The position numbers were made by a program, and so were the translations under genes. Under the pieces are notes generated by a model. That model was not told the origin of the DNA. It ran no database searches and saw only the letters and a program-made list of their open reading frames with translations. Shown here one piece after another: positions 1 to 64,000 of a stretch of DNA of 64,000 bases; position 1 is the first letter of the stretch, and each line of letters opens with the position of its first letter. This stretch comes from Pseudomonadota bacterium (GTDB taxonomy: Bacteria; Pseudomonadota; Gammaproteobacteria; Burkholderiales; Methylophilaceae): assembly GCA_029556915.1 (NCBI GenBank), contig JAKQIT010000102.1, forward strand, positions 1 to 64,000, written 5' to 3'.

Positions 1-67
1 GTGCGGGGATCGAACCCACGACAAACGGATTAAAAGTCCGCTGCTCTACCAGCTGAGCTAACACCCC
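1..67 (-). tRNA. tRNA-Lys (anticodon TTT), 3' end cut by window edge
   Basis: Read on the minus strand, the cloverleaf starts with GGGGTGT. It continues through a D arm (AGCTCAGCTGGTAGAGC), an anticodon stem-loop CGGACTTTTAATCCG with anticodon TTT, and a T arm containing GGTTCGATCC. Only the first two bases of the 3' acceptor strand are inside the window, so the rest of the acceptor stem, the discriminator base and CCA are missing. The TTT anticodon reads lysine codons. Confidence 0.95.
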
Positions 68-78
68 AATTTGTGAAA

Positions 79-106
79 GATTTACATCACTCACGAAAGG
101 GCGCAA
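79..106 (-). promoter_or_regulatory. possible promoter of tRNA-Lys
   Basis: On the minus strand, TTGCGC (101-106) and TAAATC (79-84) are separated by 16 bases, and the -10-like element sits 11 bases before the tRNA. Both hexamers match the sigma-70 consensus only partly, so this rests mainly on position. Confidence 0.3.
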
Positions 107-165
107 TTATGCTAGAAACTGGCTCCTTGGTCAATGAAAAACTGTTAAATATATATAATTTTGTT

Positions 166-208
166 GAAAAAATTTCTGAGCTTTGAATGTTTTACTCAAG
201 CTATAAAT
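166..208 (-). terminator. weak terminator candidate after ffh
   Basis: Just past the ffh stop, the minus strand has an imperfect stem (AGCTTGA pairing with TCAAAGCT, one bulge) followed a few bases later by a run of six T. The stem is short and bulged, so its strength is doubtful. Confidence 0.3.
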
Positions 209-212
209 AAAA

Positions 213-1577
213 TTAACGCATTCCAGGCAATTTACCGCCCATGAGGCCACCCATAGCACGCATCATTTTGCTCATGCCGCCTTTGCTAAACATTTTCATC
301 ATTTTTTGGGTTTCTTCAAACTGTTTGAGCAAGCGATTAACTTCTTGCACTTGCACCCCAGCGCCGTCAGCTATGCGTTTTTTGCGAGTGGCTTTAATCA
401 CATCAGGCCTGCGGCGCTCAAGCGGTGTCATACTGTTGATGATACCCTCCATGCGACGGATAGCTTTTTCACTATCTGCGGATTGTAGTTGGCTTGCCGC
501 TCCAGCTAACTGCGCTGGAAGTTTATCCATTAATGATTGCATGCCACCCATTTTTCGCATTTGGCTCATTTGCGTTTTAAAGTCTTCTAAATCAAACTTG
601 GCGCCCGATTTAATTTTATCGGCTACCTTTTGTGCTTCAGCCATATCGACATTTTTGTGGGCTTGTTCAATGAGCCCAAGTACATCACCCATGCCCAAAA
701 TACGGCCAGCCATACGGTCTGGGTAAAATGGTTCTAAACCGTCGATTTTTTCACTTATACCCACAAACTTAATCGGTTTACCTGTAACGTGGCGCACCGA
801 GAGTGCCGCGCCGCCGCGCGAGTCGCCATCTAGCTTAGTGAGCACAACACCAGTAAGGGGTAGCGTGTCGCCAAAAGCTTTAGCCGTATTGACTGCGTCT
901 TGGCCTTGCATGGCGTCTACCACAAACAAGGTTTCAATTGGGTTAAGGAAAGTGTGCAAGGATTTGATTTCGGCCATCATTGCCTCATCAATCCCTAAGC
1001 GACCAGCGGTATCAAAAATCACGACATCATAATAGCCACGTTTAGCAAAATCGAATGTGGCGGCAGCAATATCGAGCGGTTTCTGGCTGGCATTGCTGTC
1101 AAAACATTCTATCTCTAACTGCTTGGCGAGCGTTTTTAGCTGTTCAATCGCTGCGGGGCGATACACATCGGCACTGGCAAGTAGTACTTTTTTCTTTTGC
1201 TCTTTGAGCAGCTTGGCGAGTTTTCCTGAGGTAGTGGTTTTACCAGAACCTTGCAAACCTGCCATCAAGATAATCGCAGGCGGTACAGCAGCTAAGTTTA
1301 AGCCCACATTAGCTTTACCCATCAGTTCGGTTAACTCGTCATTCACGACTTCAATGACGGCTTGCCCTGGTGTAAGACTGGCTAAAACAGCTTTACCTTG
1401 CGCACGTTCTTTTACTTTTGCGATAAAATCTTTAACAACTGGCAAGGCAACATCGGCTTCAAGCAAAGCCATGCGCACTTCTCGCATGGCATCGCTAATG
1501 TTTTCTTCGGTTAAGCGAGATTGCCCGCGTAAATTTTTAATGACACCCTGTAGCCGGCCGGTAAGATTATCTAGCAT
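213..1577 (-). CDS. ffh: signal recognition particle protein Ffh (SRP54)
   Basis: Ffh is the GTPase of the signal recognition particle. It binds 4.5S RNA and the signal sequences of nascent inner-membrane proteins and delivers ribosomes to FtsY. The 454-residue length is normal for the family. An N-terminal helical bundle (about 1-95) precedes the G domain, with the P-loop GLQGSGKTT at 107-115, DTAGR at 189-193 and TKLD at 247-250. The M domain after about 320 is very rich in methionine and ends with the usual Met/Gly-rich tail. The gene is divergent from a CcsA-like membrane protein, an arrangement common in proteobacteria. The identification is secure. Confidence 0.98.
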   Translation of the reverse strand: MLDNLTGRLQGVIKNLRGQSRLTEENISDAMREVRMALLEADVALPVVKDFIAKVKERAQGKAVLASLTPGQAVIEVVNDELTELMGKANVGLNLAAVPPAIILMAGLQGSGKTTTSGKLAKLLKEQKKKVLLASADVYRPAAIEQLKTLAKQLEIECFDSNASQKPLDIAAATFDFAKRGYYDVVIFDTAGRLGIDEAMMAEIKSLHTFLNPIETLFVVDAMQGQDAVNTAKAFGDTLPLTGVVLTKLDGDSRGGAALSVRHVTGKPIKFVGISEKIDGLEPFYPDRMAGRILGMGDVLGLIEQAHKNVDMAEAQKVADKIKSGAKFDLEDFKTQMSQMRKMGGMQSLMDKLPAQLAGAASQLQSADSEKAIRRMEGIINSMTPLERRRPDVIKATRKKRIADGAGVQVQEVNRLLKQFEETQKMMKMFSKGGMSKMMRAMGGLMGGKLPGMR

Positions 1578-1651
1578 AATTATGTTTGCTTAAAAGTTTA
1601 GGTGAAAAATTATAAGGTGCAATTCTAACTCAAACACGCGATAATTAAACC

Positions 1652-2458
1652 ATGCATAATTTAATTCCATATTTAGTCGTTGTTTTTATTTATCTGGCGG
1701 TGGCCATAGATTTTTGGCGCGTAGTGAAAACGCCTGAAAAAAACCTGACCTTGCATCAAGCCATGATAGCGTTAGGTTTAGCCCTGCATGGCTGGCTGTT
1801 ATTTAGCAATTTATTTAGTGCGTCGAGTTTAAATTTGGGTTTGTTTTGGGCGTTGTCTGCCATTTTATGGCTCACTGTGCTGATTTATTGGGTGGTAAAT
1901 TTAAAACATTCGCTGTATAGCTTGCAGGCCTTTGTGCTGCCACTGGCCGCTGTATTTGCCTTTTTACCTGTGATTAGCCAGCAAAATTATTATGTGGCAA
2001 CGCAAGGGGCGAGTTTGCTGCTTATTCATGTAAGCATTGCGCTGGTCGCCTATAGCCTATTTACTTTTGCCACTTTGCATGCGGTGCTGATGACTATTGC
2101 AGAGCGTAGTTTGCACCAAAAGAAATCGCTCATTCAATTGCCCGATTTTCCACCGTTGTTAGTCATGGAAAAATTATTATTTCGGGTGATTACGATTGGT
2201 TTTGTGTTGCTCACGCTCACGCTAGTGAGTGGCGTATTTTTCTCTGAGCAATTGTTTGGTAAAGCGGCGCAATTTAGTCATAAAACGATATTTTCAATCG
2301 CCTCATGGTTGATTTATGGCTGGCTATTATTTGGGCACTATCAATACGGTTGGCGTGGTAAAAAAGCGATTAAGCTCACCTTAATTGGGTTTGTATTATT
2401 GATGCTGGCGTACGTGGGCAGCAAGCTGATTTTACAAGTGATTTTGGGCAGAGTTTAA
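1652..2458 (+). CDS. CcsA/YpjD-like cytochrome c assembly family membrane protein
   Basis: This 268-residue protein is almost entirely hydrophobic, with about eight predicted membrane segments, and resembles the CcsA/HemX/YpjD family. Relatives in the cytochrome c maturation branch handle heme at the inner membrane, but the short YpjD-type members next to ffh have no firmly assigned role. A conserved-looking segment around residues 122-150 has the pattern LLLIHVSIALVAYSLFTFA. The ATG start lies 75 bases from the divergent ffh start, so the two probably share a promoter region. There are no other cytochrome c maturation genes nearby, so a heme function is not supported by context. Confidence 0.8.
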   Translation: MHNLIPYLVVVFIYLAVAIDFWRVVKTPEKNLTLHQAMIALGLALHGWLLFSNLFSASSLNLGLFWALSAILWLTVLIYWVVNLKHSLYSLQAFVLPLAAVFAFLPVISQQNYYVATQGASLLLIHVSIALVAYSLFTFATLHAVLMTIAERSLHQKKSLIQLPDFPPLLVMEKLLFRVITIGFVLLTLTLVSGVFFSEQLFGKAAQFSHKTIFSIASWLIYGWLLFGHYQYGWRGKKAIKLTLIGFVLLMLAYVGSKLILQVILGRV

Positions 2459-2462
2459 GTCA

Positions 2463-2529
2463 ACATCATTTGCAATGCTCTGTGAGCCAATAACCATGCG
2501 GCTTACAGAGCAGTGATTTTTTCTCGGGC
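2463..2529 (+). repeat. dispersed intergenic stem-loop repeat, copy 1
   Basis: This copy lies between convergent gene ends. It has the 5' box (AACATCATTTG), arms CTCTGTGAGCC and GGCTTACAGAG, and the 3' box TTCTCGGG. The loop is in the common orientation. It belongs to a family of 11 copies in this window. Confidence 0.85.
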
Positions 2530-2552
2530 GTTTTTTTACTGTTTTTTGCCGA

Positions 2553-3230
2553 TTATCTTAAGCTAATATGTGGCCAATGTTGCTGCGTTGCGTAAGCGCT
2601 TAAAGTCGCGTCGGCATCGACTGCCACGGGGTTGGTCACTAACTGCATGAGCGGCAAATCATTATGCGAATCGCTATAAAAATAGCTTACCTCAAAATCG
2701 TCTAAGGTTTTGCCACGTTCAGCCAGCCATTGGTTTAAGCGCGTCACTTTGCCAGTTTGAAAACTAGGCACGCCAACGTAATTTCCCGTAAATTCCCCGT
2801 TAATTTCTTCAGGGTCGGTGCCGATGAGATTTTCAATGCCAAACTCAAGTGCAATGGGGCGCGTGATAAAGCTATTGGTTGCGGTAATCACCAGCAATAA
2901 ATCGCCTTGTGCGCGATGTTTTTCAACCAATGCACGTGCTTTTTTCGTCATCATCGGGCGGATGATTTGTTGCATGTATTTTAAATGCACCTCATTTAAA
3001 AAAGCGTGTTTGTGTTGTGAAAGCGGGTGTAATTGAAACTTTAAAAACGCATCAATATCGAGTTTGCCTTGTTTGTAATCTTCATGAAATTGCACGTTTC
3101 TATCGTGGTGTGCGGCTTTATCAAGCAGGCCTTGCGCAATCATAAATTGCCCCCACTGAAAATCGCTATCGCCAGCCAGTAGCGTGTTATCTAAATCAAA
3201 TAGGGCAAGGTTTTGTTTTTTTTGGTTCAT
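2553..3230 (-). CDS. HAD superfamily IB phosphatase (SerB-like)
   Basis: This is a 225-residue hydrolase of haloacid dehalogenase subfamily IB. The catalytic motif I is LFDLDNTLLAGDSD (about 10-23), where the first Asp is the nucleophile. A Thr-containing motif II (LLVITATNS) lies near residue 115, and motif IV SDSHNDLPLM near 187 binds Mg2+. The family includes phosphoserine phosphatase and related small-molecule phosphatases, but the substrate cannot be read from sequence. The gene is followed on the same strand 23 bases away by a DMT permease gene (transcribed first), so the two may share a transcript. Confidence 0.85.
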   Translation of the reverse strand: MNQKKQNLALFDLDNTLLAGDSDFQWGQFMIAQGLLDKAAHHDRNVQFHEDYKQGKLDIDAFLKFQLHPLSQHKHAFLNEVHLKYMQQIIRPMMTKKARALVEKHRAQGDLLLVITATNSFITRPIALEFGIENLIGTDPEEINGEFTGNYVGVPSFQTGKVTRLNQWLAERGKTLDDFEVSYFYSDSHNDLPLMQLVTNPVAVDADATLSAYATQQHWPHISLR

Positions 3231-3253
3231 GTCTTTAATCTCAGGGTTATATT

Positions 3254-4135
3254 TTAAGCTTTAATCGTTTCGTTATTCGCGGTGAGCACTAAAATCACAC
3301 CAACTAAAATGACTGCAAGCGCGATATATTCATTCGTCGTCACCACCTCATTAGCAAGCCAAATGCCCACAATAAAAGCCACCACAGGGTTCACAAAAGT
3401 ATTGCTGCTCGCCACCAGTGGACGCACCGTTTTAAGCAAATACATATAAGCACTATAAGACACCAGTGAGCCAAGTACTACCAAAAACGCCAAAGCCCAC
3501 CATGATTTCGCACTGATGGCTTGCGGCCACGCTTCACCACGCACTGCACTAGCGACCATCATCACAAAGCCGCCAATCAACATTTGGCAGGCTGCCGCCA
3601 TCAAGCCTGATGGCATAGGAATATGCTTGCTCAAAACTGAACCAAATGACCAACTGGCCGCTGCAAAAATCAGCAACAGCGCACTGGTTACATCGCCATG
3701 TAAACTGCCGCCCATATTGAGCAAGACAATGCCCACTAGGCCCACAAAAATACCTATCCATTCTTGACGGCTGATTTTATGTCCCCAAAAACTAGAAAAA
3801 ATCGCCATCCAAATCGGTGCTGTGGCAATCGACAGCGCCGCAATGCTGGAAGAAACCGTCTGTTGCACAAAAGTGACCGTGCCATTACCAAATACGGGTA
3901 ATAAAATGCCCAAGCCGCTTGCGCCAAGCCACTGCGCGCGCGCGGGGTTAGGTGAACCGACATAGCGCAACACCCCATATAAAATAATGCCTGCCACCGT
4001 AAAGCGCAAACCGACCAATAAAAACGGCGGAAAACTTTCAATGCCAAATTTCAGTGCTAAGTAGGTTGAACCCCAAAAAAAATAGGTGCAAAACAGCGCA
4101 GCGACGATGAATAAAGTTTGGTTTTTATGTGGCAT
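3254..4135 (-). CDS. EamA/DMT family permease
   Basis: This is a 293-residue inner-membrane protein with two repeated EamA domains and about ten membrane helices. The N-terminal segment with the pattern FFWGSTYLALKFGIESFPP is typical of the YedA-like branch of drug/metabolite transporters. Members export amino acids, nucleosides or other metabolites, and the substrate here is unknown. It lies upstream of, and close to, the HAD phosphatase gene on the same strand. Confidence 0.9.
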   Translation of the reverse strand: MPHKNQTLFIVAALFCTYFFWGSTYLALKFGIESFPPFLLVGLRFTVAGIILYGVLRYVGSPNPARAQWLGASGLGILLPVFGNGTVTFVQQTVSSSIAALSIATAPIWMAIFSSFWGHKISRQEWIGIFVGLVGIVLLNMGGSLHGDVTSALLLIFAAASWSFGSVLSKHIPMPSGLMAAACQMLIGGFVMMVASAVRGEAWPQAISAKSWWALAFLVVLGSLVSYSAYMYLLKTVRPLVASSNTFVNPVVAFIVGIWLANEVVTTNEYIALAVILVGVILVLTANNETIKA

Positions 4136-4153
4136 AAAAATAGTTGAAATTGC

Positions 4154-4222
4154 ACATCTTCATTTGGCCACCTCTGAAAGCCAATATCCATAAGGCTTCC
4201 AGAGGGGTAAATTTCTCTCGGT
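4154..4222 (+). repeat. dispersed intergenic stem-loop repeat, copy 2
   Basis: This copy sits between the start of the permease gene and the 3' end of leuA. It has 5' box ACATCTTCATTTG, arms CCTCTGAAAGCC and GGCTTCCAGAGG, and 3' box TCTCTCGG, with the loop in the common orientation. Confidence 0.85.
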
Positions 4223-4268
4223 GTAATTTTGCGTAATATTTGCAGGCTTTTTAAGCTATTTTTGCTGA

Positions 4269-5807
4269 TTAAACTTGCGGGTTCATTTTCTCAAGTTTGC
4301 TGTGCAATTTATTTAAGCCGTTCAAATACGCTTTGGCTGAGGCAATCACAATATCAGTATCTGCACCTTGACCATTCACGATACGCCCACCTTTTGAAAG
4401 GCGCACTGTGACTTCACCCTGCGCATCGGTACCGCTGGTGATGTTGTTCACAGAGTACAATTGCAATTCCGCGCCGCTGTTGACGATATTTTCAATCGCT
4501 TTAAAGGTCGCATCCACTGGGCCGCCGCCGTCTGCTTCGGCTTTTTGTTCTGTGCCGTTATCCGAAATGGTTATATAAGCATGTGGAATTTCGCCAGTTT
4601 GTGAAGTGACTTGCAAGTAAACCAATTTGTAATTTTCGGAGGCTTCTTGTACAAACTCATCGCTCACCAAGGCGTGCAAATCCTCATCAAAAATTTCCGA
4701 TTTTTTATCGGCTAAATCTTTAAAGCGCGCAAAAGCGGCATTTAACAAATCTTCAGTTTCAAGCTCAATGCCCAATTCTTTTAAGCGTGTTCTAAATGCA
4801 TTGCGGCCAGACAACTTGCCCAAGGTTAATTTGTTGGCGTTCCAGCCCACATCTTCAGCCCGCATGATTTCGTAAGTCTCGCGGTGTTTCAACACGCCGT
4901 CTTGGTGAATGCCGCTCTCATGCGCAAACGCATTGGCGCCCACAATAGCTTTATTCGGCTGCACGGGGTAACCGGTAATGCTTGAAACCAATTTGCTGGT
5001 GGGCACAATTTGTGTGGTATCAATGCGCGTGTCTAAGTTAAAAATATCGCGACGGGTTTTAATCGCCATTACTACTTCTTCTAAACTCGCATTGCCTGCA
5101 CGTTCGCCCAAGCCGTTAATGGTACATTCCACTTGGCGCGCGCCGCCCATCACCGCCGCTAACGAGTTGGCCACTGCCATACCTAAGTCGTTATGGCAGT
5201 GCGTGCTCCAAATGACTTTATCGCTATTTTTAACGCGTTTAATTAAAGTTGCCATACGCTCACCCCAAGGCGCTGGGATGCTGTAACCCACCGTATCGGG
5301 CACGTTAATGGTTTTTGCGCCCGCTTCAATCACCGCATCAAACACGCGCACTAAAAAATCAATGTCTGAACGCACGGCATCTTCGGCTGAAAATTCCACG
5401 TCATCGGTATATTCTTTAGCCCATTTCACCGCTTGCACTGCACGCTCAACCACTTGGTCTTCGGTCATGCGCAATTTATTTTCCATATGGATTTTGCTGG
5501 TGGCAATAAACGTATGAATGCGCCCACTTGCCGCGTGTTTAATAGCTTCACCTGCACGTCGCACGTCGTTTTCGCTGGCGCGTGCTAATGAGCACACTGT
5601 GGAGTTTTTAATAATTTTGGCGATTTCAGAAATCGCATCAAAGTCACCTGGACTCGCCGCTGCAAAGCCAGCCTCAATCACATTCACGCCCAACTTTTCA
5701 AGCTGGCGGGCAATGCGGATTTTTTCTTCTTTGGTCATGGCAGCACCAGGGCTTTGTTCGCCATCACGCAAGGTGGTGTCAAAGATGATGATTTGATCTT
5801 GTTTCAT
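4269..5807 (-). CDS. leuA: 2-isopropylmalate synthase
   Basis: LeuA condenses acetyl-CoA with 2-oxoisovalerate in the first committed step of leucine synthesis. The 512-residue length fits the type-1 bacterial enzyme. The N-terminal TIM barrel carries [13 protein letters not shown] (9-21), which includes metal- and substrate-binding residues, and the metal-binding THCHND motif near residue 205. The C-terminal 120 or so residues form the leucine-sensing regulatory domain, with glycine-rich stretches including [10 protein letters not shown]. The region upstream is 304 bases long with a possible small ORF, so the gene may have its own promoter rather than being read through from pssA. Confidence 0.98.
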
Positions 5808-6111
5808 ATATTTTTGCTTTCAATTTAATCTGTTGAATTTTAGCTTAATTTGACATAAAAAATGCGCAAATTAGCTCTTGCGTTGCTAAAAATGTGCAAC
5901 GTAGAAATACTTAATGTGAGGGGTTTAGAATATGTGCGCGTTAGCGCAGTGTGCGCACAGACGCACGTAACGCAAGTAGTTTGCGCAAGAAAACTGCACT
6001 TGCAAGTAAGCAAGTAGCAAAAATAGCGATAGTGATGTGCGAATACAACATAGTGAGTGGAAATATAGAGCTTTTTAAAGACTCTTGCAAGCGCTTGCTA
6101 TAAAAAAGTAT
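5808..6111. other. 304-bp intergenic region between pssA and leuA
   Basis: Annotated genes on both flanks run on the minus strand. The region holds a possible 36-codon ORF (5941-6051), a perfect 12-bp palindrome GCAAGCGCTTGC (6087-6098) just past the pssA stop, and AT-rich sequence before leuA. I saw no clear leucine-rich leader peptide with terminator and antiterminator hairpins. Confidence 0.5.
5941..6051 (-). CDS. possible 36-aa membrane peptide
   Basis: An ATG-started ORF on the minus strand encodes a peptide that begins MLYSHITIAIFATC. It has one hydrophobic segment of about 20 residues and an Arg/Lys-rich C-terminus (RKLLALRASVRTLR). This is the layout of a single-pass small membrane protein. 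No good ribosome binding site precedes it, and I recognise no family. It lies in the pssA-leuA gap in the same orientation as both. It could be a real small protein, a leader peptide or chance. Confidence 0.3.
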   Translation of the reverse strand: MLYSHITIAIFATCLLASAVFLRKLLALRASVRTLR

Positions 6112-6891
6112 TTATTTTTTTAAGCTGTCGCGTATCCACAACGCATAACCTGACAGCGCATAGACGACCATGACAAAAAACAAAACTTCAGGTGGGCTGT
6201 ATGAAATCAGTACAATCGCCAACATGATGCCTAGCATGACAAAGAAAGGCACACTTTCTTTTAAGTTTACGTCTTTACCACTGTAAAAGCGTAAATCGCT
6301 GACCATCGAGATGCCAGCAAACACGGTAATGCTCCAAGCCATCCATTTCCATTGCAGTAGGCCAAAGAAAATATCACGACCGCTCACGCCGTACTCATAA
6401 GAAACCCAAACAAACCCAGCCAGCAAAGCCGCTGCGCCTGGGCTGGGTAAGCCCTGAAAGAAGCGTTTGTCTTGATGTGGGTCATCTAATTTAGTGTTAA
6501 AACGGGCTAAACGCAGTGCAGCGCACGCGCAGTAAGCAAATGCAGCTAACCAACCTAGCTTACCTAGTGGCTTTAGCGCCCACACGTACATTATGAGTGC
6601 GGGGGCAACACCGAAAGACACCATATCTGACAGACTGTCGTATTCTGCACCAAACGCGCTCTGGGTATTGGTTAAGCGAGCAACACGACCGTCCAGCCCG
6701 TCTAATACCATGGCGATAAAAATGGCAATAGCTGCTTGCTCAAAGTGATTGTTCATGGCCTGCACTATTGCAAAAAATCCAGCAAACAACGCCGCCGAAG
6801 TAAATAAGTTTGGCAACAAATAAATGCCGCGACCACGTAAGCCTGTCTGGTCAGATTCTCTACGTTTAGATTTGTCTAGTTCTTCAGCCAT
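6112..6891 (-). CDS. pssA: CDP-diacylglycerol--serine O-phosphatidyltransferase
   Basis: PssA makes phosphatidylserine from CDP-diacylglycerol and serine at the inner membrane, the entry to phosphatidylethanolamine. The CDP-alcohol phosphotransferase signature is complete: D64, D67-G68, A71-R72, G81, D85 and D89 (DGLDGRVAR, then GAEYDSLSD). About eight membrane segments follow. The 259-residue length matches the integral-membrane (Bacillus-type) enzyme. It is downstream of the CdsA-type gene on the same strand, 71 bases away, so CDP-diacylglycerol supply and use may be co-transcribed. Confidence 0.93.
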   Translation of the reverse strand: MAEELDKSKRRESDQTGLRGRGIYLLPNLFTSAALFAGFFAIVQAMNNHFEQAAIAIFIAMVLDGLDGRVARLTNTQSAFGAEYDSLSDMVSFGVAPALIMYVWALKPLGKLGWLAAFAYCACAALRLARFNTKLDDPHQDKRFFQGLPSPGAAALLAGFVWVSYEYGVSGRDIFFGLLQWKWMAWSITVFAGISMVSDLRFYSGKDVNLKESVPFFVMLGIMLAIVLISYSPPEVLFFVMVVYALSGYALWIRDSLKK

Positions 6892-6962
6892 AATTGCGCA
6901 ATAGAGTAAATTTTAGTTGAGCTAGTATATCAAACAGTTGCTAAGACGACTATGTGTCATTT

Positions 6963-7943
6963 TTATGGCGTAAAGAAATAGCGTACTAAGTGAAAGAAAA
7001 TAGGTGCGGCAAAGCTCACTGAATCCATGCGGTCGAGCATGCCGCCGTGGCCTTCTATCATATTGCCCCAGTCTTTGGCACCCAAGCTGCGCTTAATGGC
7101 AGACATGACTAGACCACCCAAAAAACCCATGATAACAATAGCTGATGCCATGCCTGCGCTTTGCAATGGTGTAAAGGGCGTAATCCACCACAGCATTGCT
7201 CCGACTCCGACTGCACTTAATCCGCCACCAATTAGACCTTCAAGTGTTTTGTTCGGACTGACGATGGGCGCTACTTTGGTTTTGCCAAATAAGTTACCAA
7301 ACACATATTGCAATACGTCACTGAGCTGCACTATTAGCAAAAAATAAAACAATAGTAACAAGTTTTGCCCAGTGTAATCTGTGATGGGCAGCAACAATAA
7401 AGCGGGTGCATGGCTGATGCAATAAATGCTAATCATGACCCCCCACTGAATTTTGGCGGTGCGCTCTAAAAAATGTTCGGTATCTTGTGCTAGTACCGAA
7501 ATGCAAGGCATCAATAAAAAAGCGTAAACAGGGATTAAAATACTAAATAGGGTGTACCACTCAATATAAATTAAATAATATTGCAGTGGTATCAACAAAA
7601 AGAATGCCAGCGATAATGTGCGGTGGTCGCCAGTGCGGGTAGGTGTGAGTGTAATAAATTCGCGTAGCGCAAAGTAAGAAATCACACCAAACAAAATGAC
7701 AGTGCCCAATTTTCCAGCTAAAAATGCAATACCGAGTATCGCTAGCATTACCCACCATGCATTTACCCGCGTGATTAAGTTTTCAACCGTTTTGCTAGCT
7801 TTTTCGCTGGGGTTAGTCTGCTTATTTAAGCGGGACTGTAGTAACCAACCTACGCTGGATGCTATCGTTAATAGCATGGCGACCCCACCAATTAACCAGT
7901 AAAACTTTTGGTTGGGGTTCAAATTTACTAAATGATTTAACAT
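6963..7943 (-). CDS. CdsA-type phosphatidate cytidylyltransferase
   Basis: The enzyme forms CDP-diacylglycerol from phosphatidate and CTP. Eight or so membrane segments precede the CTP_transf_1 signature near the C-terminus, SAIKRSLGAKDWGN followed by GHGGMLDRMDS, with the expected K-R, K-D and D-R-x-D residues. I chose ATG at 7943 because AGGA lies seven bases upstream; an in-frame TTG is the codon just before. The protein is 326 residues, longer than the usual housekeeping CdsA, and resembles the YnbB-type accessory enzyme. It is the third gene of a tight operon with a CDP-alcohol phosphotransferase and an acyltransferase. Confidence 0.88.
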   Translation of the reverse strand: MLNHLVNLNPNQKFYWLIGGVAMLLTIASSVGWLLQSRLNKQTNPSEKASKTVENLITRVNAWWVMLAILGIAFLAGKLGTVILFGVISYFALREFITLTPTRTGDHRTLSLAFFLLIPLQYYLIYIEWYTLFSILIPVYAFLLMPCISVLAQDTEHFLERTAKIQWGVMISIYCISHAPALLLLPITDYTGQNLLLLFYFLLIVQLSDVLQYVFGNLFGKTKVAPIVSPNKTLEGLIGGGLSAVGVGAMLWWITPFTPLQSAGMASAIVIMGFLGGLVMSAIKRSLGAKDWGNMIEGHGGMLDRMDSVSFAAPIFFHLVRYFFTP

Positions 7944-7952
7944 CAAGGTGTC

Positions 7953-8558
7953 CTAAATCAACTTTAAAATACTATCTCTTGCGCGATTTAAAAATGTTTT
8001 TTTATGCTCGTTTTTCGCTAGGCTAATCACCTCACCAAAGCGCACAGTGCAGATTAAGGGTACAGGTAGCCAACTGCCTTTGGGCATACTGCGGTGTAGC
8101 GTATCCAAATAAACGGGAACTAATTTTACCAGTGGAAAAGCCGCAGCTAAGTGATATAAACCGCCTTTAAATTCACTAGGTTCTGATTGTGTATTGCGCG
8201 TGCCCTCGGGGAATATAATGAGAGAATCCCCTTGAGTTAAGGCTTCCATCAGTGGGGCAAGCGGGTCTGTATGACGCGAAACTTCGCGCTCTATCAACAC
8301 AGCATTTAATACTTTGAGTGCAATAAATGGCTTAATAACTCCGTTTCCCCAATAGTCTTTTGCGGCTACAGGCCTAGTTTTAAGCCTAATCTGTTTGGGT
8401 AAGGCGACCCATAATGCCCAAGTATCTAAATGGCTAGAATGATTAGTGAAGTAAATGCTTTGTGCGAGATTAGGGGCGGCAGCTACCCAACGTGGCTGAG
8501 CCCCAATCAGCAATTTAACTAATGCGATAATACTGATGCGCACGAAGCTGGCTAGCAT
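7953..8558 (-). CDS. PlsC-type lysophospholipid acyltransferase
   Basis: This is a 201-residue acyltransferase of the 1-acylglycerol-3-phosphate family. The catalytic HX4D motif is NHSSHLDTW near residue 39, and the glycerophosphate-binding motif is FPEGTRN near residue 116. Such enzymes place the second acyl chain and make phosphatidate, the substrate of the cytidylyltransferase encoded nine bases downstream. The start codon is two bases after the stop of the CDP-alcohol phosphotransferase gene, which indicates translational coupling. It may be an accessory enzyme rather than the essential PlsC. Confidence 0.9.
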   Translation of the reverse strand: MLASFVRISIIALVKLLIGAQPRWVAAAPNLAQSIYFTNHSSHLDTWALWVALPKQIRLKTRPVAAKDYWGNGVIKPFIALKVLNAVLIEREVSRHTDPLAPLMEALTQGDSLIIFPEGTRNTQSEPSEFKGGLYHLAAAFPLVKLVPVYLDTLHRSMPKGSWLPVPLICTVRFGEVISLAKNEHKKTFLNRARDSILKLI

Positions 8559-8560
8559 GG

Positions 8561-9208
8561 TTATTTGGCATTAAGTTGTTTGGCTATGGCTAGGGTGCGA
8601 TTGATGCAGGTGAGGCCAGCGCCAATTGCAATAGTGTATGAGGTGACAGTGAGCACTAACATTGCAGTGGTTTGGTCTTTTGTAAAATATAGTACGCCCG
8701 CCGCTAACAGGCAGCCCAATGACAGAACAAACATGCGGTGTTGCTTAGCTAGCGGGCCACGAAAATCTTGCTCTAAACCATTTGCACCGCCTAGCACACG
8801 AATATAGGCGGTTTTAGCCGCCAATAATGCCCCTAGCCAACCTAGCCAAGATAACTCAATCGCGTAACCTAAAGCCACAATAAATAGCGAATCAGCAATA
8901 CGATCAGGAATTTCGTTATACAAAATGCCTACTTTGGATTGTTTGCCACCTTCAATTGCCACTAGACCATCCAGCATATTAAAAAGTAATCTAAGTTGAA
9001 TACATAATGTAATGAGCACTAACGTGCTAGGCGTTTTTTCTATTTGGCTGCAAGCAAGTAACCAAGCGCCCACGAGGGCAGGCGCTATGCTCAATACCGA
9101 AATTTGATTGGGCGTAATAGGTGTTTTTGCAATCGTGGCACCTAACCATTTTGCCCAGCTAGCGCCACGGGTGGCAAGCTGTCGTCGGTCTTTTTTAGGT
9201 TCATTCAT
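8561..9208 (-). CDS. CDP-alcohol phosphatidyltransferase family protein (YnbA-like)
   Basis: This is a 215-residue membrane protein with the CDP-alcohol phosphotransferase signature in a variant form. It shows N77-x-x-D80-G81-x-x-A84, then G94 and D102-x-x-x-D106 (NEIPDRIAD), with a longer spacer than in PssA or PgsA. That variant is typical of YnbA-like proteins whose alcohol acceptor is not known. It is the first gene of an operon with an acyltransferase and a cytidylyltransferase, which supply its lipid donor. The product could be an unusual or stress-specific phospholipid; this is inference. Confidence 0.85.
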   Translation of the reverse strand: MNEPKKDRRQLATRGASWAKWLGATIAKTPITPNQISVLSIAPALVGAWLLACSQIEKTPSTLVLITLCIQLRLLFNMLDGLVAIEGGKQSKVGILYNEIPDRIADSLFIVALGYAIELSWLGWLGALLAAKTAYIRVLGGANGLEQDFRGPLAKQHRMFVLSLGCLLAAGVLYFTKDQTTAMLVLTVTSYTIAIGAGLTCINRTLAIAKQLNAK

Positions 9209-9285
9209 GGTGATGGTGGCTTCTGTTAATAGACAAAAGCGAGTATAGCAAAGGTGTATTAATCTAGGTTAAACGAAGTGAAAAC

Positions 9286-9885
9286 CTATTTAATGGATAG
9301 CAACTTCTTCCGAAACGTTAACATTCCAATTAAGCCGACACTGAGTAGCCAAGCAGAAGATGGCTCGGGAACAGGAGATGTTTGAATGTTGACTTCAAAG
9401 TTATCAGCTATCCAAACGTTGCTAGTTGTGCTGATTATTCTAAATGAATCTAAGCCTTTCCAATTAAGCGCAATTGGAGATACCGATGTGCCAGTTAAAT
9501 TGTAAGTTGCACTTGTCAATGCCAGTTGGTTGTTGATGTAACCTTCAAAATAAATATCAGCAGTGCCACTTAGGCCTGCTGACCAAAAACCGCTTAAAAA
9601 GTCAAAATTAAAGCCATTAGCGCTGCTGAGAATCGTTATGTTTGGTCCATCAAAACCATTGGCGTTAAACAAAGCATTATTATTAATCCCAGTATAGTCA
9701 ACCCCAGGAATCAAAAATGGATTAACATCTACAACACCAGTTACATTAGATATATTCCAGTTTAGACCATTGTAGCCATCAGTCACAGGGCTTAAGTCGC
9801 CCACTAAATCATCGAAATGAATGGTTTGCGCGTTAGCTAAGTTAACGTTAAATAGGCAAAACATGGCAAGCAAAATTTTTTTCAT
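9286..9885 (-). CDS. PEP-CTERM sorting domain protein
   Basis: This is a predicted secreted protein of 199 residues. It has a cleavable signal peptide (MKKILLAMFCLFNVNLANAQ) and ends in a PEP-CTERM tripartite signal: VPEPSSAW, a hydrophobic segment, then FRKKLLSIK. Exosortases recognise this tail and cleave it during transit to the surface. The body has no Cys pair or catalytic motif I recognise and looks beta-rich, with many N, T and S residues. I chose ATG 9885, with a GGAA element upstream, because the longer reading to 10002 would bury the signal peptide. No exosortase gene is in the window. Confidence 0.88.
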   Translation of the reverse strand: MKKILLAMFCLFNVNLANAQTIHFDDLVGDLSPVTDGYNGLNWNISNVTGVVDVNPFLIPGVDYTGINNNALFNANGFDGPNITILSSANGFNFDFLSGFWSAGLSGTADIYFEGYINNQLALTSATYNLTGTSVSPIALNWKGLDSFRIISTTSNVWIADNFEVNIQTSPVPEPSSAWLLSVGLIGMLTFRKKLLSIK

Positions 9886-10051
9886 TTTTATTATTCCAAG
9901 GGCTATGGGTGAATTGTTATTAATTAATAGTATATTATCAATAGTCTGAATGGGCCAAAGGATAACTGTCTTTATCGCATTAACTTTTATCTCAATAAGC
10001 ACTTTAGCTATTATGATAACATCACGCGTTATCGGAAACTAACACTTATAA

Positions 10052-11173
<1,122 letters not shown>

Positions 11174-11257
11174 TACATAAAAATTCCTCTTAAAATGCCC
11201 CGAGTAACCGTAAAGGTCATGCCCGTAGAATATATGCGCTAAAGCGCATTATTCATA

Positions 11258-11324
11258 CGACAAGTTTTTTATGCCTCTGGAAGCCGCATAGATATTGGCT
11301 TGCAGAGGTGCCTAAGTGAAGATG
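11258..11324 (-). repeat. dispersed intergenic stem-loop repeat, copy 3
   Basis: Read on the minus strand it has arms CCTCTGCAAGCC and GGCTTCCAGAGG and a 5' box CATCTTCACTTAG. The 3' box is degenerate (CTTGTCG where other copies have CTCTCGGG). The loop is in the common orientation. It lies after tgt. Confidence 0.8.
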
Positions 11325-11401
11325 GCGTAAAAATTTACAAAAAGACTAATTTTTAAGCACAAAAATACCCTTATAAAAACTTTTGCGTTGCAGAAAAATA
11401 G

Positions 11402-11452
11402 CAGTCTTCATTTTTGTAGCCGATGTATGCATGCTAACAAAAGTGAAGACTG
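11402..11452. repeat. long inverted repeat upstream of yajC
   Basis: CAGTCTTCATTTTTGTAGC (11402-11420) is the reverse complement of GCTAACAAAAGTGAAGACTG (11433-11452) except for one mismatch and one extra base, with a 12-base loop. It could fold into a strong RNA hairpin or serve as a protein site. It sits just before the putative yajC -10 element. No T-run follows on the plus strand; a short CTATTTTTC follows on the minus strand. Confidence 0.8.
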
Positions 11453-11503
11453 TGTTAAAATCCTGCGTTAATTTTAAGTGTCATTATTTAAGGATTTTTC
11501 AGT

Positions 11504-11818
11504 ATGTTTATTTCAAACGCTTACGCCGCTAGTGGCGCCGCAACAGATGTCATGAGCTTCTTGCCATTGATTGTTATTTTTGTGTTGTTTTACTTCATGA
11601 TTATTCGCCCACAAATGAAGGCAGCTAAAGACCAGCGCGCCATGATTTCTGCTTTGCAAAAAGGCGATGAAATCATCACCAGTGGTGGCATTGTGGGTAA
11701 GGTTTCAAAAGTTACAGATGATTTTGTCACGGTAGAAATCGCCGCCAATACTGAAATTACGGTGCAAAAACAAGCCGTGCAAAGTGCATTGCCTAAAGGC
11801 ACGATTAAAGGTCTTTAA
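11504..11818 (+). CDS. yajC: Sec translocon accessory protein YajC
   Basis: YajC joins SecD and SecF in the holo-translocon. This 104-residue protein has one membrane helix near 17-37, then the family pattern YFMIIRPQMKAAKDQR and a small soluble domain with GDEIITSGGIVGKV. An AAGGA element precedes the ATG. It begins the yajC-secD-secF operon, 32 bases before secD. Confidence 0.97.
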   Translation: MFISNAYAASGAATDVMSFLPLIVIFVLFYFMIIRPQMKAAKDQRAMISALQKGDEIITSGGIVGKVSKVTDDFVTVEIAANTEITVQKQAVQSALPKGTIKGL

Positions 11819-11850
11819 TTCAATAATCTTAAATTGACAAGAGTAAAAAG

Positions 11851-13731
11851 ATGAACCGTTACCCCGCTTGGTTAAATGGCTTAATTGCTGTTGTTGTATT
11901 GATAGGCTTGATTTATACCATTCCTAACTTTTTTGGTGAATCGCCTGCTGTGCAAGTCACCCCCGCAAAAGCAACAGCCAAAATTGACCCTGCTTTGCTT
12001 GAAAAAGTAGAGGCCGCATTCAAAAAAGAAAATATCGTGTTAGCAGGCATTATGTCGGATGAACGTGGCGTTAAAGCACGTTTTGCTAACACCGATACGC
12101 AACTTAAGGCCAAAGATGTACTAGAGGCGAACTTAGGTAAAGATTACACAGTAGCCCTCAATCTACAATCGCGCTCACCCGATTGGCTGCGTAATTGGTT
12201 TGGCGCGAAGCCGATGTATTTAGGCTTGGATTTACGCGGTGGCGTGCATTTTTTAATGCAGGTAGATATGAAGGCCGTGCTTAAAAAATCGGTTGAAGGC
12301 TATGTAAGCGATTTTAAATCATCGTTGCGTAAAGAGCGCATTGCCTACACGCGCGTGAGCAATGAAGGCCAAGAAATTCAAGTGCGCTTTAATAGCGCAG
12401 CGGAACTTGAAAAGGCTAAAACACTAATTGGTAAAAATTACTCAAACCTGACTTTAACTGACACGGCGCTAGGTGAAGAACAAGTTTTAAAAGCTACACT
12501 TAATTTAGTAGAGCAAAAAGCTTTACAAGATGCTGCCATTAAACAAAATATTCACACTTTGCATAACCGTGTAAATGAACTGGGTGTGGCGGAGCCAATT
12601 ATTCAGCAGCAAGGCGCTGACCGCATTGTGGTGCAGTTGCCAGGCGTACAAGATACTGCCGAAGCTAAACGTATTTTAGGGCGCACAGCTACATTGCAAG
12701 TGCGCATGGTCACTGCGCATGGCATGAATAACGGTGCGCGTGATTATGACCAACAAAAAATCGATGCCGCAGTCAATGGTACTGTGCCAGCAGGTAGTGA
12801 ATTACTCAAAGTACGTGCGAATAAAGCGGGTTTTGAAGAACCAATCTTGGTAGATAAAGAAGTGGTGTTTTCTGGCGACAATCTCACTGCGGCTGACCCA
12901 AGACCAGACTCACAAAGCGGTGGTACTGTAATTAGTATTCGTCTGGACGCTAAAGGCGCAACGGCCATGAAGTTAGCCTCAAAAGAGGGTATTAAACGCC
13001 GCATGGCGGTAGTGTTGATTGAAAAAGACCAACAAGAAGTGCTGACTGCGCCTGAAATTCAAGCGGAGTTGTCTTCAAACTTTGTGATTACTGGCATGGA
13101 TAATATTCAAGAAGCGCAGGAGTTATCATTACTGATGCGTGCCGGTGCGCTAGCAGCGCCGATGGATATTGTTGAAGAGCGCACCGTTGGCCCTAGCATG
13201 GGGCAAGAAAACATCAAACGCGGCGTGCACTCTACGTTGTGGGGTTTTGCAGCGATTGCATTGATGATGATGATTTATTATAGAGCTTTTGGCGGGGTTT
13301 CAGTAGTGGCGTTGGCAGTTAACCTATTATTATTGGTTGCCTTGCTTTCAATGCTACAAGCCACACTTACTTTACCTGGTTTGGCGGCGATTGCGCTGGC
13401 ACTGGGGATGGCGATTGACGCAAACGTGCTGATTAACGAGCGGGTGCGAGAAGAATTGCGCAATGGCAATACGCCACAGTCCGCAATACATGCGGGTTAT
13501 GATCGGGCGTGGGATACCATTTTAGACTCTAACGTGACCACCATGATTGCAGGCTTGGCCTTGTTTATGTTTGGTACAGGGCCCGTGAAAGGTTTTGCGG
13601 TGGTGCATGTGCTGGGCATCATCACATCAATGTTTAGTGCAGTGTTAGTGTCTCGCGCCATCGTGAACATGATTTATGGCTATCGCCGTAAGGTGACCAA
13701 GCTCTCAGTTGGGCAAATTTTTAAAGCTTAA
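11851..13731 (+). CDS. secD: protein translocase subunit SecD
   Basis: SecD is a proton-driven membrane protein that, with SecF, helps pull exported proteins through SecYEG. The 626-residue length is typical. It has an N-terminal helix, a large periplasmic region beginning LGLDLRGGVHFLMQVD near residue 125, and a C-terminal block of membrane helices from about 455 with GLAAIALALGMAIDANVLI, the conserved RND-like segment. The yajC, secD and secF genes are in order and closely spaced. Confidence 0.98.
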   Translation: MNRYPAWLNGLIAVVVLIGLIYTIPNFFGESPAVQVTPAKATAKIDPALLEKVEAAFKKENIVLAGIMSDERGVKARFANTDTQLKAKDVLEANLGKDYTVALNLQSRSPDWLRNWFGAKPMYLGLDLRGGVHFLMQVDMKAVLKKSVEGYVSDFKSSLRKERIAYTRVSNEGQEIQVRFNSAAELEKAKTLIGKNYSNLTLTDTALGEEQVLKATLNLVEQKALQDAAIKQNIHTLHNRVNELGVAEPIIQQQGADRIVVQLPGVQDTAEAKRILGRTATLQVRMVTAHGMNNGARDYDQQKIDAAVNGTVPAGSELLKVRANKAGFEEPILVDKEVVFSGDNLTAADPRPDSQSGGTVISIRLDAKGATAMKLASKEGIKRRMAVVLIEKDQQEVLTAPEIQAELSSNFVITGMDNIQEAQELSLLMRAGALAAPMDIVEERTVGPSMGQENIKRGVHSTLWGFAAIALMMMIYYRAFGGVSVVALAVNLLLLVALLSMLQATLTLPGLAAIALALGMAIDANVLINERVREELRNGNTPQSAIHAGYDRAWDTILDSNVTTMIAGLALFMFGTGPVKGFAVVHVLGIITSMFSAVLVSRAIVNMIYGYRRKVTKLSVGQIFKA

Positions 13732-13778
13732 ACAATCTTGTTAAGCTGACTTTAAAAAATGATATAGAGTAGAAAAAC

Positions 13779-14756
13779 ATGGAATTATTTAGAATTAAAA
13801 ATGATATTCCTTTCATGAGCTACGGCCGTTTAACAACGGCTATCTCATTGATAACTTTCATTTTAGCTATTTTCTTTTTAGCTACACGCGGCCTCAATTT
13901 TGGGGTGGATTTCACTGGTGGCACGGTCATGGAAGTGAACTACCCACAAGCGGCTGACTTAGATAGCATTCGTAAAGCGGTAGATAGTATCGGCTTAAAA
14001 GAAGCTACCGTGCAAAACTTTGGCTCGAGTAAAGATGTGCTGATTCGTTTGCCAGCAAAAAGTGATGTTTCCGTAGCTAAATTATCTGAGCAAGTGAAAA
14101 CAGCTTTGGTAGCGGCAGACGCTAAGGCTGAAGTGCGCCGTGTAGAGGCGGTTGGCGCGCAAGTGGGTAATGAACTTTACGAAAATGGCGCGTTAGCATT
14201 ATTTTTTGTGGTGGTGGGTATTATGTTGTATTTGTGGATGCGCTTTGAATGGCGTTTTGCGCTAGCAGCTATCATTGCTAACATGCATGACGTGGTGATC
14301 ATTCTTGGCTTTTTTGCTTTTTTTCAATGGGAATTTAACCTAACGGTGTTAGCCGCAGTATTAGCGGTATTGGGTTATTCGGTGAATGAATCGGTGGTGG
14401 TGTTTGACCGCGTGCGCGAAAACTTTAGAAAAATGCGTAAGGCCACTGTAGTGCAAGTGATTGATAACGCCATCACCCGCACCATGTCACGCACTGTTAT
14501 TACGCACGCCATGACACAAACCATGGTAGGTTCAATGTTGTTTTTTGGCGGCGAAGTGCTACATAACTTTGCCCTAGCGCTCACTATCGGTATTTTGTTC
14601 GGTATTTACTCTTCGGTGCTAGTGGCATGTCCAATTGCCATGTGGCTGGGCGTAAGCCGTGCAAATTTGATTGGCGATATTGATAAAGACAAAAAAGAAA
14701 AAGACGGCGCAACAAACGAAAAAGTAGTTGAGCCACATCCATCAGACTTTGCCTAA
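13779..14756 (+). CDS. secF: protein translocase subunit SecF
   Basis: SecF is the partner of SecD. The 325-residue protein begins with a membrane helix followed by LNFGVDFTGGTVMEV (about 39-53). The C-terminal six-helix region includes LAVLGYSVNESVVVFDRVREN, with the conserved Asp region of SecF. The stop codon lies 26 bases before the L,D-transpeptidase start, with a strong inverted repeat between and across the junction. Confidence 0.98.
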   Translation: MELFRIKNDIPFMSYGRLTTAISLITFILAIFFLATRGLNFGVDFTGGTVMEVNYPQAADLDSIRKAVDSIGLKEATVQNFGSSKDVLIRLPAKSDVSVAKLSEQVKTALVAADAKAEVRRVEAVGAQVGNELYENGALALFFVVVGIMLYLWMRFEWRFALAAIIANMHDVVIILGFFAFFQWEFNLTVLAAVLAVLGYSVNESVVVFDRVRENFRKMRKATVVQVIDNAITRTMSRTVITHAMTQTMVGSMLFFGGEVLHNFALALTIGILFGIYSSVLVACPIAMWLGVSRANLIGDIDKDKKEKDGATNEKVVEPHPSDFA

Positions 14757-14769
14757 CACGCTAACTTTA

Positions 14770-14812
14770 GCTGAGCAATTTCATGAAAACGCAACGCATG
14801 AAATTGCTCAGC
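14770..14812 (+). promoter_or_regulatory. perfect 16-bp inverted repeat over the L,D-transpeptidase start codon
   Basis: GCTGAGCAATTTCATG (14770-14785) and CATGAAATTGCTCAGC (14797-14812) are exact reverse complements separated by 11 bases. The first arm contains the start ATG at 14783. A run of six T follows eight bases after the second arm. In RNA the hairpin would hide the start region. It could also act as a terminator for secF transcripts located inside the next gene. Confidence 0.85.
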
Positions 14813-15514
14813 CTACTATTTTTTAGTGTACTTTTTTGCTATTCAACTTTAGTGTTCTCTGCAAATAAGCTTCCCACCAGTACGCGCTCAACTGAAGTTG
14901 CCAAGCGTGTTAGCCCCAAAATACAAAAAAAATTAAAAGAAAAAGGCTTCACTTTGGGCGCGCCTGTGTTGATGCGCATTTTTAAAGAGACGAGTGAGTT
15001 GGAAGTTTGGTTGCAAGCAGGAAATGAATACGCACTTTTTAAAAGCTATAAAATTTGCTATTTTTCGGGCAATTTAGGGCCAAAAACAAAAGTAGGCGAT
15101 TTACAAAGTCCAGAAGGGTTTTACACCGTCACGCCTAAGCAGTTCAACCCCAGCAGCCGTTTTCACCTAGCATTTAATTTGGGCTACCCGAATGCATACG
15201 ACCGCGCTTATCAGCGTACGGGTGATGCGCTCATGGTACATGGAAATTGCGTTTCTATTGGCTGTTATGCGATGACAGATAACCAAATTGAAGAAATTTA
15301 CACTATTGCTGCCGCTGCGCTCGAAGCGGGGCAACCTGCTTTTCAAGTGCAAGCGTTGCCATTTCGTTTAAGCGATGAAAATTTGGCGGCGCATAAAAAC
15401 TCCCCATGGCTTAGCTTTTGGCAAAACTTAAAAGTCGGCTACGACTATTTTGAACAACATAAAAAGCCGCCCAAAATTAGCGTCAAAAACAAGCAATATG
15501 TGTTTGAAAAGTGA
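14783..15514 (+). CDS. L,D-transpeptidase family protein (YafK-like)
   Basis: This is a 243-residue exported protein with an N-terminal signal peptide (LLSLLFFSVLFCYSTLVFS). It has a YkuD-type L,D-transpeptidase domain whose active site reads HGNCVSIGCYAMT, with H153 and the catalytic C161. The family cleaves or forms peptidoglycan-linked bonds; E. coli YafK (DpaA) releases Braun lipoprotein, but the activity of this protein is not known. Two ATG codons five codons apart could start it and neither has a clear ribosome binding site; both lie in the arms of a perfect inverted repeat. Confidence 0.9.
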   Translation: MKTQRMKLLSLLFFSVLFCYSTLVFSANKLPTSTRSTEVAKRVSPKIQKKLKEKGFTLGAPVLMRIFKETSELEVWLQAGNEYALFKSYKICYFSGNLGPKTKVGDLQSPEGFYTVTPKQFNPSSRFHLAFNLGYPNAYDRAYQRTGDALMVHGNCVSIGCYAMTDNQIEEIYTIAAAALEAGQPAFQVQALPFRLSDENLAAHKNSPWLSFWQNLKVGYDYFEQHKKPPKISVKNKQYVFEK

Positions 15515-15549
15515 TGCATAAAACACCTGTTTTTTTGACGAAATTAACA

Positions 15550-15616
15550 ACATATCATTTTGGCACCTCTGCAAGCCAGTATCTATGCGGCTTACAGAGG
15601 CATAAAATTTTCTCGG
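15550..15616 (+). repeat. dispersed intergenic stem-loop repeat, copy 4
   Basis: It has 5' box ACATATCATTTTG, arms CCTCTGCAAGCC and GGCTTACAGAGG, and 3' box TTTCTCGG, in the common loop orientation. It lies between two plus-strand genes, after the L,D-transpeptidase gene. Confidence 0.85.
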
Positions 15617-15735
15617 ACAATTTTTTGAATGTGTAAAGAGTGCATTTAAACAGCCGTAATATTGCAATAGACTTGTTTAGGCGCGAGCTTGCATGTACAC
15701 TAAACGCACCTTATTTTCATCTCGTGTAAAACCTT

Positions 15736-17022
15736 TTGGATAATATTCCCGTCTCACTTAAACTTGGCGCGCTAGCAGCGCTACTACTCATTTCGGCTTT
15801 TTTTTCTATCGCTGAAACCAGTTTGATGTCGCTTAATCGTTATCGATTGCGCCATCTGGTTAAAGAAGGGCATCGCGGTGCAAAACTTGCCAGTGCTTTG
15901 CTGGCAAAAACGGATAAATTACTCGGCGTAATTTTGCTGTGTAATAACTTTGCCAATGCCGCTTCAGCAACACTCACCACACTCATTATTGTTGATTTAT
16001 TTAGCCAAGGTGAGTGGATACTTATGATAGGCACCCTCGCGGTGACTTTTGCCATTTTGGTATTTAGTGAAATCACCCCCAAGGTCATCGCCGCTGCGTA
16101 TCCTGAAAAATTAGGGATATTCTGTAGTTATATCCTTTATCCGCTGCTCAAAGTGCTTTACCCTGTGGTGTGGTTCGTCAATCTATTTGTTGAAGGCTTA
16201 CTGAAAGTTTTACGCGTTAAAGTTAATTTTAATGAGACCTCTCAAGCGCTGACCATGGATGAATTGCGCAGTATTGTGACAGATGCAGGTAATTTTTTGC
16301 CTAAAAAACACCGCGCGATTTTGCTTAATCTGTTTGAGCTAGAAAAAATTACCGTAGATGATGTAATGACTGCACACACGATGGTTGAAACGCTCGACTT
16401 TGATGCGCCAATAGAAAATATTATGGCGCAAATATCTAATAGTCAGCATACCCGCTTGCCCGTGCGCGAAGGTGACCATGAAGAAATTGTCGGCATTATT
16501 CATGTGCGAAAAATGCTGAATCATTTGCGTTTGCACCAGCAAAATGGCTATTCAGAGGAAAATGCGCTCGATAAAGCAACCCTGCGTGAAGCTATGCTTG
16601 AACCTTATTTTATTCCATCTGGTACGCCGCTTTATACGCAGTTGCAGCAGTTTCAAGAAAAGCAACAACGTGTGGCTTTGGTGGTAGATGAGTATGGCGA
16701 ATTTAAAGGCTTGGTGACCCTAGAAGATATTTTAGAAGAAATGATAGGCGACTTTACCACGCAATCCCCCAGTAAAATTGGTAGTTACCGCCAAGATGAA
16801 GATGGCGGCTGGCTGGTTGATGGTAGCAGTATGTTGCGCGACTTAAATAAAAAGTTAGATTTGCAACTGCCGCTGGATGGTCCGCGCACCTTAAATGGGC
16901 TGATTTTAGAGCATTTTGAAGACATTCCGGAGTCTAACACCAGCTTTAAAGTGGGTACGCACGTACTCGAAATAGTCCAGACACAAGACCGTATTGTGAA
17001 AAGCGTGAAAATATTCCCTTAG
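15736..17022 (+). CDS. CNNM/CorB-like CBS-domain membrane protein
   Basis: This 428-residue protein has an N-terminal DUF21 domain of about four membrane helices (FFSIAETSLMSLNRYRLRHL near 22-41), a CBS pair (about 205-330), and a C-terminal CorC/HlyC transporter-associated domain. Relatives handle Mg2+ or Co2+ transport or its regulation. The start must be TTG at 15736: an in-frame stop lies three codons upstream and the first ATG would remove part of the first membrane helix. No clear ribosome binding site is visible. Confidence 0.9.
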   Translation: MDNIPVSLKLGALAALLLISAFFSIAETSLMSLNRYRLRHLVKEGHRGAKLASALLAKTDKLLGVILLCNNFANAASATLTTLIIVDLFSQGEWILMIGTLAVTFAILVFSEITPKVIAAAYPEKLGIFCSYILYPLLKVLYPVVWFVNLFVEGLLKVLRVKVNFNETSQALTMDELRSIVTDAGNFLPKKHRAILLNLFELEKITVDDVMTAHTMVETLDFDAPIENIMAQISNSQHTRLPVREGDHEEIVGIIHVRKMLNHLRLHQQNGYSEENALDKATLREAMLEPYFIPSGTPLYTQLQQFQEKQQRVALVVDEYGEFKGLVTLEDILEEMIGDFTTQSPSKIGSYRQDEDGGWLVDGSSMLRDLNKKLDLQLPLDGPRTLNGLILEHFEDIPESNTSFKVGTHVLEIVQTQDRIVKSVKIFP

Positions 17023-17121
17023 TCTTTGCAATTAAATAGTGCAAACGGGTAGTATCATCCTGAATAAATCAATGAAATTTGGCTTGAATTTTTCTGAATT
17101 TAGCCCAAAATAGAATTAAAT

Positions 17122-17433
17122 ATGGCTAATTTACCGAATGATAGTGGCACGACTCTTAAGCCTGAGGTTGCAAAACCAAAGTTGCCCCCCATGTATAAGG
17201 TGTTGCTACTGAATGATGATTACACCCCCATGGAGTTTGTGGTGGAGTGCTTGGAGCGTTTTTTTAACAAGAGCCGTGAACAAGCAACGCAAATTATGCT
17301 CAAAGTGCATACTGAGGGTGTAGGTGTTTGTGGTATTTATCCGCAAGATATTGCGGAAACCAAAATGAATCAAGTGCTTGAGTTTGCGCGTGAGCATCAG
17401 CACCCTTTGCAATGCACCATAGAAACAGCGTAA
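17122..17433 (+). CDS. clpS: ATP-dependent Clp protease adaptor ClpS
   Basis: ClpS delivers N-end-rule substrates to ClpAP. This 103-residue protein has the family core [20 protein letters not shown] near residues 30-49, including the Asn-Asp and Met residues of the ligand pocket, and ends with [11 protein letters not shown]. An unstructured N-terminal tail of about 24 residues matches the part that engages ClpA. It is 53 bases upstream of clpA. Confidence 0.98.
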
Positions 17434-17486
17434 CGATACAAATAGCAACGATAGTAAATGGAAATTAAAGAAAGTTAGGTCACAAA

Positions 17487-19763
17487 ATGATTGCTCAAGA
17501 GTTAGAAGTTTCACTTCACATGGCGTTTATGGACGCGCGACAAAAGCGCCACGAGCTCATTACCGTGGAGCATTTGCTGCTGGCCATGATAGATAACCCA
17601 ACCGCTGCAGAGGTGTTGCGCGCTTGTGGTGCAAAACTCGATACATTACGCTCAGAGCTAAATGCTTATATTGAAGAGCATACACCCACAGTGGCTGGCA
17701 CTGAAGAAGTGGATACTCAACCTACACTTGGTTTTCAACGTGTGATTCAGCGCGCGATGTTGCATGTGCAATCATCAGGCAAAAAAGAAGTGACGGGTGC
17801 CAATGTTTTAGTGGCGATTTTTGGTGAAAAAGACTCACATGCGGTGTTTTTCTTGCATCAACAAGGCGTTACGCGCTTAGATATTGTTAATTTTATTTCG
17901 CATGGCGTTTCAAAAGTGCCTGAGTCAGAAAAAGCGGAAAGCCCAGAAGCGGAAACGGAGGTAGAAACACCACCGAATGGTGCGCTTGAAAACTTTACGC
18001 TTAATTTAAATGCGCAAGTTGCAGCAGGTAAAATTGATCCGCTGATTGGCCGTGGACCCGAGTTGGAGCGTGTTGTACAAACGCTTTGCCGCCGTCGTAA
18101 AAACAATCCTCTTTTAGTGGGTGAAGCTGGCGTGGGTAAAACAGCGATTGCCGAAGGGCTGGCACGCCGTATTGTAGAAGGGGATATTCCAGATGTGTTA
18201 GCCAATGCAACCGTGTATTCGCTTGATATGGGCGCGCTTTTAGCTGGCACCAAATACCGTGGCGATTTTGAAGCGCGCTTAAAAGCAGTGATGAAGCAGT
18301 TGGCCGAGCAACCAGATGCCATATTGTTTATTGATGAAATTCACACACTGATAGGCGCAGGCTCAGCCAGTGGTGGCACGTTGGATGCCTCAAATTTATT
18401 AAAACCAGCACTTTCAAACGGCACGCTCAAATGTATTGGTGCAACTACTTACCAAGAGTATCGCGGCATTTTTGAAAAAGACCACGCGCTGTCACGTCGC
18501 TTTCAAAAGGTGGATGTCATCGAACCTAGCGTGGCTGAAACCATTGAGATATTAAAAGGCTTGAAGTCACGTTTTGAAGATCATCACCACGTGAAATATT
18601 CCGCCTCTGCGTTGTCTACCGCTGCTGAGCTCTCTGCTAAGTACATCAATGATCGTCACTTGCCAGATAAGGCGATTGATGTGATTGATGAGGCGGGTGC
18701 GGCACAACGCATTTTGCCAAAATCCAAACAGAAAAAAGTGATTGGCAATAAAGAAATTGAAGATATTATCGCCAAAATTGCGCGTATTCCGCCCAAAAAC
18801 ATTTCTGCGGATGACAGAAGCACGCTAAAAACGCTTGAGCGCGATTTAAAAGCGGTAGTGTTTGGTCAAGACAAAGCCATTGAAGCGCTGACCTCAGCCG
18901 TTAAAATGGCGCGTAGTGGCTTAGGTGGCAATAATAAACCTGTTGGTAGCTTCTTGTTTAGTGGGCCAACTGGTGTGGGCAAAACAGAAGTGGCTAAGCA
19001 GCTCGCTTATATCATGGGTATTGAGCTGATTCGCTTTGATATGAGTGAATATATGGAGCGCCACGCGGTAAGCCGCCTGATTGGTGCGCCGCCAGGCTAT
19101 GTGGGTTTTGAGCAAGGCGGTTTGATGACCGAAGCGATTACCAAGCACCCCTATTGCGTATTATTGCTGGATGAAATTGAAAAAGCGCACCCAGATATTT
19201 TCAATATTCTGTTGCAAGTGATGGATCACGGTACGCTGACGGATAACAATGGTCGCAAGGCAGACTTTAGAAACGTGACGATTATTATGACCACGAATGC
19301 AGGGGCCGAAAGCTTGTCTAAGTCTAATATTGGCTTTACCAATGCCAAACAGGCTGGCGATGAGCAAGCTGATATTAAGCGGATGTTTACGCCAGAGTTT
19401 CGCAATCGTTTAGATGCAACGGTGTCATTTGCGCCATTGTCACAAGAAATTATTATTCGTGTGGTCGATAAGTTCTTGATTCAGCTAGAAGATCAATTAC
19501 ATGACAAAAAAGTGGAAGTGACCTTTAGTGATAGCTTAAAAGTCTATTTGGGTAAAAAAGGCTTTGACCCACAAATGGGTGCGCGCCCAATGGCAAGGTT
19601 GATTCAAGATACGATTCGTAAAGCGCTTGCTGATGAATTGCTATTTGGCAAACTGGCCAATGGCGGTAGTGTACATGTTGATATTGACGATAACGAGCAA
19701 GTCAAATTGGTATTTAACGATGAAGTAAAAGACAATAATCCAGCCGCACTTGAGGCAGTTTAG
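17487..19763 (+). CDS. clpA: ATP-dependent Clp protease ATP-binding subunit ClpA
   Basis: ClpA is the AAA+ unfoldase that feeds ClpP. The 758-residue protein has an N-domain (about 1-145), a first ATPase domain with Walker [11 protein letters not shown] and Walker B ILFIDEIH, and a second with [12 protein letters not shown] and [11 protein letters not shown]. It carries the conserved [13 protein letters not shown] loop in the second domain and lacks the ClpB middle coiled coil. Its partner clpS lies directly upstream. clpP is not in this window. Confidence 0.98.
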
Positions 19764-19768
19764 TCAAC

Positions 19769-19798
19769 GATAACGCCCGTCAGGGCGTTGTTCTCTTT
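19769..19798 (+). terminator. terminator after clpA
   Basis: AACGCCC (19772-19778) and GGGCGTT (19783-19789) form a perfect 7-bp stem with a GTCA loop, followed by the T-rich tail GTTCTCTTTA. It lies eight bases after the clpA stop. Confidence 0.65.
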
Positions 19799-19820
19799 AT
19801 CTTAATCACAAAGAAAAACC

Positions 19821-20174
19821 ATGAAAAAACTGCTCGCTGCTTTGGCATTGTTTGCCGCATTTTCAGCAAATGCTGAAATTTCCCCTAACGCGAAACAAGA
19901 AATTGCCCATTTGTTTACCCATTTAAAAACTTCTGGCTGTGAATTTAATCGTAACGGCACTTGGTACAACGCAGAAAAAGCCGTTGCGCACCTCAATCAA
20001 AAATATGAATATTTGCTGGGCAAAAAATTAATTTCCACGACGGAAGATTTTATCGTGCGTGCCGCTAGTGAAAGTAGTATGAGCCATCAAGCTTATTTGG
20101 TGAAATGTGGCGACAAAGAAACTAAAAGCGCTGTCTGGTTTAAAGAAGCATTGACTATTTTTCGTAGTAAGTGA
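19821..20174 (+). CDS. DUF5329 family exported protein
   Basis: This is a 117-residue protein with a cleavable signal peptide (MKKLLAALALFAAFSANA). The rest matches the DUF5329 pattern: EIAHLFTHLKTSGCEFNRNG, then WYNAEKAVAHLNQKY, EDFIVRAASESS and a second Cys in LVKCG. The two Cys may form a disulfide in the periplasm. The function of the family is not known. It follows clpA after a terminator and is probably a single gene. Confidence 0.85.
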   Translation: MKKLLAALALFAAFSANAEISPNAKQEIAHLFTHLKTSGCEFNRNGTWYNAEKAVAHLNQKYEYLLGKKLISTTEDFIVRAASESSMSHQAYLVKCGDKETKSAVWFKEALTIFRSK

Positions 20175-20232
20175 GTATTAACTTACTATCAGCAGTTCAA
20201 TCAGTAAGATCTAAAAAAATATTATAAAAAAC

Positions 20233-20303
20233 CATCAAATCATTTCACCTGCCCGCTAAGCCAGTCTGGATAAGGCTTCCAGCGGTATAAAAATCTCTCG
20301 GGG
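20233..20303 (+). repeat. dispersed intergenic stem-loop repeat, copy 5
   Basis: It has a 5' box AAATCATTTCACC, arms CCGCTAAGCC and GGCTTCCAGCGG, and a strong 3' box TCTCTCGGGG. The loop AGTCTGGATAA is in the common orientation. One arm pair (CCGCT against AGCGG) differs from the usual CTCTG/CAGAG, and an A-C mismatch remains. Confidence 0.85.
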
Positions 20304-20431
20304 ATTATTTGTGAGCAATAAAGCAAAAATATCATGCGTTAAATTAGCTGTAAATTTTGGCGAATTCTAACGCTAGCTATTTTAACTCTTTATTACCATC
20401 ACTCAACTGCAGTCGCAGATTTAATATTAAG

Positions 20432-20477
20432 TGCGACATTTTGTCGCATTTCATTTCATTCTATTAGCTTATATAAT
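20432..20477 (+). promoter_or_regulatory. putative promoter and operator of the TonB receptor operon
   Basis: A perfect TATAAT lies at 20472-20477. The region 17 bases upstream is only a poor -35 (TTTCAT), which suggests an activator. Directly upstream is a palindrome, TGCGACA-TTT-TGTCGCA (20432-20448), placed where a regulator could act. It does not look like a Fur box. Confidence 0.5.
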
Positions 20478-20510
20478 CCCACGAGAAATTTTCACTCAGG
20501 ACAAACCTAT

Positions 20511-22814
20511 ATGCGCCGTGTTAGATCCACAAAATCACCCTACGAAAACACCTTAATTACATTGGGTTTGCTGACGCTGACACTAAGTCAAGCTGTTCGT
20601 GCAGAAGATGCAGTCCAAGCTGACGAGAGAGCCACTGAATTAGAAGCAGTGCAAATACGTGCTACGCCAGACAATGGTTATGCAGTAAAAAACTCAAGCT
20701 CTGCCACCAGAACAGATACGCCTATTAAGCAAACCCCACAATCTATTCAAGTAGTGCCACGTAATTTAATTGATGATCAACAAAATGTGACGCTAAGTGA
20801 ATCGCTTAAAAATGTGAGTGGTATGGTGACGAACCTAGAGTTTTCTACGCCATCATTTGAGGCGACTAAAATTAGAGGTTTTAAAGCTGAGCAGTTATTA
20901 GATGGCTTTACGCAGTACTATAATACTGGTGACAGGGAAAGCTTGGTAAATGTGCAAAGTATTGAGGTGCTAAAAGGCTCAAATGCAGTGCTGTATAGTG
21001 GTGGTGCAGGCTCACCCGTAGGTGGCGTGGTAAACATTACATCTAAGTTGCCTCAAGCAAAAGCATTTGGCGAGATTGGCGTAAAATTGGGTACAGATAG
21101 TTTTGTGCAACCTTTCTTTGACATCAATCAACCCTTAAATGACCAAGTGTTACTGCGCATTACAGGCGAATATACAAATACAGATAGCAATACTGATGTA
21201 GTGGAGCAAAAGCGCTACAACTTAAACCCTTCTATTTTGTTTACCAACAACAGTACAACTTCGCTGGCGTTGCAAGGTAAAATTTCGAGATGGCGTCAAC
21301 AGGATTATCAAGGCTTACCAGCGGTTGGTACGGTTGCGGGTAATTTCAATATCAAGCGCGATTTATTTATTGGCGATAAAGATTTACCTGATAGTAAAAC
21401 TGAATTTGATGGTGTTTGGGCAACGCTAGACCATAAATTGAATGATGTTTGGTCTTTCAATGCTAAAGCGCGTTATGCCACTTCAGAATTTGACCAAAAA
21501 GCACAAGCACTCGGCGGCAATAGGCCAGACCGCGCTGATATTAGTCCTACAAGTTTTTCTATCTACAACACCCAACTATTTCAAGAGCAAACAGAAAAGA
21601 CTTTGCTTGCCAATGCGACAGCCAAGTTTGATTGGGGCGCAACTAAAAACACGGTGTTATTGGGTGCGGATTATAGTAAATTAAAAGATAAGGGCTTTAT
21701 AGACTTTGATCCAGCATTTGATGGTGATGTGTTGCGTGTTTTGGCAGGAGGCTTAGTGTTTGACCCAAATATTGTAGATTGTGCTTCTTTGTTTAATCTC
21801 ACTTTTGGTTTTTCACAATGCGCTGCGAATGTTGTCGATTTGAAAAATCCAAGCTTTTCACCTTATAGCCAACCAGGTGCGGGATTAAATAATACCTTCT
21901 CTACTAACACGACATATGGGGTTTATGCGCAATGGCAAAGCCATATTCAAGAACGATTACACTTGCTAGCAAGTGTAAGGCAAGCCCATGTAGAAATTGA
22001 TTATACTGGGCCTGAATTAGATTCAGTAGCAACATTTAATAATGTGTTACTAGGCAGTTATGTATCAGTTTATCAGCAAGGCAAAGCTAATACAGAAAAA
22101 AACAAAATACTACCCAGACTTGGTTTAGTGTTTGATTTAACCGACAGTTTTTCTGTATTTGCTAATTATAGCGAAGGTTTACGCGGTCAACCATTTGCTT
22201 TATTTACAGGCGCACCAAAACCTGAAGAAACACGCCAAAAAGAAGCAGGTATTAAATTTGATAATGGTGATGTTACAGGGCAAGCCGCTTTTTACCACAT
22301 CAATCGTGAAAACGTGGCTGTCACTGATCCTGCTAGCGCATCATTCCGCTCTTTAACGGAAGGCGAGCAACGCTCACGTGGCTTTGATGCTGATATTACT
22401 TGGCGTATTTCACCATCATTGAGTTTATTGGGCAATTATGCTTATACGAATGCGGAGTTTACTAAAACCGTCACGGGCGCAAAATCAGGAAATGAATTGC
22501 CAGGAGTAGCAAAAAATGCCGCAAGAGTTTGGGCAAATTACAACTTTATGCAAGATTCACTTAAAGGCTTGAGTATGGGCATAGGTGCAACATGGCAATC
22601 GGGAATGTTTGTAGATAACGCCAATACATTTAAAACTGATAGTTATCATACAATTGATGCAAGTATTGCATATAAAGCAGAGCGTTATAACCTTGGCTTA
22701 ACAGTGAAAAATTTAACGAATCAAGACTACTATCAATACTATAATTACTTAGGTGGCCGCATTGCCCCCGATACAGGAACTTCAGCCTATCTTAGTGCAT
22801 CAATTAAATACTAA
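20511..22814 (+). CDS. TonB-dependent siderophore-type outer membrane receptor
   Basis: This is a 767-residue receptor. A signal peptide ends near residue 31 (QAVRAED), followed by a plug domain with TPIKQTPQSIQVVPRNLIDD and VQSIEVLKGSNAVLYSG, then a 22-strand-type barrel. The C-terminus YLSASIKY ends on an aromatic residue, as outer membrane barrels do. The plug sequence is of the ferric-siderophore receptor class, but the ligand is unknown. An AGGA element precedes the ATG. The next gene, a Tat-exported DJ-1/PfpI protein, starts 24 bases after the stop, so uptake and processing of one ligand is plausible. tonB, exbB and exbD are not in the window. Confidence 0.92.
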   Translation: MRRVRSTKSPYENTLITLGLLTLTLSQAVRAEDAVQADERATELEAVQIRATPDNGYAVKNSSSATRTDTPIKQTPQSIQVVPRNLIDDQQNVTLSESLKNVSGMVTNLEFSTPSFEATKIRGFKAEQLLDGFTQYYNTGDRESLVNVQSIEVLKGSNAVLYSGGAGSPVGGVVNITSKLPQAKAFGEIGVKLGTDSFVQPFFDINQPLNDQVLLRITGEYTNTDSNTDVVEQKRYNLNPSILFTNNSTTSLALQGKISRWRQQDYQGLPAVGTVAGNFNIKRDLFIGDKDLPDSKTEFDGVWATLDHKLNDVWSFNAKARYATSEFDQKAQALGGNRPDRADISPTSFSIYNTQLFQEQTEKTLLANATAKFDWGATKNTVLLGADYSKLKDKGFIDFDPAFDGDVLRVLAGGLVFDPNIVDCASLFNLTFGFSQCAANVVDLKNPSFSPYSQPGAGLNNTFSTNTTYGVYAQWQSHIQERLHLLASVRQAHVEIDYTGPELDSVATFNNVLLGSYVSVYQQGKANTEKNKILPRLGLVFDLTDSFSVFANYSEGLRGQPFALFTGAPKPEETRQKEAGIKFDNGDVTGQAAFYHINRENVAVTDPASASFRSLTEGEQRSRGFDADITWRISPSLSLLGNYAYTNAEFTKTVTGAKSGNELPGVAKNAARVWANYNFMQDSLKGLSMGIGATWQSGMFVDNANTFKTDSYHTIDASIAYKAERYNLGLTVKNLTNQDYYQYYNYLGGRIAPDTGTSAYLSASIKY

Positions 22815-22838
22815 GTATTAAAAATCAAAGACGCGACA

Positions 22839-23711
22839 ATGAATCGTAGAAAGTTTATACAGCTTGCTTCAAGTAGTGGTGCGGCACTTGCCTTAGCTAA
22901 ACTGGCTAAGGCAAGTACGGACGAACCCACAAAGGTAGCCGCTGAAGTAACTCGTGAAGAAAAGCAACACAGTGAAGCAATGAATAAGTATGCCGAGTTC
23001 ACTGGGGGCGATAAATTAATCATTGGTATGCTGGTTTATCCTGGTATGTTTTTGCAAGATTTAGTCGGTCCACTCACTGTGTTTGAAGCATTAATGAATC
23101 GTGATATTCATTTGGTTTGGAAAAATTTAGATGAAGTGGGTAATGAAAACCCAGCGCAGACTAAGTTGATTCCAATTCGTCCAACCACCTCATTTAAAGA
23201 TTGTCCAAAAAATCTCGATGTTTTGTTTGTGCCTGGTGGCGTGCCAGGTACGCTCACTATGATGGAAGACCCTGAAGTGTTAAGCTTTTTAGCCGAGCAA
23301 GGCAAAAGCGCAAAATTCATCACTAGCGTATGTACAGGCTCACTTATATTAGGTGCTGCTGGTTTACTTAGGGGTTATAACGCAACTTCTTATTGGTCAT
23401 CATTACCCGCTTTAGCAGAGTTAGGCGCAATTCCAACAAAAAGCCGTGTAGTGGTAGATAGAAACAGGGTGACTGGTGGTGGAGTTACTGCAGGTATAGA
23501 TTTTGGTTTAAAATTGGTTGCACTTTTACGTAACGAAAACTACGCAAAAGCTGTACAGCTCTATATTGAATACAACCCGGAGCCGCCATTTAATGCAGGC
23601 TCACCTGAAACTGCCCCACCTATTGTCACGCAATTTCTTAATGAAATGTTTGCAGGAATCAACGAATCCAGCATTCAAACCGCAAGGCGCGCAAAGAAAC
23701 GTTTTAGTTAG
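22839..23711 (+). CDS. Tat-exported DJ-1/PfpI protein, isonitrile hydratase-like
   Basis: This 290-residue protein starts with MNRRKFIQLASSSGAAL, a twin-arginine type signal. The domain that follows is DJ-1/PfpI with VYPGMFLQDLVGPLTVFE (67-84), VPGGVPGT near 131, and the nucleophile motif TSVCTGSLILGAAG with C165. Isonitrile (isocyanide) hydratases use a Cys-Thr pair and an Asp near the N-terminus; here C165-T166 and D74 match that set. The enzyme would turn an isonitrile into an N-substituted formamide. It is tightly linked to the TonB receptor gene. It could instead be another PfpI-type hydrolase. Confidence 0.8.
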   Translation: MNRRKFIQLASSSGAALALAKLAKASTDEPTKVAAEVTREEKQHSEAMNKYAEFTGGDKLIIGMLVYPGMFLQDLVGPLTVFEALMNRDIHLVWKNLDEVGNENPAQTKLIPIRPTTSFKDCPKNLDVLFVPGGVPGTLTMMEDPEVLSFLAEQGKSAKFITSVCTGSLILGAAGLLRGYNATSYWSSLPALAELGAIPTKSRVVVDRNRVTGGGVTAGIDFGLKLVALLRNENYAKAVQLYIEYNPEPPFNAGSPETAPPIVTQFLNEMFAGINESSIQTARRAKKRFS

Positions 23712-23714
23712 ATT

Positions 23715-25982
23715 TTAAATCGGTATAAGTTTAGCAAACTCTAGCGCCAGCCATTTCAAGCCATTGCTGCCAAAATTTACTTGAACGCGCATGTCGTTTG
23801 CATTGCCCTCGTAACTCACTACCACGCCGTTACCAAATTTTGCATGATTCACTTGTTGCCCCACGCGCCACGGCATAGCATTTTTTTGTGTGCTACTTTG
23901 TTGGCTACTCATTATGTGCGGTAGCTCGTTATAATCACGACTGAAACTTGGTTTAGGTACCGGCTTGGCATTTAAATGCTTAAGTAGTTTTTCGGGAATT
24001 TCATCTAAAAAGCGCGAGGCAATGCCAAAGCGCACTTTACCGTGCAACATGCGGCTTTGCGCATGGCTTAAATACAAACGTTGGCGCGCACGCGTGACAG
24101 CCACATACATGAGTCGGCGTTCCTCTTCTAGCCCAGCACTTTCATACAAGCTTTGCTCGTGTGGGCATAAGCCTTCTTCTAAGCCGCTAATGAATACCGA
24201 CTTAAACTCTAAGCCTTTTGAGGCGTGTACTGTCATGAGTTGCAAGGCATCATGCCCAACATCGGCTTGGTGCTCACCTGCTTCTAGGCTGGCGTGGCTT
24301 AAAAATTGCGTGAGCAAATCTTGCGGTGTGTCGCCATCCACATTGTTGTGGTTTCCAAAATCTTGGTTGGTAAAAGAGACGGCGGCTGTCACTAACTCTT
24401 TCAAGTTTTCAATACGGTCTTCGCCTTCTTTGTCATTTTCATAATGCGCCATGAGGCCAGATTGGCTAATAGCGATTTCAGTGAGTTCTGGCAACGTTAG
24501 GCCGTAAGCTTCATCTATCATCCGCCGAATCAGCGCAACAAAGCCTTCAATGCCTTTTGCGCCAAGTTTACCATTTCCTACTTTGTTAATCGCGGCTTGC
24601 CAAATGCTGCAATTATTAGCACGCGCCGCCTCTTGCAACTGCTCAAGACTGCGTGCACCGATGCCGCGTGTGGGAAAGTTAATCACGCGTAAAAGCGCCG
24701 TGTCATCATTAGCATTGGCGATTAAACGCATGTAAGCCAGCGCATGTTTGATTTCAGCACGCTCAAAAAAGCGCAAGCCACCATAGACGCGGTATGGTAA
24801 TTTGGCATTAAATAGAGCTTGCTCTAATATGCGCGATTGCGCGTTGCTACGATAAAGTAGTGCGATGTCGCCTAAAGGCATGCCTTCGCAATGTAGCATT
24901 TTAATTTCATCGACAATAAACTGCGCTTCATCTGTGTCGTTATAGGCATCATATACGCGCACGGGCTCGCCAGCGCCGGCTGATGTCCACAAATTTTTAC
25001 CTAAACGATTATTATTGTGCGAAATAATGGCATTAGCGGCATCTAAAATATTGCTGTGCGAGCGGTAATTTTCTTCTAATTTAACAATATTTTGTACATT
25101 GAAATCTTTTTCAAAATCGCGCATATTACCAACGCGCGCGCCACGAAAACCGTAAATGGATTGGTCATCATCACCCACTGCAAACATGCAGTTTAGTGGC
25201 GGTTGAGCGCTTGCGTTCTTACCGCCACTTATCCCTGTGTGGATTTCTTGCCCAGCAAGCAGTTTTAGCCACAAATATTGCAGACGATTGGTATCTTGAA
25301 ATTCATCCACCAAGATGTATTTAAAACGGCTTTGGTAGTGAGAGCGAATGCTCACATCACGCGTTAATAGCTCGTAGCAGCGTAGCAACAACTCAGCAAA
25401 ATCTGCCACGCCATCGCGTTGGCATTGTTTGTCGTAAGCGTCAAAAATCTCGCACATTTTTTGCGTGTGCGCATCATAAGCTTCTACTTTATCTGCCCTC
25501 AAACCTTCATCTTTGCAGCCGTTAATAAAGTTTTGCACCTGCTTGGGCGGATACTTTTCATCATCCACATTCATCAATTTCATCAGCCGCTTAATCATCG
25601 AAAGCTGGTCAGCAATATCTAAAATTTGAAAACTTTGCGGCAAGCCAGCCTCGCGATGATGTGCGCGCAAGAGCCGATTACACAGACCATGAAATGTGCC
25701 CACCCACATGCCACGCGTGTTAATTGGTAGCGATGCAGTAATGCGCGTCAACATTTCTTTGGCGGCCTTGTTGGTGAAAGTGACCGCTAACAAACCTGTG
25801 GGCGACACTTGCCCTGTTTGAATAAGCCAAGCAATACGGGCGGTAAGCACGCGGGTTTTACCACTGCCAGCACCTGCCAAAATAAGGGCGGATTGCTGTG
25901 GCAGTGTGACGGCTTCTAATTGTTTGCTATTCAGCCCCGCTAAAAGAGGATCTTGAGGGTAGCTTTGCGCGTGATTTTCCAT
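23715..25982 (-). CDS. uvrD: DNA helicase II, UvrD/PcrA type
   Basis: This is a superfamily 1A 3'-5' helicase for nucleotide excision and mismatch repair. The 755 residues hold all motifs: I (LAGAGSGKTRVL), II (DEFQDTN), III (GDDDQSIYGFRGA), IV (LEENYRS), V (LMTVHASKGLEF) and VI (VAVTRARQRLYL). The C-terminal Tudor-like domain (WRVGQQVNHAKFGNG) is present, as in UvrD and PcrA. It is convergent with the DJ-1/PfpI gene, whose stop is only three bases away. Confidence 0.96.
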   Translation of the reverse strand: MENHAQSYPQDPLLAGLNSKQLEAVTLPQQSALILAGAGSGKTRVLTARIAWLIQTGQVSPTGLLAVTFTNKAAKEMLTRITASLPINTRGMWVGTFHGLCNRLLRAHHREAGLPQSFQILDIADQLSMIKRLMKLMNVDDEKYPPKQVQNFINGCKDEGLRADKVEAYDAHTQKMCEIFDAYDKQCQRDGVADFAELLLRCYELLTRDVSIRSHYQSRFKYILVDEFQDTNRLQYLWLKLLAGQEIHTGISGGKNASAQPPLNCMFAVGDDDQSIYGFRGARVGNMRDFEKDFNVQNIVKLEENYRSHSNILDAANAIISHNNNRLGKNLWTSAGAGEPVRVYDAYNDTDEAQFIVDEIKMLHCEGMPLGDIALLYRSNAQSRILEQALFNAKLPYRVYGGLRFFERAEIKHALAYMRLIANANDDTALLRVINFPTRGIGARSLEQLQEAARANNCSIWQAAINKVGNGKLGAKGIEGFVALIRRMIDEAYGLTLPELTEIAISQSGLMAHYENDKEGEDRIENLKELVTAAVSFTNQDFGNHNNVDGDTPQDLLTQFLSHASLEAGEHQADVGHDALQLMTVHASKGLEFKSVFISGLEEGLCPHEQSLYESAGLEEERRLMYVAVTRARQRLYLSHAQSRMLHGKVRFGIASRFLDEIPEKLLKHLNAKPVPKPSFSRDYNELPHIMSSQQSSTQKNAMPWRVGQQVNHAKFGNGVVVSYEGNANDMRVQVNFGSNGLKWLALEFAKLIPI

Positions 25983-26089
25983 AGCAATATTATCGCATGG
26001 TTAATGTGATAAAAATGTAAGTTTGAGAGATACAAACTGTTACAAAAAAGTGAGAACTAACAGCCATTAAAGTTGCTCTGAGTAAGCAT

Positions 26090-26200
26090 GGTAGCCAAAT
26101 TTATTTGGTTATCCTTTCCGCTTTTTCCTCCCTAGGCGGAAGCCTTTACAATAAGGCATTTTGCCCCAACTCTTTATCCCCTTGAGTTGGGGCTTTTTTT
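26090..26200 (+). ncRNA. candidate small RNA with CCTCC loop
   Basis: Four perfect stems follow one another: CCAAAT/ATTTGG (26095-26108), TTCCGC/GCGGAA (26116-26141), GCCTT/AAGGC (26142-26157), and a 10-bp terminator stem GCCCCAACTC/GAGTTGGGGC (26163-26193) followed by seven T. The second loop contains CCTCCC, which could pair with Shine-Dalgarno sequences. The T-run is only on the plus strand, so transcription is rightward. The 5' end and promoter are not clear. It is not 6S, tmRNA, RNase P or 4.5S RNA as far as I can tell. Confidence 0.55.
26163..26200 (+). terminator. intrinsic terminator of the candidate small RNA
   Basis: A perfect 10-bp GC-rich stem with an 11-base loop is followed by TTTTTTT. 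No annotated gene ends upstream on this strand, which implies an unannotated transcript. Confidence 0.85.
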
Positions 26201-26317
26201 GCGTCAACCAAACCCACCACTTATTTGTTTAGCCGCCTATTGTGATAACATAACCGTCCTGTAGTTGGTTGATTTCACAACTAATTTAACAATTAACAAT
26301 AATATTAGGAGAGAGTG

Positions 26318-26716
26318 ATGCGTTTTGTTTCAGCGGTTTTATTGATGTTGCTAACGGGTGCTGCACATGCAGGATTAGGAGATTCGCTACGTGAGTTGCG
26401 TGGCACAATTGGCGAAATGACCAGCACCAGCCGCGAAGTGGGTGAGCTAAGCAAAGAAGTTACGCCAACAAAATCACCAGATGCGACTAAAGCTGAATCT
26501 GTAACTACGACTGAGATTAAATCAGGTGATACAATCGTTGCAAAAATGGATAAAGTCAAAGTGCTTAAAGAAGCCAATAAAAAATCAGCAAAATTATTAC
26601 AACTTTCAAAAACCGACGAAGTGATTTACATGGGTGAAGAGCAAAATGGTATGTACCGCGTCACCACCTCTGAAGGTGAGGGTTGGGTGGATAAGTTGTT
26701 AGTAAAAAAACCGTAA
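26318..26716 (+). CDS. exported SH3-domain protein
   Basis: This is a 132-residue protein with a signal peptide (MRFVSAVLLMLLTGAAHA). A charged Thr/Ser/Glu/Lys-rich linker follows, then a bacterial SH3-like domain (about 75-130) with KVKVLKEANKKSAKLL and EGEGWVDKLLVKK. Such domains often bind cell wall or partner proteins, but no role can be assigned. I chose ATG 26318 because AGGAG lies six bases upstream; the in-frame GTG one codon earlier is too close to it. Confidence 0.85.
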   Translation: MRFVSAVLLMLLTGAAHAGLGDSLRELRGTIGEMTSTSREVGELSKEVTPTKSPDATKAESVTTTEIKSGDTIVAKMDKVKVLKEANKKSAKLLQLSKTDEVIYMGEEQNGMYRVTTSEGEGWVDKLLVKKP

Positions 26717-26732
26717 TCACTCAGTAAACAGA

Positions 26733-26754
26733 CCCTGCAAGTGCAGGTTTTTTT
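26733..26754 (+). terminator. terminator after the SH3 protein gene
   Basis: CCTGCA (26734-26739) and TGCAGG (26742-26747) form a tight stem followed by seven T. Confidence 0.8.
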
Positions 26755-26791
26755 ATTGGCTAAAAAGAAAATTTTTTAACCGATTTTTATA

Positions 26792-26862
26792 ACATCTTCA
26801 TTTGTGCTGCTCTGTAAGCCAGTATGCATGCGGCTTGCAGAGACATAAAAATCTCTCGGGGG
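26792..26862 (+). repeat. dispersed intergenic stem-loop repeat, copy 6
   Basis: It has 5' box ACATCTTCATTTG, arms CTCTGTAAGCC and GGCTTGCAGAG, and 3' box TCTCTCGGGGG, in the common orientation. It lies between convergent genes (SH3 protein and ung). Confidence 0.88.
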
Positions 26863-26893
26863 ATATTAGGCTGATTTTTTAAGTTAAAAATGA

Positions 26894-27592
26894 CTAAATT
26901 TGCCAGTTAATTTCAGCTTGCCCGTGTTGCTTAAGATATTGATTGATGTTTGAAAACTGGTGGTTGCCAAAAAAGCCGCGGTGGGCAGATAAAGGCGATG
27001 GATGCACAGACTTTAAAACCAAATGTTTGCTTTCATCAATGATTGCGCCTTTCTTTTGCGCGTAGCTGCCCCACAGCACAAACACCAAATTTTCACGCTG
27101 TTTGTTGAGTGCGGCAATGGCGGCATCGGTAAATGCCTCCCAACCTTTGTTTTGATGCGAGCCCGCATTGGCTTGCTCAACGGTGAGCGTTGCATTTAAT
27201 AACAGTACGCCTTGCTCAGCCCACGGCGTTAAATCGCCGCTTTTGCTCATTTTAATGTGCAAATCGGCTTCAATCTCTTTATATATGTTTTGCAGTGAAG
27301 GCGGTAAATCCACCCCTTTAGGTACAGAAAAACTCAAGCCATGCGCTTGGGGCTGTCCAGCATTATTCTGCCCGTGGTACGGGTCTTGTCCGATAATCAC
27401 CACCCGCACTTGCTCAAATGGCGTGTGATTAAACGCATTAAAAATCAACGAGCTAGGCGGGTAGATGACTTTTCCTGTGACTTTTTTCTCTTTCAAAAAA
27501 GCTCGCAAAGCCTGCATGTAAGGTTTGTCAAACTCGCCACCAATCACGGCTTGCCATGAAGGGTGTAGCTGACCTGATTTTTCTTGAGGCAT
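26894..27592 (-). CDS. ung: uracil-DNA glycosylase (family 1)
   Basis: Ung removes uracil from DNA to start base excision repair. The 232-residue protein has the catalytic [18 protein letters not shown] region near residue 68, with the water-activating Asp, the uracil-binding [10 protein letters not shown] and [14 protein letters not shown], and the C-terminal [13 protein letters not shown] loop that inserts into the DNA. It is a standard family 1 enzyme and the only UDG in the window with an intact active site. Confidence 0.98.
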
Positions 27593-27671
27593 GGCGTAAG
27601 AGTGTTTTATAAAAAATAAGAAATTATAAGGTGCTTAAGTAAAACTGTCTTTGAGTACTTTGTTGACCAAT

Positions 27672-27700
27672 AAAAAAGCCTCACCGAAGTGAGGCTTTTT
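27672..27700. terminator. bidirectional terminator after groEL
   Basis: GCCTCAC (27678-27684) and GTGAGGC (27689-27695) form a perfect stem with a CGAA loop. A-run and T-run flank it, so it can terminate in both directions. It lies just beyond the groEL stop on the minus strand. Confidence 0.85.
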
Positions 27701-27736
27701 ATACTCTGTTAGAGCATCATTCAAAAAAGAATGAAA

Positions 27737-29383
<1,647 letters not shown>

Positions 29384-29465
29384 TTACTCCTTAAATTAAG
29401 CTTTTAAATATTCTTTAAATTGGAACCATCAAATATGAAGTGCTGAAACGGGATGAGTGCTAGGC

Positions 29466-29526
29466 GCATAAAACGGATTTGGCGAAGACAGTACAAGTTG
29501 TACGGCGAGCCAAAAAGGTTTTATGC
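29466..29526 (-). promoter_or_regulatory. large hairpin between groES and groEL
   Basis: Outer arms GCATAAAAC (29466-29474) and GTTTTATGC (29518-29526) pair perfectly and extend through GGATTTGGC against GCCAAAAAG with three mismatches. Inside is a smaller perfect stem, GTACAA-G-TTGTAC. It covers most of the intercistronic RNA and could stabilise or process the bicistronic mRNA. No T-run follows on the minus strand, so it does not look like a terminator. Confidence 0.65.
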
Positions 29527-29559
29527 AACAACGCAATCGGCCGTTGCAATCCGTCAGAT

Positions 29560-29847
29560 TTATTCGACGATTGCCATAATGTCTTCTTCACGCATGACCA
29601 ATAACTCTTCGCCATCCACCTTAACGGTTTGGCCTGCATATTTACCAAACAACACCTTGTCGCCAACTTTAACGTCTAACGCGTTAACTTTGCCGCTGTC
29701 ATCACGTTTGCCATTGCCTACAGCTTTTACCACGCCTTGGTCTGGTTTTTCTGTGGCAGAATCTGGAATCACGATGCCAGATGCAGTTGTGCGCTCTTCT
29801 TCTGAGCGTTTAACAATCACGCGGTCGTGTAATGGACGAATTTTCAT
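29560..29847 (-). CDS. groES: co-chaperonin GroES
   Basis: GroES caps the GroEL ring. This 95-residue protein begins [18 protein letters not shown], has the mobile-loop segment [14 protein letters not shown] at 17-30, and ends [22 protein letters not shown] precedes the ATG. It is the first gene of groESL and lies downstream of a CIRCE operator. Confidence 0.99.
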
Positions 29848-29920
29848 ACGGTTTCTCCTGTTATAACGATAAAATGTAAATTTAAGTTGTTACTATGAAT
29901 TGCTTAGGCAATGCGGCATA

Positions 29921-29947
29921 TTAGCACTCTCATGCCTTGATTGCTAA
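29921..29947 (-). promoter_or_regulatory. CIRCE operator (HrcA site) of groESL
   Basis: TTAGCACTC (29921-29929), a nine-base spacer and GATTGCTAA (29939-29947) match the CIRCE consensus TTAGCACTC-N9-GAGTGCTAA at 17 of 18 positions. It lies 74 bases before the groES start, where the HrcA repressor is known to control chaperonin genes. It also sits 66 bases upstream of the divergent aldo/keto reductase gene. Confidence 0.92.
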
Positions 29948-30012
29948 TTTTGGGATGCTTTGGCTATTTTCAAGAGCAGAATTTAAAAAAATGTAGAAAA
30001 TTTGAGGATGAT

Positions 30013-31071
30013 ATGGAATATGTAAAGTTGGGTAACTCAGCACTCAAAGTTTCTAAGGTTTGCTTAGGTACGATGACGTTTGGTGATCAAAACACACAAG
30101 CTGAGGCGCATGTGCAATTGGATTATGCTTTATCGCAAGGCATTAACTTTATAGACACCGCCGAAATGTACCCCGTGCCACCCAAGGCAGAAACGTTTAC
30201 CCGCACTGAAACCATCATCGGTCATTGGCTAAAAAATCAAGCGCGCGATAAGATTATTTTAGGCAGTAAAGTAGCAGGTCGCAACCGTGGGCTCAACTGG
30301 ATACGCAATGGTGATGATTCATTAACCCGTGACAATATTCGCGCTGCGATTCATGATTCGTTAAAACGCTTACAAACGGACTATATTGACCTGTACCAAT
30401 TGCATTGGCCAGAGCGCAACGTGCCTTTATTTGGCCAATATCAATTTAATCCCACATTAGAGCAAGATGCACAAGGGAATCAAAAGGCATGGGTGAGTAT
30501 TCATACGCAATTAGAAACATTGGCAGAGCTTATTGCAGAAGGTAAAGTGCGGGCGATTGGGCTTAGTAACGAGCAACCGTGGGGCATCATGGAATTTTTG
30601 CGGTTAAGTAAAGAATATAATTTACCGCGTGTGGCGACCTTGCAAAATAGTTATCACCTGATGAATCGCACCATTGATTTTGGCATTAGCGAAATACTTT
30701 ATCGGGAAAATGTGAGTTTATTAGCTTATTCTCCACTGGCTTTTGGGCATTTAAGTGGCAAATATATTGATGACCCACAAGCCAAAGGCCGCGTGACGAT
30801 GTTTTTAGGCTATGCACAACGCTACAAAAAACCTAACGTGCCTGCAGCAAGTGCAGCCTATGCCAAGCTGGCACGTGCGCATGGCTTAAGCCCTGCCCAA
30901 CTTGCGCTTAGTTTTGTCATGCATCGTTGGTGTGTGGCGAGTACAATTATTGGTGCCACCAGTATGGCGCAATTGCAAGAAAATATTGATGCATGGGTGG
31001 TGCAATTAAGTGATGAAGTGTTGGCGGAAATTGAAAATATCCATTTAAGCATGATGAACCCAGCACCTTAA
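30013..31071 (+). CDS. Tas-like aldo/keto reductase
   Basis: This is a 352-residue NADP(H)-dependent reductase of the aldo/keto family, close to E. coli Tas. It starts MEYVKLGNSALKVSKVCLGT and carries FIDTAEMYPVPP, with the catalytic Asp and Tyr, plus GSKVAGRNRG with the Lys and QLHWPERNVP with the His. The C-terminal AYSPLAFGHLSGKY and SIIGA-like (TIIGATSMAQL) segments bind the cofactor. ATG 30013 has GAGGA upstream; a longer TTG-started reading would extend across the CIRCE element and is rejected. The physiological substrate is unknown. Confidence 0.9.
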   Translation: MEYVKLGNSALKVSKVCLGTMTFGDQNTQAEAHVQLDYALSQGINFIDTAEMYPVPPKAETFTRTETIIGHWLKNQARDKIILGSKVAGRNRGLNWIRNGDDSLTRDNIRAAIHDSLKRLQTDYIDLYQLHWPERNVPLFGQYQFNPTLEQDAQGNQKAWVSIHTQLETLAELIAEGKVRAIGLSNEQPWGIMEFLRLSKEYNLPRVATLQNSYHLMNRTIDFGISEILYRENVSLLAYSPLAFGHLSGKYIDDPQAKGRVTMFLGYAQRYKKPNVPAASAAYAKLARAHGLSPAQLALSFVMHRWCVASTIIGATSMAQLQENIDAWVVQLSDEVLAEIENIHLSMMNPAP

Positions 31072-31118
31072 GTTAAAATGCTCATAAATTAAACCTTAAA
31101 TTCGAGAAGAAAGTAAAG

Positions 31119-31460
31119 ATGAGTCATTTACCAAACTGCCCAAAATGCAATTCAGCATATACCTACGAAGATGGTGACCAGTACATCTGCCCGGAGTGCG
31201 CATACGAGTGGTCAAAAAGTGCCGCTACTGAAAGCACAGAAGAGGCAAAAGTGATTCGTGATGCCAACGGCAATGTGTTGCAAGATGGCGATACGATTAC
31301 CGTGATTAAAGACCTCAAAGTAAAAGGCTCATCACTGGTAGTAAAAGTGGGTACTAAAGTTAAAAATATCCGCCTAGTGGATGGTGACCATGATATTGAT
31401 TGCAAAATTGATGGCATAGGCGCGATGAAGCTGAAATCAGAATTTGTGAAAAAAGCCTAA
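31119..31460 (+). CDS. yjdM: YjdM/PhnA-family zinc ribbon protein
   Basis: This is a 113-residue protein with an N-terminal zinc ribbon ([12 protein letters not shown] then [10 protein letters not shown]) followed by a small beta domain with [20 protein letters not shown]. It was historically called PhnA, although it is not the phosphonoacetate hydrolase. Its function is not settled. It is 48 bases after the aldo/keto reductase gene on the same strand. Confidence 0.93.
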
Positions 31461-31504
31461 TCACGTTCACGCGCCATCAAAGCGCTGCTAGTTTAGCGCA
31501 ACGT

Positions 31505-31780
31505 TTAAATTGCTCTGCGATTTGATAGCAACACAAAACCCACTAAAGCCAAGCCTAACATCCACGCAGAAGCCGAAGGCGACAAAGTTCCCGCATCAGT
31601 TGCTTCGCCAGCATTTGCGCTGGTGAGAGCAGTTGTATGTTCTTGCTGAGTTGCAGGAACGTCATTAACCGCTGAAACGATATTGGTGCGTTCTGAAACT
31701 TGAGAATTTGCAGCCAAAGTGACTGATGAAGTGGCAGTGACGAGGGTGAAAAAAGCAGCTATTGCAATCTTCTTAAGCAT
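31505..31780 (-). CDS. small exported protein with PEP-CTERM-like tail
   Basis: This is a 91-residue protein with a signal peptide (MLKKIAIAAFFTLVTATSSVTLA). A middle of about 40 residues rich in Ser, Thr, Ala and Asn is followed by the tail LSPSASAW, a hydrophobic segment, then SNRRAI. The tail has the same layout as the PEP-CTERM tail of the 9.3-kb protein (PEPSSAW, hydrophobic, RKK), but PEP is replaced by SPS. It may be a divergent exosortase substrate or simply a small membrane-anchored protein. The short Thr/Ser-rich body could be glycosylated if it is exported; that is inference. Confidence 0.7.
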   Translation of the reverse strand: MLKKIAIAAFFTLVTATSSVTLAANSQVSERTNIVSAVNDVPATQQEHTTALTSANAGEATDAGTLSPSASAWMLGLALVGFVLLSNRRAI

Positions 31781-31914
31781 TTTTAGATTCCTTAATTAAT
31801 ATCGATAGTGACAAATAAGCAATTTCGATACCAATGATGGTATTGTAAACTAAAAATATTAAAATTCAATAGATTACTTAATATTTATGAAGTTATTTAT
31901 TAGGTGTTAGCTAG

Positions 31915-31930
31915 TGCAAAACTGGTGCAT
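31915..31930 (-). promoter_or_regulatory. possible sigma-54 promoter of the small exported protein gene
   Basis: On the minus strand the sequence reads ATGCACCAGTTTTGCA. Against the sigma-54 consensus TGGCAC-N5-TTGCA it has a perfect -12 part and correct spacing, but the first two -24 bases are AT instead of TG, so the GG doublet is incomplete. It would place the transcript start about 125 bases upstream of the gene. PEP-CTERM genes in related bacteria are known to use sigma-54 with PrsK/PrsR. Confidence 0.35.
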
Positions 31931-32029
31931 TTTTATCAAAAGTGTTCATAAATTAAACATGCCTAAAAAAGACAGAGGTTTTAAAATATTGAGTGCAATA
32001 AAATGATGATTTTTTGCCTGATTTACACC

Positions 32030-32097
32030 CCGAGAGAAATTCATGCCTCTGGAAGCCGCATCCAGACTGGCTTAGCGGGGAGGTGAAAAGAAGTAGT
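32030..32097 (-). repeat. dispersed intergenic stem-loop repeat, copy 7
   Basis: Read on the minus strand, arms CCGCTAAGCC and GGCTTCCAGAGG enclose the loop AGTCTGGATGC, and the 3' box is TCTCTCGGGG. The 5' box is weak (CTTCTTTTCACC). Loop orientation is the common one. It lies downstream of rlhA. Confidence 0.85.
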
Positions 32098-32150
32098 GCT
32101 ATTTTTGACAATAAAATGGCTTTTAAAACAATGCCATATCAGACAGGTTT

Positions 32151-34067
32151 TTATGGTCGCTTGTTAAAAAACTGTACGGTTTGCGGCGGACCCATTTGGA
32201 TGACGGGTTTGCGAATTTGTCCCATCACGTGCATTTCACAGGGTTTGCAGTCAAATTTGAGGGTAAATCTATCGTTGCCGTTAATTAGCGTCATCGGTTC
32301 TGCGGTGACGGTGCCTTGTACCCCCAAGACCCCTTTAGCTTCTTTTGGGCAGAGGCCGTGGCTAAAGCGTAAGCAATGTTTGGTTATCATCACTGGCACT
32401 TCGCCTAATTCTTCATTGGCTTCATAAGCTTTTGCAATCATTTTAACGCCGTGCTTTTCGTAAAATTGCCGCGCTTTTTGATTGTAAACATTGGCAAGAT
32501 AACTTAGCGTATCTTCTGGGTAAATAGCAGGCGGCATTGCAGTGGCGTGGCGTGGCGGGCGCTGGTAACCACCATTTCTTGCCGATTGTAGTTGCTCTAC
32601 AGCGTCGCGACGTAACTGGTTAATGATGGAAGCGGGTACAAAATAAGTATGTTGCGTCTGCAGGTGAATTTCATTGGCAATAAAATCTGTATTACCTAAT
32701 TTGCTTAAGTTTTCTCGCAGGCTTGTTTCAGCTTTTTCTGGAGTGTTTGCAATTTGCTTTTCTGCTTTACAAAATGCAGTAGCAGTAAAACCAGCGCTAT
32801 CGGTAATACTTAACGCAAAGCCATCTTGCGTTTCGGCAAAAATCAATTCAACCGTTATTTTGCGCGTGGCGGAGTCTTTTTCTAGCAATCGCATAAAAGC
32901 GTGGTCACGGTTGCGGTACATCACCGTATTGTTACGAATATCGGCAGGCATTTCGTTGGGGTAAAGTTTTTTGCCATCCACGGTGTTAATGCGTAAGCCG
33001 ACGAGTTCTTTATGCACATCAAAAAAGCATACGCCATCGCCATTATGCAGTTGCGTCGCCGTTTCAACTTCAATAAAGTCTTTGCCTACTTTGGTGACCT
33101 TGCCGAGTAGTTCACCAGAAAATTTTGGCGTGTCAAATGCGCCAATATCCGCTTGGCGGCCGTTAGCAAAATAATCGGTTGCGCTACGGTTAAAGGTTTT
33201 TTCGGGTTGTGGCGCAAATGTGTAAGCGCAATCCCCATGAGAAGATTTCGCTAACTCAGGCCGTTCATGCAAAATTTCATCTAATAGCTGGCGATAATGC
33301 GCCGTGGCATTTTTAACATATGGCAAATCTTTATAGCGACCTTCAATTTTAAAGCTGCTCACACCCGCATCAATCAAAGCGCGCAGGTTAGCACTTTGAT
33401 CATTATCTTTCATCGATAAAAAATGTTTATCTTTACCAATGATGCGGCCTTTTTGGTCTTCTAAGGTGAATGGTAAGCGGCATTCTTGTGAGCATTCACC
33501 GCGGTTGGCACTGCGGCCAGTGTGTGCGTGGCTAATGTAACATTGCCCACTAAACGCCACGCACAGTGCGCCATGAATAAAATATTCTAAATTTGCAGTG
33601 GTGGCATTGGCAATTTGTTTCACTGAGTTTAAGTCTAACTCGCGCGCTAATACCATTTGACTAAAGCCTACTTGGTCTAAAAACACTGCTTTTTCTACAG
33701 TGCGAATATCTGTTTGTGTGCTGGCGTGCAACTGAATTGGCGGTAAATCTAATTCCAGCAGCCCCATATCCTGCACTATCAGCGCATCTACGCCAATATC
33801 GTAAAGTTGATGCGTGAGTTTGCGGGCAGCTTCTAACTCGTTGTCATGAAAAATGGTATTAAGCGCAACAAAAATTTCAGCATGGAATCGATGCGCATGT
33901 TTTACCAAACGTGCAATATCTTCTAATGTATTGGGCGCTTTTGCACGCGCACCAAACGCAGGCCCGCCGATATACACCGCATCAGCCCCGTGGTTAATCG
34001 CCTCAATGCCAAAATCAGCATTGCGCGCGGGGGCAAGAAGTTCTAAGTGATGACGGTTTTTTAGCAT
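32151..34067 (-). CDS. rlhA: U32 family protein, 23S rRNA C2501 hydroxylation RlhA-like
   Basis: This 638-residue protein of the peptidase U32 family matches E. coli RlhA (YdcP), which is needed for 5-hydroxycytidine at 23S rRNA position 2501. It begins HHLELLAPARNADFGIEAIN with GADAVYIGGPAFGA near residue 29. It has the U32 signature with FSGQCYISHAHTGRSANRGE and a second Cys cluster in the C-terminal region (HCLRFSHGLCPKE and CKPCEMHVMG), thought to bind an iron-sulfur cluster. The length agrees with RlhA rather than the shorter TrhP-type proteins. Confidence 0.88.
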   Translation of the reverse strand: MLKNRHHLELLAPARNADFGIEAINHGADAVYIGGPAFGARAKAPNTLEDIARLVKHAHRFHAEIFVALNTIFHDNELEAARKLTHQLYDIGVDALIVQDMGLLELDLPPIQLHASTQTDIRTVEKAVFLDQVGFSQMVLARELDLNSVKQIANATTANLEYFIHGALCVAFSGQCYISHAHTGRSANRGECSQECRLPFTLEDQKGRIIGKDKHFLSMKDNDQSANLRALIDAGVSSFKIEGRYKDLPYVKNATAHYRQLLDEILHERPELAKSSHGDCAYTFAPQPEKTFNRSATDYFANGRQADIGAFDTPKFSGELLGKVTKVGKDFIEVETATQLHNGDGVCFFDVHKELVGLRINTVDGKKLYPNEMPADIRNNTVMYRNRDHAFMRLLEKDSATRKITVELIFAETQDGFALSITDSAGFTATAFCKAEKQIANTPEKAETSLRENLSKLGNTDFIANEIHLQTQHTYFVPASIINQLRRDAVEQLQSARNGGYQRPPRHATAMPPAIYPEDTLSYLANVYNQKARQFYEKHGVKMIAKAYEANEELGEVPVMITKHCLRFSHGLCPKEAKGVLGVQGTVTAEPMTLINGNDRFTLKFDCKPCEMHVMGQIRKPVIQMGPPQTVQFFNKRP

Positions 34068-34157
34068 GCTGCAATAACAAGTTGATTTAAAGCAATATTT
34101 TAACCCATGTACTTATAAATCACATTGCATTCAATAAAAACATCGTACAATTTAACT

Positions 34158-35468
34158 ATGGAAAAAAATAATGCATTACTGCAACGCAGCCTTGCGAGCG
34201 TTTGGCACCCTTGTACGCAAATGAAGCAGCACGAAACCTATCCGCTTATCCCGATTAAAAGTGGTGATGGTGTTTGGTTGGTTGATGCTGATGGCAAGCG
34301 CTATTTAGACGCGTTAAGCTCGTGGTGGGTCAATCTGTTTGGGCATAATAATCCGCGCATAAAAGAGGCGATTAAGCAGCAGCTTGATACCTTAGAGCAC
34401 GTCATGTTAGCGGGTTTTACGCATGAGCCAGTGGTTGCACTTTCAGAAAAACTCGCACAATTGACGGGATTAGGTCACGCGTTTTATGCCTCAGACGGTG
34501 CAAGCGCCACCGAGATTGCCTTAAAGATGAGTTTTCATTATTGGCGTAATGTTGTTGGTAAACCACAAAAATCCAAATTTATTAGCCTGCAAAATAGTTA
34601 CCATGGCGAAACGCTAGGCGCATTGGGGGTGACTGATGTGGCGATTTTTAAAGACACCTATGCGCCACTATTAATGCAATCTGCGCAAATGCCTAGCCCT
34701 GATTTTAGGTTGGCAGAAACTGGTGAGAGCGCTGAAGCTTATGCCCTACGCTGTGCAGAAGCGCTTGAGTTATATGTGAGCGCACACTGTCATGGATTGG
34801 CGGCATTTATTATAGAGCCTTTAGTACAGTGTGCTGCAGGTATGGGCATGTATCACCCTAGTTATTTAAGGCGCGCGCGTGAAATTTGCACTAAATATGA
34901 AGTTCACTTGATTGCTGATGAAATTGCCGTCGGCTTTGGGCGGACTGGGACAATGTTTGCTTGCGAGCAAGCGCAAATCAAGGCCGATTTTGTATGTTTG
35001 TCTAAAGGCATTACGGGTGGGTATTTGCCGCTCTCGGTAGCGATGACAACGAATCAAGTTTATCAGGAATTTTATGATGACAGCACGGCACGCGGTTTTT
35101 TACATAGCCATAGTTATACAGGAAATCCACTGGCTTGTAGCGCCGCTTTGGCAACTTTGGGAATTTTTGAAGACGATAAAGTGGTAGAAATGAACAAGGA
35201 AAAATCTACCCAAATTTGCGCCAAAATGGCAGCGTTGGCAGATATTCCACATACAAATTTGCGCCATCAAGGTATGATTTTTGCCTTTGATGTGATAACA
35301 AAAAATACTAAATTCTCACGTGATTGTTATTCGGCCGCTTTAAAAGAAGGCTTGTTATTACGCCCAATTGGCAACACCGTTTATTTTATGCCACCTTATT
35401 CTATCACTGACGATGAAGTAGATTTTATGATTAACGCAACACTTAAGGCCCTGAAAAGTACAGTATGA
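34158..35468 (+). CDS. bioA: adenosylmethionine-8-amino-7-oxononanoate aminotransferase
   Basis: BioA transfers an amino group from S-adenosylmethionine to 7-keto-8-aminopelargonate in biotin synthesis. The 436-residue class-III aminotransferase has HPCTQMKQHE near the N-terminus, YASDGASATEIALKM and YHGETLGALG for PLP binding, LIADEIAVGFGRTG with the PLP-contacting Asp, and the Schiff-base Lys in CLSKGITGGYLPL. I start at ATG 34158; a TTG 11 codons upstream is in frame but has no support. The stop overlaps the dacB start by four bases. Other bio genes are not nearby. Confidence 0.95.
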   Translation: MEKNNALLQRSLASVWHPCTQMKQHETYPLIPIKSGDGVWLVDADGKRYLDALSSWWVNLFGHNNPRIKEAIKQQLDTLEHVMLAGFTHEPVVALSEKLAQLTGLGHAFYASDGASATEIALKMSFHYWRNVVGKPQKSKFISLQNSYHGETLGALGVTDVAIFKDTYAPLLMQSAQMPSPDFRLAETGESAEAYALRCAEALELYVSAHCHGLAAFIIEPLVQCAAGMGMYHPSYLRRAREICTKYEVHLIADEIAVGFGRTGTMFACEQAQIKADFVCLSKGITGGYLPLSVAMTTNQVYQEFYDDSTARGFLHSHSYTGNPLACSAALATLGIFEDDKVVEMNKEKSTQICAKMAALADIPHTNLRHQGMIFAFDVITKNTKFSRDCYSAALKEGLLLRPIGNTVYFMPPYSITDDEVDFMINATLKALKSTV

Positions 35469-36886
35469 AAAAGTTTTTAACTACATTGTTTTTTGTACTA
35501 TTTAGTTTGAACGTTTCTGCAGAGTTACCTGCAACGGTAAGTGCTGCGCTTAAAAGCGCAGGTATTCCGCAACAAAATGTGGCAGTTTATGTGCAAGCTG
35601 TTGAAGGTAAAACACCAATACTTAGTCACAACACTGATAAAAGTATGAACCCAGCAAGCGTGATGAAACTGGTGACCACGAATGCTGCGCTGGATTTGCT
35701 CACACCGAACTATCGTTGGAAAACAGAGATTTATCGTGATGGTGAAGTGTCAAGTAATGGCGTGTTGCAAGGTGATTTAATTATCAAAGGGTATGGTGAC
35801 CCAAGTTTTAAAGCGCAAGAATTTTGGCGCTTACTGATGAGTCTGCAGCAGTACGGAATCAAAGGAATTACTGGCGATTTCATCATTGATAAAAGCTATT
35901 TTGCCAAAAACGTAGGTAACCGTAAGACGTTTGATAGTGAAACTTGGCGCGCTTATAACGCTGAGCCAAGTGCTTTTTTGGTCAATGGGCGTAATACTAG
36001 CTTTAAATTTTTGGCTACTGATGCTGGTGTGAATGTGAGCCAAGAATTTGAGCTATCAGAAATTCAAATCATTAATAAAATGAAATTGAGCCAGGGTGCA
36101 TGTGGTGAGTGGCGCAGTCGCTTTAACTACGTTGTCACACCCAAAAATAATGGTGCAACGGTGACATTTACAGGCACATACTCACCGGAGTGTGGTGAAC
36201 GTTATTTGGAACTGAGTGTGTTTGATGATGAAAAATATGCTTTTTACACGTTTAAAAAAATCTGGAACCAATTGGGCGGCACTTTTAAAGGAAAATTCAA
36301 AGTCGCGGAAACGCCTATTAATGCCGTTAAAGTGCTTGAGCAGACATCTGATCCATTAGGTTATGTCATTCGCGATATTAATAAATGGAGTAACAATTTA
36401 ATGGCGCGGCAATTGTTGCTCACCATGGCGGCTGAAAATGTCAGCTTACCGGCCACAGAAGTCAAAGGGGAACAAGTGCTAAAAGCTTGGGCAGCAAATA
36501 AAGCCTTAAACGGTAAAACGTTTAAATTTAACGAGTTGGTCGTTGAAAATGGCTCAGGATTATCGCGGATTGAGCGCATTTCGGCTGAGCATCTTGGGCA
36601 AATGTTGGTCAGTGCTTATGCAAGCCCAGTGATGCCAGAGCTGATGGCTTCGCTACCAATTTTAGCGCAAGATGGCACCATAAAAAAACGCTTGAATGAA
36701 AGCCAAACTAATGGAAGAGCACACTTAAAAACAGGCTCACTTGATGGCGTGAGTGCAATAGCGGGTTATGTGTTGGACGCAAACAATCATCGCCATGTGC
36801 TAGTAATGATGGTGAATCATGCAAATGCAGGGGCAAGCAAAAATGCGCAAGATGCGCTTATAGAATGGGCGCATCAACAGCCTTAA
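35465..36886 (+). CDS. dacB: D-alanyl-D-alanine carboxypeptidase/endopeptidase (PBP4, S13 family)
   Basis: This is a 473-residue penicillin-binding protein of class C that trims or cuts peptidoglycan cross-links in the periplasm. A signal peptide (KKFLTTLFFVLFSLNVSAE) precedes the three active-site motifs: SxxK as PASVMKLV, SxN as SNNLMAR, and KTG as HLKTGSLDG. The large insertion between the first two motifs is typical of PBP4. It overlaps bioA by ATGA, so translation is probably coupled. Confidence 0.95.
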   Translation: MKKFLTTLFFVLFSLNVSAELPATVSAALKSAGIPQQNVAVYVQAVEGKTPILSHNTDKSMNPASVMKLVTTNAALDLLTPNYRWKTEIYRDGEVSSNGVLQGDLIIKGYGDPSFKAQEFWRLLMSLQQYGIKGITGDFIIDKSYFAKNVGNRKTFDSETWRAYNAEPSAFLVNGRNTSFKFLATDAGVNVSQEFELSEIQIINKMKLSQGACGEWRSRFNYVVTPKNNGATVTFTGTYSPECGERYLELSVFDDEKYAFYTFKKIWNQLGGTFKGKFKVAETPINAVKVLEQTSDPLGYVIRDINKWSNNLMARQLLLTMAAENVSLPATEVKGEQVLKAWAANKALNGKTFKFNELVVENGSGLSRIERISAEHLGQMLVSAYASPVMPELMASLPILAQDGTIKKRLNESQTNGRAHLKTGSLDGVSAIAGYVLDANNHRHVLVMMVNHANAGASKNAQDALIEWAHQQP

Positions 36887-36989
36887 CTTGTTATTTTTCT
36901 TAGAATTAGCGTCATGAACTAACTAAAGTTTGCGGTATCATAGCGAATGTTTTAATGAAGCCAATTTAATTTTTCAAAGGTATTCACAA

Positions 36990-37463
36990 ATGAAATTACT
37001 CAACTTTTTGCTCGCAAGCGCTTGTGTTTTTACACTGAGTGCTTGTAATGCACAAACAACATCAACAGAAACTACAAAACCAACGACTGCAAAGGAAGCA
37101 ACAGCCATGACTGACATCACACAATTACAAAAAATCGACACCCAAGTGGGGACAGGCCGCGAGGCTGAACCAGGCTTTAATGTGAGCGTTCACTACACTG
37201 GCTGGCTTTATGATGCGGCGGCTGAAGGCAAAAAAGGTAAAAAATTTGATAGTAGCGTTGATCGTGGACAACCTTTCGAGTTTTCATTAGGTGCTGGCCA
37301 AGTCATTCAAGGTTGGGATGAAGGTTTTGCGGGCATGAAAATTGGTGGCAAGCGTACTTTAATTATTCCACCTGAAATGGGTTATGGTGCACGCGGTGCG
37401 GGTGGTGTGATTCCGCCAAATGCTACGTTAATTTTTGATGTTGAGCTTTTGGATGTTAAATAA
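36990..37463 (+). CDS. FKBP-type peptidyl-prolyl cis-trans isomerase lipoprotein
   Basis: This is a 157-residue protein with a lipoprotein signal (LLASACVFTLSAC) whose lipobox is LSAC. A Thr-rich linker and one FKBP domain follow (about 48-157), with VHYTGWLYD, FDSSVDRGQPFEFSLG, VIQGWDEGFAGMKIGGKRTL and IPPNATLIFDVELL. It would catalyse proline isomerisation, probably at the inner or outer membrane of the periplasm. ATG 36990 has AAAGG upstream, and the longer reading lacks a signal peptide at its N-terminus. Confidence 0.92.
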   Translation: MKLLNFLLASACVFTLSACNAQTTSTETTKPTTAKEATAMTDITQLQKIDTQVGTGREAEPGFNVSVHYTGWLYDAAAEGKKGKKFDSSVDRGQPFEFSLGAGQVIQGWDEGFAGMKIGGKRTLIIPPEMGYGARGAGGVIPPNATLIFDVELLDVK

Positions 37464-37593
37464 AAAACGTAACTTTCGTCATCATACGGCGTTGCTCACA
37501 AAAAATAATACCTTACATATAACCCATATGCAGCTAGCTTATTTTTTGTTCGCGCCTTGTCTGATTTAGCAATTTCCATTTTTTGGAGAATTT

Positions 37594-38019
37594 ATGCACG
37601 TAAGCGTTAAATGGATTGACGGTGTCAGTTTTGTCGGTGAATCAGAGACTGGACATGCGGTAGTGCTGGATGGTGCGCCTGAAAACGGTGGGCGCAATAT
37701 CGGCATGCGGCCGATGGAGATGTTGCTAATAGGTATGGGTGGCTGTACATCATTTGATGTAGTGGCCATATTAAAAAAAGCGCGTCAGCCCATAGTGCAT
37801 TGCGTGGCAGAGATTAGTGCAGAGCGCGCTGATGAGATTCCAAAGGTGTTTACTAAAATTCACGTACACTTTGTAGTAACAGGTGATAACTTGAATGAAA
37901 CGCAAGTGGAGCGTGCTGTGAAATTGTCGGCTGAGAAATATTGCTCAGCTTCAATTATGCTTTCAAAATCGGTGGAAATTACCCACAGTTTTGAAGTAAA
38001 GCCGCTGACTGTCGTTTAG
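37594..38019 (+). CDS. OsmC family protein (YhfA-like)
   Basis: This is a 141-residue protein with the OsmC fold. It has GMRPMEMLLIGMGGCTSFDV, where the conserved Cys sits near residue 50, and the second Cys region SAEKYCSASIML near 111. OsmC and Ohr proteins reduce organic hydroperoxides with this Cys pair; the YhfA branch is less well characterised. A good TTGGAG precedes the ATG. It appears to be a single gene. Confidence 0.93.
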   Translation: MHVSVKWIDGVSFVGESETGHAVVLDGAPENGGRNIGMRPMEMLLIGMGGCTSFDVVAILKKARQPIVHCVAEISAERADEIPKVFTKIHVHFVVTGDNLNETQVERAVKLSAEKYCSASIMLSKSVEITHSFEVKPLTVV

Positions 38020-38040
38020 CATTTAAAAGCTGCAAAAAAC

Positions 38041-38109
38041 TCTCGAGAAAAAATAAATGCTCTGCAAGCCAGTCTCTATGCGGCTTGCAGAGCATCAAAA
38101 TGATTTGTG
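38041..38109 (-). repeat. dispersed intergenic stem-loop repeat, copy 8 (inverted loop)
   Basis: Read on the minus strand it has the 5' box AAATCATTTTG, arms CTCTGCAAGCC and GGCTTGCAGAG, and a 3' box TTTCTCGAG. The loop is GCATAGAGACT, the reverse complement of the loop in most copies. The core is therefore flipped relative to the boxes. It lies between convergent genes. Confidence 0.85.
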
Positions 38110-38171
38110 TGCGTTTTCGATAAAAATTAAATAAAAAATGTCACAAAAAAAGCAGTAAAAACCGCTGACAT

Positions 38172-38492
38172 TTAAGCCTCAATAATTTTTACAGTAAGCG
38201 GCTGCTCATCTTCCAAAATATTCAGTAATCTGTCCACATTCGGATGTTTGCCAGGGCAATTTTCTGCATCTTCAGTATGTTCGGCATATAAGCTTAGGCC
38301 CTCAACGGCCGCATCTAAAGAGATTTCACCATACATTTTGTATAAATGGTGATAAACCTTCACAGAGCCTTGGCTGCCAGGCTTGTTATCAATCACTCCA
38401 GCAGGGCTGCCATCCACATTAAAAAGTTCTATACGTTTTACGTGCGAGGCATCATCAAGGCCCAATAAAACGTCACTAAATTTTTGCATCAT
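38172..38492 (-). CDS. DUF2322 family protein
   Basis: This is a 106-residue soluble protein matching DUF2322, with NKPGSQGSVKVYHHLYK near residues 36-52, EGLSLYAEHTEDAENCPGKH near 63-82 and PNVDRLLNILE after it. The family is conserved mainly in betaproteobacteria and has no known function. Two adjacent ATG codons could start it. It is downstream of coq7 on the same strand, 15 bases away. Confidence 0.9.
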   Translation of the reverse strand: MMQKFSDVLLGLDDASHVKRIELFNVDGSPAGVIDNKPGSQGSVKVYHHLYKMYGEISLDAAVEGLSLYAEHTEDAENCPGKHPNVDRLLNILEDEQPLTVKIIEA

Positions 38493-38507
38493 TGTTTAAT
38501 CCAATTT

Positions 38508-39137
38508 CTATAAGTAATACGTAGTTTTCGTCATCAGCTTTGACATTTGACTCATTAAAAATTTAGCGGGTGCTGGTAAATCTGCTGCGCCTAATTGATG
38601 CGCCTCATCAGCGTGATGGGCTTCATCCACTTGCATTTGCGCAATAATTTGCCGCGTCTTTTTGTCCGCCTCAGGCAGTTGTGCTAAATGGCTCGCCAAA
38701 TGTGCGCCCACTTGCTTTTCAGTTTCTTCTAAAAAACCTAAACTCCACTTGTCACCTAGTGCCCCCGCAACGGCACCTAAGGTAAATGAGCCTGCATAAA
38801 ACAGCGGGTTAAGCACGCTGGTGCGTCCGCCAAGCTGCGTGATGCGGCCTTCGCACCATGCTAAATGTTCAGTTTCTTCACGCGCTGCCCGCTGCATGGT
38901 GCCGTGCGTGGCAGCATCTTTTGCCGTGAGTGCTTGGCCGCTATAGAGCGCTTGTGCGCAAACTTCACCTGTGTGGTTAATGCGCATTAAGGCGCTCACG
39001 TGTTTTTTTTCAGCTTCAGTAAGCGTGGCCTCGGCAATACTTGCATCTGGGTGCGGGCGCACGCTGTGCGGTTTGGCTAGCAGGGTACGCAAACCTGTAT
39101 CAAACTCAGCAATGAATGCATCTAATTTATTTAGCAT
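38508..39137 (-). CDS. coq7: demethoxyubiquinone hydroxylase Coq7
   Basis: Coq7 adds the last ring hydroxyl in ubiquinone synthesis. It is a di-iron enzyme of the ferritin-like fold. The 209-residue protein carries the iron ligands in two repeats: MRINHTGEVCAQ and EETEHLAWCEGR in the first, EETEKQVGAH and QVDEAHHADEA in the second. It is soluble or membrane-associated in the cytoplasm. DUF2322 follows directly downstream. Confidence 0.96.
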   Translation of the reverse strand: MLNKLDAFIAEFDTGLRTLLAKPHSVRPHPDASIAEATLTEAEKKHVSALMRINHTGEVCAQALYSGQALTAKDAATHGTMQRAAREETEHLAWCEGRITQLGGRTSVLNPLFYAGSFTLGAVAGALGDKWSLGFLEETEKQVGAHLASHLAQLPEADKKTRQIIAQMQVDEAHHADEAHQLGAADLPAPAKFLMSQMSKLMTKTTYYL

Positions 39138-39214
39138 AGTGATAGTGTACGCTTAAATAGTTTATTAAAGCCAACTTTGGCTTGCGGGTGAAAAATTTCT
39201 TGCTTGCGCGCATT

Positions 39215-40417
39215 TTAGTTACAGCTAAAGCCCATTTGTTGCGCAAGTATTTGTATCGGATGCGTCACTTTAACTGTTAAATTTTGTGCGCGCAAGCCAT
39301 TCGCAATGTGTAGACTGCAACCGATGTTGGAAGTTGCTAAAACGGCAACATTGGCGGTTTTGATGGCTACTAGTTTATCATTCAGTAACTGATTTGCCAT
39401 CTCGCTTTGTGTCAGCATGTAGGCGCCAGCGCCGCCACAACATTGGGAGTTTCCAGCTAGCGAAATAATTTCAGCTTGGGGAATTTTTTTGAGCAATGTA
39501 TAAACTGCTAAATGGCTTTTTTGCACATTGCGTAAAGTGCACGGGTCTTGCACATAAATCGCGGTATTTAATGGCTGTACGCTAACGTTAGACCAATCAC
39601 ATGTGCTTAAAAAAGCACTAATATCTTGAATGTGGTGCGTTGGTAAATAATCCGTTAAACCCGCACCACAGCCACTTGCGGTGGTAAGAATAGTCAAACT
39701 TGGGTCAAAGCTGTGCTGGTTAGTGGCTATTAATTGCTTAGACTCGTTATCATCACCCGCTTGCCGCGCAACGCTCCCACAGCAAGTTTGGCCAGTGGGC
39801 ACATGTACATCAAAACCTAAATGATTAAGCACGTAAATGCTGGCTTTTAGGCTATTGCTATCAAGTGCATTTGTTGCACAGCCCAAAAACAAACTCACTG
39901 CGCCTTTTCTTGTTGCAGATGCGGGGTAAAGTTTCTGCCATGTGATGGGTTTTTGTAGGGTAGGCAGTAGTTTTGCGGCGGGGCTAAATCTTTTAACTAT
40001 AGCCATCAGCCGCGCTTGCTGCATTAACCATAATAGCCAGAACAAAGGCTTTGCTGAAAATCGATGCCGAATAATGGGTTTGATCAAGCTAAAAAGTACA
40101 GATTTTTGGGGTGTAAATTGCGCGCGCGTGGCATCTACTAATGCCCCATAATTAACGCTATTGGGGCAAGCGGACTCACAACTGCGACAACTTAAGCATA
40201 AATCAATGTGCTGTTTAAAACGGTCGTTATTTGGCAAAATTTCTTGTGCTACCGCACGCATCAGTTGAATGCGTCCGCGCGGCGAATCGGCCTCAGAACC
40301 TGTTTTGCGGTAAGTTGGGCAGTGCGGCAAGCAAAGTCCGCAAGTCACACAACGCTCGGCTTCTTGAATTAATTGTTCTACAGCTAAAGTCATGGCTTGA
40401 TTATAAACCGACTGCAT
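39215..40417 (-). CDS. glcF: glycolate oxidase iron-sulfur subunit GlcF
   Basis: This is a 400-residue iron-sulfur protein that accepts electrons from glycolate dehydrogenase. Two [4Fe-4S] motifs near the N-terminus (CVTCGLCLPHCPTY and CLSCRSCESACPN) precede two CCG domains (GQTCCGSVARQAG and SQCCGGAGAYM) that bind further cofactors. The usual partners glcD and glcE are not adjacent. A second ATG eight codons in (40393) is also possible; neither has a strong ribosome binding site. It could serve another 2-hydroxyacid dehydrogenase. Confidence 0.9.
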   Translation of the reverse strand: MQSVYNQAMTLAVEQLIQEAERCVTCGLCLPHCPTYRKTGSEADSPRGRIQLMRAVAQEILPNNDRFKQHIDLCLSCRSCESACPNSVNYGALVDATRAQFTPQKSVLFSLIKPIIRHRFSAKPLFWLLWLMQQARLMAIVKRFSPAAKLLPTLQKPITWQKLYPASATRKGAVSLFLGCATNALDSNSLKASIYVLNHLGFDVHVPTGQTCCGSVARQAGDDNESKQLIATNQHSFDPSLTILTTASGCGAGLTDYLPTHHIQDISAFLSTCDWSNVSVQPLNTAIYVQDPCTLRNVQKSHLAVYTLLKKIPQAEIISLAGNSQCCGGAGAYMLTQSEMANQLLNDKLVAIKTANVAVLATSNIGCSLHIANGLRAQNLTVKVTHPIQILAQQMGFSCN

Positions 40418-40440
40418 GGCTTAACAGGTGTTAGACCAAT

Positions 40441-40470
40441 AAAAAATCCGCCACTAAGGCGGATTTTTTA
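40441..40470. terminator. bidirectional terminator after ctpA
   Basis: AAAAAATCCGCC (40441-40452) and GGCGGATTTTTT (40458-40469) pair perfectly around ACTAA. It lies 28 bases beyond the ctpA stop on the minus strand and before glcF. Confidence 0.88.
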
Positions 40471-40497
40471 AACTAACATTTTAAAACTATGAAAGGT

Positions 40498-41946
40498 TTA
40501 TTTTGCTTCAGCTACCGCTTCAGTTTTTGGCCGCTCATTTTCAACAACTGGCAACCCTTTCAAGAAGTTCATGGCTTGGGCAAACTGCAAGTCTTCTTTG
40601 CTGGCGGGCTCAATTGGCGCGGTTGGTTCAGCAAATTTTTTCTCATTTAATTTGGCTTTGGCCTCTTCTTTAGCAGGCGTAGTTTCTACTTTAGCAGGCG
40701 CTTTATCTTTAGCATCCGTTGGGTTGCTAATGTGGCGCGATAAATCGGCTTCATGAATATTGTATGATTGATCTGTACCATCTTCTACATAAAAATCTGG
40801 CTCAATCCCTTTAGCTTGAATCGAGCGGCCTTTAGGGGTGAAGTAGCGCGCAGTAGTGAGTTTGATAGCAGCGCCGTTGTTCATCGGCATAATGGTTTGC
40901 ACTGAGCCTTTACCAAAACTACGCACGCCCACTAACTTAGCACGTTTATGATCTTGCAATGCCCCTGCGACAATTTCAGAAGCAGAAGCCGAGCCTGAGT
41001 TAATTAGCACCACCATAGGCACGGTTTTTAAATCAGCAGGAATGTCGCGCATGTAGTCATTTGCTGCGCCACCACGGGCGTAATTTTCTGGGTTTACAGT
41101 TAGATTCATTTTTGAATCTGCCACGCGCCCTTCGGTATAAACCACTAACGCGTCTTTAGGTAAAAATGCTGCAGAAACACCCACTGCGCCATTAAGTAAA
41201 CCGCCTGGGTCGTTACGCAAGTCAAGTACAAAGCCTTTAAACGGGCCTTTGTTTTCCGCATGTAGGGTTTTAATCGCTTTGGCTAAGTCTTCGCCAGTGC
41301 GCTCTTGAAACTGCGTTACGCGCACATAAGCATAGCCAGGCTCAGGCATTTTAAATTTCACACTTTTATTTTTAATCACAGCGCGCGTAAGAGTGACAAT
41401 CAGCGGTTTTGGCTCATTTTTACGCAAAATGGTGAGCACAATATTGGTATCTGGTTTGCCGCGCATGAGTTTTACCGCATCGTTTAACGTCATACCTTTA
41501 ACCGGTTTTTCGTCTAATTTCATGATGAGGTCGCCACTTTTTACACCTGCTTTATAAGCAGGCGTATCTTCAATCGGCGAAATGACTTTCACCAAGCCGT
41601 CTTCCATCCCCACTTCAATGCCCAAGCCGCCAAATTCGCCTTGCGTAGTGGCTTGCATGTCTTTAAAGGCATCTGCATCCATGTAACTAGAGTGTGGGTC
41701 TAGTCCGGTTAACATGCCGCTAATGGCTTCTGAGATGAGTTTTTTGTCTTCCACTGGCTCAACGTAGTCGGTTTTAATTTTGCCAAACACTTCAGCAAAC
41801 GCACGCAAGTCTTCAAGCGGTAGTTGTGGTTTGACCATTTTATCGGCGACGGCGGTGTAGGTTAAACTAAGCATCACGCCAAGCACTAAGCCAGAACTTA
41901 CTAGCCCGATTTTTGTAAAACCCTGATATTTATTTTTAACTTGCAT
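40498..41946 (-). CDS. ctpA: C-terminal processing peptidase (S41)
   Basis: This is a 482-residue periplasmic protease. An N-terminal signal or anchor helix (IGLVSSGLVLGVMLSLTYTA) is followed by a PDZ domain (about 95-175, GLGIEVGMEDGLVKVISPIE) and the S41 catalytic domain. The nucleophile Ser is in SGSASASEIVAGAL and the base Lys in VRSFGKGSVQTI. It cleaves C-termini of envelope proteins. The C-terminal tail of about 90 residues is Ala/Glu/Lys-rich. It is probably transcribed on its own or with glcF, but a terminator lies between. Confidence 0.95.
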   Translation of the reverse strand: MQVKNKYQGFTKIGLVSSGLVLGVMLSLTYTAVADKMVKPQLPLEDLRAFAEVFGKIKTDYVEPVEDKKLISEAISGMLTGLDPHSSYMDADAFKDMQATTQGEFGGLGIEVGMEDGLVKVISPIEDTPAYKAGVKSGDLIMKLDEKPVKGMTLNDAVKLMRGKPDTNIVLTILRKNEPKPLIVTLTRAVIKNKSVKFKMPEPGYAYVRVTQFQERTGEDLAKAIKTLHAENKGPFKGFVLDLRNDPGGLLNGAVGVSAAFLPKDALVVYTEGRVADSKMNLTVNPENYARGGAANDYMRDIPADLKTVPMVVLINSGSASASEIVAGALQDHKRAKLVGVRSFGKGSVQTIMPMNNGAAIKLTTARYFTPKGRSIQAKGIEPDFYVEDGTDQSYNIHEADLSRHISNPTDAKDKAPAKVETTPAKEEAKAKLNEKKFAEPTAPIEPASKEDLQFAQAMNFLKGLPVVENERPKTEAVAEAK

Positions 41947-42062
41947 GTATGATAGTTCCCAACAATTTTAAATTCACTTGGCTTATGAGCCATAGTTAAC
42001 ATGATTAGTTTCAAGTGCACATCATATAATTATTTAAAGTATAACAGCAAGGACATCTCGTG

Positions 42063-42347
42063 ATGGCTAACAATATTGAAATTACTTATTGCACACAATG
42101 CCGCTGGTTATTGCGTGCGGCTTGGCTGGCGCAAGAGTTGCTCACCACTTTTGAGCAAGAGTTGACCAGTGTTGCTTTAAAGCCGAGCACGGGTGGCATT
42201 TTTGATGTGCATTTAAATGGTCAGCTGATTTATTCACGTAAAGTGCAGGGGCGTTTTCCTGAATCTAAAGAGCTAAAACAACTGGTGCGTGATGTGATTG
42301 ACCCCACGCGCGATTTGGGTCATAGCGATACAAAAATAAATCAATAA
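42063..42347 (+). CDS. SelT/SelW/SelH (Rdx) family protein
   Basis: This small protein of 94 residues has the thioredoxin-like redox motif CTQC near residue 10 (IEITYCTQCRWLL). It contains no selenocysteine. The family includes selenoprotein W; the bacterial role is not well known. The ATG has AAGGA nine bases upstream. A GTG one codon before it would sit six bases from the same element and is also possible. It is divergent from ctpA. Confidence 0.9.
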   Translation: MANNIEITYCTQCRWLLRAAWLAQELLTTFEQELTSVALKPSTGGIFDVHLNGQLIYSRKVQGRFPESKELKQLVRDVIDPTRDLGHSDTKINQ

Positions 42348-42362
42348 ATTTAGCTTTATAAT

Positions 42363-42433
42363 CCCCCGAGGGCAAAACCATCGGCCTGTAATCCAGTATC
42401 CATGCGGATTCCAGAGGTGCTAAAAAGAAGATG
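42363..42433 (-). repeat. dispersed intergenic stem-loop repeat, copy 9 (inverted loop)
   Basis: Read on the minus strand it has 5' box ACATCTTCTTTTT, arms CTCTGGAATCC and GGATTACAGGC and a 3' box CCTCGGGGG. The loop GCATGGATACT is inverted relative to most copies. Its stem carries compensating changes in the inner pairs (AATCC/GGATT instead of AAGCC/GGCTT). It lies between convergent genes. Confidence 0.82.
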
Positions 42434-42441
42434 TGTTATTT

Positions 42442-42999
42442 TTAGGGTAAATTGGATGCGTTTTGTTGCGCTAAATTGACTTCATTTTCTAGCCGTTGCG
42501 CACCACTATAACGCTGCGCCCAATAACCCACCATCGGCTCAATGCGGACTTGGCCTCTAGTGTTGGGCGCATGTATAAAGCGGTTATCGCCCATATAAAT
42601 GCCCACGTGAGAAATGGTGTTTTTCACCGTGTTAAAAAACACCAAATCGCCCGCTTGTAGGTCTTGCTTGGCAATGGCTGTGCCTAATTGGCTTTGCGCA
42701 AAAGTGTTGCGCGGTAACGCTAAATTAACACTTTGTTTAAATACATATTGCACAAAGCCACTGCAGTCAAAGCCCGTTTCAGGCGAACTTCCACCGTATT
42801 TATATTTGGTGCCTTTTAAACTCAGTGCGTTTAACAACACCTCGCGCGACCATGCAGGCCAAGCCTCAGTGTTAACGGTTTCGTTAGACGTGCTGCTTTT
42901 TGTTGGCGCCGTGGAGCAAGCAACGCAAATAACACTTAATACGACGCAAAAAATCAGCCGCCAGCTAAGCAAAACCTGAAATGGATTAAAAAAACGCAT
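42442..42999 (-). CDS. NlpC/P60 family lipoprotein endopeptidase
   Basis: This is a 185-residue exported protein with a lipobox VACS after the signal helix (FCVVLSVICVAC). The C-terminal C40 peptidase domain has the catalytic Cys in GFDCSGFVQYVF, the His in SHVGIYMG and the third residue in FIHAPNTRGQV. Such enzymes cut peptidoglycan stem peptides (gamma-D-Glu-mDAP). It is a short single-domain protein like E. coli Spr (MepS). Confidence 0.93.
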   Translation of the reverse strand: MRFFNPFQVLLSWRLIFCVVLSVICVACSTAPTKSSTSNETVNTEAWPAWSREVLLNALSLKGTKYKYGGSSPETGFDCSGFVQYVFKQSVNLALPRNTFAQSQLGTAIAKQDLQAGDLVFFNTVKNTISHVGIYMGDNRFIHAPNTRGQVRIEPMVGYWAQRYSGAQRLENEVNLAQQNASNLP

Positions 43000-43067
43000 G
43001 GCTGATTATAAGAATTTAAGAGAAATTAGCAAGCTAAGGCAACACTCATGGGATAATTGCAGCCATT

Positions 43068-44993
43068 ATGAGTGAACTCACCATCCGCAGTGTATTTGAA
43101 GAAAACGGCATTCTAGCCAACCAAATTGCAGGCTATAACGTACGCACACAGCAGCTAGAGATGGCGCTTGCCATTGAGCAAGCCATTCAACATAATCAGC
43201 AGTTGGTGGCGGAAGCCGGCACCGGCACAGGTAAAACGTTTGCATATTTAGTGCCAGCGTTGTTATCAGGTGGCAAAGTCATTATTTCCACCGGCACCAA
43301 AACCCTGCAAGATCAACTTTATAGCCGCGATTTACCCAATGTGCGTGATGCGCTTAAAGTGCCAGTCACCGTGGCGATGCTCAAGGGCCGCGCCAATTAT
43401 GTGTGCCATTATCATTTAGAACATGCGGCGCAAAGTGGGCGCTTTACCACGCGTGAAGATGCAAGCCATGTGCAAATCATCAAAACATTTGCTGAAAATA
43501 GCAAAACTGGCGATAAAGCCGAACTCACCACCGTGCCGGAAAACGCCACCATTTGGCCGCATGTCACCAGTACCCGTGATAATTGCTTGGGGCAAGATTG
43601 CCAACATTATAAGGATTGCTTTGTGATGGAAGCGCGTAAGCGCGCATTGGCGGCCGATGTGGTGGTAGTGAACCATCACTTATTCTTTGCCGATGTGATG
43701 CTGCGCGATGAAGGTGTCACCGAGCTTTTACCTTCCGCCAACACGGTGATTTTTGATGAGGCACATCAGTTACCTGAAGTAGCCGGGCTATTTTTTGGCG
43801 AAGATATTTCTACCAGCCAGTTGATGGATTTAGCGCGTGACTGCACCACGGCGTATATCACGCTGGCTAAAGATTGCGTGGCGCTGGGCGATGCAATTCC
43901 CCTGCTTGAAAAAGCCTGTAAAGATTTTAGACTCACTTTTCAATATGAAGGCTCGCGCTTACCTGTGCAAAAAGCCCTGGCGCTGAAAAACTTTGAAGAG
44001 AATTTTGCGCACATGCAAACCAAACTCGCTGAGTTAAACACAGTGTTAGAAACCCAAGCCGCGCGCGACCCGATGCTAGAAAAATGCTGGCAGCGCGGTA
44101 TGGAGCTGAGCGCGCAACTGAGCAATTGGCTAAAAGCCGGTAATGAAAATTTAGTGCGCTGGGTAGAGGTGTTTACGCAAAGTGTGCAACTGCACGCAAC
44201 GCCCTTGAGTGTGGCCGATGGTTTTGGCAAACAACTTAACGCCCAACCTCGCGCGTGGATTTTCACCTCGGCCACCCTAGCGGTGAAAAGCGATTTTGGC
44301 CATTATCAAGCGCAAATGGGCTTGCAAAACGCCCAAACCGGTTATTGGCAAAGCCCTTTTGATTATGGCAACCAAGCTTTGCTGTATGCGCCTGCCAATA
44401 TGCCAGACCCCAATTCGCCTGCCTACACCTCAGCAGTAGCAGCGGTAGCCTTGCCTGTTATTCAAGCCAGCAAGGGTCGTGCGTTTGTGCTGTGCACCTC
44501 GCTCAAAGCCATGCGAGAAATCCACGCGCTGCTCAAAGAAGCGTTTGCAGAAAATGGCATGGAATACCCGCTATTGCTGCAAGGCGACACAACACGTACC
44601 GAGTTGCTAGAACGCTTTCGCAAACATGGCAACGCCGTGTTGGTGGGCAGCCAAAGCTTTTGGGAAGGCGTGGACGTGCGTGGCGAAGCCTTAAGCGCGG
44701 TGATTATAGACAAACTGCCTTTTGCTCCGCCCGATGACCCCGTGCTTTCGGCTCGCATTGATAAAATGAACGCTGAGGGCAAAAATGCGTTTATGGAGTA
44801 TCAACTCCCGTATTCGGTGATTACGCTTAAGCAAGGTGCTGGCAGGCTGATACGCGATGAAAATGACCGCGGCGTGCTGGTGATTTGTGACCCGCGCTTA
44901 ATTACCAAGCCTTATGGCAGACGCATTTGGCAGAGTTTACCACCGTTTAAACGGACAAGAGAGTTGGCGGATGTGCAGGCGTTTTTTGGGTAA
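43068..44993 (+). CDS. DinG/YoaA-type ATP-dependent DNA helicase
   Basis: This is a 641-residue superfamily 2 helicase of the XPD group. It has Walker A AEAGTGTGKTFAYL near residue 49, the DEAH box as IFDEAHQLP near 225, and the C-terminal QGAGRLIRDENDRGVLVICD motif VI. Four Cys in YVCHYHLE, NCLGQDCQHYKDC supply the [4Fe-4S] site. The family repairs stalled forks and R-loops. The length and Cys layout fit YoaA more than DinG. Confidence 0.92.
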   Translation: MSELTIRSVFEENGILANQIAGYNVRTQQLEMALAIEQAIQHNQQLVAEAGTGTGKTFAYLVPALLSGGKVIISTGTKTLQDQLYSRDLPNVRDALKVPVTVAMLKGRANYVCHYHLEHAAQSGRFTTREDASHVQIIKTFAENSKTGDKAELTTVPENATIWPHVTSTRDNCLGQDCQHYKDCFVMEARKRALAADVVVVNHHLFFADVMLRDEGVTELLPSANTVIFDEAHQLPEVAGLFFGEDISTSQLMDLARDCTTAYITLAKDCVALGDAIPLLEKACKDFRLTFQYEGSRLPVQKALALKNFEENFAHMQTKLAELNTVLETQAARDPMLEKCWQRGMELSAQLSNWLKAGNENLVRWVEVFTQSVQLHATPLSVADGFGKQLNAQPRAWIFTSATLAVKSDFGHYQAQMGLQNAQTGYWQSPFDYGNQALLYAPANMPDPNSPAYTSAVAAVALPVIQASKGRAFVLCTSLKAMREIHALLKEAFAENGMEYPLLLQGDTTRTELLERFRKHGNAVLVGSQSFWEGVDVRGEALSAVIIDKLPFAPPDDPVLSARIDKMNAEGKNAFMEYQLPYSVITLKQGAGRLIRDENDRGVLVICDPRLITKPYGRRIWQSLPPFKRTRELADVQAFFG

Positions 44994-45034
44994 TTTGTTG
45001 AACAATTTATATGTTGAATTTTCTTGCAAAATTT

Positions 45035-45101
45035 CTCCGAGAGATTTTTATGCCTCTGGAAGCCGCATGCAGACTGGCTTGTAGAGGTGGTCAAATGATG
45101 T
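45035..45101 (-). repeat. dispersed intergenic stem-loop repeat, copy 10
   Basis: Read on the minus strand it has 5' box ACATCATTTGACC, arms CCTCTACAAGCC and GGCTTCCAGAGG with one mismatch, loop AGTCTGCATGC, and 3' box TCTCTCGGAG. The loop orientation is the common one. It lies after the helicase gene and before arfB. Confidence 0.85.
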
Positions 45102-45185
45102 TGTGCAAATTTAATGACTAAAATGGCATTTTTTAGTTAAAAAATACGCACTCTTTTTTTGTAATAAAATCACCATTTTTTGATT

Positions 45186-45196
45186 TCTGCTACACT
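45186..45196 (+). promoter_or_regulatory. possible extended -10 promoter of arfB
   Basis: TGCTACACT (45188-45196) is an extended -10 element, and its start site would fall only a few bases before the arfB ATG at 45206. No Shine-Dalgarno sequence is visible. The transcript may therefore be nearly leaderless. No good -35 was found. Confidence 0.3.
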
Positions 45197-45205
45197 GCCA
45201 GCATC

Positions 45206-45604
45206 ATGATTGTAATCCCCGAAAATGAGTTTGAGCTCACTGCCATTCGCGCGCAAGGCGCGGGTGGGCAAAATGTGAATAAGGTGTCGTCTGCCATTCA
45301 CTTGCGGTTTGATATTCAAGCGTCTAGTTTGAGCGATTGGCTTAAGGCGCGTTTGTTACATAGCAAAGATAATCGCATTACGGCTGAAGGTGTTTTGGTG
45401 CTTAAAGCGCAGCAATATCGCACGCAAGAGGCGAATAAAAAAGATGCGATTTTGCGACTGCATGCGATTATTAACGCGGCTAACCACGTAAAACCGACGC
45501 GTTATGCGACAAAACCGAGCTATGGGGCAAAGCAAAGGCGGCTTGAAAGCAAGACAATTCGTGGGCAAGTAAAGCAATTGCGCGGTAAAATAGCGGCTGA
45601 TTAA
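45206..45604 (+). CDS. arfB: alternative ribosome-rescue factor ArfB (peptidyl-tRNA hydrolase)
   Basis: ArfB frees ribosomes stalled on mRNAs without a stop codon. The 132-residue protein has the catalytic GGQ in RAQGAGGQNVNKVSSA (near residue 20) and a basic C-terminal tail (TKPSYGAKQRRLESK then RGQVKQLRGKIAAD) that enters the mRNA channel. It has the length of ArfB and lacks the extra domains of RF1 and RF2. It is 13 bases before tsaB. Confidence 0.95.
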   Translation: MIVIPENEFELTAIRAQGAGGQNVNKVSSAIHLRFDIQASSLSDWLKARLLHSKDNRITAEGVLVLKAQQYRTQEANKKDAILRLHAIINAANHVKPTRYATKPSYGAKQRRLESKTIRGQVKQLRGKIAAD

Positions 45605-45617
45605 TTTAGGTAATTTT

Positions 45618-46310
45618 GTGGTGAATTTACTCGCTTTTGACACTTCTACAGAATATCTCTCGCTTGCGATACAAAAAGGCAGCGAGATTTTTAATTTTAA
45701 TGCCAATGTGGGGCAGACGCATTCGCAATTGATTTTGCCGAAAATTCAAGCCTTGTTAGATGAGGCACATTTAACTTTAAATGCACTAAACGGCATTGCG
45801 TTTGGTGCAGGGCCAGGTTCATTTACTGGTGTTCGCATCGCAGCGGGTGTGGCGCAGGGGTTGGCTTATGGCGCAGATTTGCCTGTGGCAAGCGTGTGTA
45901 CATTGCAGGCGTTGGCTGAGGCGAGTGGTGCGGATAAAGTGATTGCTTGTATTGATGCGCGCATGGGTGAAGTGTATTTTGCAGTGTATGAAATAACGGC
46001 AGCCGGTTGGTATGCTGTGGTAGCGCCCAGCTTGCATAAACCCGACAATGTGCCCGAACTTGCTGGCACAAATTGGGTGGGTGTGGGCAGTGGCTGGCAA
46101 GCGTATGATGCGCAGTTAAATCAGGCATATGGCGCGCAATTATCTGCCACAAAACCAGATTTGCGCCCAACTGCAGAGGTGATGCTAAAACTTGCCATGC
46201 TTGAGTTTCAAGCGGGTCGGGCAAAGCCTGCAGCGCAGGTGCAACCAATCTATATACGCCATCGCGTGGCGTTAAAAACGGAAGAACGCGAAAAAGGTTT
46301 GCGTTTATGA
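45618..46310 (+). CDS. tsaB: tRNA threonylcarbamoyladenosine biosynthesis protein TsaB
   Basis: TsaB is the non-catalytic partner of TsaD in making t6A37 in tRNAs that read ANN codons. The 230-residue protein begins LLAFDTSTEYLSLAIQ and has FGAGPGSFTGVRIAAGVAQG near residues 56-75, both typical. The start is GTG at 45618 (or the next GTG codon); no ATG is available. It overlaps rimI by four bases. Confidence 0.95.
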   Translation: MVNLLAFDTSTEYLSLAIQKGSEIFNFNANVGQTHSQLILPKIQALLDEAHLTLNALNGIAFGAGPGSFTGVRIAAGVAQGLAYGADLPVASVCTLQALAEASGADKVIACIDARMGEVYFAVYEITAAGWYAVVAPSLHKPDNVPELAGTNWVGVGSGWQAYDAQLNQAYGAQLSATKPDLRPTAEVMLKLAMLEFQAGRAKPAAQVQPIYIRHRVALKTEEREKGLRL

Positions 46311-46783
46311 GTGCCGTGTTGCAGCCACAATATCAATTCCGCCCAATGCAAATGGCAGATTTGGATGCCATTATCCAAATTGAGCCGACGATTTATTCTC
46401 ACCCTTGGTCACGCGGTAATTTTAGTGATTCGCTTAATTCAGGCTACAGTGCTTGGGTGTTGGTTGAGCAAAAGAAAATCATCGGCTATGCCTTGCTGAT
46501 GATGGTGTTAGATGAAGCACACTTGCTGAACTTAAGCGTGGCAAAAAGTCATCAAAAACAAGGCTTAGGCCGATTACTTCTGGAACACATGATTAAAATT
46601 GCCAAAAATCACAGAGCTGCCAATATGTTTTTAGAAGTGCGCCCCAGTAATATTTCTGCTATCGCCTTGTATGAAAATATTGGTTTTAACGAAATGTCGG
46701 TGCGACGTGGCTATTACCCTGCAGACCCTAAACAATTTAAAGGTGGCCGAGAGGATGCTGTTTTGATGGGGTTGGCACTATGA
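46307..46783 (+). CDS. rimI: ribosomal protein S18-alanine N-acetyltransferase RimI
   Basis: This is a 158-residue GNAT acetyltransferase. The acetyl-CoA binding region is LNLSVAKSHQKQGLGRLLLE (near 75-94), followed by LEVRPSNISAIALYENIGFN. RimI acetylates the N-terminus of S18 and related proteins. It overlaps tsaB (ATGA) and its own stop overlaps the next gene's start, so the three genes are one operon. Confidence 0.95.
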   Translation: MSAVLQPQYQFRPMQMADLDAIIQIEPTIYSHPWSRGNFSDSLNSGYSAWVLVEQKKIIGYALLMMVLDEAHLLNLSVAKSHQKQGLGRLLLEHMIKIAKNHRAANMFLEVRPSNISAIALYENIGFNEMSVRRGYYPADPKQFKGGREDAVLMGLAL

Positions 46784-47337
46784 TGACGCGCGAGGATATG
46801 TTGCGTGAGTTAGAGTTGTTACCCGTATGGCAGTTGCGTGCGCCAACAGAAAATCAGACAGCAGCGCAAGCACAAGCTCAAGCCGAGCAAGTGGTTTCTG
46901 TAACTGAGCCCATTTTAGCCAAGCTACAAACAATCACTTACATTGCTAGTGATGATGGTGATTGGTTGTTTGTGTTAGATTCCTCCCCGCAAAATGATGA
47001 TGAAGCAGAATTGTTGCGCAATATTTTTAAGGCAATGCGCTTGCAAGTGCTAGCTGAAAAATCACTAGAATTAACCCCAGATGTTATTGCAAGTTTGCAA
47101 GAAAACAGCGCAATAAAATGCATCGTGATAATGGGAGAAACGGCGACGCGAGGCTTGTTAAAAACAGATGAGACATTAGAAAATTTGCGTGGTAAACTGC
47201 ATGGCATAGCTGGGCTAAAGTTAGCGCCCACTTACGATGTAAAGCATTTATTACAAGCGCCAACTGACAAGGCGAAAACGTGGCATGACTTATGTTTAGC
47301 CATGCAAGCTTTACAAGAAGTAAACACTAACATTTAA
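46780..47337 (+). CDS. degenerate family-4 uracil-DNA glycosylase-like protein
   Basis: This 185-residue protein occupies the place of a family-4 UDG after rimI. Alignment by eye keeps the fold landmarks: LRELELLPVWQLRAP at the start, DWLFV at 61-65, IKCIVIMGETATRGLL at 112-127, ENLRGKLHGIAGLKLAPTYD at 134-153 and DKAKTWHDLCLAM at 163-175. The functional residues are gone. GEAPG is replaced by LDSSP (66-70), TYHP by TYDV, and only two Cys remain instead of the four iron-sulfur ligands. Ser-Pro and acidic residues fill the catalytic loop. It is probably not an active glycosylase; a new binding role or slow decay is possible. Confidence 0.75.
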   Translation: MMTREDMLRELELLPVWQLRAPTENQTAAQAQAQAEQVVSVTEPILAKLQTITYIASDDGDWLFVLDSSPQNDDEAELLRNIFKAMRLQVLAEKSLELTPDVIASLQENSAIKCIVIMGETATRGLLKTDETLENLRGKLHGIAGLKLAPTYDVKHLLQAPTDKAKTWHDLCLAMQALQEVNTNI

Positions 47338-47439
47338 TTGTAAAAGATTGTCCTAGGCATTGAAATTTAGCGGATAAACGCTATCTTAGTTAAGCAAATA
47401 ATAAAATCATCAATTTTTTGACTTTATAGAGGAATCAAC

Positions 47440-48039
47440 ATGCAAAAAATCATCATTAAATTATTCACAGCATTGTTGTTATTAAATTTAACAGCTTGTG
47501 GCTATAACAACTTTCAAACTTTAGATGAAGGCTCAAAAGCAGCTTGGTCTGAAGTGTTGAATCAATATCAACGTCGAGCAGATTTGGTGCCAAACTTGGT
47601 GAACGTGGTCAAAGGTTATGCTGAGCATGAAAAAGACGTGCTGACCCAAGTGACCGAAGCGCGTGCTAAAGTAGGCAGTATGCAAGTGACGCCAGAGGTG
47701 TTGAATAACCCAGATGCGTTTGCAAAATTTCAGGCTGCGCAAGGTGAATTAAGTAGTGCGCTTTCACGCTTAATGGTGGTGGCCGAAAACTATCCAAACC
47801 TGAAGGCTGACCAAAGCTTTAGAGACTTGCAAGCACAACTTGAGGGAACAGAAAATCGTATCACCGTAGCGCGTAATCGCTATATTGAAACGATTAAAGA
47901 CTACAACATTGCTGTGCGTTCTTTCCCAGAAAACATCACTGCCATGATTTTTGGATATGAGGCTAAACCTTCATTTACGGTAGAGAATGAAAAAGCCATT
48001 TCAACTGCACCGACAGTGGATTTTAGTGATAAAAAATAA
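47440..48039 (+). CDS. LemA family lipoprotein
   Basis: This is a 199-residue protein with a lipobox LTAC (signal FTALLLLNLTAC, Cys near 20) and the all-helical LemA core: YNNFQTLDEGSKAAWSEVLN, QYQRRADLVPNLVNVVKGYA and YIETIKDYNIAVRSFPENI. LemA proteins are often encoded with TPM-domain proteins, as here, where two follow. The function is unknown; envelope maintenance has been suggested. AGAGG precedes the ATG. Confidence 0.93.
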   Translation: MQKIIIKLFTALLLLNLTACGYNNFQTLDEGSKAAWSEVLNQYQRRADLVPNLVNVVKGYAEHEKDVLTQVTEARAKVGSMQVTPEVLNNPDAFAKFQAAQGELSSALSRLMVVAENYPNLKADQSFRDLQAQLEGTENRITVARNRYIETIKDYNIAVRSFPENITAMIFGYEAKPSFTVENEKAISTAPTVDFSDKK

Positions 48040-48068
48040 GTTGGCCACTTACTAGAGTTAAGCCACTT

Positions 48069-48941
48069 ATGCGCTATTTTAAAGTTGGCCTGCTTGCGCT
48101 ATGTGCGATGCTTTTACTAGTATCGCGCATGGCGTTTGCATTGGTTGATATTCCAGACGTTACTGCGCATGTTACTGATTTAACGAACACGCTCACCACC
48201 CAGCAACAATCAGCCCTTGAGTCAAAATTAGCCGCATTTGAAGCAAAAAAAGGTAGCCAAATTGCGGTGCTAATTGTATCTACAACGCAACCAGAAGATA
48301 TTGCGCAATACAGTATGCGCGTAGCTGAAAAATGGCAGCTTGGCCGCGAAAAAGTGGATGATGGCGTGTTGGTGTTGGTGGCAAAAGACGACCGCAAAAT
48401 GCGTATTGAAGTGGGCTACGGGCTAGAAGGTGCAATTCCAGATGTTTATGCAAAACGCATTGTGAGCGATGTGATGCGCCCACGCTTTAAGCAAGGTGAT
48501 TACTACGGTGGAATTGACGCTAGTGTAGATACGCTCATTTCTATTACTGATGGCGAAGCGCTCCCAGCGCCAGAGGTTAATCAAAGCAGCCAAATGAGTG
48601 GGGATAATGCATTGGCTTTGTTTTTTGTAGGCACATTATTTTTAACGATGTTTTTTCATGGCATTTTGGGTCGATTTTTTGGATCAGCAGCGACAGGCGG
48701 CGTGATGGGTGGAGCAGCAGCCTTGCTCGCAGCGACCTCAACAGGAATCGGAGTAGGGATTGCTGCCTTTTTAGTTTCTATCATCTTGCCATCCATATTT
48801 ACGGGTGGTGGCGGTTCTAGACGCAGTGGAGGTTACTATGGCGGTGGGACTTCAAGTGGCGGTTGGTCTGGCGGCGGAAGTAGCTCATGGGGTGGTAGTG
48901 GTGGCGATTTTGGTGGCGGTGGTGCGAGTGGGGATTGGTAA
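48069..48941 (+). CDS. TPM domain protein, YgcG family
   Basis: This is a 290-residue protein with a signal peptide (LLALCAMLLLVSRMAFALVD) and a periplasmic TPM_phosphatase domain (about 33-160) that includes QIAVLIVSTTQPEDIAQYS and MRIEVGYGLEGAIPD. A membrane region (about 180-250) and a Gly/Ser-rich tail with repeats such as GGGSSSWGGSGGDFGGGG follow. The tail is usual in YgcG proteins. It lies 29 bases after lemA. Confidence 0.92.
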   Translation: MRYFKVGLLALCAMLLLVSRMAFALVDIPDVTAHVTDLTNTLTTQQQSALESKLAAFEAKKGSQIAVLIVSTTQPEDIAQYSMRVAEKWQLGREKVDDGVLVLVAKDDRKMRIEVGYGLEGAIPDVYAKRIVSDVMRPRFKQGDYYGGIDASVDTLISITDGEALPAPEVNQSSQMSGDNALALFFVGTLFLTMFFHGILGRFFGSAATGGVMGGAAALLAATSTGIGVGIAAFLVSIILPSIFTGGGGSRRSGGYYGGGTSSGGWSGGGSSSWGGSGGDFGGGGASGDW

Positions 48942-48943
48942 GT

Positions 48944-49471
48944 ATGAAAAACCGTAACCGATTTTCTCGTTTGTTTGAACACTTATTTAGCCATCCGTGG
49001 CAAGTACGCCACTATTTTTGTAATATCGGTCTTAATGTCATTGAACAAGCCATTGCTGACAGTGAAAAACGCCACACAGGTGAGATTCGTTTTGTGGTTG
49101 AAGCTGGTTTAGATATTTATGAAGTGTTAGCTAATAAAACGCCACGTAAACGCGCGATAGAGCTGTTTAGTCAGTTGGGCATGTGGGACACCGAGCATAA
49201 TAATGGCGTTTTAATTTACTTATGTTTGGCAGATCATGACATTGAAATTGTGGCTGACCGCGGAATTGACCGACATGTCGGCTATGCTCGCTGGAACGCG
49301 ATTTGCAATGAAATGGAGGTCTGTTTTAAACGTGGTGAGTTTGAAGGTGGAGTATTGCAAGGGATTGCTGAAATCGGTGTAGAGCTTGAAAAACACTTTC
49401 CTGAAAATTTAATTGGCGCTGAGAGTAAGCGCAAAAAGAACGAAATATCCAATAAGCCCCTTATTTTTTAG
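48944..49471 (+). CDS. TPM domain protein
   Basis: This 175-residue protein has a TPM domain with HTGEIRFVVEAGLDIYEVLA and NNGVLIYLCLADHDIEIVAD. It lacks a signal peptide and the Gly-rich tail, and it has a Lys/Arg-rich end (AESKRKKNEISNK). The ATG lies 2 bases after the YgcG stop; a TTG 3 codons earlier overlaps that gene. lemA, ygcG and this gene form one operon. Confidence 0.9.
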   Translation: MKNRNRFSRLFEHLFSHPWQVRHYFCNIGLNVIEQAIADSEKRHTGEIRFVVEAGLDIYEVLANKTPRKRAIELFSQLGMWDTEHNNGVLIYLCLADHDIEIVADRGIDRHVGYARWNAICNEMEVCFKRGEFEGGVLQGIAEIGVELEKHFPENLIGAESKRKKNEISNKPLIF

Positions 49472-49567
49472 GTAGATTCTCAAAAAGCACTATAACAATA
49501 GCTGACTAAATGCCTGATTCTATGTAAAATTCGCTTCTTTGATTTTTATTTATAGAGTTGGTTTTAC

Positions 49568-51289
49568 ATGCGCGCCTCACAGTTTTTCTTCAACACCCAA
49601 AAAGAAGCCCCAGCCGATGCTGAATTATTAAGCCACAAGCTCATGGTGCGTGCGGGCTTAATTAAGCGATTAGGCTCAGGCCTATATACTTGGATGCCAC
49701 TCGGCTTAAGAGTGTTGCGCAAGGTAGAAACGATTGTGCGAGATGAGATGAATAAAGCAGGCGCATTAGAGCTTCTCATGCCAGCCGTACAACCTCGTGA
49801 ACTATGGGATGAAACCGGCCGTTGGGCCGTGTTTGGTCCACAAATGCTCAAAATAACTGATAGACATGAGCGTGAATTCTGTTTTGGCCCAACCCATGAA
49901 GAGGTAATTACCGATATAGCGCGTTCTGAGATTCGCAGTTATAAACAGTTGCCGCTCAATTTTTACCAAATTCAAACAAAATTTCGTGATGAAATTCGCC
50001 CACGCTTCGGGGTGATGCGCGCGCGTGAATTTATGATGAAAGATGCTTATTCATTTCACACCAGTTATGAATCATTGGCTGAAACTTACCAAGGTATGCA
50101 CCAAGCGTATAGTAATATTTTTACCCGTTTAGGCTTGAAGTTCCGTGCGGTGAAAGCAGATTCTGGCGCGATTGGTGGCGAAGGTTCTCAGGAGTTTCAC
50201 GTGTTGGCAGATAGTGGTGAAGATGCGCTAGCTTATTGTGAAACCTCAGATTACGCTGCTAACGTGGAGTTGGCAGAGGCGATTCCTAGTAGTCAATCAC
50301 GCGCAGACGCTAAACAAATCATGCAAGAAGTGGATACGCCAAAACAAACCGCTTGTGAGGATGTGGCTAAGTTACTCGGCATTAGCGTTGAGCAAACCGT
50401 TAAAGCGATTGCGCTAATGGCCAAAAATCCTGATGGGTCAGAGCGGTTTTATTTAGCATTATTGCGCGGCGACCACAATTTAAATGAAGTGAAAACCGCA
50501 AAATTAGCCGGTTTGTCAGATTTTAGATTTGCCCGTGAAGATGAAATTCGTAGCTTTTTAAGTTGCCCGCCGGGCTTTATTGGGCCAGTAGGTGTGGCTG
50601 CAAATGTGACGGTGATAGCTGATAAAACAGTCGCCAATATGAGTGATTTTGTATGCGGTGCAAATAAGCCAAAATATCACTTAAGCGGCGTTAATTTTGG
50701 ACGCGATTTGCCAGAGCCGAGCTTAGTAGCCGATATTCGTAATGTGGTGGAAGGTGATGCAAGCCCTGATGGAAAAGGCACGTTGTCGCTTTGCCGCGGC
50801 ATTGAGGTTGGGCATATCTTTCAATTACGCACGAAATATTCGCAAGCCATGAGCGCAACTTATTTAGATGAAAACGGCCAAACCTTGGCGATGGAAATGG
50901 GTTGTTACGGCATTGGTGTTTCACGCATTGTGGGCGCTGCGATTGAGCAGGGTAATGACGAGCGCGGTATTATTTTCCCTGCTAGCATGGCGCCATTTCA
51001 TGTGGTGATTTGCCCAATTGGGTATGATAAGTCTGAGGTGGTGCAGCAAGCGGCACATAAATTGCATGATGCATTGCTATTAGCAGGTGTTGATGTGTTG
51101 TTGGATGACCGAGGCGAGCGCCCTGGCGTGATGTTTGCTGAGGCTGAATTAATGGGCATGCCGCATCGCGTGGTGATTGGCGAGCGTGGGTTAGCAGAAA
51201 ATATGGTGGAATATAAGGCCAGAACCAGTGCAGATGCGCAAGCAGTTGCTTTGGCAGACGTCGTCACTTTTGTGCAAAAATTGACATAA
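49568..51289 (+). CDS. proS: prolyl-tRNA synthetase
   Basis: ProS charges tRNA-Pro. This is the 573-residue bacterial form with the YbaK-like editing insert (about 230-385) between class II motifs 2 and 3. Motif 1 is in the N-terminal region ([17 protein letters not shown]), motif 2 includes [10 protein letters not shown] and [18 protein letters not shown], and motif 3 is [18 protein letters not shown]. The C-terminal anticodon-binding domain starts near 470. Confidence 0.98.
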
Positions 51290-51307
51290 CTTTTTGATAT
51301 TTTGAAT

Positions 51308-51946
51308 ATGCGTAAATTGATTCAACCTTTAATTTTACTTTTGATGCTGTTCTCAGCAGCTAGCTTTGCGGGTTCGCAACGCGAAGAGCCGCTTTCAAAT
51401 AGCGTAAAAGCGATGATGCAGCGCAGTATTAGCGATAAAGCTGCGCCGCGATTGATGTTTTCCACGGTTGAAGAGGGCGAGTTTTGGTTAACGGAGATGT
51501 CGCAACGCTTGCAAAAACGCATGCCAGACCAAGCTTACCGTGAAGACTTTTTGCGTACTGTGCATTACGAAGCAACCCGTGCAGGCTTAGACCCACAAAT
51601 GGTGCTCGGCCTCATTCAAGTGGAAAGCGGCTTTAAAAAATACGCGGTTTCAAGCGTAGGCGCACGGGGATTTATGCAAGTAATGCCGTTTTGGTCCCGG
51701 AGTATTGGTGCGCCAGACCATAATCTATTTTTATTGCGTACAAACTTACGCTATGGCTGCACCATTTTGCGCCACTATATTGATATTGAGCGGGGAGATT
51801 TATATCGCGCATTAGGTCGATATAACGGTAGTTTAGGCAGGCCGCAATACCCCAATTTGATATTGGGCGCATGGAAAAAACACTGGCATTACGAGCCGCA
51901 AAATTTTAATAGTTTTAAAAATTCTCAAAAAATCGCACAAAATTAG
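51308..51946 (+). CDS. lytic transglycosylase SLT-domain protein
   Basis: This is a 212-residue exported protein with a signal peptide (RKLIQPLILLLMLFSAASFA). The SLT (goose-lysozyme-like) domain has the catalytic Glu in LGLIQVESGFKKYAVS and the motif GARGFMQVMPFWSRSIG, followed by GRYNGSLGRPQYPN. It would cleave the glycan strand with formation of anhydro-muropeptides. I start at ATG 51308; the TTG two codons earlier is in frame but unnecessary. It follows proS after 18 bases. Confidence 0.93.
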   Translation: MRKLIQPLILLLMLFSAASFAGSQREEPLSNSVKAMMQRSISDKAAPRLMFSTVEEGEFWLTEMSQRLQKRMPDQAYREDFLRTVHYEATRAGLDPQMVLGLIQVESGFKKYAVSSVGARGFMQVMPFWSRSIGAPDHNLFLLRTNLRYGCTILRHYIDIERGDLYRALGRYNGSLGRPQYPNLILGAWKKHWHYEPQNFNSFKNSQKIAQN

Positions 51947-51971
51947 TGCATTTTTGCCCATAAAAACACTT

Positions 51972-51995
51972 TCATTCACCCAAACGGGTGAATGA
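51972..51995. terminator. strong hairpin after the lytic transglycosylase gene
   Basis: TCATTCACCC (51972-51981) and GGGTGAATGA (51986-51995) form a perfect 10-bp stem with an AAAC loop. The following TTGTCGCTT is only weakly T-rich, so it may be a terminator or a protecting hairpin. Confidence 0.55.
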
Positions 51996-52150
51996 TTGTC
52001 GCTTACACAAGTTTACATTTCTAGCAAAATCATTCAGTATCGCTCTAGCGTTTAATACGCAAAGGGGGAAGCCAAAAAAACTCACAGCGTGTTATCGCCG
52101 CAATTCGCATCATCTTAGTATTCACTAAAATTATTATATAGGAGAAAAGT

Positions 52151-52666
52151 ATGTCGAAATTAACTGCACTTGCATTAAGTATTGCTGTTTTGGGAGGCGT
52201 TTGGGCATTTTTAGCACTAGGCCCATTGGGAGGGGAAACGCCAATTGCGTTGGTTTGGGTTGGTTTTATTGCGTGGGGATGTTTTTTCCACTCAGGTGGG
52301 GATGGTGCAGCTTTACAAAAAACCATCGCAGGCATGATATTTGGTGCAATTATGGCAGGTATCGCGCTGTATTTAGTGGGTTCTGGCATGTTAAGTGGCT
52401 TGGGCGCATTAGGTGCACCGTTGATTATTGCGGTAACTGTTTTTCCATTGGTGGCGGTGGCAGGGATGAATTTGCTTTCCGTCGTGCCAGCTAATGTGTA
52501 CGGCTATGCCGCAACCGCAGGTTTAGCACTTACCGCAGGCACCGTGGGCAATGTGACTGCTGCAGGCTTGGCTAATCCAGTGGTGTTGGTGATTATTTCA
52601 ACCATTATTGGCGCAATTTTCGGGCTATTGTCTGGAAAAGTGGCAGGCATGTTAGGCGGAAAATAG
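52151..52666 (+). CDS. DUF1097 family membrane protein
   Basis: This 171-residue protein has about six hydrophobic segments and small-residue-rich helices (GLGALGAPLIIAVTVFPLVA) matching DUF1097. Its function is unknown; related short transporters occur in varied bacteria. TAGGAGA precedes the ATG. It is a single gene bounded by a hairpin and a strong terminator. Confidence 0.87.
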   Translation: MSKLTALALSIAVLGGVWAFLALGPLGGETPIALVWVGFIAWGCFFHSGGDGAALQKTIAGMIFGAIMAGIALYLVGSGMLSGLGALGAPLIIAVTVFPLVAVAGMNLLSVVPANVYGYAATAGLALTAGTVGNVTAAGLANPVVLVIISTIIGAIFGLLSGKVAGMLGGK

Positions 52667-52683
52667 CAATTTTTCGCGCAGTA

Positions 52684-52711
52684 AAAAAAGCCGCTAAAAA
52701 GCGGCTTTTTT
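52684..52711. terminator. bidirectional terminator after DUF1097 gene
   Basis: AAAAAAGCCGC (52684-52694) and GCGGCTTTTTT (52701-52711) pair perfectly around TAAAAA. Confidence 0.88.
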
Positions 52712-52726
52712 CATGGTTGTTTTTCA

Positions 52727-52794
52727 ACAAATCATTTTACATCCTCTGCAAGCCTTATTCTATGCGGCTTCCAGAGGCATAAAAAATCCTCGGG
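52727..52794 (+). repeat. dispersed intergenic stem-loop repeat, copy 11
   Basis: It has 5' box AAATCATTTTAC, arms CCTCTGCAAGCC and GGCTTCCAGAGG, loop TTATTCTATGC and 3' box ATCCTCGGG, in the common orientation. It lies between convergent genes and directly follows the DUF1097 terminator. Confidence 0.87.
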
Positions 52795-52816
52795 CGATTT
52801 TTAGCTAACAAATAGC

Positions 52817-53704
52817 TTAATTTTTGAGCACTTTAAAAGCATAATAAGTGCCAAATTCACCTTCTGGCTCATGAAAAACAAAAAACAAATCGTTAGCGTA
52901 ACCTAGGCCTGTGTAATGATTATTGGCGCGCAATTTCATGTCTTTAGGTAATTCGCTTTTACCCACATATTTGCCTGCAATATCAAATACCAACACTGCT
53001 TTATGGTCCACATCCAGTAAAAGTAACTCCTCACCAGCCTTGCCCGTGTAGGCTGCGTATAAATCGCTCAAATCATCTTGCACTACTCCGGCTTTGGCTA
53101 AATCAAGCGTAATTTCGCCTATTTTTTCGCGCTTGGTTGGATCAACAATAAAAATTTTATCGCTACGACCTTGCTTGGCAAAATAACGCTTATTGGTGGC
53201 ATCAAAAGTTGGCATGGTGCCAGAGTGACCAAACGCAGGATTAAACTGCGAAATTTCATCAGAGATTTCTGTTACCTCGCCAGTTTCAGTTAATTTAATT
53301 GCGTAAATACCCGTATTAGGTGAAAAGCCAACATCACTTGAAATATTATATGTAATGGTTTCTAGCTTATTGGTATTGGTGTTGAAGTAAATCGAGCGGT
53401 TGTCGTAGCCGGGCTTGGCGGAGTTTACATATTTGCCTGACTCGTCATAACTGTGAATCAGCGATTTTGACATAGGCGCTTCAGTCTCGCTGCCCATAGG
53501 CGCTAGGCCGCCATCAGCAATATAGTATTTTTTAAAGGCAGGAATATAAGCTACAGACATGGGTCGGCTGGTAGCTTTTTGCGCTAGGGGGATTTTTAGG
53601 CCGACTTCTGCTTGCGGTAAAATTTCAGCGTGGGCAAAGCTGCTAAAAGCAAAGCTGACAAAAATAGCTAGCAAAAAATAGGCATTTTTTGTATTAAAAA
53701 GCAT
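52817..53704 (-). CDS. exported protein of unknown function, beta-propeller-like
   Basis: This is a 295-residue protein with a signal peptide (YFLLAIFVSFAFSSFAHAE). The rest is made of repeated short strand-rich units such as YYIADGG, GIYAIKLTETGEVTEIS, IFIVDPTKREKIGEITLDL and VLVFDIAGKYVG. These suggest a beta-propeller like those that bind or recognise ligands. No catalytic motif is visible. ATG 53704 is chosen because TTTGGAG lies just upstream; the longer TTG reading starts inside that element. Its neighbours give no clue to function. Confidence 0.65.
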   Translation of the reverse strand: MLFNTKNAYFLLAIFVSFAFSSFAHAEILPQAEVGLKIPLAQKATSRPMSVAYIPAFKKYYIADGGLAPMGSETEAPMSKSLIHSYDESGKYVNSAKPGYDNRSIYFNTNTNKLETITYNISSDVGFSPNTGIYAIKLTETGEVTEISDEISQFNPAFGHSGTMPTFDATNKRYFAKQGRSDKIFIVDPTKREKIGEITLDLAKAGVVQDDLSDLYAAYTGKAGEELLLLDVDHKAVLVFDIAGKYVGKSELPKDMKLRANNHYTGLGYANDLFFVFHEPEGEFGTYYAFKVLKN

Positions 53705-53749
53705 GTTAAAAATCTCCAAAGTTAGTTTTATATTTTATTTTTGTGGTGG

Positions 53750-54811
53750 TTAGTCAGTGTCAGATTGTTTACGTTCAATCAGCATGGCATCCCCATAGCT
53801 AAAAAAACGATATTGCGCGGCAACGGCGTGCTGGTAAGCACGCATCGTGTTCTCAAAACCTGCAAAAGCAGAAACCAACATCAGCAAAGTACTTTTGGGT
53901 AGATGAAAATTTGTGAGCAATCTGTCGACTATTTTAAACTTAAAACCCGGGGTAATAAAAATCGCTGTTTCACCTTGCCCTGCCTGCAAATATCCCGTTT
54001 GTAATGCGCTACTCTCTAATGCACGTAAAGCGGTAGTGCCTACAGCAGTAATCTTGCTGCCACGGGCTTTTGCTTGATTAATAAGCTCCACTGTCGCTTG
54101 TGGAATAGTGTACAACTCGCTATGCATTTTATGCTCGGTAATGTATTCAGCTTTAACGGGTTTAAACGTACCTGCGCCAACATGTAGTGTGACAAAGGCA
54201 ACGTGAACACCTTTTGCTTTGAGTTTTGCTAGCATGGCTTCATCAAAATGTAACCCCGCAGTAGGCGCTGCTACTGCGCCTGCATGCGCCGCAAACACTG
54301 TTTGGTAGCGTTTTTCATCTTCAGCATCGGCTAAATGGGTGATGTAAGGCGGTAATGGCAGGTTGCCGTACTGGTCTAATAAATCGAGTACGTTTGCGCT
54401 ATTTGTAAAATGGAGTAGAAACAAATCATCTTGTCGCGCTAGCACCTCAGCATGAACATTATTAGCCAAAGTAAGCCTGCTGCCCGCAATTGGGGCACGA
54501 GAGGCTTTGATTTGTGCCAGTGCATGATGCGCATCAACCACGCGCTCTATCATCACCTCAATTTTTCCACCAGTAGATTTTTCACCGAACAAGCGCGCTT
54601 TAATCACACGCGTGTCGTTTAGCACCAACACGTCGCCAGCATTGAGTAGATGATAGATGTTTGCAAATGTGGAATCTTGAGTTGAGCCTGTATTGCCATT
54701 GAGTTGTAGAAGCCGACTAGCCCCGCGGACCTCTGTGGGATGTTGTGCTATGAGCGCTTCGGGCAAATTAAAGTCGAAATCTTTCGTTTTCAACAAATCT
54801 TGGGTTTTCAT
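53750..54811 (-). CDS. queA: S-adenosylmethionine:tRNA ribosyltransferase-isomerase QueA
   Basis: QueA makes epoxyqueuosine by transferring the ribosyl group of S-adenosylmethionine to preQ1-tRNA. The 353-residue protein has FDFNLPEALIAQHPT near the N-terminus, VLVLNDTRVIKARLFGEK, GAVAAPTAGLHFDE, VTLHVGAGTFKPVK and TNFHLPKSTLLMLVSAFAG. In many proteobacteria queA lies just before tgt; here it is far from tgt (10.1 kb) and next to tRNA-Leu. Confidence 0.97.
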   Translation of the reverse strand: MKTQDLLKTKDFDFNLPEALIAQHPTEVRGASRLLQLNGNTGSTQDSTFANIYHLLNAGDVLVLNDTRVIKARLFGEKSTGGKIEVMIERVVDAHHALAQIKASRAPIAGSRLTLANNVHAEVLARQDDLFLLHFTNSANVLDLLDQYGNLPLPPYITHLADAEDEKRYQTVFAAHAGAVAAPTAGLHFDEAMLAKLKAKGVHVAFVTLHVGAGTFKPVKAEYITEHKMHSELYTIPQATVELINQAKARGSKITAVGTTALRALESSALQTGYLQAGQGETAIFITPGFKFKIVDRLLTNFHLPKSTLLMLVSAFAGFENTMRAYQHAVAAQYRFFSYGDAMLIERKQSDTD

Positions 54812-54873
54812 ACGGTGAATTGCTTGCTATAATACCGAAGTCGCGATTATACAGTAATGTTAATCTTCAAAAT

Positions 54874-54960
54874 GCCCGGGTGGCGGAATTGGTAGACGCA
54901 CGGGACTCAAAATCCCGCGCTGGCGACAGCGTGTCGGTTCGATTCCGACCCCGGGCACCA
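54874..54960 (+). tRNA. tRNA-Leu (anticodon CAA), with CCA
   Basis: The acceptor GCCCGGG pairs with CCCGGGC before ACCA at the end. The anticodon arm CGGGACTCAAAATCCCG has anticodon CAA. A long variable arm (GCTGGCGACAGC region) and the T arm with GGTTCGATTCC follow. CCA is encoded. The exopolysaccharide cluster starts about 40 bases further on. Confidence 0.97.
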
Positions 54961-54997
54961 ATCTAAAGTGTTTTCTCAAGAACCGTCTTGCTAGGTG

Positions 54998-56428
54998 TTA
55001 ATAGGCGGAGTCTTGACCTTTAATCATCACCCAAATGGTTTTAAATATGATGTAGATGTCTAGCCTTAAACTCCAATGGCGTAGATAGTCAAGGTCATAG
55101 TCAATGCGCGTTTGCATTTTATCTAGTGTTTCTGTTTCCCCGCGATAACCACTGACTTGCGCCCAACCTGTTATGCCAGGTCTTACTTTATGGCGAATCA
55201 TGTATCCTTTAATCAGTTTTCGATACATTTCATTATGCTTAACCGCATGCGGACGCGGCCCAACGATGCTCATGCGCCCTTGAATCACGTTAATAAATTG
55301 AGGTAGTTCATCTAAAGAAGTTTTACGCAACAAGGCACCAAAGCGTGTAATACGCTTATCTCGCTTGGTCGCTTGTACAACATCGCCTTCAGAATGATGG
55401 AGGGTCATGGAGCGAAATTTATATACAGATATTTCTTTGCCATCTAGTCCGTAACGACGTTGCCTAAACAGAATCGGCCCTGGAGAGCTTAGTTTAATGC
55501 CGATAATAATGCACAATATGATTGGAGACATGAATACAAGAAATAAGATGGAAAGGCATATATCAAATAAACGTTTCATCATATTATCTACCCCAACAAT
55601 AGGTGACTCGCATACCGCTAACACTGCGATGTCGCCTACATGACCAATATTGCCTTGAATGACATCACTTAAAAACATGTCAGGCACAATGTAAATAGAT
55701 GCGGTGGTATCTTTTAGGTCATCAAGTAACTTGGTCATGCGGGGTTGGCTTGCGTTAGGTGCAGCAAGCTGAACAATATTGATATAAATAACATCTATAT
55801 GATGTGTTTTGACGTATTCGGCTAAATCGCTAAATTTACCGAGCAGTGGATATTGCATATTTTCAGGTAGGCGCTCTTTACCTCTGTCATCAAAGTAACC
55901 TATGCAAGTTGTGCTGTTATACAAGTTGTTTTCAAGGCTCTCAGCTAAAGCAACCCCTTGTTCATTGACGCCTACAATGATGGCTTTCTTTTGCTTGCCT
56001 TGTAATTTAAGAATGAGTGGGGCAAAAAGTCTTAGTGCCAGCACGGCAGCAATTTGGCATAATGGTGTTAACCACAGCCAAGCCAAAATGGCATTGGAAG
56101 GAAATAATTTGTTGTAGCCAGTTAATATGCCAAGACTCAGTACTAGAAATACTATTAACAACCAGGTCAGTGTGATGTTTCTAAAGACTTGCCAAGGTGG
56201 CATGTGTAGTTTTGAACTACAAGGAAACGTGATATAGAATAAAAATGCAGATAAGATTAAGTAGCGGGGACTTACGCGTCCAGTAAACCAATATGCAATA
56301 GCCCATATCACAATTACAATCACGATTGGCTCTAATAGTGACTCGGTATTGTATAAAATGTTATCTCGACCCGCTGCTAAGCCTGAGCCTCTGCGAATTG
56401 GGGGTGTAAATTTTTGTTTATTCATCAA
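54998..56428 (-). CDS. undecaprenyl-phosphate glucose phosphotransferase (WcaJ family)
   Basis: This is a 476-residue inner-membrane enzyme that loads the first sugar phosphate onto undecaprenyl phosphate. The N-terminal half has several membrane segments and a Rossmann-like domain. The C-terminal bacterial sugar transferase domain (from about 270) has the membrane segment FLVFMSPIILCIIIGIKL, then GPILFRQRRYGLDGKEISVY and MSIVGPRPHAVKHN. It is divergent from the cNMP-binding protein and is the first-step enzyme of the exopolysaccharide cluster. Confidence 0.93.
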   Translation of the reverse strand: MMNKQKFTPPIRRGSGLAAGRDNILYNTESLLEPIVIVIVIWAIAYWFTGRVSPRYLILSAFLFYITFPCSSKLHMPPWQVFRNITLTWLLIVFLVLSLGILTGYNKLFPSNAILAWLWLTPLCQIAAVLALRLFAPLILKLQGKQKKAIIVGVNEQGVALAESLENNLYNSTTCIGYFDDRGKERLPENMQYPLLGKFSDLAEYVKTHHIDVIYINIVQLAAPNASQPRMTKLLDDLKDTTASIYIVPDMFLSDVIQGNIGHVGDIAVLAVCESPIVGVDNMMKRLFDICLSILFLVFMSPIILCIIIGIKLSSPGPILFRQRRYGLDGKEISVYKFRSMTLHHSEGDVVQATKRDKRITRFGALLRKTSLDELPQFINVIQGRMSIVGPRPHAVKHNEMYRKLIKGYMIRHKVRPGITGWAQVSGYRGETETLDKMQTRIDYDLDYLRHWSLRLDIYIIFKTIWVMIKGQDSAY

Positions 56429-56493
56429 CTTAGCTTGTAGTTACATCAAAATATTGATTGATTAGATTAAATAACTATCATATCATATTGATA

Positions 56494-57021
56494 ATGTTAA
56501 ATTTAAACAAAAATATTTATTCTGATCTTGAGTTTCTGGGTAGTGCTGAAAAGTACGTAGAGAATATTCAAGGCGTCATCGAACATATTAAACTGTTCGA
56601 TGACTTTAGTTTTGAAGAAATCAAGACGCTAAGTTTTTATTTGCATTGCTATCATGCGCCTGCAAACTATACCTTATTAGAGGAGGGTGCAGAAGGTGAT
56701 TATCTCGTACTAGTGTTAAGTGGGCTGGTGCGTGTAGAGAAATTGGTATTTAGGCAAGGCATGACTACTATAGCTGAAGTTAAAGTGGGTGAAGCGCTTG
56801 GGGAAATGTCATTAATTGACGGTCGTCCACGTTTTGCGAGCTGCGTCACTATCGAGCCTTCAGATTTTGCGGTGCTTACACACGATGCTATGAATGAGAT
56901 ATTAGTGCACCATCCGCGCTTGGGAAATAAATTTTTACTCGTGTTGTTGCAGCTTATGGCACAACGTTTACGTGAAACAAGTGATCGTTTCTTATCTGGT
57001 GGGCTTAGTGTTGTTGTCTAG
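56494..57021 (+). CDS. cyclic nucleotide-binding domain protein without HTH
   Basis: This is a 175-residue protein with one cNMP-binding domain (about 45-165). Its phosphate-binding cassette is GEALGEMSLIDGRPRFASC, with the expected Glu and Arg. No helix-turn-helix follows: the protein ends at LSGGLSVVV. It could be a sensor that acts on another protein of the exopolysaccharide system rather than a DNA-binding regulator. ATG 56494 is chosen over a TTG 12 codons upstream. Confidence 0.85.
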   Translation: MLNLNKNIYSDLEFLGSAEKYVENIQGVIEHIKLFDDFSFEEIKTLSFYLHCYHAPANYTLLEEGAEGDYLVLVLSGLVRVEKLVFRQGMTTIAEVKVGEALGEMSLIDGRPRFASCVTIEPSDFAVLTHDAMNEILVHHPRLGNKFLLVLLQLMAQRLRETSDRFLSGGLSVVV

Positions 57022-57059
57022 CAACTTAACCTAGTGGTAGAAAAGGTGGAGTTAAATTG

Positions 57060-58304
57060 ATGAATCAACCATACGAGCAGCAAATGAATGCTCGCAAAAA
57101 TATCCAATTAAACGGCTTAACAGGTGTATTGCTGTTGCTGCTCAGTTCTACAGGTCTGCTATACGCATCAAATTCTCATGCCGATCAGCAAGATCCACTT
57201 AACTTTATAGTGGGGGTGTCACGTATGCATGATAACAATCTATTTCGCTCTTCCAAAAATGAGCGATCAGAAAATATTACATCTGCTTATGCGGGCATTC
57301 GCCTAGACAAACAATATGCGCAACAACGATTCAAATTTGACTTTACGCTAACAGCAAATCGCTATCAAAATTTTGATTTACTGGATTTTAATGCTAAAGA
57401 CTACAAGGCTGCTTGGTTGTGGACGCTGACGCCTTATCTAACAGGTACTATATCGCTTGATCGCAAGCAGACCTTAAACAGTTTTCAGGATTTTCAGGGT
57501 ACGAGTTTGGTTAATATTCGTAATCTTAATGTGCGTGAAACACAACATTTTGAGGCGGATTTTTCACCACATAATGTTTGGCACATACTCGGTGGCTTCA
57601 CACGATCAACCCAAAAAAATAGTAATAATAGTAATTCATTTGTCGGGCAAGATAGTTTTGTTTCAAATTCATTAGATGCGGGTGTTCGTTACAACTTCCG
57701 ATCTGGTAGTTCTGTGGCTGCAATGAGTCATTTACGCCAAGGTGACTATAAAGATAGGCAATTAAATGCGGCAGCTCTTTTTGACACAGCGTATGACGAG
57801 CAAGAAGTGGAAGCCAAATTGGATTGGATTCTTTCAGGCAAATCTCGCTTAAATGCGCGAGCAGCTTATGTAACGCGAGATCACGATCATTTTTCTGATA
57901 GAGATTACTCTGGCTTGGTCGGTAATGTCGACTTTAGTTGGTCTCCTACAGCGAAAATAAGAATGATTTTATCCGCAACAAGCAATTTATCCACCTACCA
58001 GACTAGTGATACTAGCTATACGCGTAGCACTTCATTCTCTGTTAAGCCAGTATATGAATTGAGTAGTAAAGTTACTATGAATGCGCATATGGTTATTGCT
58101 AAACGTTCTTTCTTGGATGATGGTAGTCTACCAGATAGTGACCGAGTAGACTGGACCAAATCGGCAGGTTTTGGAATTGATTGGATGCCTCTACGTAGCG
58201 TTAGTGTTGGTGGTAATTTAGAGCGTAGTAGCCGCAATTCAAATAAAGCTGATTTAGACTACAGTGATACCACTGCTAGCGTTAATGCAAACTTATTTTT
58301 CTAA
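57060..58304 (+). CDS. epsL: EpsL-type outer membrane protein of exopolysaccharide cluster
   Basis: This is a predicted 414-residue beta-barrel protein with a signal peptide (LTGVLLLLLSSTGLLYASNSHA). It has many alternating strands, such as LNFIVGVSRMHDNNLFRSS and an aromatic C-terminal end, SVNANLFF. It matches the XrtB/PEP-CTERM-linked EpsL family, which is thought to help secrete the polysaccharide. GGTGGAG precedes the ATG. It is followed by the TIGR03790 gene after 21 bases. Confidence 0.87.
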   Translation: MNQPYEQQMNARKNIQLNGLTGVLLLLLSSTGLLYASNSHADQQDPLNFIVGVSRMHDNNLFRSSKNERSENITSAYAGIRLDKQYAQQRFKFDFTLTANRYQNFDLLDFNAKDYKAAWLWTLTPYLTGTISLDRKQTLNSFQDFQGTSLVNIRNLNVRETQHFEADFSPHNVWHILGGFTRSTQKNSNNSNSFVGQDSFVSNSLDAGVRYNFRSGSSVAAMSHLRQGDYKDRQLNAAALFDTAYDEQEVEAKLDWILSGKSRLNARAAYVTRDHDHFSDRDYSGLVGNVDFSWSPTAKIRMILSATSNLSTYQTSDTSYTRSTSFSVKPVYELSSKVTMNAHMVIAKRSFLDDGSLPDSDRVDWTKSAGFGIDWMPLRSVSVGGNLERSSRNSNKADLDYSDTTASVNANLFF

Positions 58305-58325
58305 TAGAATCAAGCTTTCTTCATT

Positions 58326-59396
58326 TTGACTCATCAATGGGTAAGTGTTAAAGCGCATATAAATTTCAGCTTATTGCTTTTTATATATTTCTGCGTAATG
58401 TTTATTGCGGAAAGTTATGCTAAACCAGAAGTGGATGCAAAGATAGATGTTAGTAATATCACTGCAAAAAATGTTGCATTAGTCATTAATGAGGCGGATA
58501 CCAACAGCGTCAAAGTAGGTGAGTACTATCGATTAGCGCGCAATATACCAAGAGAAAATATTGTGCGAGTAAATATCCCCAAAGCCACTAATAAAATCTC
58601 AGTAAATGCTTTTATTAGATTAAAGTGGGAAATCGACTCGCAACTTCACAATCAAGAACAGGTAATTTTATTGGCTTGGACTAAGCCATATGCTGTTGAG
58701 TGTAACTCAATCACTTCGGCAATGACATTTGGTTATGATCCTACCCAATGTAAAAACACCTGCGCTCCAGGAAAACCTAATCCTTATTTTAATTCAAGTA
58801 TAGCAAACCCATTAGGCGAATTGGGTTTGAGGCTAACAATGTTGTTGCCCACGGACTCGGTGTCGCAGGCAAAGTCGGTAATTGATAGAGGAGTTCAAAG
58901 TGATGTTGGAGTATTTCGCTCAACGGCATATTATCTAAACACCTCTGATGCTGCTCGAAATAGCCGTGCTCAATATTTTCCTCCACAAGGCCTGCAAGTT
59001 CCCCGAAGTGGTTTAGCAGTGATGAATATTAAATCTGATAAATTAGTGGGTGCACAAGATGTGATGATTTATCAGACAGGTTTGGCGTGGGTGGAAGGTT
59101 TGGATACACTAGGATTTTTGCCGGGTGCTTTAGCAGACCACTTAACTTCATTCGGCGGGGACATGTTGGGACAAGGTCAAATGAGTGTACTTCGCTGGCT
59201 TGATGCTGGTGCGACAGCAACATACGGAACAGTTTCTGAACCCTGCAATTATTGGCAAAAATTTCCAAATCCTGCCGTCATGCTAAAGTGGTACGCTAGC
59301 GGAGCGACTGCAGTTGAGGCTTATTGGAAAAGTGTTGCGTGGCCAACTCAGGGGTTGTTTGTAGGTGAGCCGTTAGCAGCCCCATATAGGCAGTAA
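58326..59396 (+). CDS. TIGR03790 family protein
   Basis: This is a 356-residue exported protein with a signal-like N-terminus (LLLFIYFCVMFIAESYA). It has NVALVINEADTNSVKVGEYY and YRLARNIPRENIVRVNIP, typical of TIGR03790, a family of unknown function found mainly with PEP-CTERM and polysaccharide genes. The start must be TTG 58326, since no in-frame ATG or GTG keeps the signal segment. The C-terminal part has GDMLGQGQMSVLRWLDAGA, which hints at a hydrolase-like fold, but this is not certain. Confidence 0.82.
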   Translation: MTHQWVSVKAHINFSLLLFIYFCVMFIAESYAKPEVDAKIDVSNITAKNVALVINEADTNSVKVGEYYRLARNIPRENIVRVNIPKATNKISVNAFIRLKWEIDSQLHNQEQVILLAWTKPYAVECNSITSAMTFGYDPTQCKNTCAPGKPNPYFNSSIANPLGELGLRLTMLLPTDSVSQAKSVIDRGVQSDVGVFRSTAYYLNTSDAARNSRAQYFPPQGLQVPRSGLAVMNIKSDKLVGAQDVMIYQTGLAWVEGLDTLGFLPGALADHLTSFGGDMLGQGQMSVLRWLDAGATATYGTVSEPCNYWQKFPNPAVMLKWYASGATAVEAYWKSVAWPTQGLFVGEPLAAPYRQ

Positions 59397-59557
59397 TGGT
59401 GCATCTGCTTGTCAAAATGGAGGCGAGCTTTACATATAGATGGCAATCAGTAGGCCATTAGGTTGAGTTTAGTGATTTTTTTCAGAGTATTATAGATCGA
59501 GCGTAACTGAATAGCCTGACTGGGTTATTATATTGCATTGCGGAGATATTAAAAAAA

Positions 59558-59570
59558 TGTAATAATTACA
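59558..59570. promoter_or_regulatory. palindrome in the epsD promoter region
   Basis: TGTAAT-A-ATTACA is a perfect 13-base palindrome 51 bases before the epsD ATG, in an AT-rich stretch that probably holds the promoter of the epsDEFG genes. It is a possible regulator site; AT-rich composition makes chance occurrence not unlikely. Confidence 0.3.
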
Positions 59571-59620
59571 GATAGTTAATACTGTTGTTTGATAAATTTT
59601 AGAACTTACAAGGATAGATA

Positions 59621-60613
59621 ATGGGTTTTAATCAAAATTTTGTAAATAGAGTGTCTGGTCGTCATTTGATTGTGACTTTGCTCATGTTTTACGCAACTTT
59701 TTTGTTGGCGGCTTGTGATAAGAAAGGTGCGGATGGAAGTGGAGAGGTAAAAGCAGGGCAATCAATTGTGCGAGTTAATGGCGATGAGATTACCATTCAC
59801 CAGCTAAATTTAGAAATGCAGCGTGCAAATATTCAGCCAGCTCAGCAAGAAGTGGCTGGTAAACAAATTGCCAAATCATTAGTTGATCGTCAAATTCTTG
59901 TGCAAGAGGCTGTTAAATCTAAGTTAGATCGTAACCCGAACGTCATGCAAGCAATCGAAAGTGCAAAAGCACAAATTTTGGCGCAAGCATATTTGGAATC
60001 TAAAGTGCCTTCAACGCCACCTACAGAAGCAGAAGTGGTTGCATATCGTACACAGCACCCGGAAATTTTTGCTAATCGTAAAGTTTATGTGATGGATGAA
60101 GCGTCGTTTGTTGTAGATGCAGCAAATACCCAGTCTGTTCAGTCGTTGAGTCAGGTTGCTAAAACGGTTGAGGATGTGACTGCTTGGTTAGATTCTCATC
60201 AAATTAAATTTACGCGAAATACTGCTGCGCATGCTGCAGAGACGGTTCCTGCTGAGCTACTTGAGAAATTTAGTAAAATGGTAGTGGGTGATTTAATATT
60301 TATAAATGGAAATGGACGTACTCTAGTTGGGCGTATGGTGGAAATTAAAGATATGCCGATTTCAGACGCAGATGCCAAGCCGTTGGTTGAGCGTATATTG
60401 ACTAATGAAAAGCGTAAAAAGTCTGCAGAAGCTGAAATGGCCAGATTGCGGGCTACAGCGCAAATTGAATATCTGAACAAAAAATTTGAGCCATCTACTG
60501 CTGCTAAATCAGCTGCAGTAGTCGAACCAGATTCAACTGTTAAATCAATAGATCAGGCAACCTCTAGTGCTGCTCAAGATAAGAGTTTAGAAAAAGGTTT
60601 ATCTGGACTCTAA
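59621..60613 (+). CDS. epsD: EpsD-type peptidyl-prolyl cis-trans isomerase lipoprotein
   Basis: This is a 330-residue protein with a lipobox LAAC (VTLLMFYATFLLAAC), then a SurA-N-like and parvulin-like region (VRVNGDEITIHQLNLEMQ and GDLIFINGNGRTLVGRMVEI) and a low-complexity Ala/Ser-rich tail. It matches EpsD of the exosortase-B exopolysaccharide clusters, a folding helper for secreted components. The parvulin core is divergent, so the isomerase activity is uncertain. AAGGA precedes the ATG. Confidence 0.87.
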   Translation: MGFNQNFVNRVSGRHLIVTLLMFYATFLLAACDKKGADGSGEVKAGQSIVRVNGDEITIHQLNLEMQRANIQPAQQEVAGKQIAKSLVDRQILVQEAVKSKLDRNPNVMQAIESAKAQILAQAYLESKVPSTPPTEAEVVAYRTQHPEIFANRKVYVMDEASFVVDAANTQSVQSLSQVAKTVEDVTAWLDSHQIKFTRNTAAHAAETVPAELLEKFSKMVVGDLIFINGNGRTLVGRMVEIKDMPISDADAKPLVERILTNEKRKKSAEAEMARLRATAQIEYLNKKFEPSTAAKSAAVVEPDSTVKSIDQATSSAAQDKSLEKGLSGL

Positions 60614-60694
60614 GTGAAGAGTGATGAGTTTGAGCATTTTGGCTGATTCTCTATTTCTGCTAATATGTGTGCCCTTAAAATGGAAAGAGCGAGA

Positions 60695-61732
60695 ATGATA
60701 CGACACTTTTTATCAGTCCTTTTATTTGTTGCAATAAGCACTTGGATTAATGTTGCTGGAGCAGTTGAGCCAAACTATATTTTGGGGGCTGGCGATGTTT
60801 TAAAAATTAACGTTTATAGCAATCCAGATTTGTCTCTAGAAGCGCGTGTGTCAGAAGCTGGACTAATTACTTACCCCTTAATCGGGCAAGTGATGGTGGG
60901 TGGGCTGACAACCTTTGCTGCTGAAAAGCGCATTGCTGGGCTTTTAGAAAGCCGTGGCTTTATTAAAGAGCCTCAAGTGAACGTGTTGGTTATTCAGTTT
61001 CAAAGCAAATTGGTTTCAGTGCTTGGTAGTGTACAAAAACCTGGGCGGTATCCATTAGAGAGAACAACTAATCTAGCAGACCTATTGGCGCTCGTTGGTG
61101 GTGCTACGCCTGAAGGTTCGGATTTGATTACCGTATCTTCTGCAACTGGCAAAAAAGAATATGATTTACATAAATTGGTGAGTGAGCCGAGTGGTCTAAA
61201 AAATATCATTTTAACAGGTGGTGAGGTTGTATTTGTACATGCCCGAGATGTGGCCGTTATGGGGCAAGTCAATCGGCCAGGTAAATACGCTGTTGTCAGC
61301 GGTGTTCGCACGGTAGCAGACTTTTTATCGGTTGCTGGAGGCGTTACAGCAGCAGGCTCAGATAAAGTGACAGTGACAACATTGCGCGAAGGAAAAATTA
61401 ATCGCTTTGAAGTAGATGTCGATGATTTATTTCGTACAGGCGATAATGCCACAAATATAGAACTCTCAAGTGGGGATAGCGTTTATGTTCCACAAGCACC
61501 AATGGTGTATGTTTATGGTGAGGTGCAGCGCCCTGGCGCCTTCCGGATTGAACGGGATATGACTGTGATGCAGGCTTTAACGCTTGGTGGAGGGCCAACA
61601 GCGCGCGGTACACAGCGTAATATAAAATTGCATCGCCGTAATGCAAAAGGTGAAATCATGCAGCTATTTCCCGCTCTAACTGATACTGTTCAGAAAGATG
61701 ACGTACTGTATATACAAGAAAGCTTATTCTAG
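60695..61732 (+). CDS. epsE: polysaccharide export protein EpsE
   Basis: This is a 345-residue outer-membrane export channel protein of the Wza family. A signal peptide (RHFLSVLLFVAISTWINVAGA) is followed by the Poly_export domain (YILGAGDVLKINVYSNPDLS) and three SLBB repeats, each with a V-x-G-x-V/P-R-G pattern such as VLGSVQKPGRYPLE, VMGQVNRPGKYAVV and VYGEVQRPGAFRIE. I start at ATG 60695 to place the signal peptide at the N-terminus; ATG codons at 60665 and 60680 are also in frame. Translation of epsF starts eight bases after the stop. Confidence 0.92.
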   Translation: MIRHFLSVLLFVAISTWINVAGAVEPNYILGAGDVLKINVYSNPDLSLEARVSEAGLITYPLIGQVMVGGLTTFAAEKRIAGLLESRGFIKEPQVNVLVIQFQSKLVSVLGSVQKPGRYPLERTTNLADLLALVGGATPEGSDLITVSSATGKKEYDLHKLVSEPSGLKNIILTGGEVVFVHARDVAVMGQVNRPGKYAVVSGVRTVADFLSVAGGVTAAGSDKVTVTTLREGKINRFEVDVDDLFRTGDNATNIELSSGDSVYVPQAPMVYVYGEVQRPGAFRIERDMTVMQALTLGGGPTARGTQRNIKLHRRNAKGEIMQLFPALTDTVQKDDVLYIQESLF

Positions 61733-61740
61733 GTAGTTAC

Positions 61741-63144
61741 ATGAATCTTTCTCAATTCTTACTAATTCTTCGAGCACGCTTTTGGATTATATTGATTACA
61801 TTTTTGGTAATCGTTTTAACTACCATTGCCGTTAATGTATTTGTTTTGCCTAAAAGTTACACTGCGACTACCTCTTTAGTTTTGAATTATAAAGGAATGG
61901 ATCCAGTGACAGGAGCTGTGCTGCCTGCACAATTAATGCCTGGATATATGGCTACGCAAACGGATATTATAAATAGTAAAAATGTTGCACTAAAAGTTGT
62001 TGAGCAGCTTAAATTCACCCAAAGCGTAACCGCTATTGAGCAGTTTAATGAAGCGACAAAAGGTAAAGGCAATATTAATGAATGGTTTGCCGACCGGCTA
62101 TTAGTAGGCCTGAAAGTTCAGCCATCAAAAGAAAGTAGTGTCTTAGAAATCTCATTTAGTGGGGCTGACCCAGATTTTGCTGCAATAGTAGCGAACGGGT
62201 TTGCAGATGCCTATATACAAACCAGTTTGGCTTTAAAGGTGGATCCTGCAAAAAAAGCAGCTGATTTTTTAAATGAACAAACTATGTCTTTGCGTGAAAA
62301 CGTAGAGGCAGCTCAGGCTAAAATGTCCAAATACCAACAAGAAAAAGGTATTACTGGCGTACTGGGTAATATGGATGTTGAAAATGCTCGTTTGAATGAT
62401 TTGTCTTCACAATTGGTTGCAGTGCAAGCTCAAGCTTCTGAGGCTAATTCTCGACTAAGTAATGTCAGAGGTAATGGCGTGACTTCGCCTGATGTGGCGT
62501 CAAACATGGTCATCCAAGGCATGAAAGTAGAGATTTCGCGTGCTGAAGTTAAATTGTCTGAGCTCTCGAAGCGAGTTGGGCCAAGCCACCCACAATACAT
62601 CGCAGTTAAAACAGAGTTAGAAAAATTAAAAGCTGAATTGAATCGTGAGGTGCAAAATGTAAGCAATACAGTTGCTGGGTCAGCACGAATTTATCAGCAA
62701 CGTGAGGCAGAAATTAAAGCCGCATTAGCATTTCAAAAAGAAAAAGTACTTAAACTAAATTTATTTAAAGATGAGCTGATGGTTTTACAACGAGATGTTG
62801 AAAACGCGCAACGAGCACTTGATGCGGCTAGCCAACGATTTACGCAGGCTAGCATAGAGGGCAATGCTAATCAAACAGATGTAGCCGTATTGAATCCAGC
62901 CACAGCGCCACAAAATGCTGCAAGCCCTAGAACATTTTTAAACGTGTTGCTGTCAATTATTTTGGGAGGTATCTTGGGATTGGCTTTTGCTTTATTGGCT
63001 GAAATGATGGATAGGCGTGTACGCAGTCGAGATGATTTAAGTGATTTGCTAGAAGTGCCAGTGTTTGCGATTATTGATGGTAAGCCAGCAAAGGCTCGCA
63101 AGCAGTTGTTAAAGTCATCACAACGCTTAATCAAAGCAGCGTAG
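61741..63144 (+). CDS. epsF: chain length determinant protein EpsF
   Basis: This is a 467-residue polysaccharide co-polymerase of the Wzz/GumC type. It has a first membrane helix (FWIILITFLVIVLTTIAVNV), a Wzz periplasmic domain with coiled-coil regions (about 165-400), a GNVR-like part, and a second helix near the end (FLNVLLSIILGGILGLAFAL), preceded by the Pro-rich ATAPQNAASPRTF. A short cytoplasmic tail follows. It controls chain length together with the kinase EpsG encoded next. Confidence 0.93.
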   Translation: MNLSQFLLILRARFWIILITFLVIVLTTIAVNVFVLPKSYTATTSLVLNYKGMDPVTGAVLPAQLMPGYMATQTDIINSKNVALKVVEQLKFTQSVTAIEQFNEATKGKGNINEWFADRLLVGLKVQPSKESSVLEISFSGADPDFAAIVANGFADAYIQTSLALKVDPAKKAADFLNEQTMSLRENVEAAQAKMSKYQQEKGITGVLGNMDVENARLNDLSSQLVAVQAQASEANSRLSNVRGNGVTSPDVASNMVIQGMKVEISRAEVKLSELSKRVGPSHPQYIAVKTELEKLKAELNREVQNVSNTVAGSARIYQQREAEIKAALAFQKEKVLKLNLFKDELMVLQRDVENAQRALDAASQRFTQASIEGNANQTDVAVLNPATAPQNAASPRTFLNVLLSIILGGILGLAFALLAEMMDRRVRSRDDLSDLLEVPVFAIIDGKPAKARKQLLKSSQRLIKAA

Positions 63145-63150
63145 ATTATT

Positions 63151-64000
63151 ATGCAGAACAATATTATTAACCCATCTAGCAGTTCAATCTCTATCAATAC
63201 TGCAAGAACAGGTAAGATTGGTAGATTGCTTATTCAGCAAGGAAAAATATCTACTGATGACATTGATAAAATACTGGTGGCACAGGAAAAATATGGTTTA
63301 CAGTTTGGCGATGCCGCGGTAAAGCTTGGACTCATTACAGAGGTAGATGTAAGGCAAGTACTAGCTCTGCAGTTTAATTATCCATACTTACAAACTGATC
63401 AAGGAAGTTACAGTAGTGAATTAGTTGCTGCTTACCAGCCTTTTAGTCCTCAAGTTGAAGCACTGAGAGCCTTGCGCAGTCAGTTGATGATGCGCTGGTT
63501 TAATGAGAGCAATAAAGCGCTAGCTATTGTAACTGCCAACGCAAAAGAAGGTGGTAGCTATTTAGCTGCTAATTTGGCGGTAATGTTTTCCCAATTGGGA
63601 GAGCGTACATTACTTGTGGATGCCAATATGCGAGACCCACGGCAACAGATTATTTTTAATATTAAAGAAAATCGTGGCCTCTCAGATATTATTGCCGGAC
63701 GTGCTGGGCTAGATGTCGTTAATCAAATAGAGTTTTTCGATGAGTTGTCAATAGTGACTTCAGGAACAATCCCGCCTAACCCGCAAGAGCTTCTTAATCG
63801 GGCGAGTTTCACCTATTTTATGAACCAAGCTGCAAGTCAGTATGACGTGGTAATTGTAGATACTCCACCAGCAACTGAAAGCGCAGATGCACAAGCAATT
63901 GTGGCGCGCTGTGGAGGTGCATTGCTGGTGTCAAGACTTAATAATACGCGTTTGGCTGATATTACCGAAGTACGCAACCAAATTGCAGTGACAGGTGCCC
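63151..64000 (+). CDS. epsG: tyrosine kinase EpsG, cut by window end, with unusual P-loop
   Basis: The gene runs past the window edge; 283 codons are seen. The N-terminal part (about 20-80) resembles the GspE N-terminal domain (IGRLLIQQGKISTDDIDKI and FGDAAVKLGLITEVDVRQV). The BY-kinase domain begins near 100. In the P-loop, residues 131-136 read AKEGGS where EpsG and Wzc-type kinases usually have E-G-[KR]-S, so the Lys/Arg is missing. In Walker A', residues 157-161 are DANMR where DADxR is usual. Walker B IVDTPP (235-240) is intact. Autophosphorylation may be lost or altered. Confidence 0.9.
   Translation, partial: MQNNIINPSSSSISINTARTGKIGRLLIQQGKISTDDIDKILVAQEKYGLQFGDAAVKLGLITEVDVRQVLALQFNYPYLQTDQGSYSSELVAAYQPFSPQVEALRALRSQLMMRWFNESNKALAIVTANAKEGGSYLAANLAVMFSQLGERTLLVDANMRDPRQQIIFNIKENRGLSDIIAGRAGLDVVNQIEFFDELSIVTSGTIPPNPQELLNRASFTYFMNQAASQYDVVIVDTPPATESADAQAIVARCGGALLVSRLNNTRLADITEVRNQIAVTGA

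What the first reader, a model, noticed from the sequence alone, without database searches (positions are those of the whole stretch)
2463..52794. Family of 11 dispersed intergenic stem-loop repeats with two outer boxes
Eleven elements of about 70 bp lie at 2463, 4154, 11258, 15550, 20233, 26792, 32030, 38041, 42363, 45035 and 52727. Each has a 5' box near CATCATTTG, stem arms close to CCTCTGCAAGCC and GGCTTCCAGAGG, an 11-base loop and a 3' box near TCTCTCGGGG. Every copy is next to at least one gene 3' end, five lie between convergent genes and none between divergent starts. Base changes in the arms are often compensated, which suggests selection for the fold. The roughly even spacing of one per 6 kb implies hundreds in the genome. 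They may be mobile palindromes (REP/MITE-like) or a class of transcript 3'-end element.
Basis: partly seen in the sequence, partly recalled or inferred. Interest (0 to 1): 0.8.

Follow-up and report, generated by a model that had tools for sequence, protein, structure and literature searches.

The report
Hairpin repeats centred in curved DNA
This methylotroph appears to carry some 500 copies of a small palindrome, mostly where genes end and especially where two genes run into each other, each in the middle of about 220 bases of rhythmically patterned, probably bent DNA, which suggests a built-in site for managing DNA twist or packing rather than plain repeat clutter.

Summary
All 11 elements are real; a covariance model finds 70 in a 464-kb sample of the genome (about 490 if extrapolated), with covarying stems. 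132 of 134 flanks and 49 of 50 held-out flanks carry this phase. A second species with a diverged hairpin shows it too. Phasing continues into neighbouring coding sequence and holds at intragenic copies. It persists at orthologous sites whose flank letters keep little similarity, and is absent from convergent junctions of congeners without the element. I read it as a REP-like DNA-level element whose phased flanks are kept by selection, acting by bending or wrapping where transcription piles up supercoils; DNA gyrase is the leading, unproven partner. Against: gyrase's E. coli motif has a shorter period and reach; 38 of 52 congeners show no copy; one intragenic site looks pre-phased in relatives; element-free divergent gaps are also somewhat periodic; one strand is often T-rich after the stem, so a termination role is not excluded. 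A RAYT link is not supported.

The parts
2457..2531 (+). element 1: 5' box, hairpin, 3' box; convergent gap
   Evidence: orthologous site occupied in G034, G035, weak match in G001
4151..4225 (+). element 2, leuA 3' end, tandem gap, antisense to the genes
   Evidence: orthologous site occupied in G034 and G035
11254..11328 (-). element 3, tandem gap; 3' box replaced by a GTCG-type REP
15546..15620 (+). element 4, tandem gap
20231..20305 (+). element 5, tandem gap
26789..26863 (+). element 6, convergent gap, behind a separate terminator-like hairpin with T-tract
32026..32100 (-). element 7, tandem gap
38039..38113 (-). element 8, convergent gap, inner hairpin inverted relative to the boxes; orthologous site occupied in G001, G034, G035
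42363..42437 (-). element 9, convergent gap, inner hairpin inverted
45033..45107 (-). element 10, tandem gap
52723..52797 (+). element 11, convergent gap
2384..2604 (.). phased A/T zone (+-110 bp of loop centre) around element 1
   Evidence: family result; this site
4078..4298 (.). phased A/T zone around element 2
11181..11401 (.). phased A/T zone around element 3
   Evidence: family result
15473..15693 (.). phased A/T zone around element 4
20158..20378 (.). phased A/T zone around element 5
   Evidence: family result
26716..26936 (.). phased A/T zone around element 6
31953..32173 (.). phased A/T zone around element 7
37966..38186 (.). phased A/T zone around element 8
42290..42510 (.). phased A/T zone around element 9
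   Evidence: family result
44960..45180 (.). phased A/T zone around element 10
   Evidence: family result
52650..52870 (.). phased A/T zone around element 11
   Evidence: family result

Best explanation
Each copy is a DNA-level unit of about 220 bp: a 35-bp inverted repeat with an 11-bp loop and two flanking boxes, centred in DNA whose A or T tracts recur every 11.25-11.5 bp on both sides, in mirror symmetry about the loop. SHOWN: the architecture, its generality over copies and in a second species, its link to gene 3' ends (above all convergent ones), and its persistence at shared sites after the flank letters have mostly diverged. INFERRED: the phased tracts make the DNA curve so that it wraps a protein complex or forms the tip of a supercoiled loop with the inverted repeat at the apex. 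Placed downstream of genes, where transcription drives positive supercoils, it would capture or pin topological machinery. DNA gyrase is the likeliest partner; a nucleoid protein or a simple plectoneme pin are alternatives. The family probably began as a mobile REP-like palindrome whose flanks are now held in phase by selection.
For: Phasing: 67 G000 and 36-37 G035 copies, period 11.25-11.5, none of 1000 circular-shift nulls reaches it on either side. 132 of 134 G000 sides carry the phase, mean score about 2.5; first-peak positions 39.25 left and 39.5 right in G000, 39.0 and 38.75 in G035. Held-out G000 copies: 49 of 50 sides; 13 copies from other genomes: 24 of 26 sides; 3000 random anchors: 50% positive. 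Tracts are A-runs or T-runs: in the peaks TpA is 0.56 and ApA 1.5 of column expectation in G000, 0.60 and 1.37 in G035; intergenic control 0.93 and 1.15, by a simpler expectation. Phase continues in coding-only positions at 82-104 bp, t=8.6. The 7 copies labelled intragenic score 2.61, convergent ones 2.60. Regions of 8 congeners with no element match (0 in 324.5 kb) show no periodicity at 57 convergent junctions (0.001 +- 0.005) against 0.041 +- 0.007 at 32 convergent and 0.038 +- 0.008 at 29 tandem element sites. Six orthologous sites, same orientation in all, little flank similarity left (score 9.2 against 7.6 +- 2.0 non-orthologous; G034-G035 control 19.9), yet 21 of 21 scorable orthologue sides have the phase. 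Placement: 30 of 34 convergent gaps of 75 bp or more (32 of all 49 convergent pairs), 27 of 124 tandem, 4 of 38 divergent. Literature: tested gyrases prefer 10-11 bp GC periodicity within 120 bp of the cut (PMC12324340, passages); E. coli gyrase sites are enriched in BIME-2 and downstream of transcription units (PMC6379681, passages).
Against: No binding or cleavage data. The E. coli gyrase motif is 47+36+47 bp with about 10-bp phasing; here the unphased centre is about 75 bp, the period longer and the reach about +-110 bp. Most congeners live without detectable copies: 38 of 52 have none with the broader model (strict filters). In gluQ, 9 relatives with alignable flanks lack the hairpin but already show phasing there (mean 2.0 and 1.6), which supports insertion into curved DNA. 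In 17 flanking-gene sides the G000 excess over relatives is modest (0.73 against 0.18, paired t=2.5). Element-free divergent gaps of G000 are also periodic (0.026 +- 0.006, n=40), and the G035 convergent element sites only 0.026 +- 0.012 against 0.010 +- 0.010 for its 11 element-free ones. Orthologous flanks keep some similarity, so phase could partly be inherited. Poorer hairpins are not less phased (rho 0.12, p=0.35). The genome has a weak 11-bp periodicity everywhere.
Confidence: 0.5

Rival explanations
1. Selfish REP/MITE-like palindrome with no host role: it spreads by an unknown transposase, inserts only into intrinsically curved DNA at a fixed rotational setting, and survives where it does least harm, at gene ends.
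For: In-frame intragenic copies in mutL, a ZIP-family transporter, pabB and gluQ. gluQ flanks already phased in 9 relatives lacking the hairpin. Element at the leuA 3' end in opposite orientation in L096 and L104. A G000-type minority inside G034/G035, whose majority type differs.
Against: No duplicated target (best z 2.96 in 1936 window choices); no Y1 transposase found in G035 or G001. Most sizeable convergent gaps are filled, leaving little room for choice, and such gaps in element-free congener regions are not phased. Phase is kept at shared old sites whose flank letters have mostly diverged.
Confidence: 0.27
2. RNA 3'-end element: the hairpin ends, trims or protects transcripts, perhaps as a one-strand terminator.
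For: Covarying stem, location at 3' ends. On the 3'-box strand at least 6 T in 8 bases start within 4 nt of the stem in 15 of 67 G000 and 20 of 37 G035 copies. G000 tandem gaps with an element have fewer other intrinsic terminators than those without, 7% of 28 against 27% of 105.
Against: The T-rich side exists on one strand only (0 of 67 and 1 of 37 on the other), while orientation to the gene is random, 13 sense and 14 antisense. At convergent gene ends intrinsic terminators are as common with the element (39% of 64) as in element-free congener regions (42% of 62), and G035 tandem gaps with elements are not depleted (33% of 15). Over all stem positions A-C and G-T mismatches are nearly equal, 30 to 35, so no clear wobble preference. 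Phased DNA is not explained.
Confidence: 0.13
3. The phased pattern is a mutational footprint: a protein wrapped on the element shields one face of the helix, so mutations recur every turn, without selection on the sequence.
For: Would explain spread into coding sequence and mirror symmetry without selection; by analogy with nucleosome-linked mutation periodicity (recalled, not read here).
Against: A-run or T-run tracts with few TpA steps look like curvature, not just base composition; gluQ relatives are phased without the element.
Confidence: 0.07

Closest known systems
REP/BIME-2 elements of Escherichia coli (gyrase-cut extragenic palindromes)
   Same: Hundreds of short, mostly intergenic palindromes preferring convergent and tandem gene ends; proposed to relieve transcription-driven supercoiling through gyrase (PMC3733652, PMC6379681, passages).
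   Different: No GTAG or CGTC tag, an 11-nt loop, two outer boxes, mostly single copies rather than mosaics (mosaic form of BIMEs recalled), and phased A/T flanks to about +-110 bp; searches listed no report of such flanks around REPs.
Strong gyrase sites / E. coli gyrase motif
   Same: A helically phased AT/GC pattern on both sides of a distinct centre.
   Different: Centre about 75 bp instead of 36, period 11.25-11.5 instead of about 10, longer arms, and a conserved inverted repeat in the centre.
Rickettsia palindromic elements and other intragenic REPs
   Same: Palindromes inserted in frame in protein genes, including DNA repair genes (mutL here; PMC3733652 passages).
   Different: About 4 of 70 sampled copies lie clearly inside genes; sequences not compared.
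Phased AT-tracts of bacterial genomes (~11 bp 'structural code')
   Same: Same kind of A/T phasing with a period above 10.5 bp, linked to plectonemic supercoils (PMC4132750, passages).
   Different: Here the phase is locked to a specific repeated inverted repeat at gene 3' ends.

Membership tests
REP (GTAG/CGTC superfamilies) | short palindrome in high copy, mostly intergenic | tested here: met
   70 copies in 464 kb, 35-bp hairpin, 63 of 70 outside called genes
REP (GTAG/CGTC superfamilies) | GTAG or CGTC tag at one end | tested here: not met
   conserved boxes are CATCATTT or CAACCTTTTT and TCTCGG
REP with RAYT | a RAYT gene that accompanies the family | tested here: not met
   Y1_Tnp matches: G000 1, G034 2, G009 3, but none in element-rich G035 and G001, and several in element-free genomes; assemblies are incomplete
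MITE | target-site duplication | tested here: not met
   flank identity not above column expectation beyond what 1936 window choices give (best z 2.96 G000, 2.15 G035)
gyrase site | helically phased AT/GC arms around a centre | tested here: met
gyrase site | 47+36+47 bp geometry and about 10-bp period | tested here: not met
   centre about 75 bp, period 11.25-11.5, arms to about +-110 bp against PMC6379681 and PMC12393610 passages
gyrase site | gyrase binding or cleavage | not testable with these tools
   needs Topo-Seq or gel shift
intrinsic terminator | GC hairpin closely followed by a T-tract | tested here: inconclusive
   one strand only: 15 of 67 G000 and 20 of 37 G035 copies have 6 or more T in 8 bases from 0-4 nt after the stem; other strand 0 and 1
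Rickettsia-type intragenic palindromes | in-frame insertion in genes | tested here: met
   open frames run through copies in mutL, ZIP transporter, pabB, gluQ; 12-residue net gain in gluQ against relatives
Rfam families | match to a described RNA family | tested here: not met
   no element hit in the window at gathering threshold; for one copy tested more permissively the best matches had E 0.33 or worse

The most novel reading that the evidence does not exclude
A bacterial lineage has turned a mobile palindrome into hard-wired topological landmarks: at most convergent gene junctions of usable length, and at many other gene ends, an inverted repeat sits at the dyad of a nucleosome-like wrapping signal of about 220 bp whose phase selection keeps even inside neighbouring coding sequence. 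This would be a sequence-encoded, genome-wide docking grid for a DNA-wrapping complex.
Probability: 0.32. Interest if true: 0.92.

Novelty: new variant of a known kind. Interest (0 to 1): 0.74.

Why it matters
How bacteria handle colliding transcription-driven supercoils is thought to depend mainly on where gyrase is drawn by transcription; in E. coli the downstream attraction is reported not to be hard-wired in sequence (PMC6379681, passage). Here a sequence-encoded, symmetric, phased unit sits at most sizeable convergent junctions sampled. If it binds gyrase or a nucleoid protein, element-rich and element-free sister species form a natural experiment on supercoil control and genome packing. 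Even as a selfish element it would be an unusual case of target or survival choice by DNA curvature.

Tried and rejected
RAYT mobilisation: the single G000 Y1 gene ends in an element copy, but it also lies beside a GTAG-type repeat, and Y1 genes do not track the elements. Terminator arms made by the flanks: joined left and right flanks fold no better than mismatched ones. Target duplications: none. Rfam: nothing. Phage carriage: two exact patterns found 0 viral contigs; diverged copies would be missed. Single-site detection: elements average about 3 sd above background, so phasing alone does not find them. Control repeat families in G000 had only 3 copies each, too few to test for phasing. Coevolving 'dialects' bound by one factor: considered because G035 copies differ in loop and 5' box at shared sites, but G035 and G034 also hold G000-type copies, so subfamily replacement is as likely. 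The gene caller is my own (repeated in 69); some intragenic labels are wrong starts or ends (C14:191998, C14:224259); 4 of 7 are convincing, and RAYT is an end overlap. Two or more of the 67 hairpin centres are misplaced (odd loops) and were kept. Copies over 90 bp because of inserts (3 in G000, 1 in G035) were dropped from phasing.

Full report
OBSERVATION. A covariance model R1 from these copies (75 positions, 11 pairs) finds all 11 again. In the window plus C14:1-400000 (464 kb of 3.28 Mb) its 113 matches collapse to 70 distinct elements, the other 43 being opposite-strand matches to the same places. One per 6.6 kb implies about 490 copies, an extrapolation. Consensus: CAACATCATTTCACC - CCTCTGNAAGCC - 11-nt loop, often AGTATCCATGC - GGCTTNCAGAGG - CATAAAAATCTCTCGGG. 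Stem pairs covary on a 37-sequence, multi-genome alignment: 28 two-sided changes against 11.0 +- 2.3 shuffled, 95.3% of cells paired. Relatedness and palindrome correction can inflate such counts. The inner hairpin is flipped relative to the outer boxes in 11 of 67 G000 and 10 of 37 G035 copies by loop type.

WHERE IT SITS. With my own gene caller, of 70 copies 32 are convergent, 27 tandem, 4 divergent and 7 labelled intragenic. Of 49 convergent pairs 32 hold one; of 34 convergent gaps of at least 75 bp, 30 do by a strict rule; of 124 tandem gaps of at least 75 bp, 27; of 38 divergent, 4. The element itself lengthens a gap, so 30 of 34 is partly circular; 32 of 49 is not. In tandem gaps 13 are sense and 14 antisense. 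Four intragenic copies are convincing: in-frame in mutL, a ZIP-type transporter, pabB and gluQ (gene names from resemblance that I recognised, not from a family search). The Y1 transposase gene of C14 ends inside a copy.

THE MAIN FINDING. Aligned on the loop centre, base composition outside the model oscillates: A+T peaks at +-40, 51, 62, 74, 85, 97, 108, troughs between, with peak A+T of 0.97-0.99 nearest the hairpin and about 0.75 at the last peaks. The best period is 11.25-11.5 on each side, in 67 G000 copies and independently in 36-37 G035 copies; none of 1000 circular-shift nulls reaches it. Peak positions are mirror-symmetric within half a base. 132 of 134 G000 sides have the phase; of 25 held-out copies from other stretches 49 of 50 sides do; of 13 copies from other genomes 24 of 26 sides; 3000 random anchors give 50%. 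The tracts are runs of A or runs of T, poor in TpA and ApT, as in curved DNA; the control there used a simpler expectation. The signal fades by about 110 bp, with weak traces further out, and is present in coding-only positions (t 7.2 at 59-82 bp, 8.6 at 82-104, 4.8 at 104-127). The 7 copies labelled intragenic are as phased as convergent ones (2.61 against 2.60). The flanks lie outside the search model, so model fitting cannot create it. Single copies average about 3 sd above background, so this is a family property, not a stand-alone detector.

SELECTION OR TARGET CHOICE. (a) In 324.5 kb from 8 congeners, where the broader model finds no copy, 57 convergent junctions have no 11-bp periodicity (0.001 +- 0.005), nor do 17 element-free convergent junctions of G000 (0.005 +- 0.007); 32 convergent element sites have 0.041 +- 0.007 and 29 tandem ones 0.038 +- 0.008. 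Less favourable results of the same call: element-free divergent gaps of G000 have 0.026 +- 0.006 (n 40), those of the congeners 0.011 +- 0.004 (n 47), and G035 convergent element sites 0.026 +- 0.012 (n 17) against 0.010 +- 0.010 (n 11) without. (b) Six window sites are occupied at the same place and in the same orientation in G034 and/or G035 (38041 also in G001, and 2463 by a weak match there), although hairpin loop and 5' box differ by lineage. Flank similarity is only slightly above unrelated flanks (local score 9.2, n 21, against 7.6 +- 2.0, n 105; G034-G035 control 19.9), yet 21 of 21 scorable orthologue sides have the phase. Sites 11258 and 45035 are empty in both G034 and G035, and 42363 in G035. 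(c) At 17 gene sides flanking elements, G000 coding DNA scores 0.73 (t 3.4) and relatives 0.18 (t 0.9), paired t 2.5. (d) Against: in gluQ, 9 relatives with alignable flanks lack the hairpin but are already phased (2.0 and 1.6 against 3.4 and 2.6 in G000), while in mutL 17 relatives average 1.1 and -0.5 against 3.8 and 1.2. I take (a) and (b) as support for maintenance by selection, with insertion into curved DNA a likely contributor.

RELATIVES. Model R1 found none at E<=1e-5 in 24 genomes of other genera of the order. A tree of 10 chosen genomes puts the five element-rich ones on one side of a split with support 0.97, consistent with one expansion; it is unrooted. The mutL linker of several congeners codes for related palindrome remnants, so palindromes have visited this site before.

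MECHANISM. Shown: architecture, placement, persistence. Inferred: bending or wrapping. Periods above 10.5 bp are linked in the literature to plectonemic loops, and phased AT-tracts to their tips (PMC4132750, passages); tested gyrases show 10-11 bp GC periodicity from wrapping (PMC12324340, passages) with a 47+36+47 bp motif in E. coli (PMC12393610, passages); E. coli gyrase sites are enriched in BIME-2 and downstream of transcription units (PMC6379681, passages). The fit to gyrase is in kind, not in exact geometry.

TERMINATION. A simple scan finds intrinsic terminators at 39% of 64 convergent gene ends with the element and 42% of 62 in element-free congener regions; in G000 tandem gaps 7% of 28 with the element against 27% of 105 without, but in G035 33% of 15 against 23% of 60. 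On the 3'-box strand a T-rich stretch follows the stem within 4 nt in 15 of 67 G000 and 20 of 37 G035 copies, on the other strand in 0 and 1. So the element does not generally replace terminators, but a one-strand termination role for some copies is open.

KNOWN OR NEW. Searches for REP or palindromic repeats in Methylotenera/Methylophilaceae and for REPs with phased A-tracts listed no such report; the library is open-access only. PMC3733652 and PMC12306157 were seen as passages.

Noticed in passing
window 37470-37582: A second dispersed repeat of about 110 bp with several extra matches in most of the 9 congeners searched, also in genomes without the hairpin element (capped list); 3 copies in the 464-kb G000 sample.
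   Followed up: partly
window 11204-11259 (also C14:204632, C14:77700): A REP-like repeat (GTCGTATGAATAATGCGC-TTTA-GCGC...) next to or fused to the element, replacing its 3' box in two copies; matched in several congeners.
   Followed up: partly
L043:17865-17995, L046:475-605, L048:3752-3883, L039:14940-15006: Four of 70 copies carry the same roughly 56-bp palindromic insert at the mismatched stem position; in L039 it is in the other arm.
   Followed up: no
window 26115-26200: Rfam anti-hemB (RF02837) match just above its gathering score (51.4 against 49.5 bits).
   Followed up: no
leuA 3' ends of L083, L085, L086, L088, L095, L103, and L084: Congeners without the element often carry other, different-looking palindromes at the same intergenic spot.
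   Followed up: no
L001:1245-1400: A GTAG-type REP-like palindrome lies upstream of the only Y1 transposase gene found in the genome.
   Followed up: no
C14:13540-50861 and C14:160365-202367: Two long stretches nearly free of the element (0 and 1 copies; list) although the mean spacing is 6.6 kb.
   Followed up: no
whole genome G000: Weak 11-bp A/T periodicity away from elements in the sampled 464 kb; reported contamination of the assembly 5.65%.
   Followed up: partly
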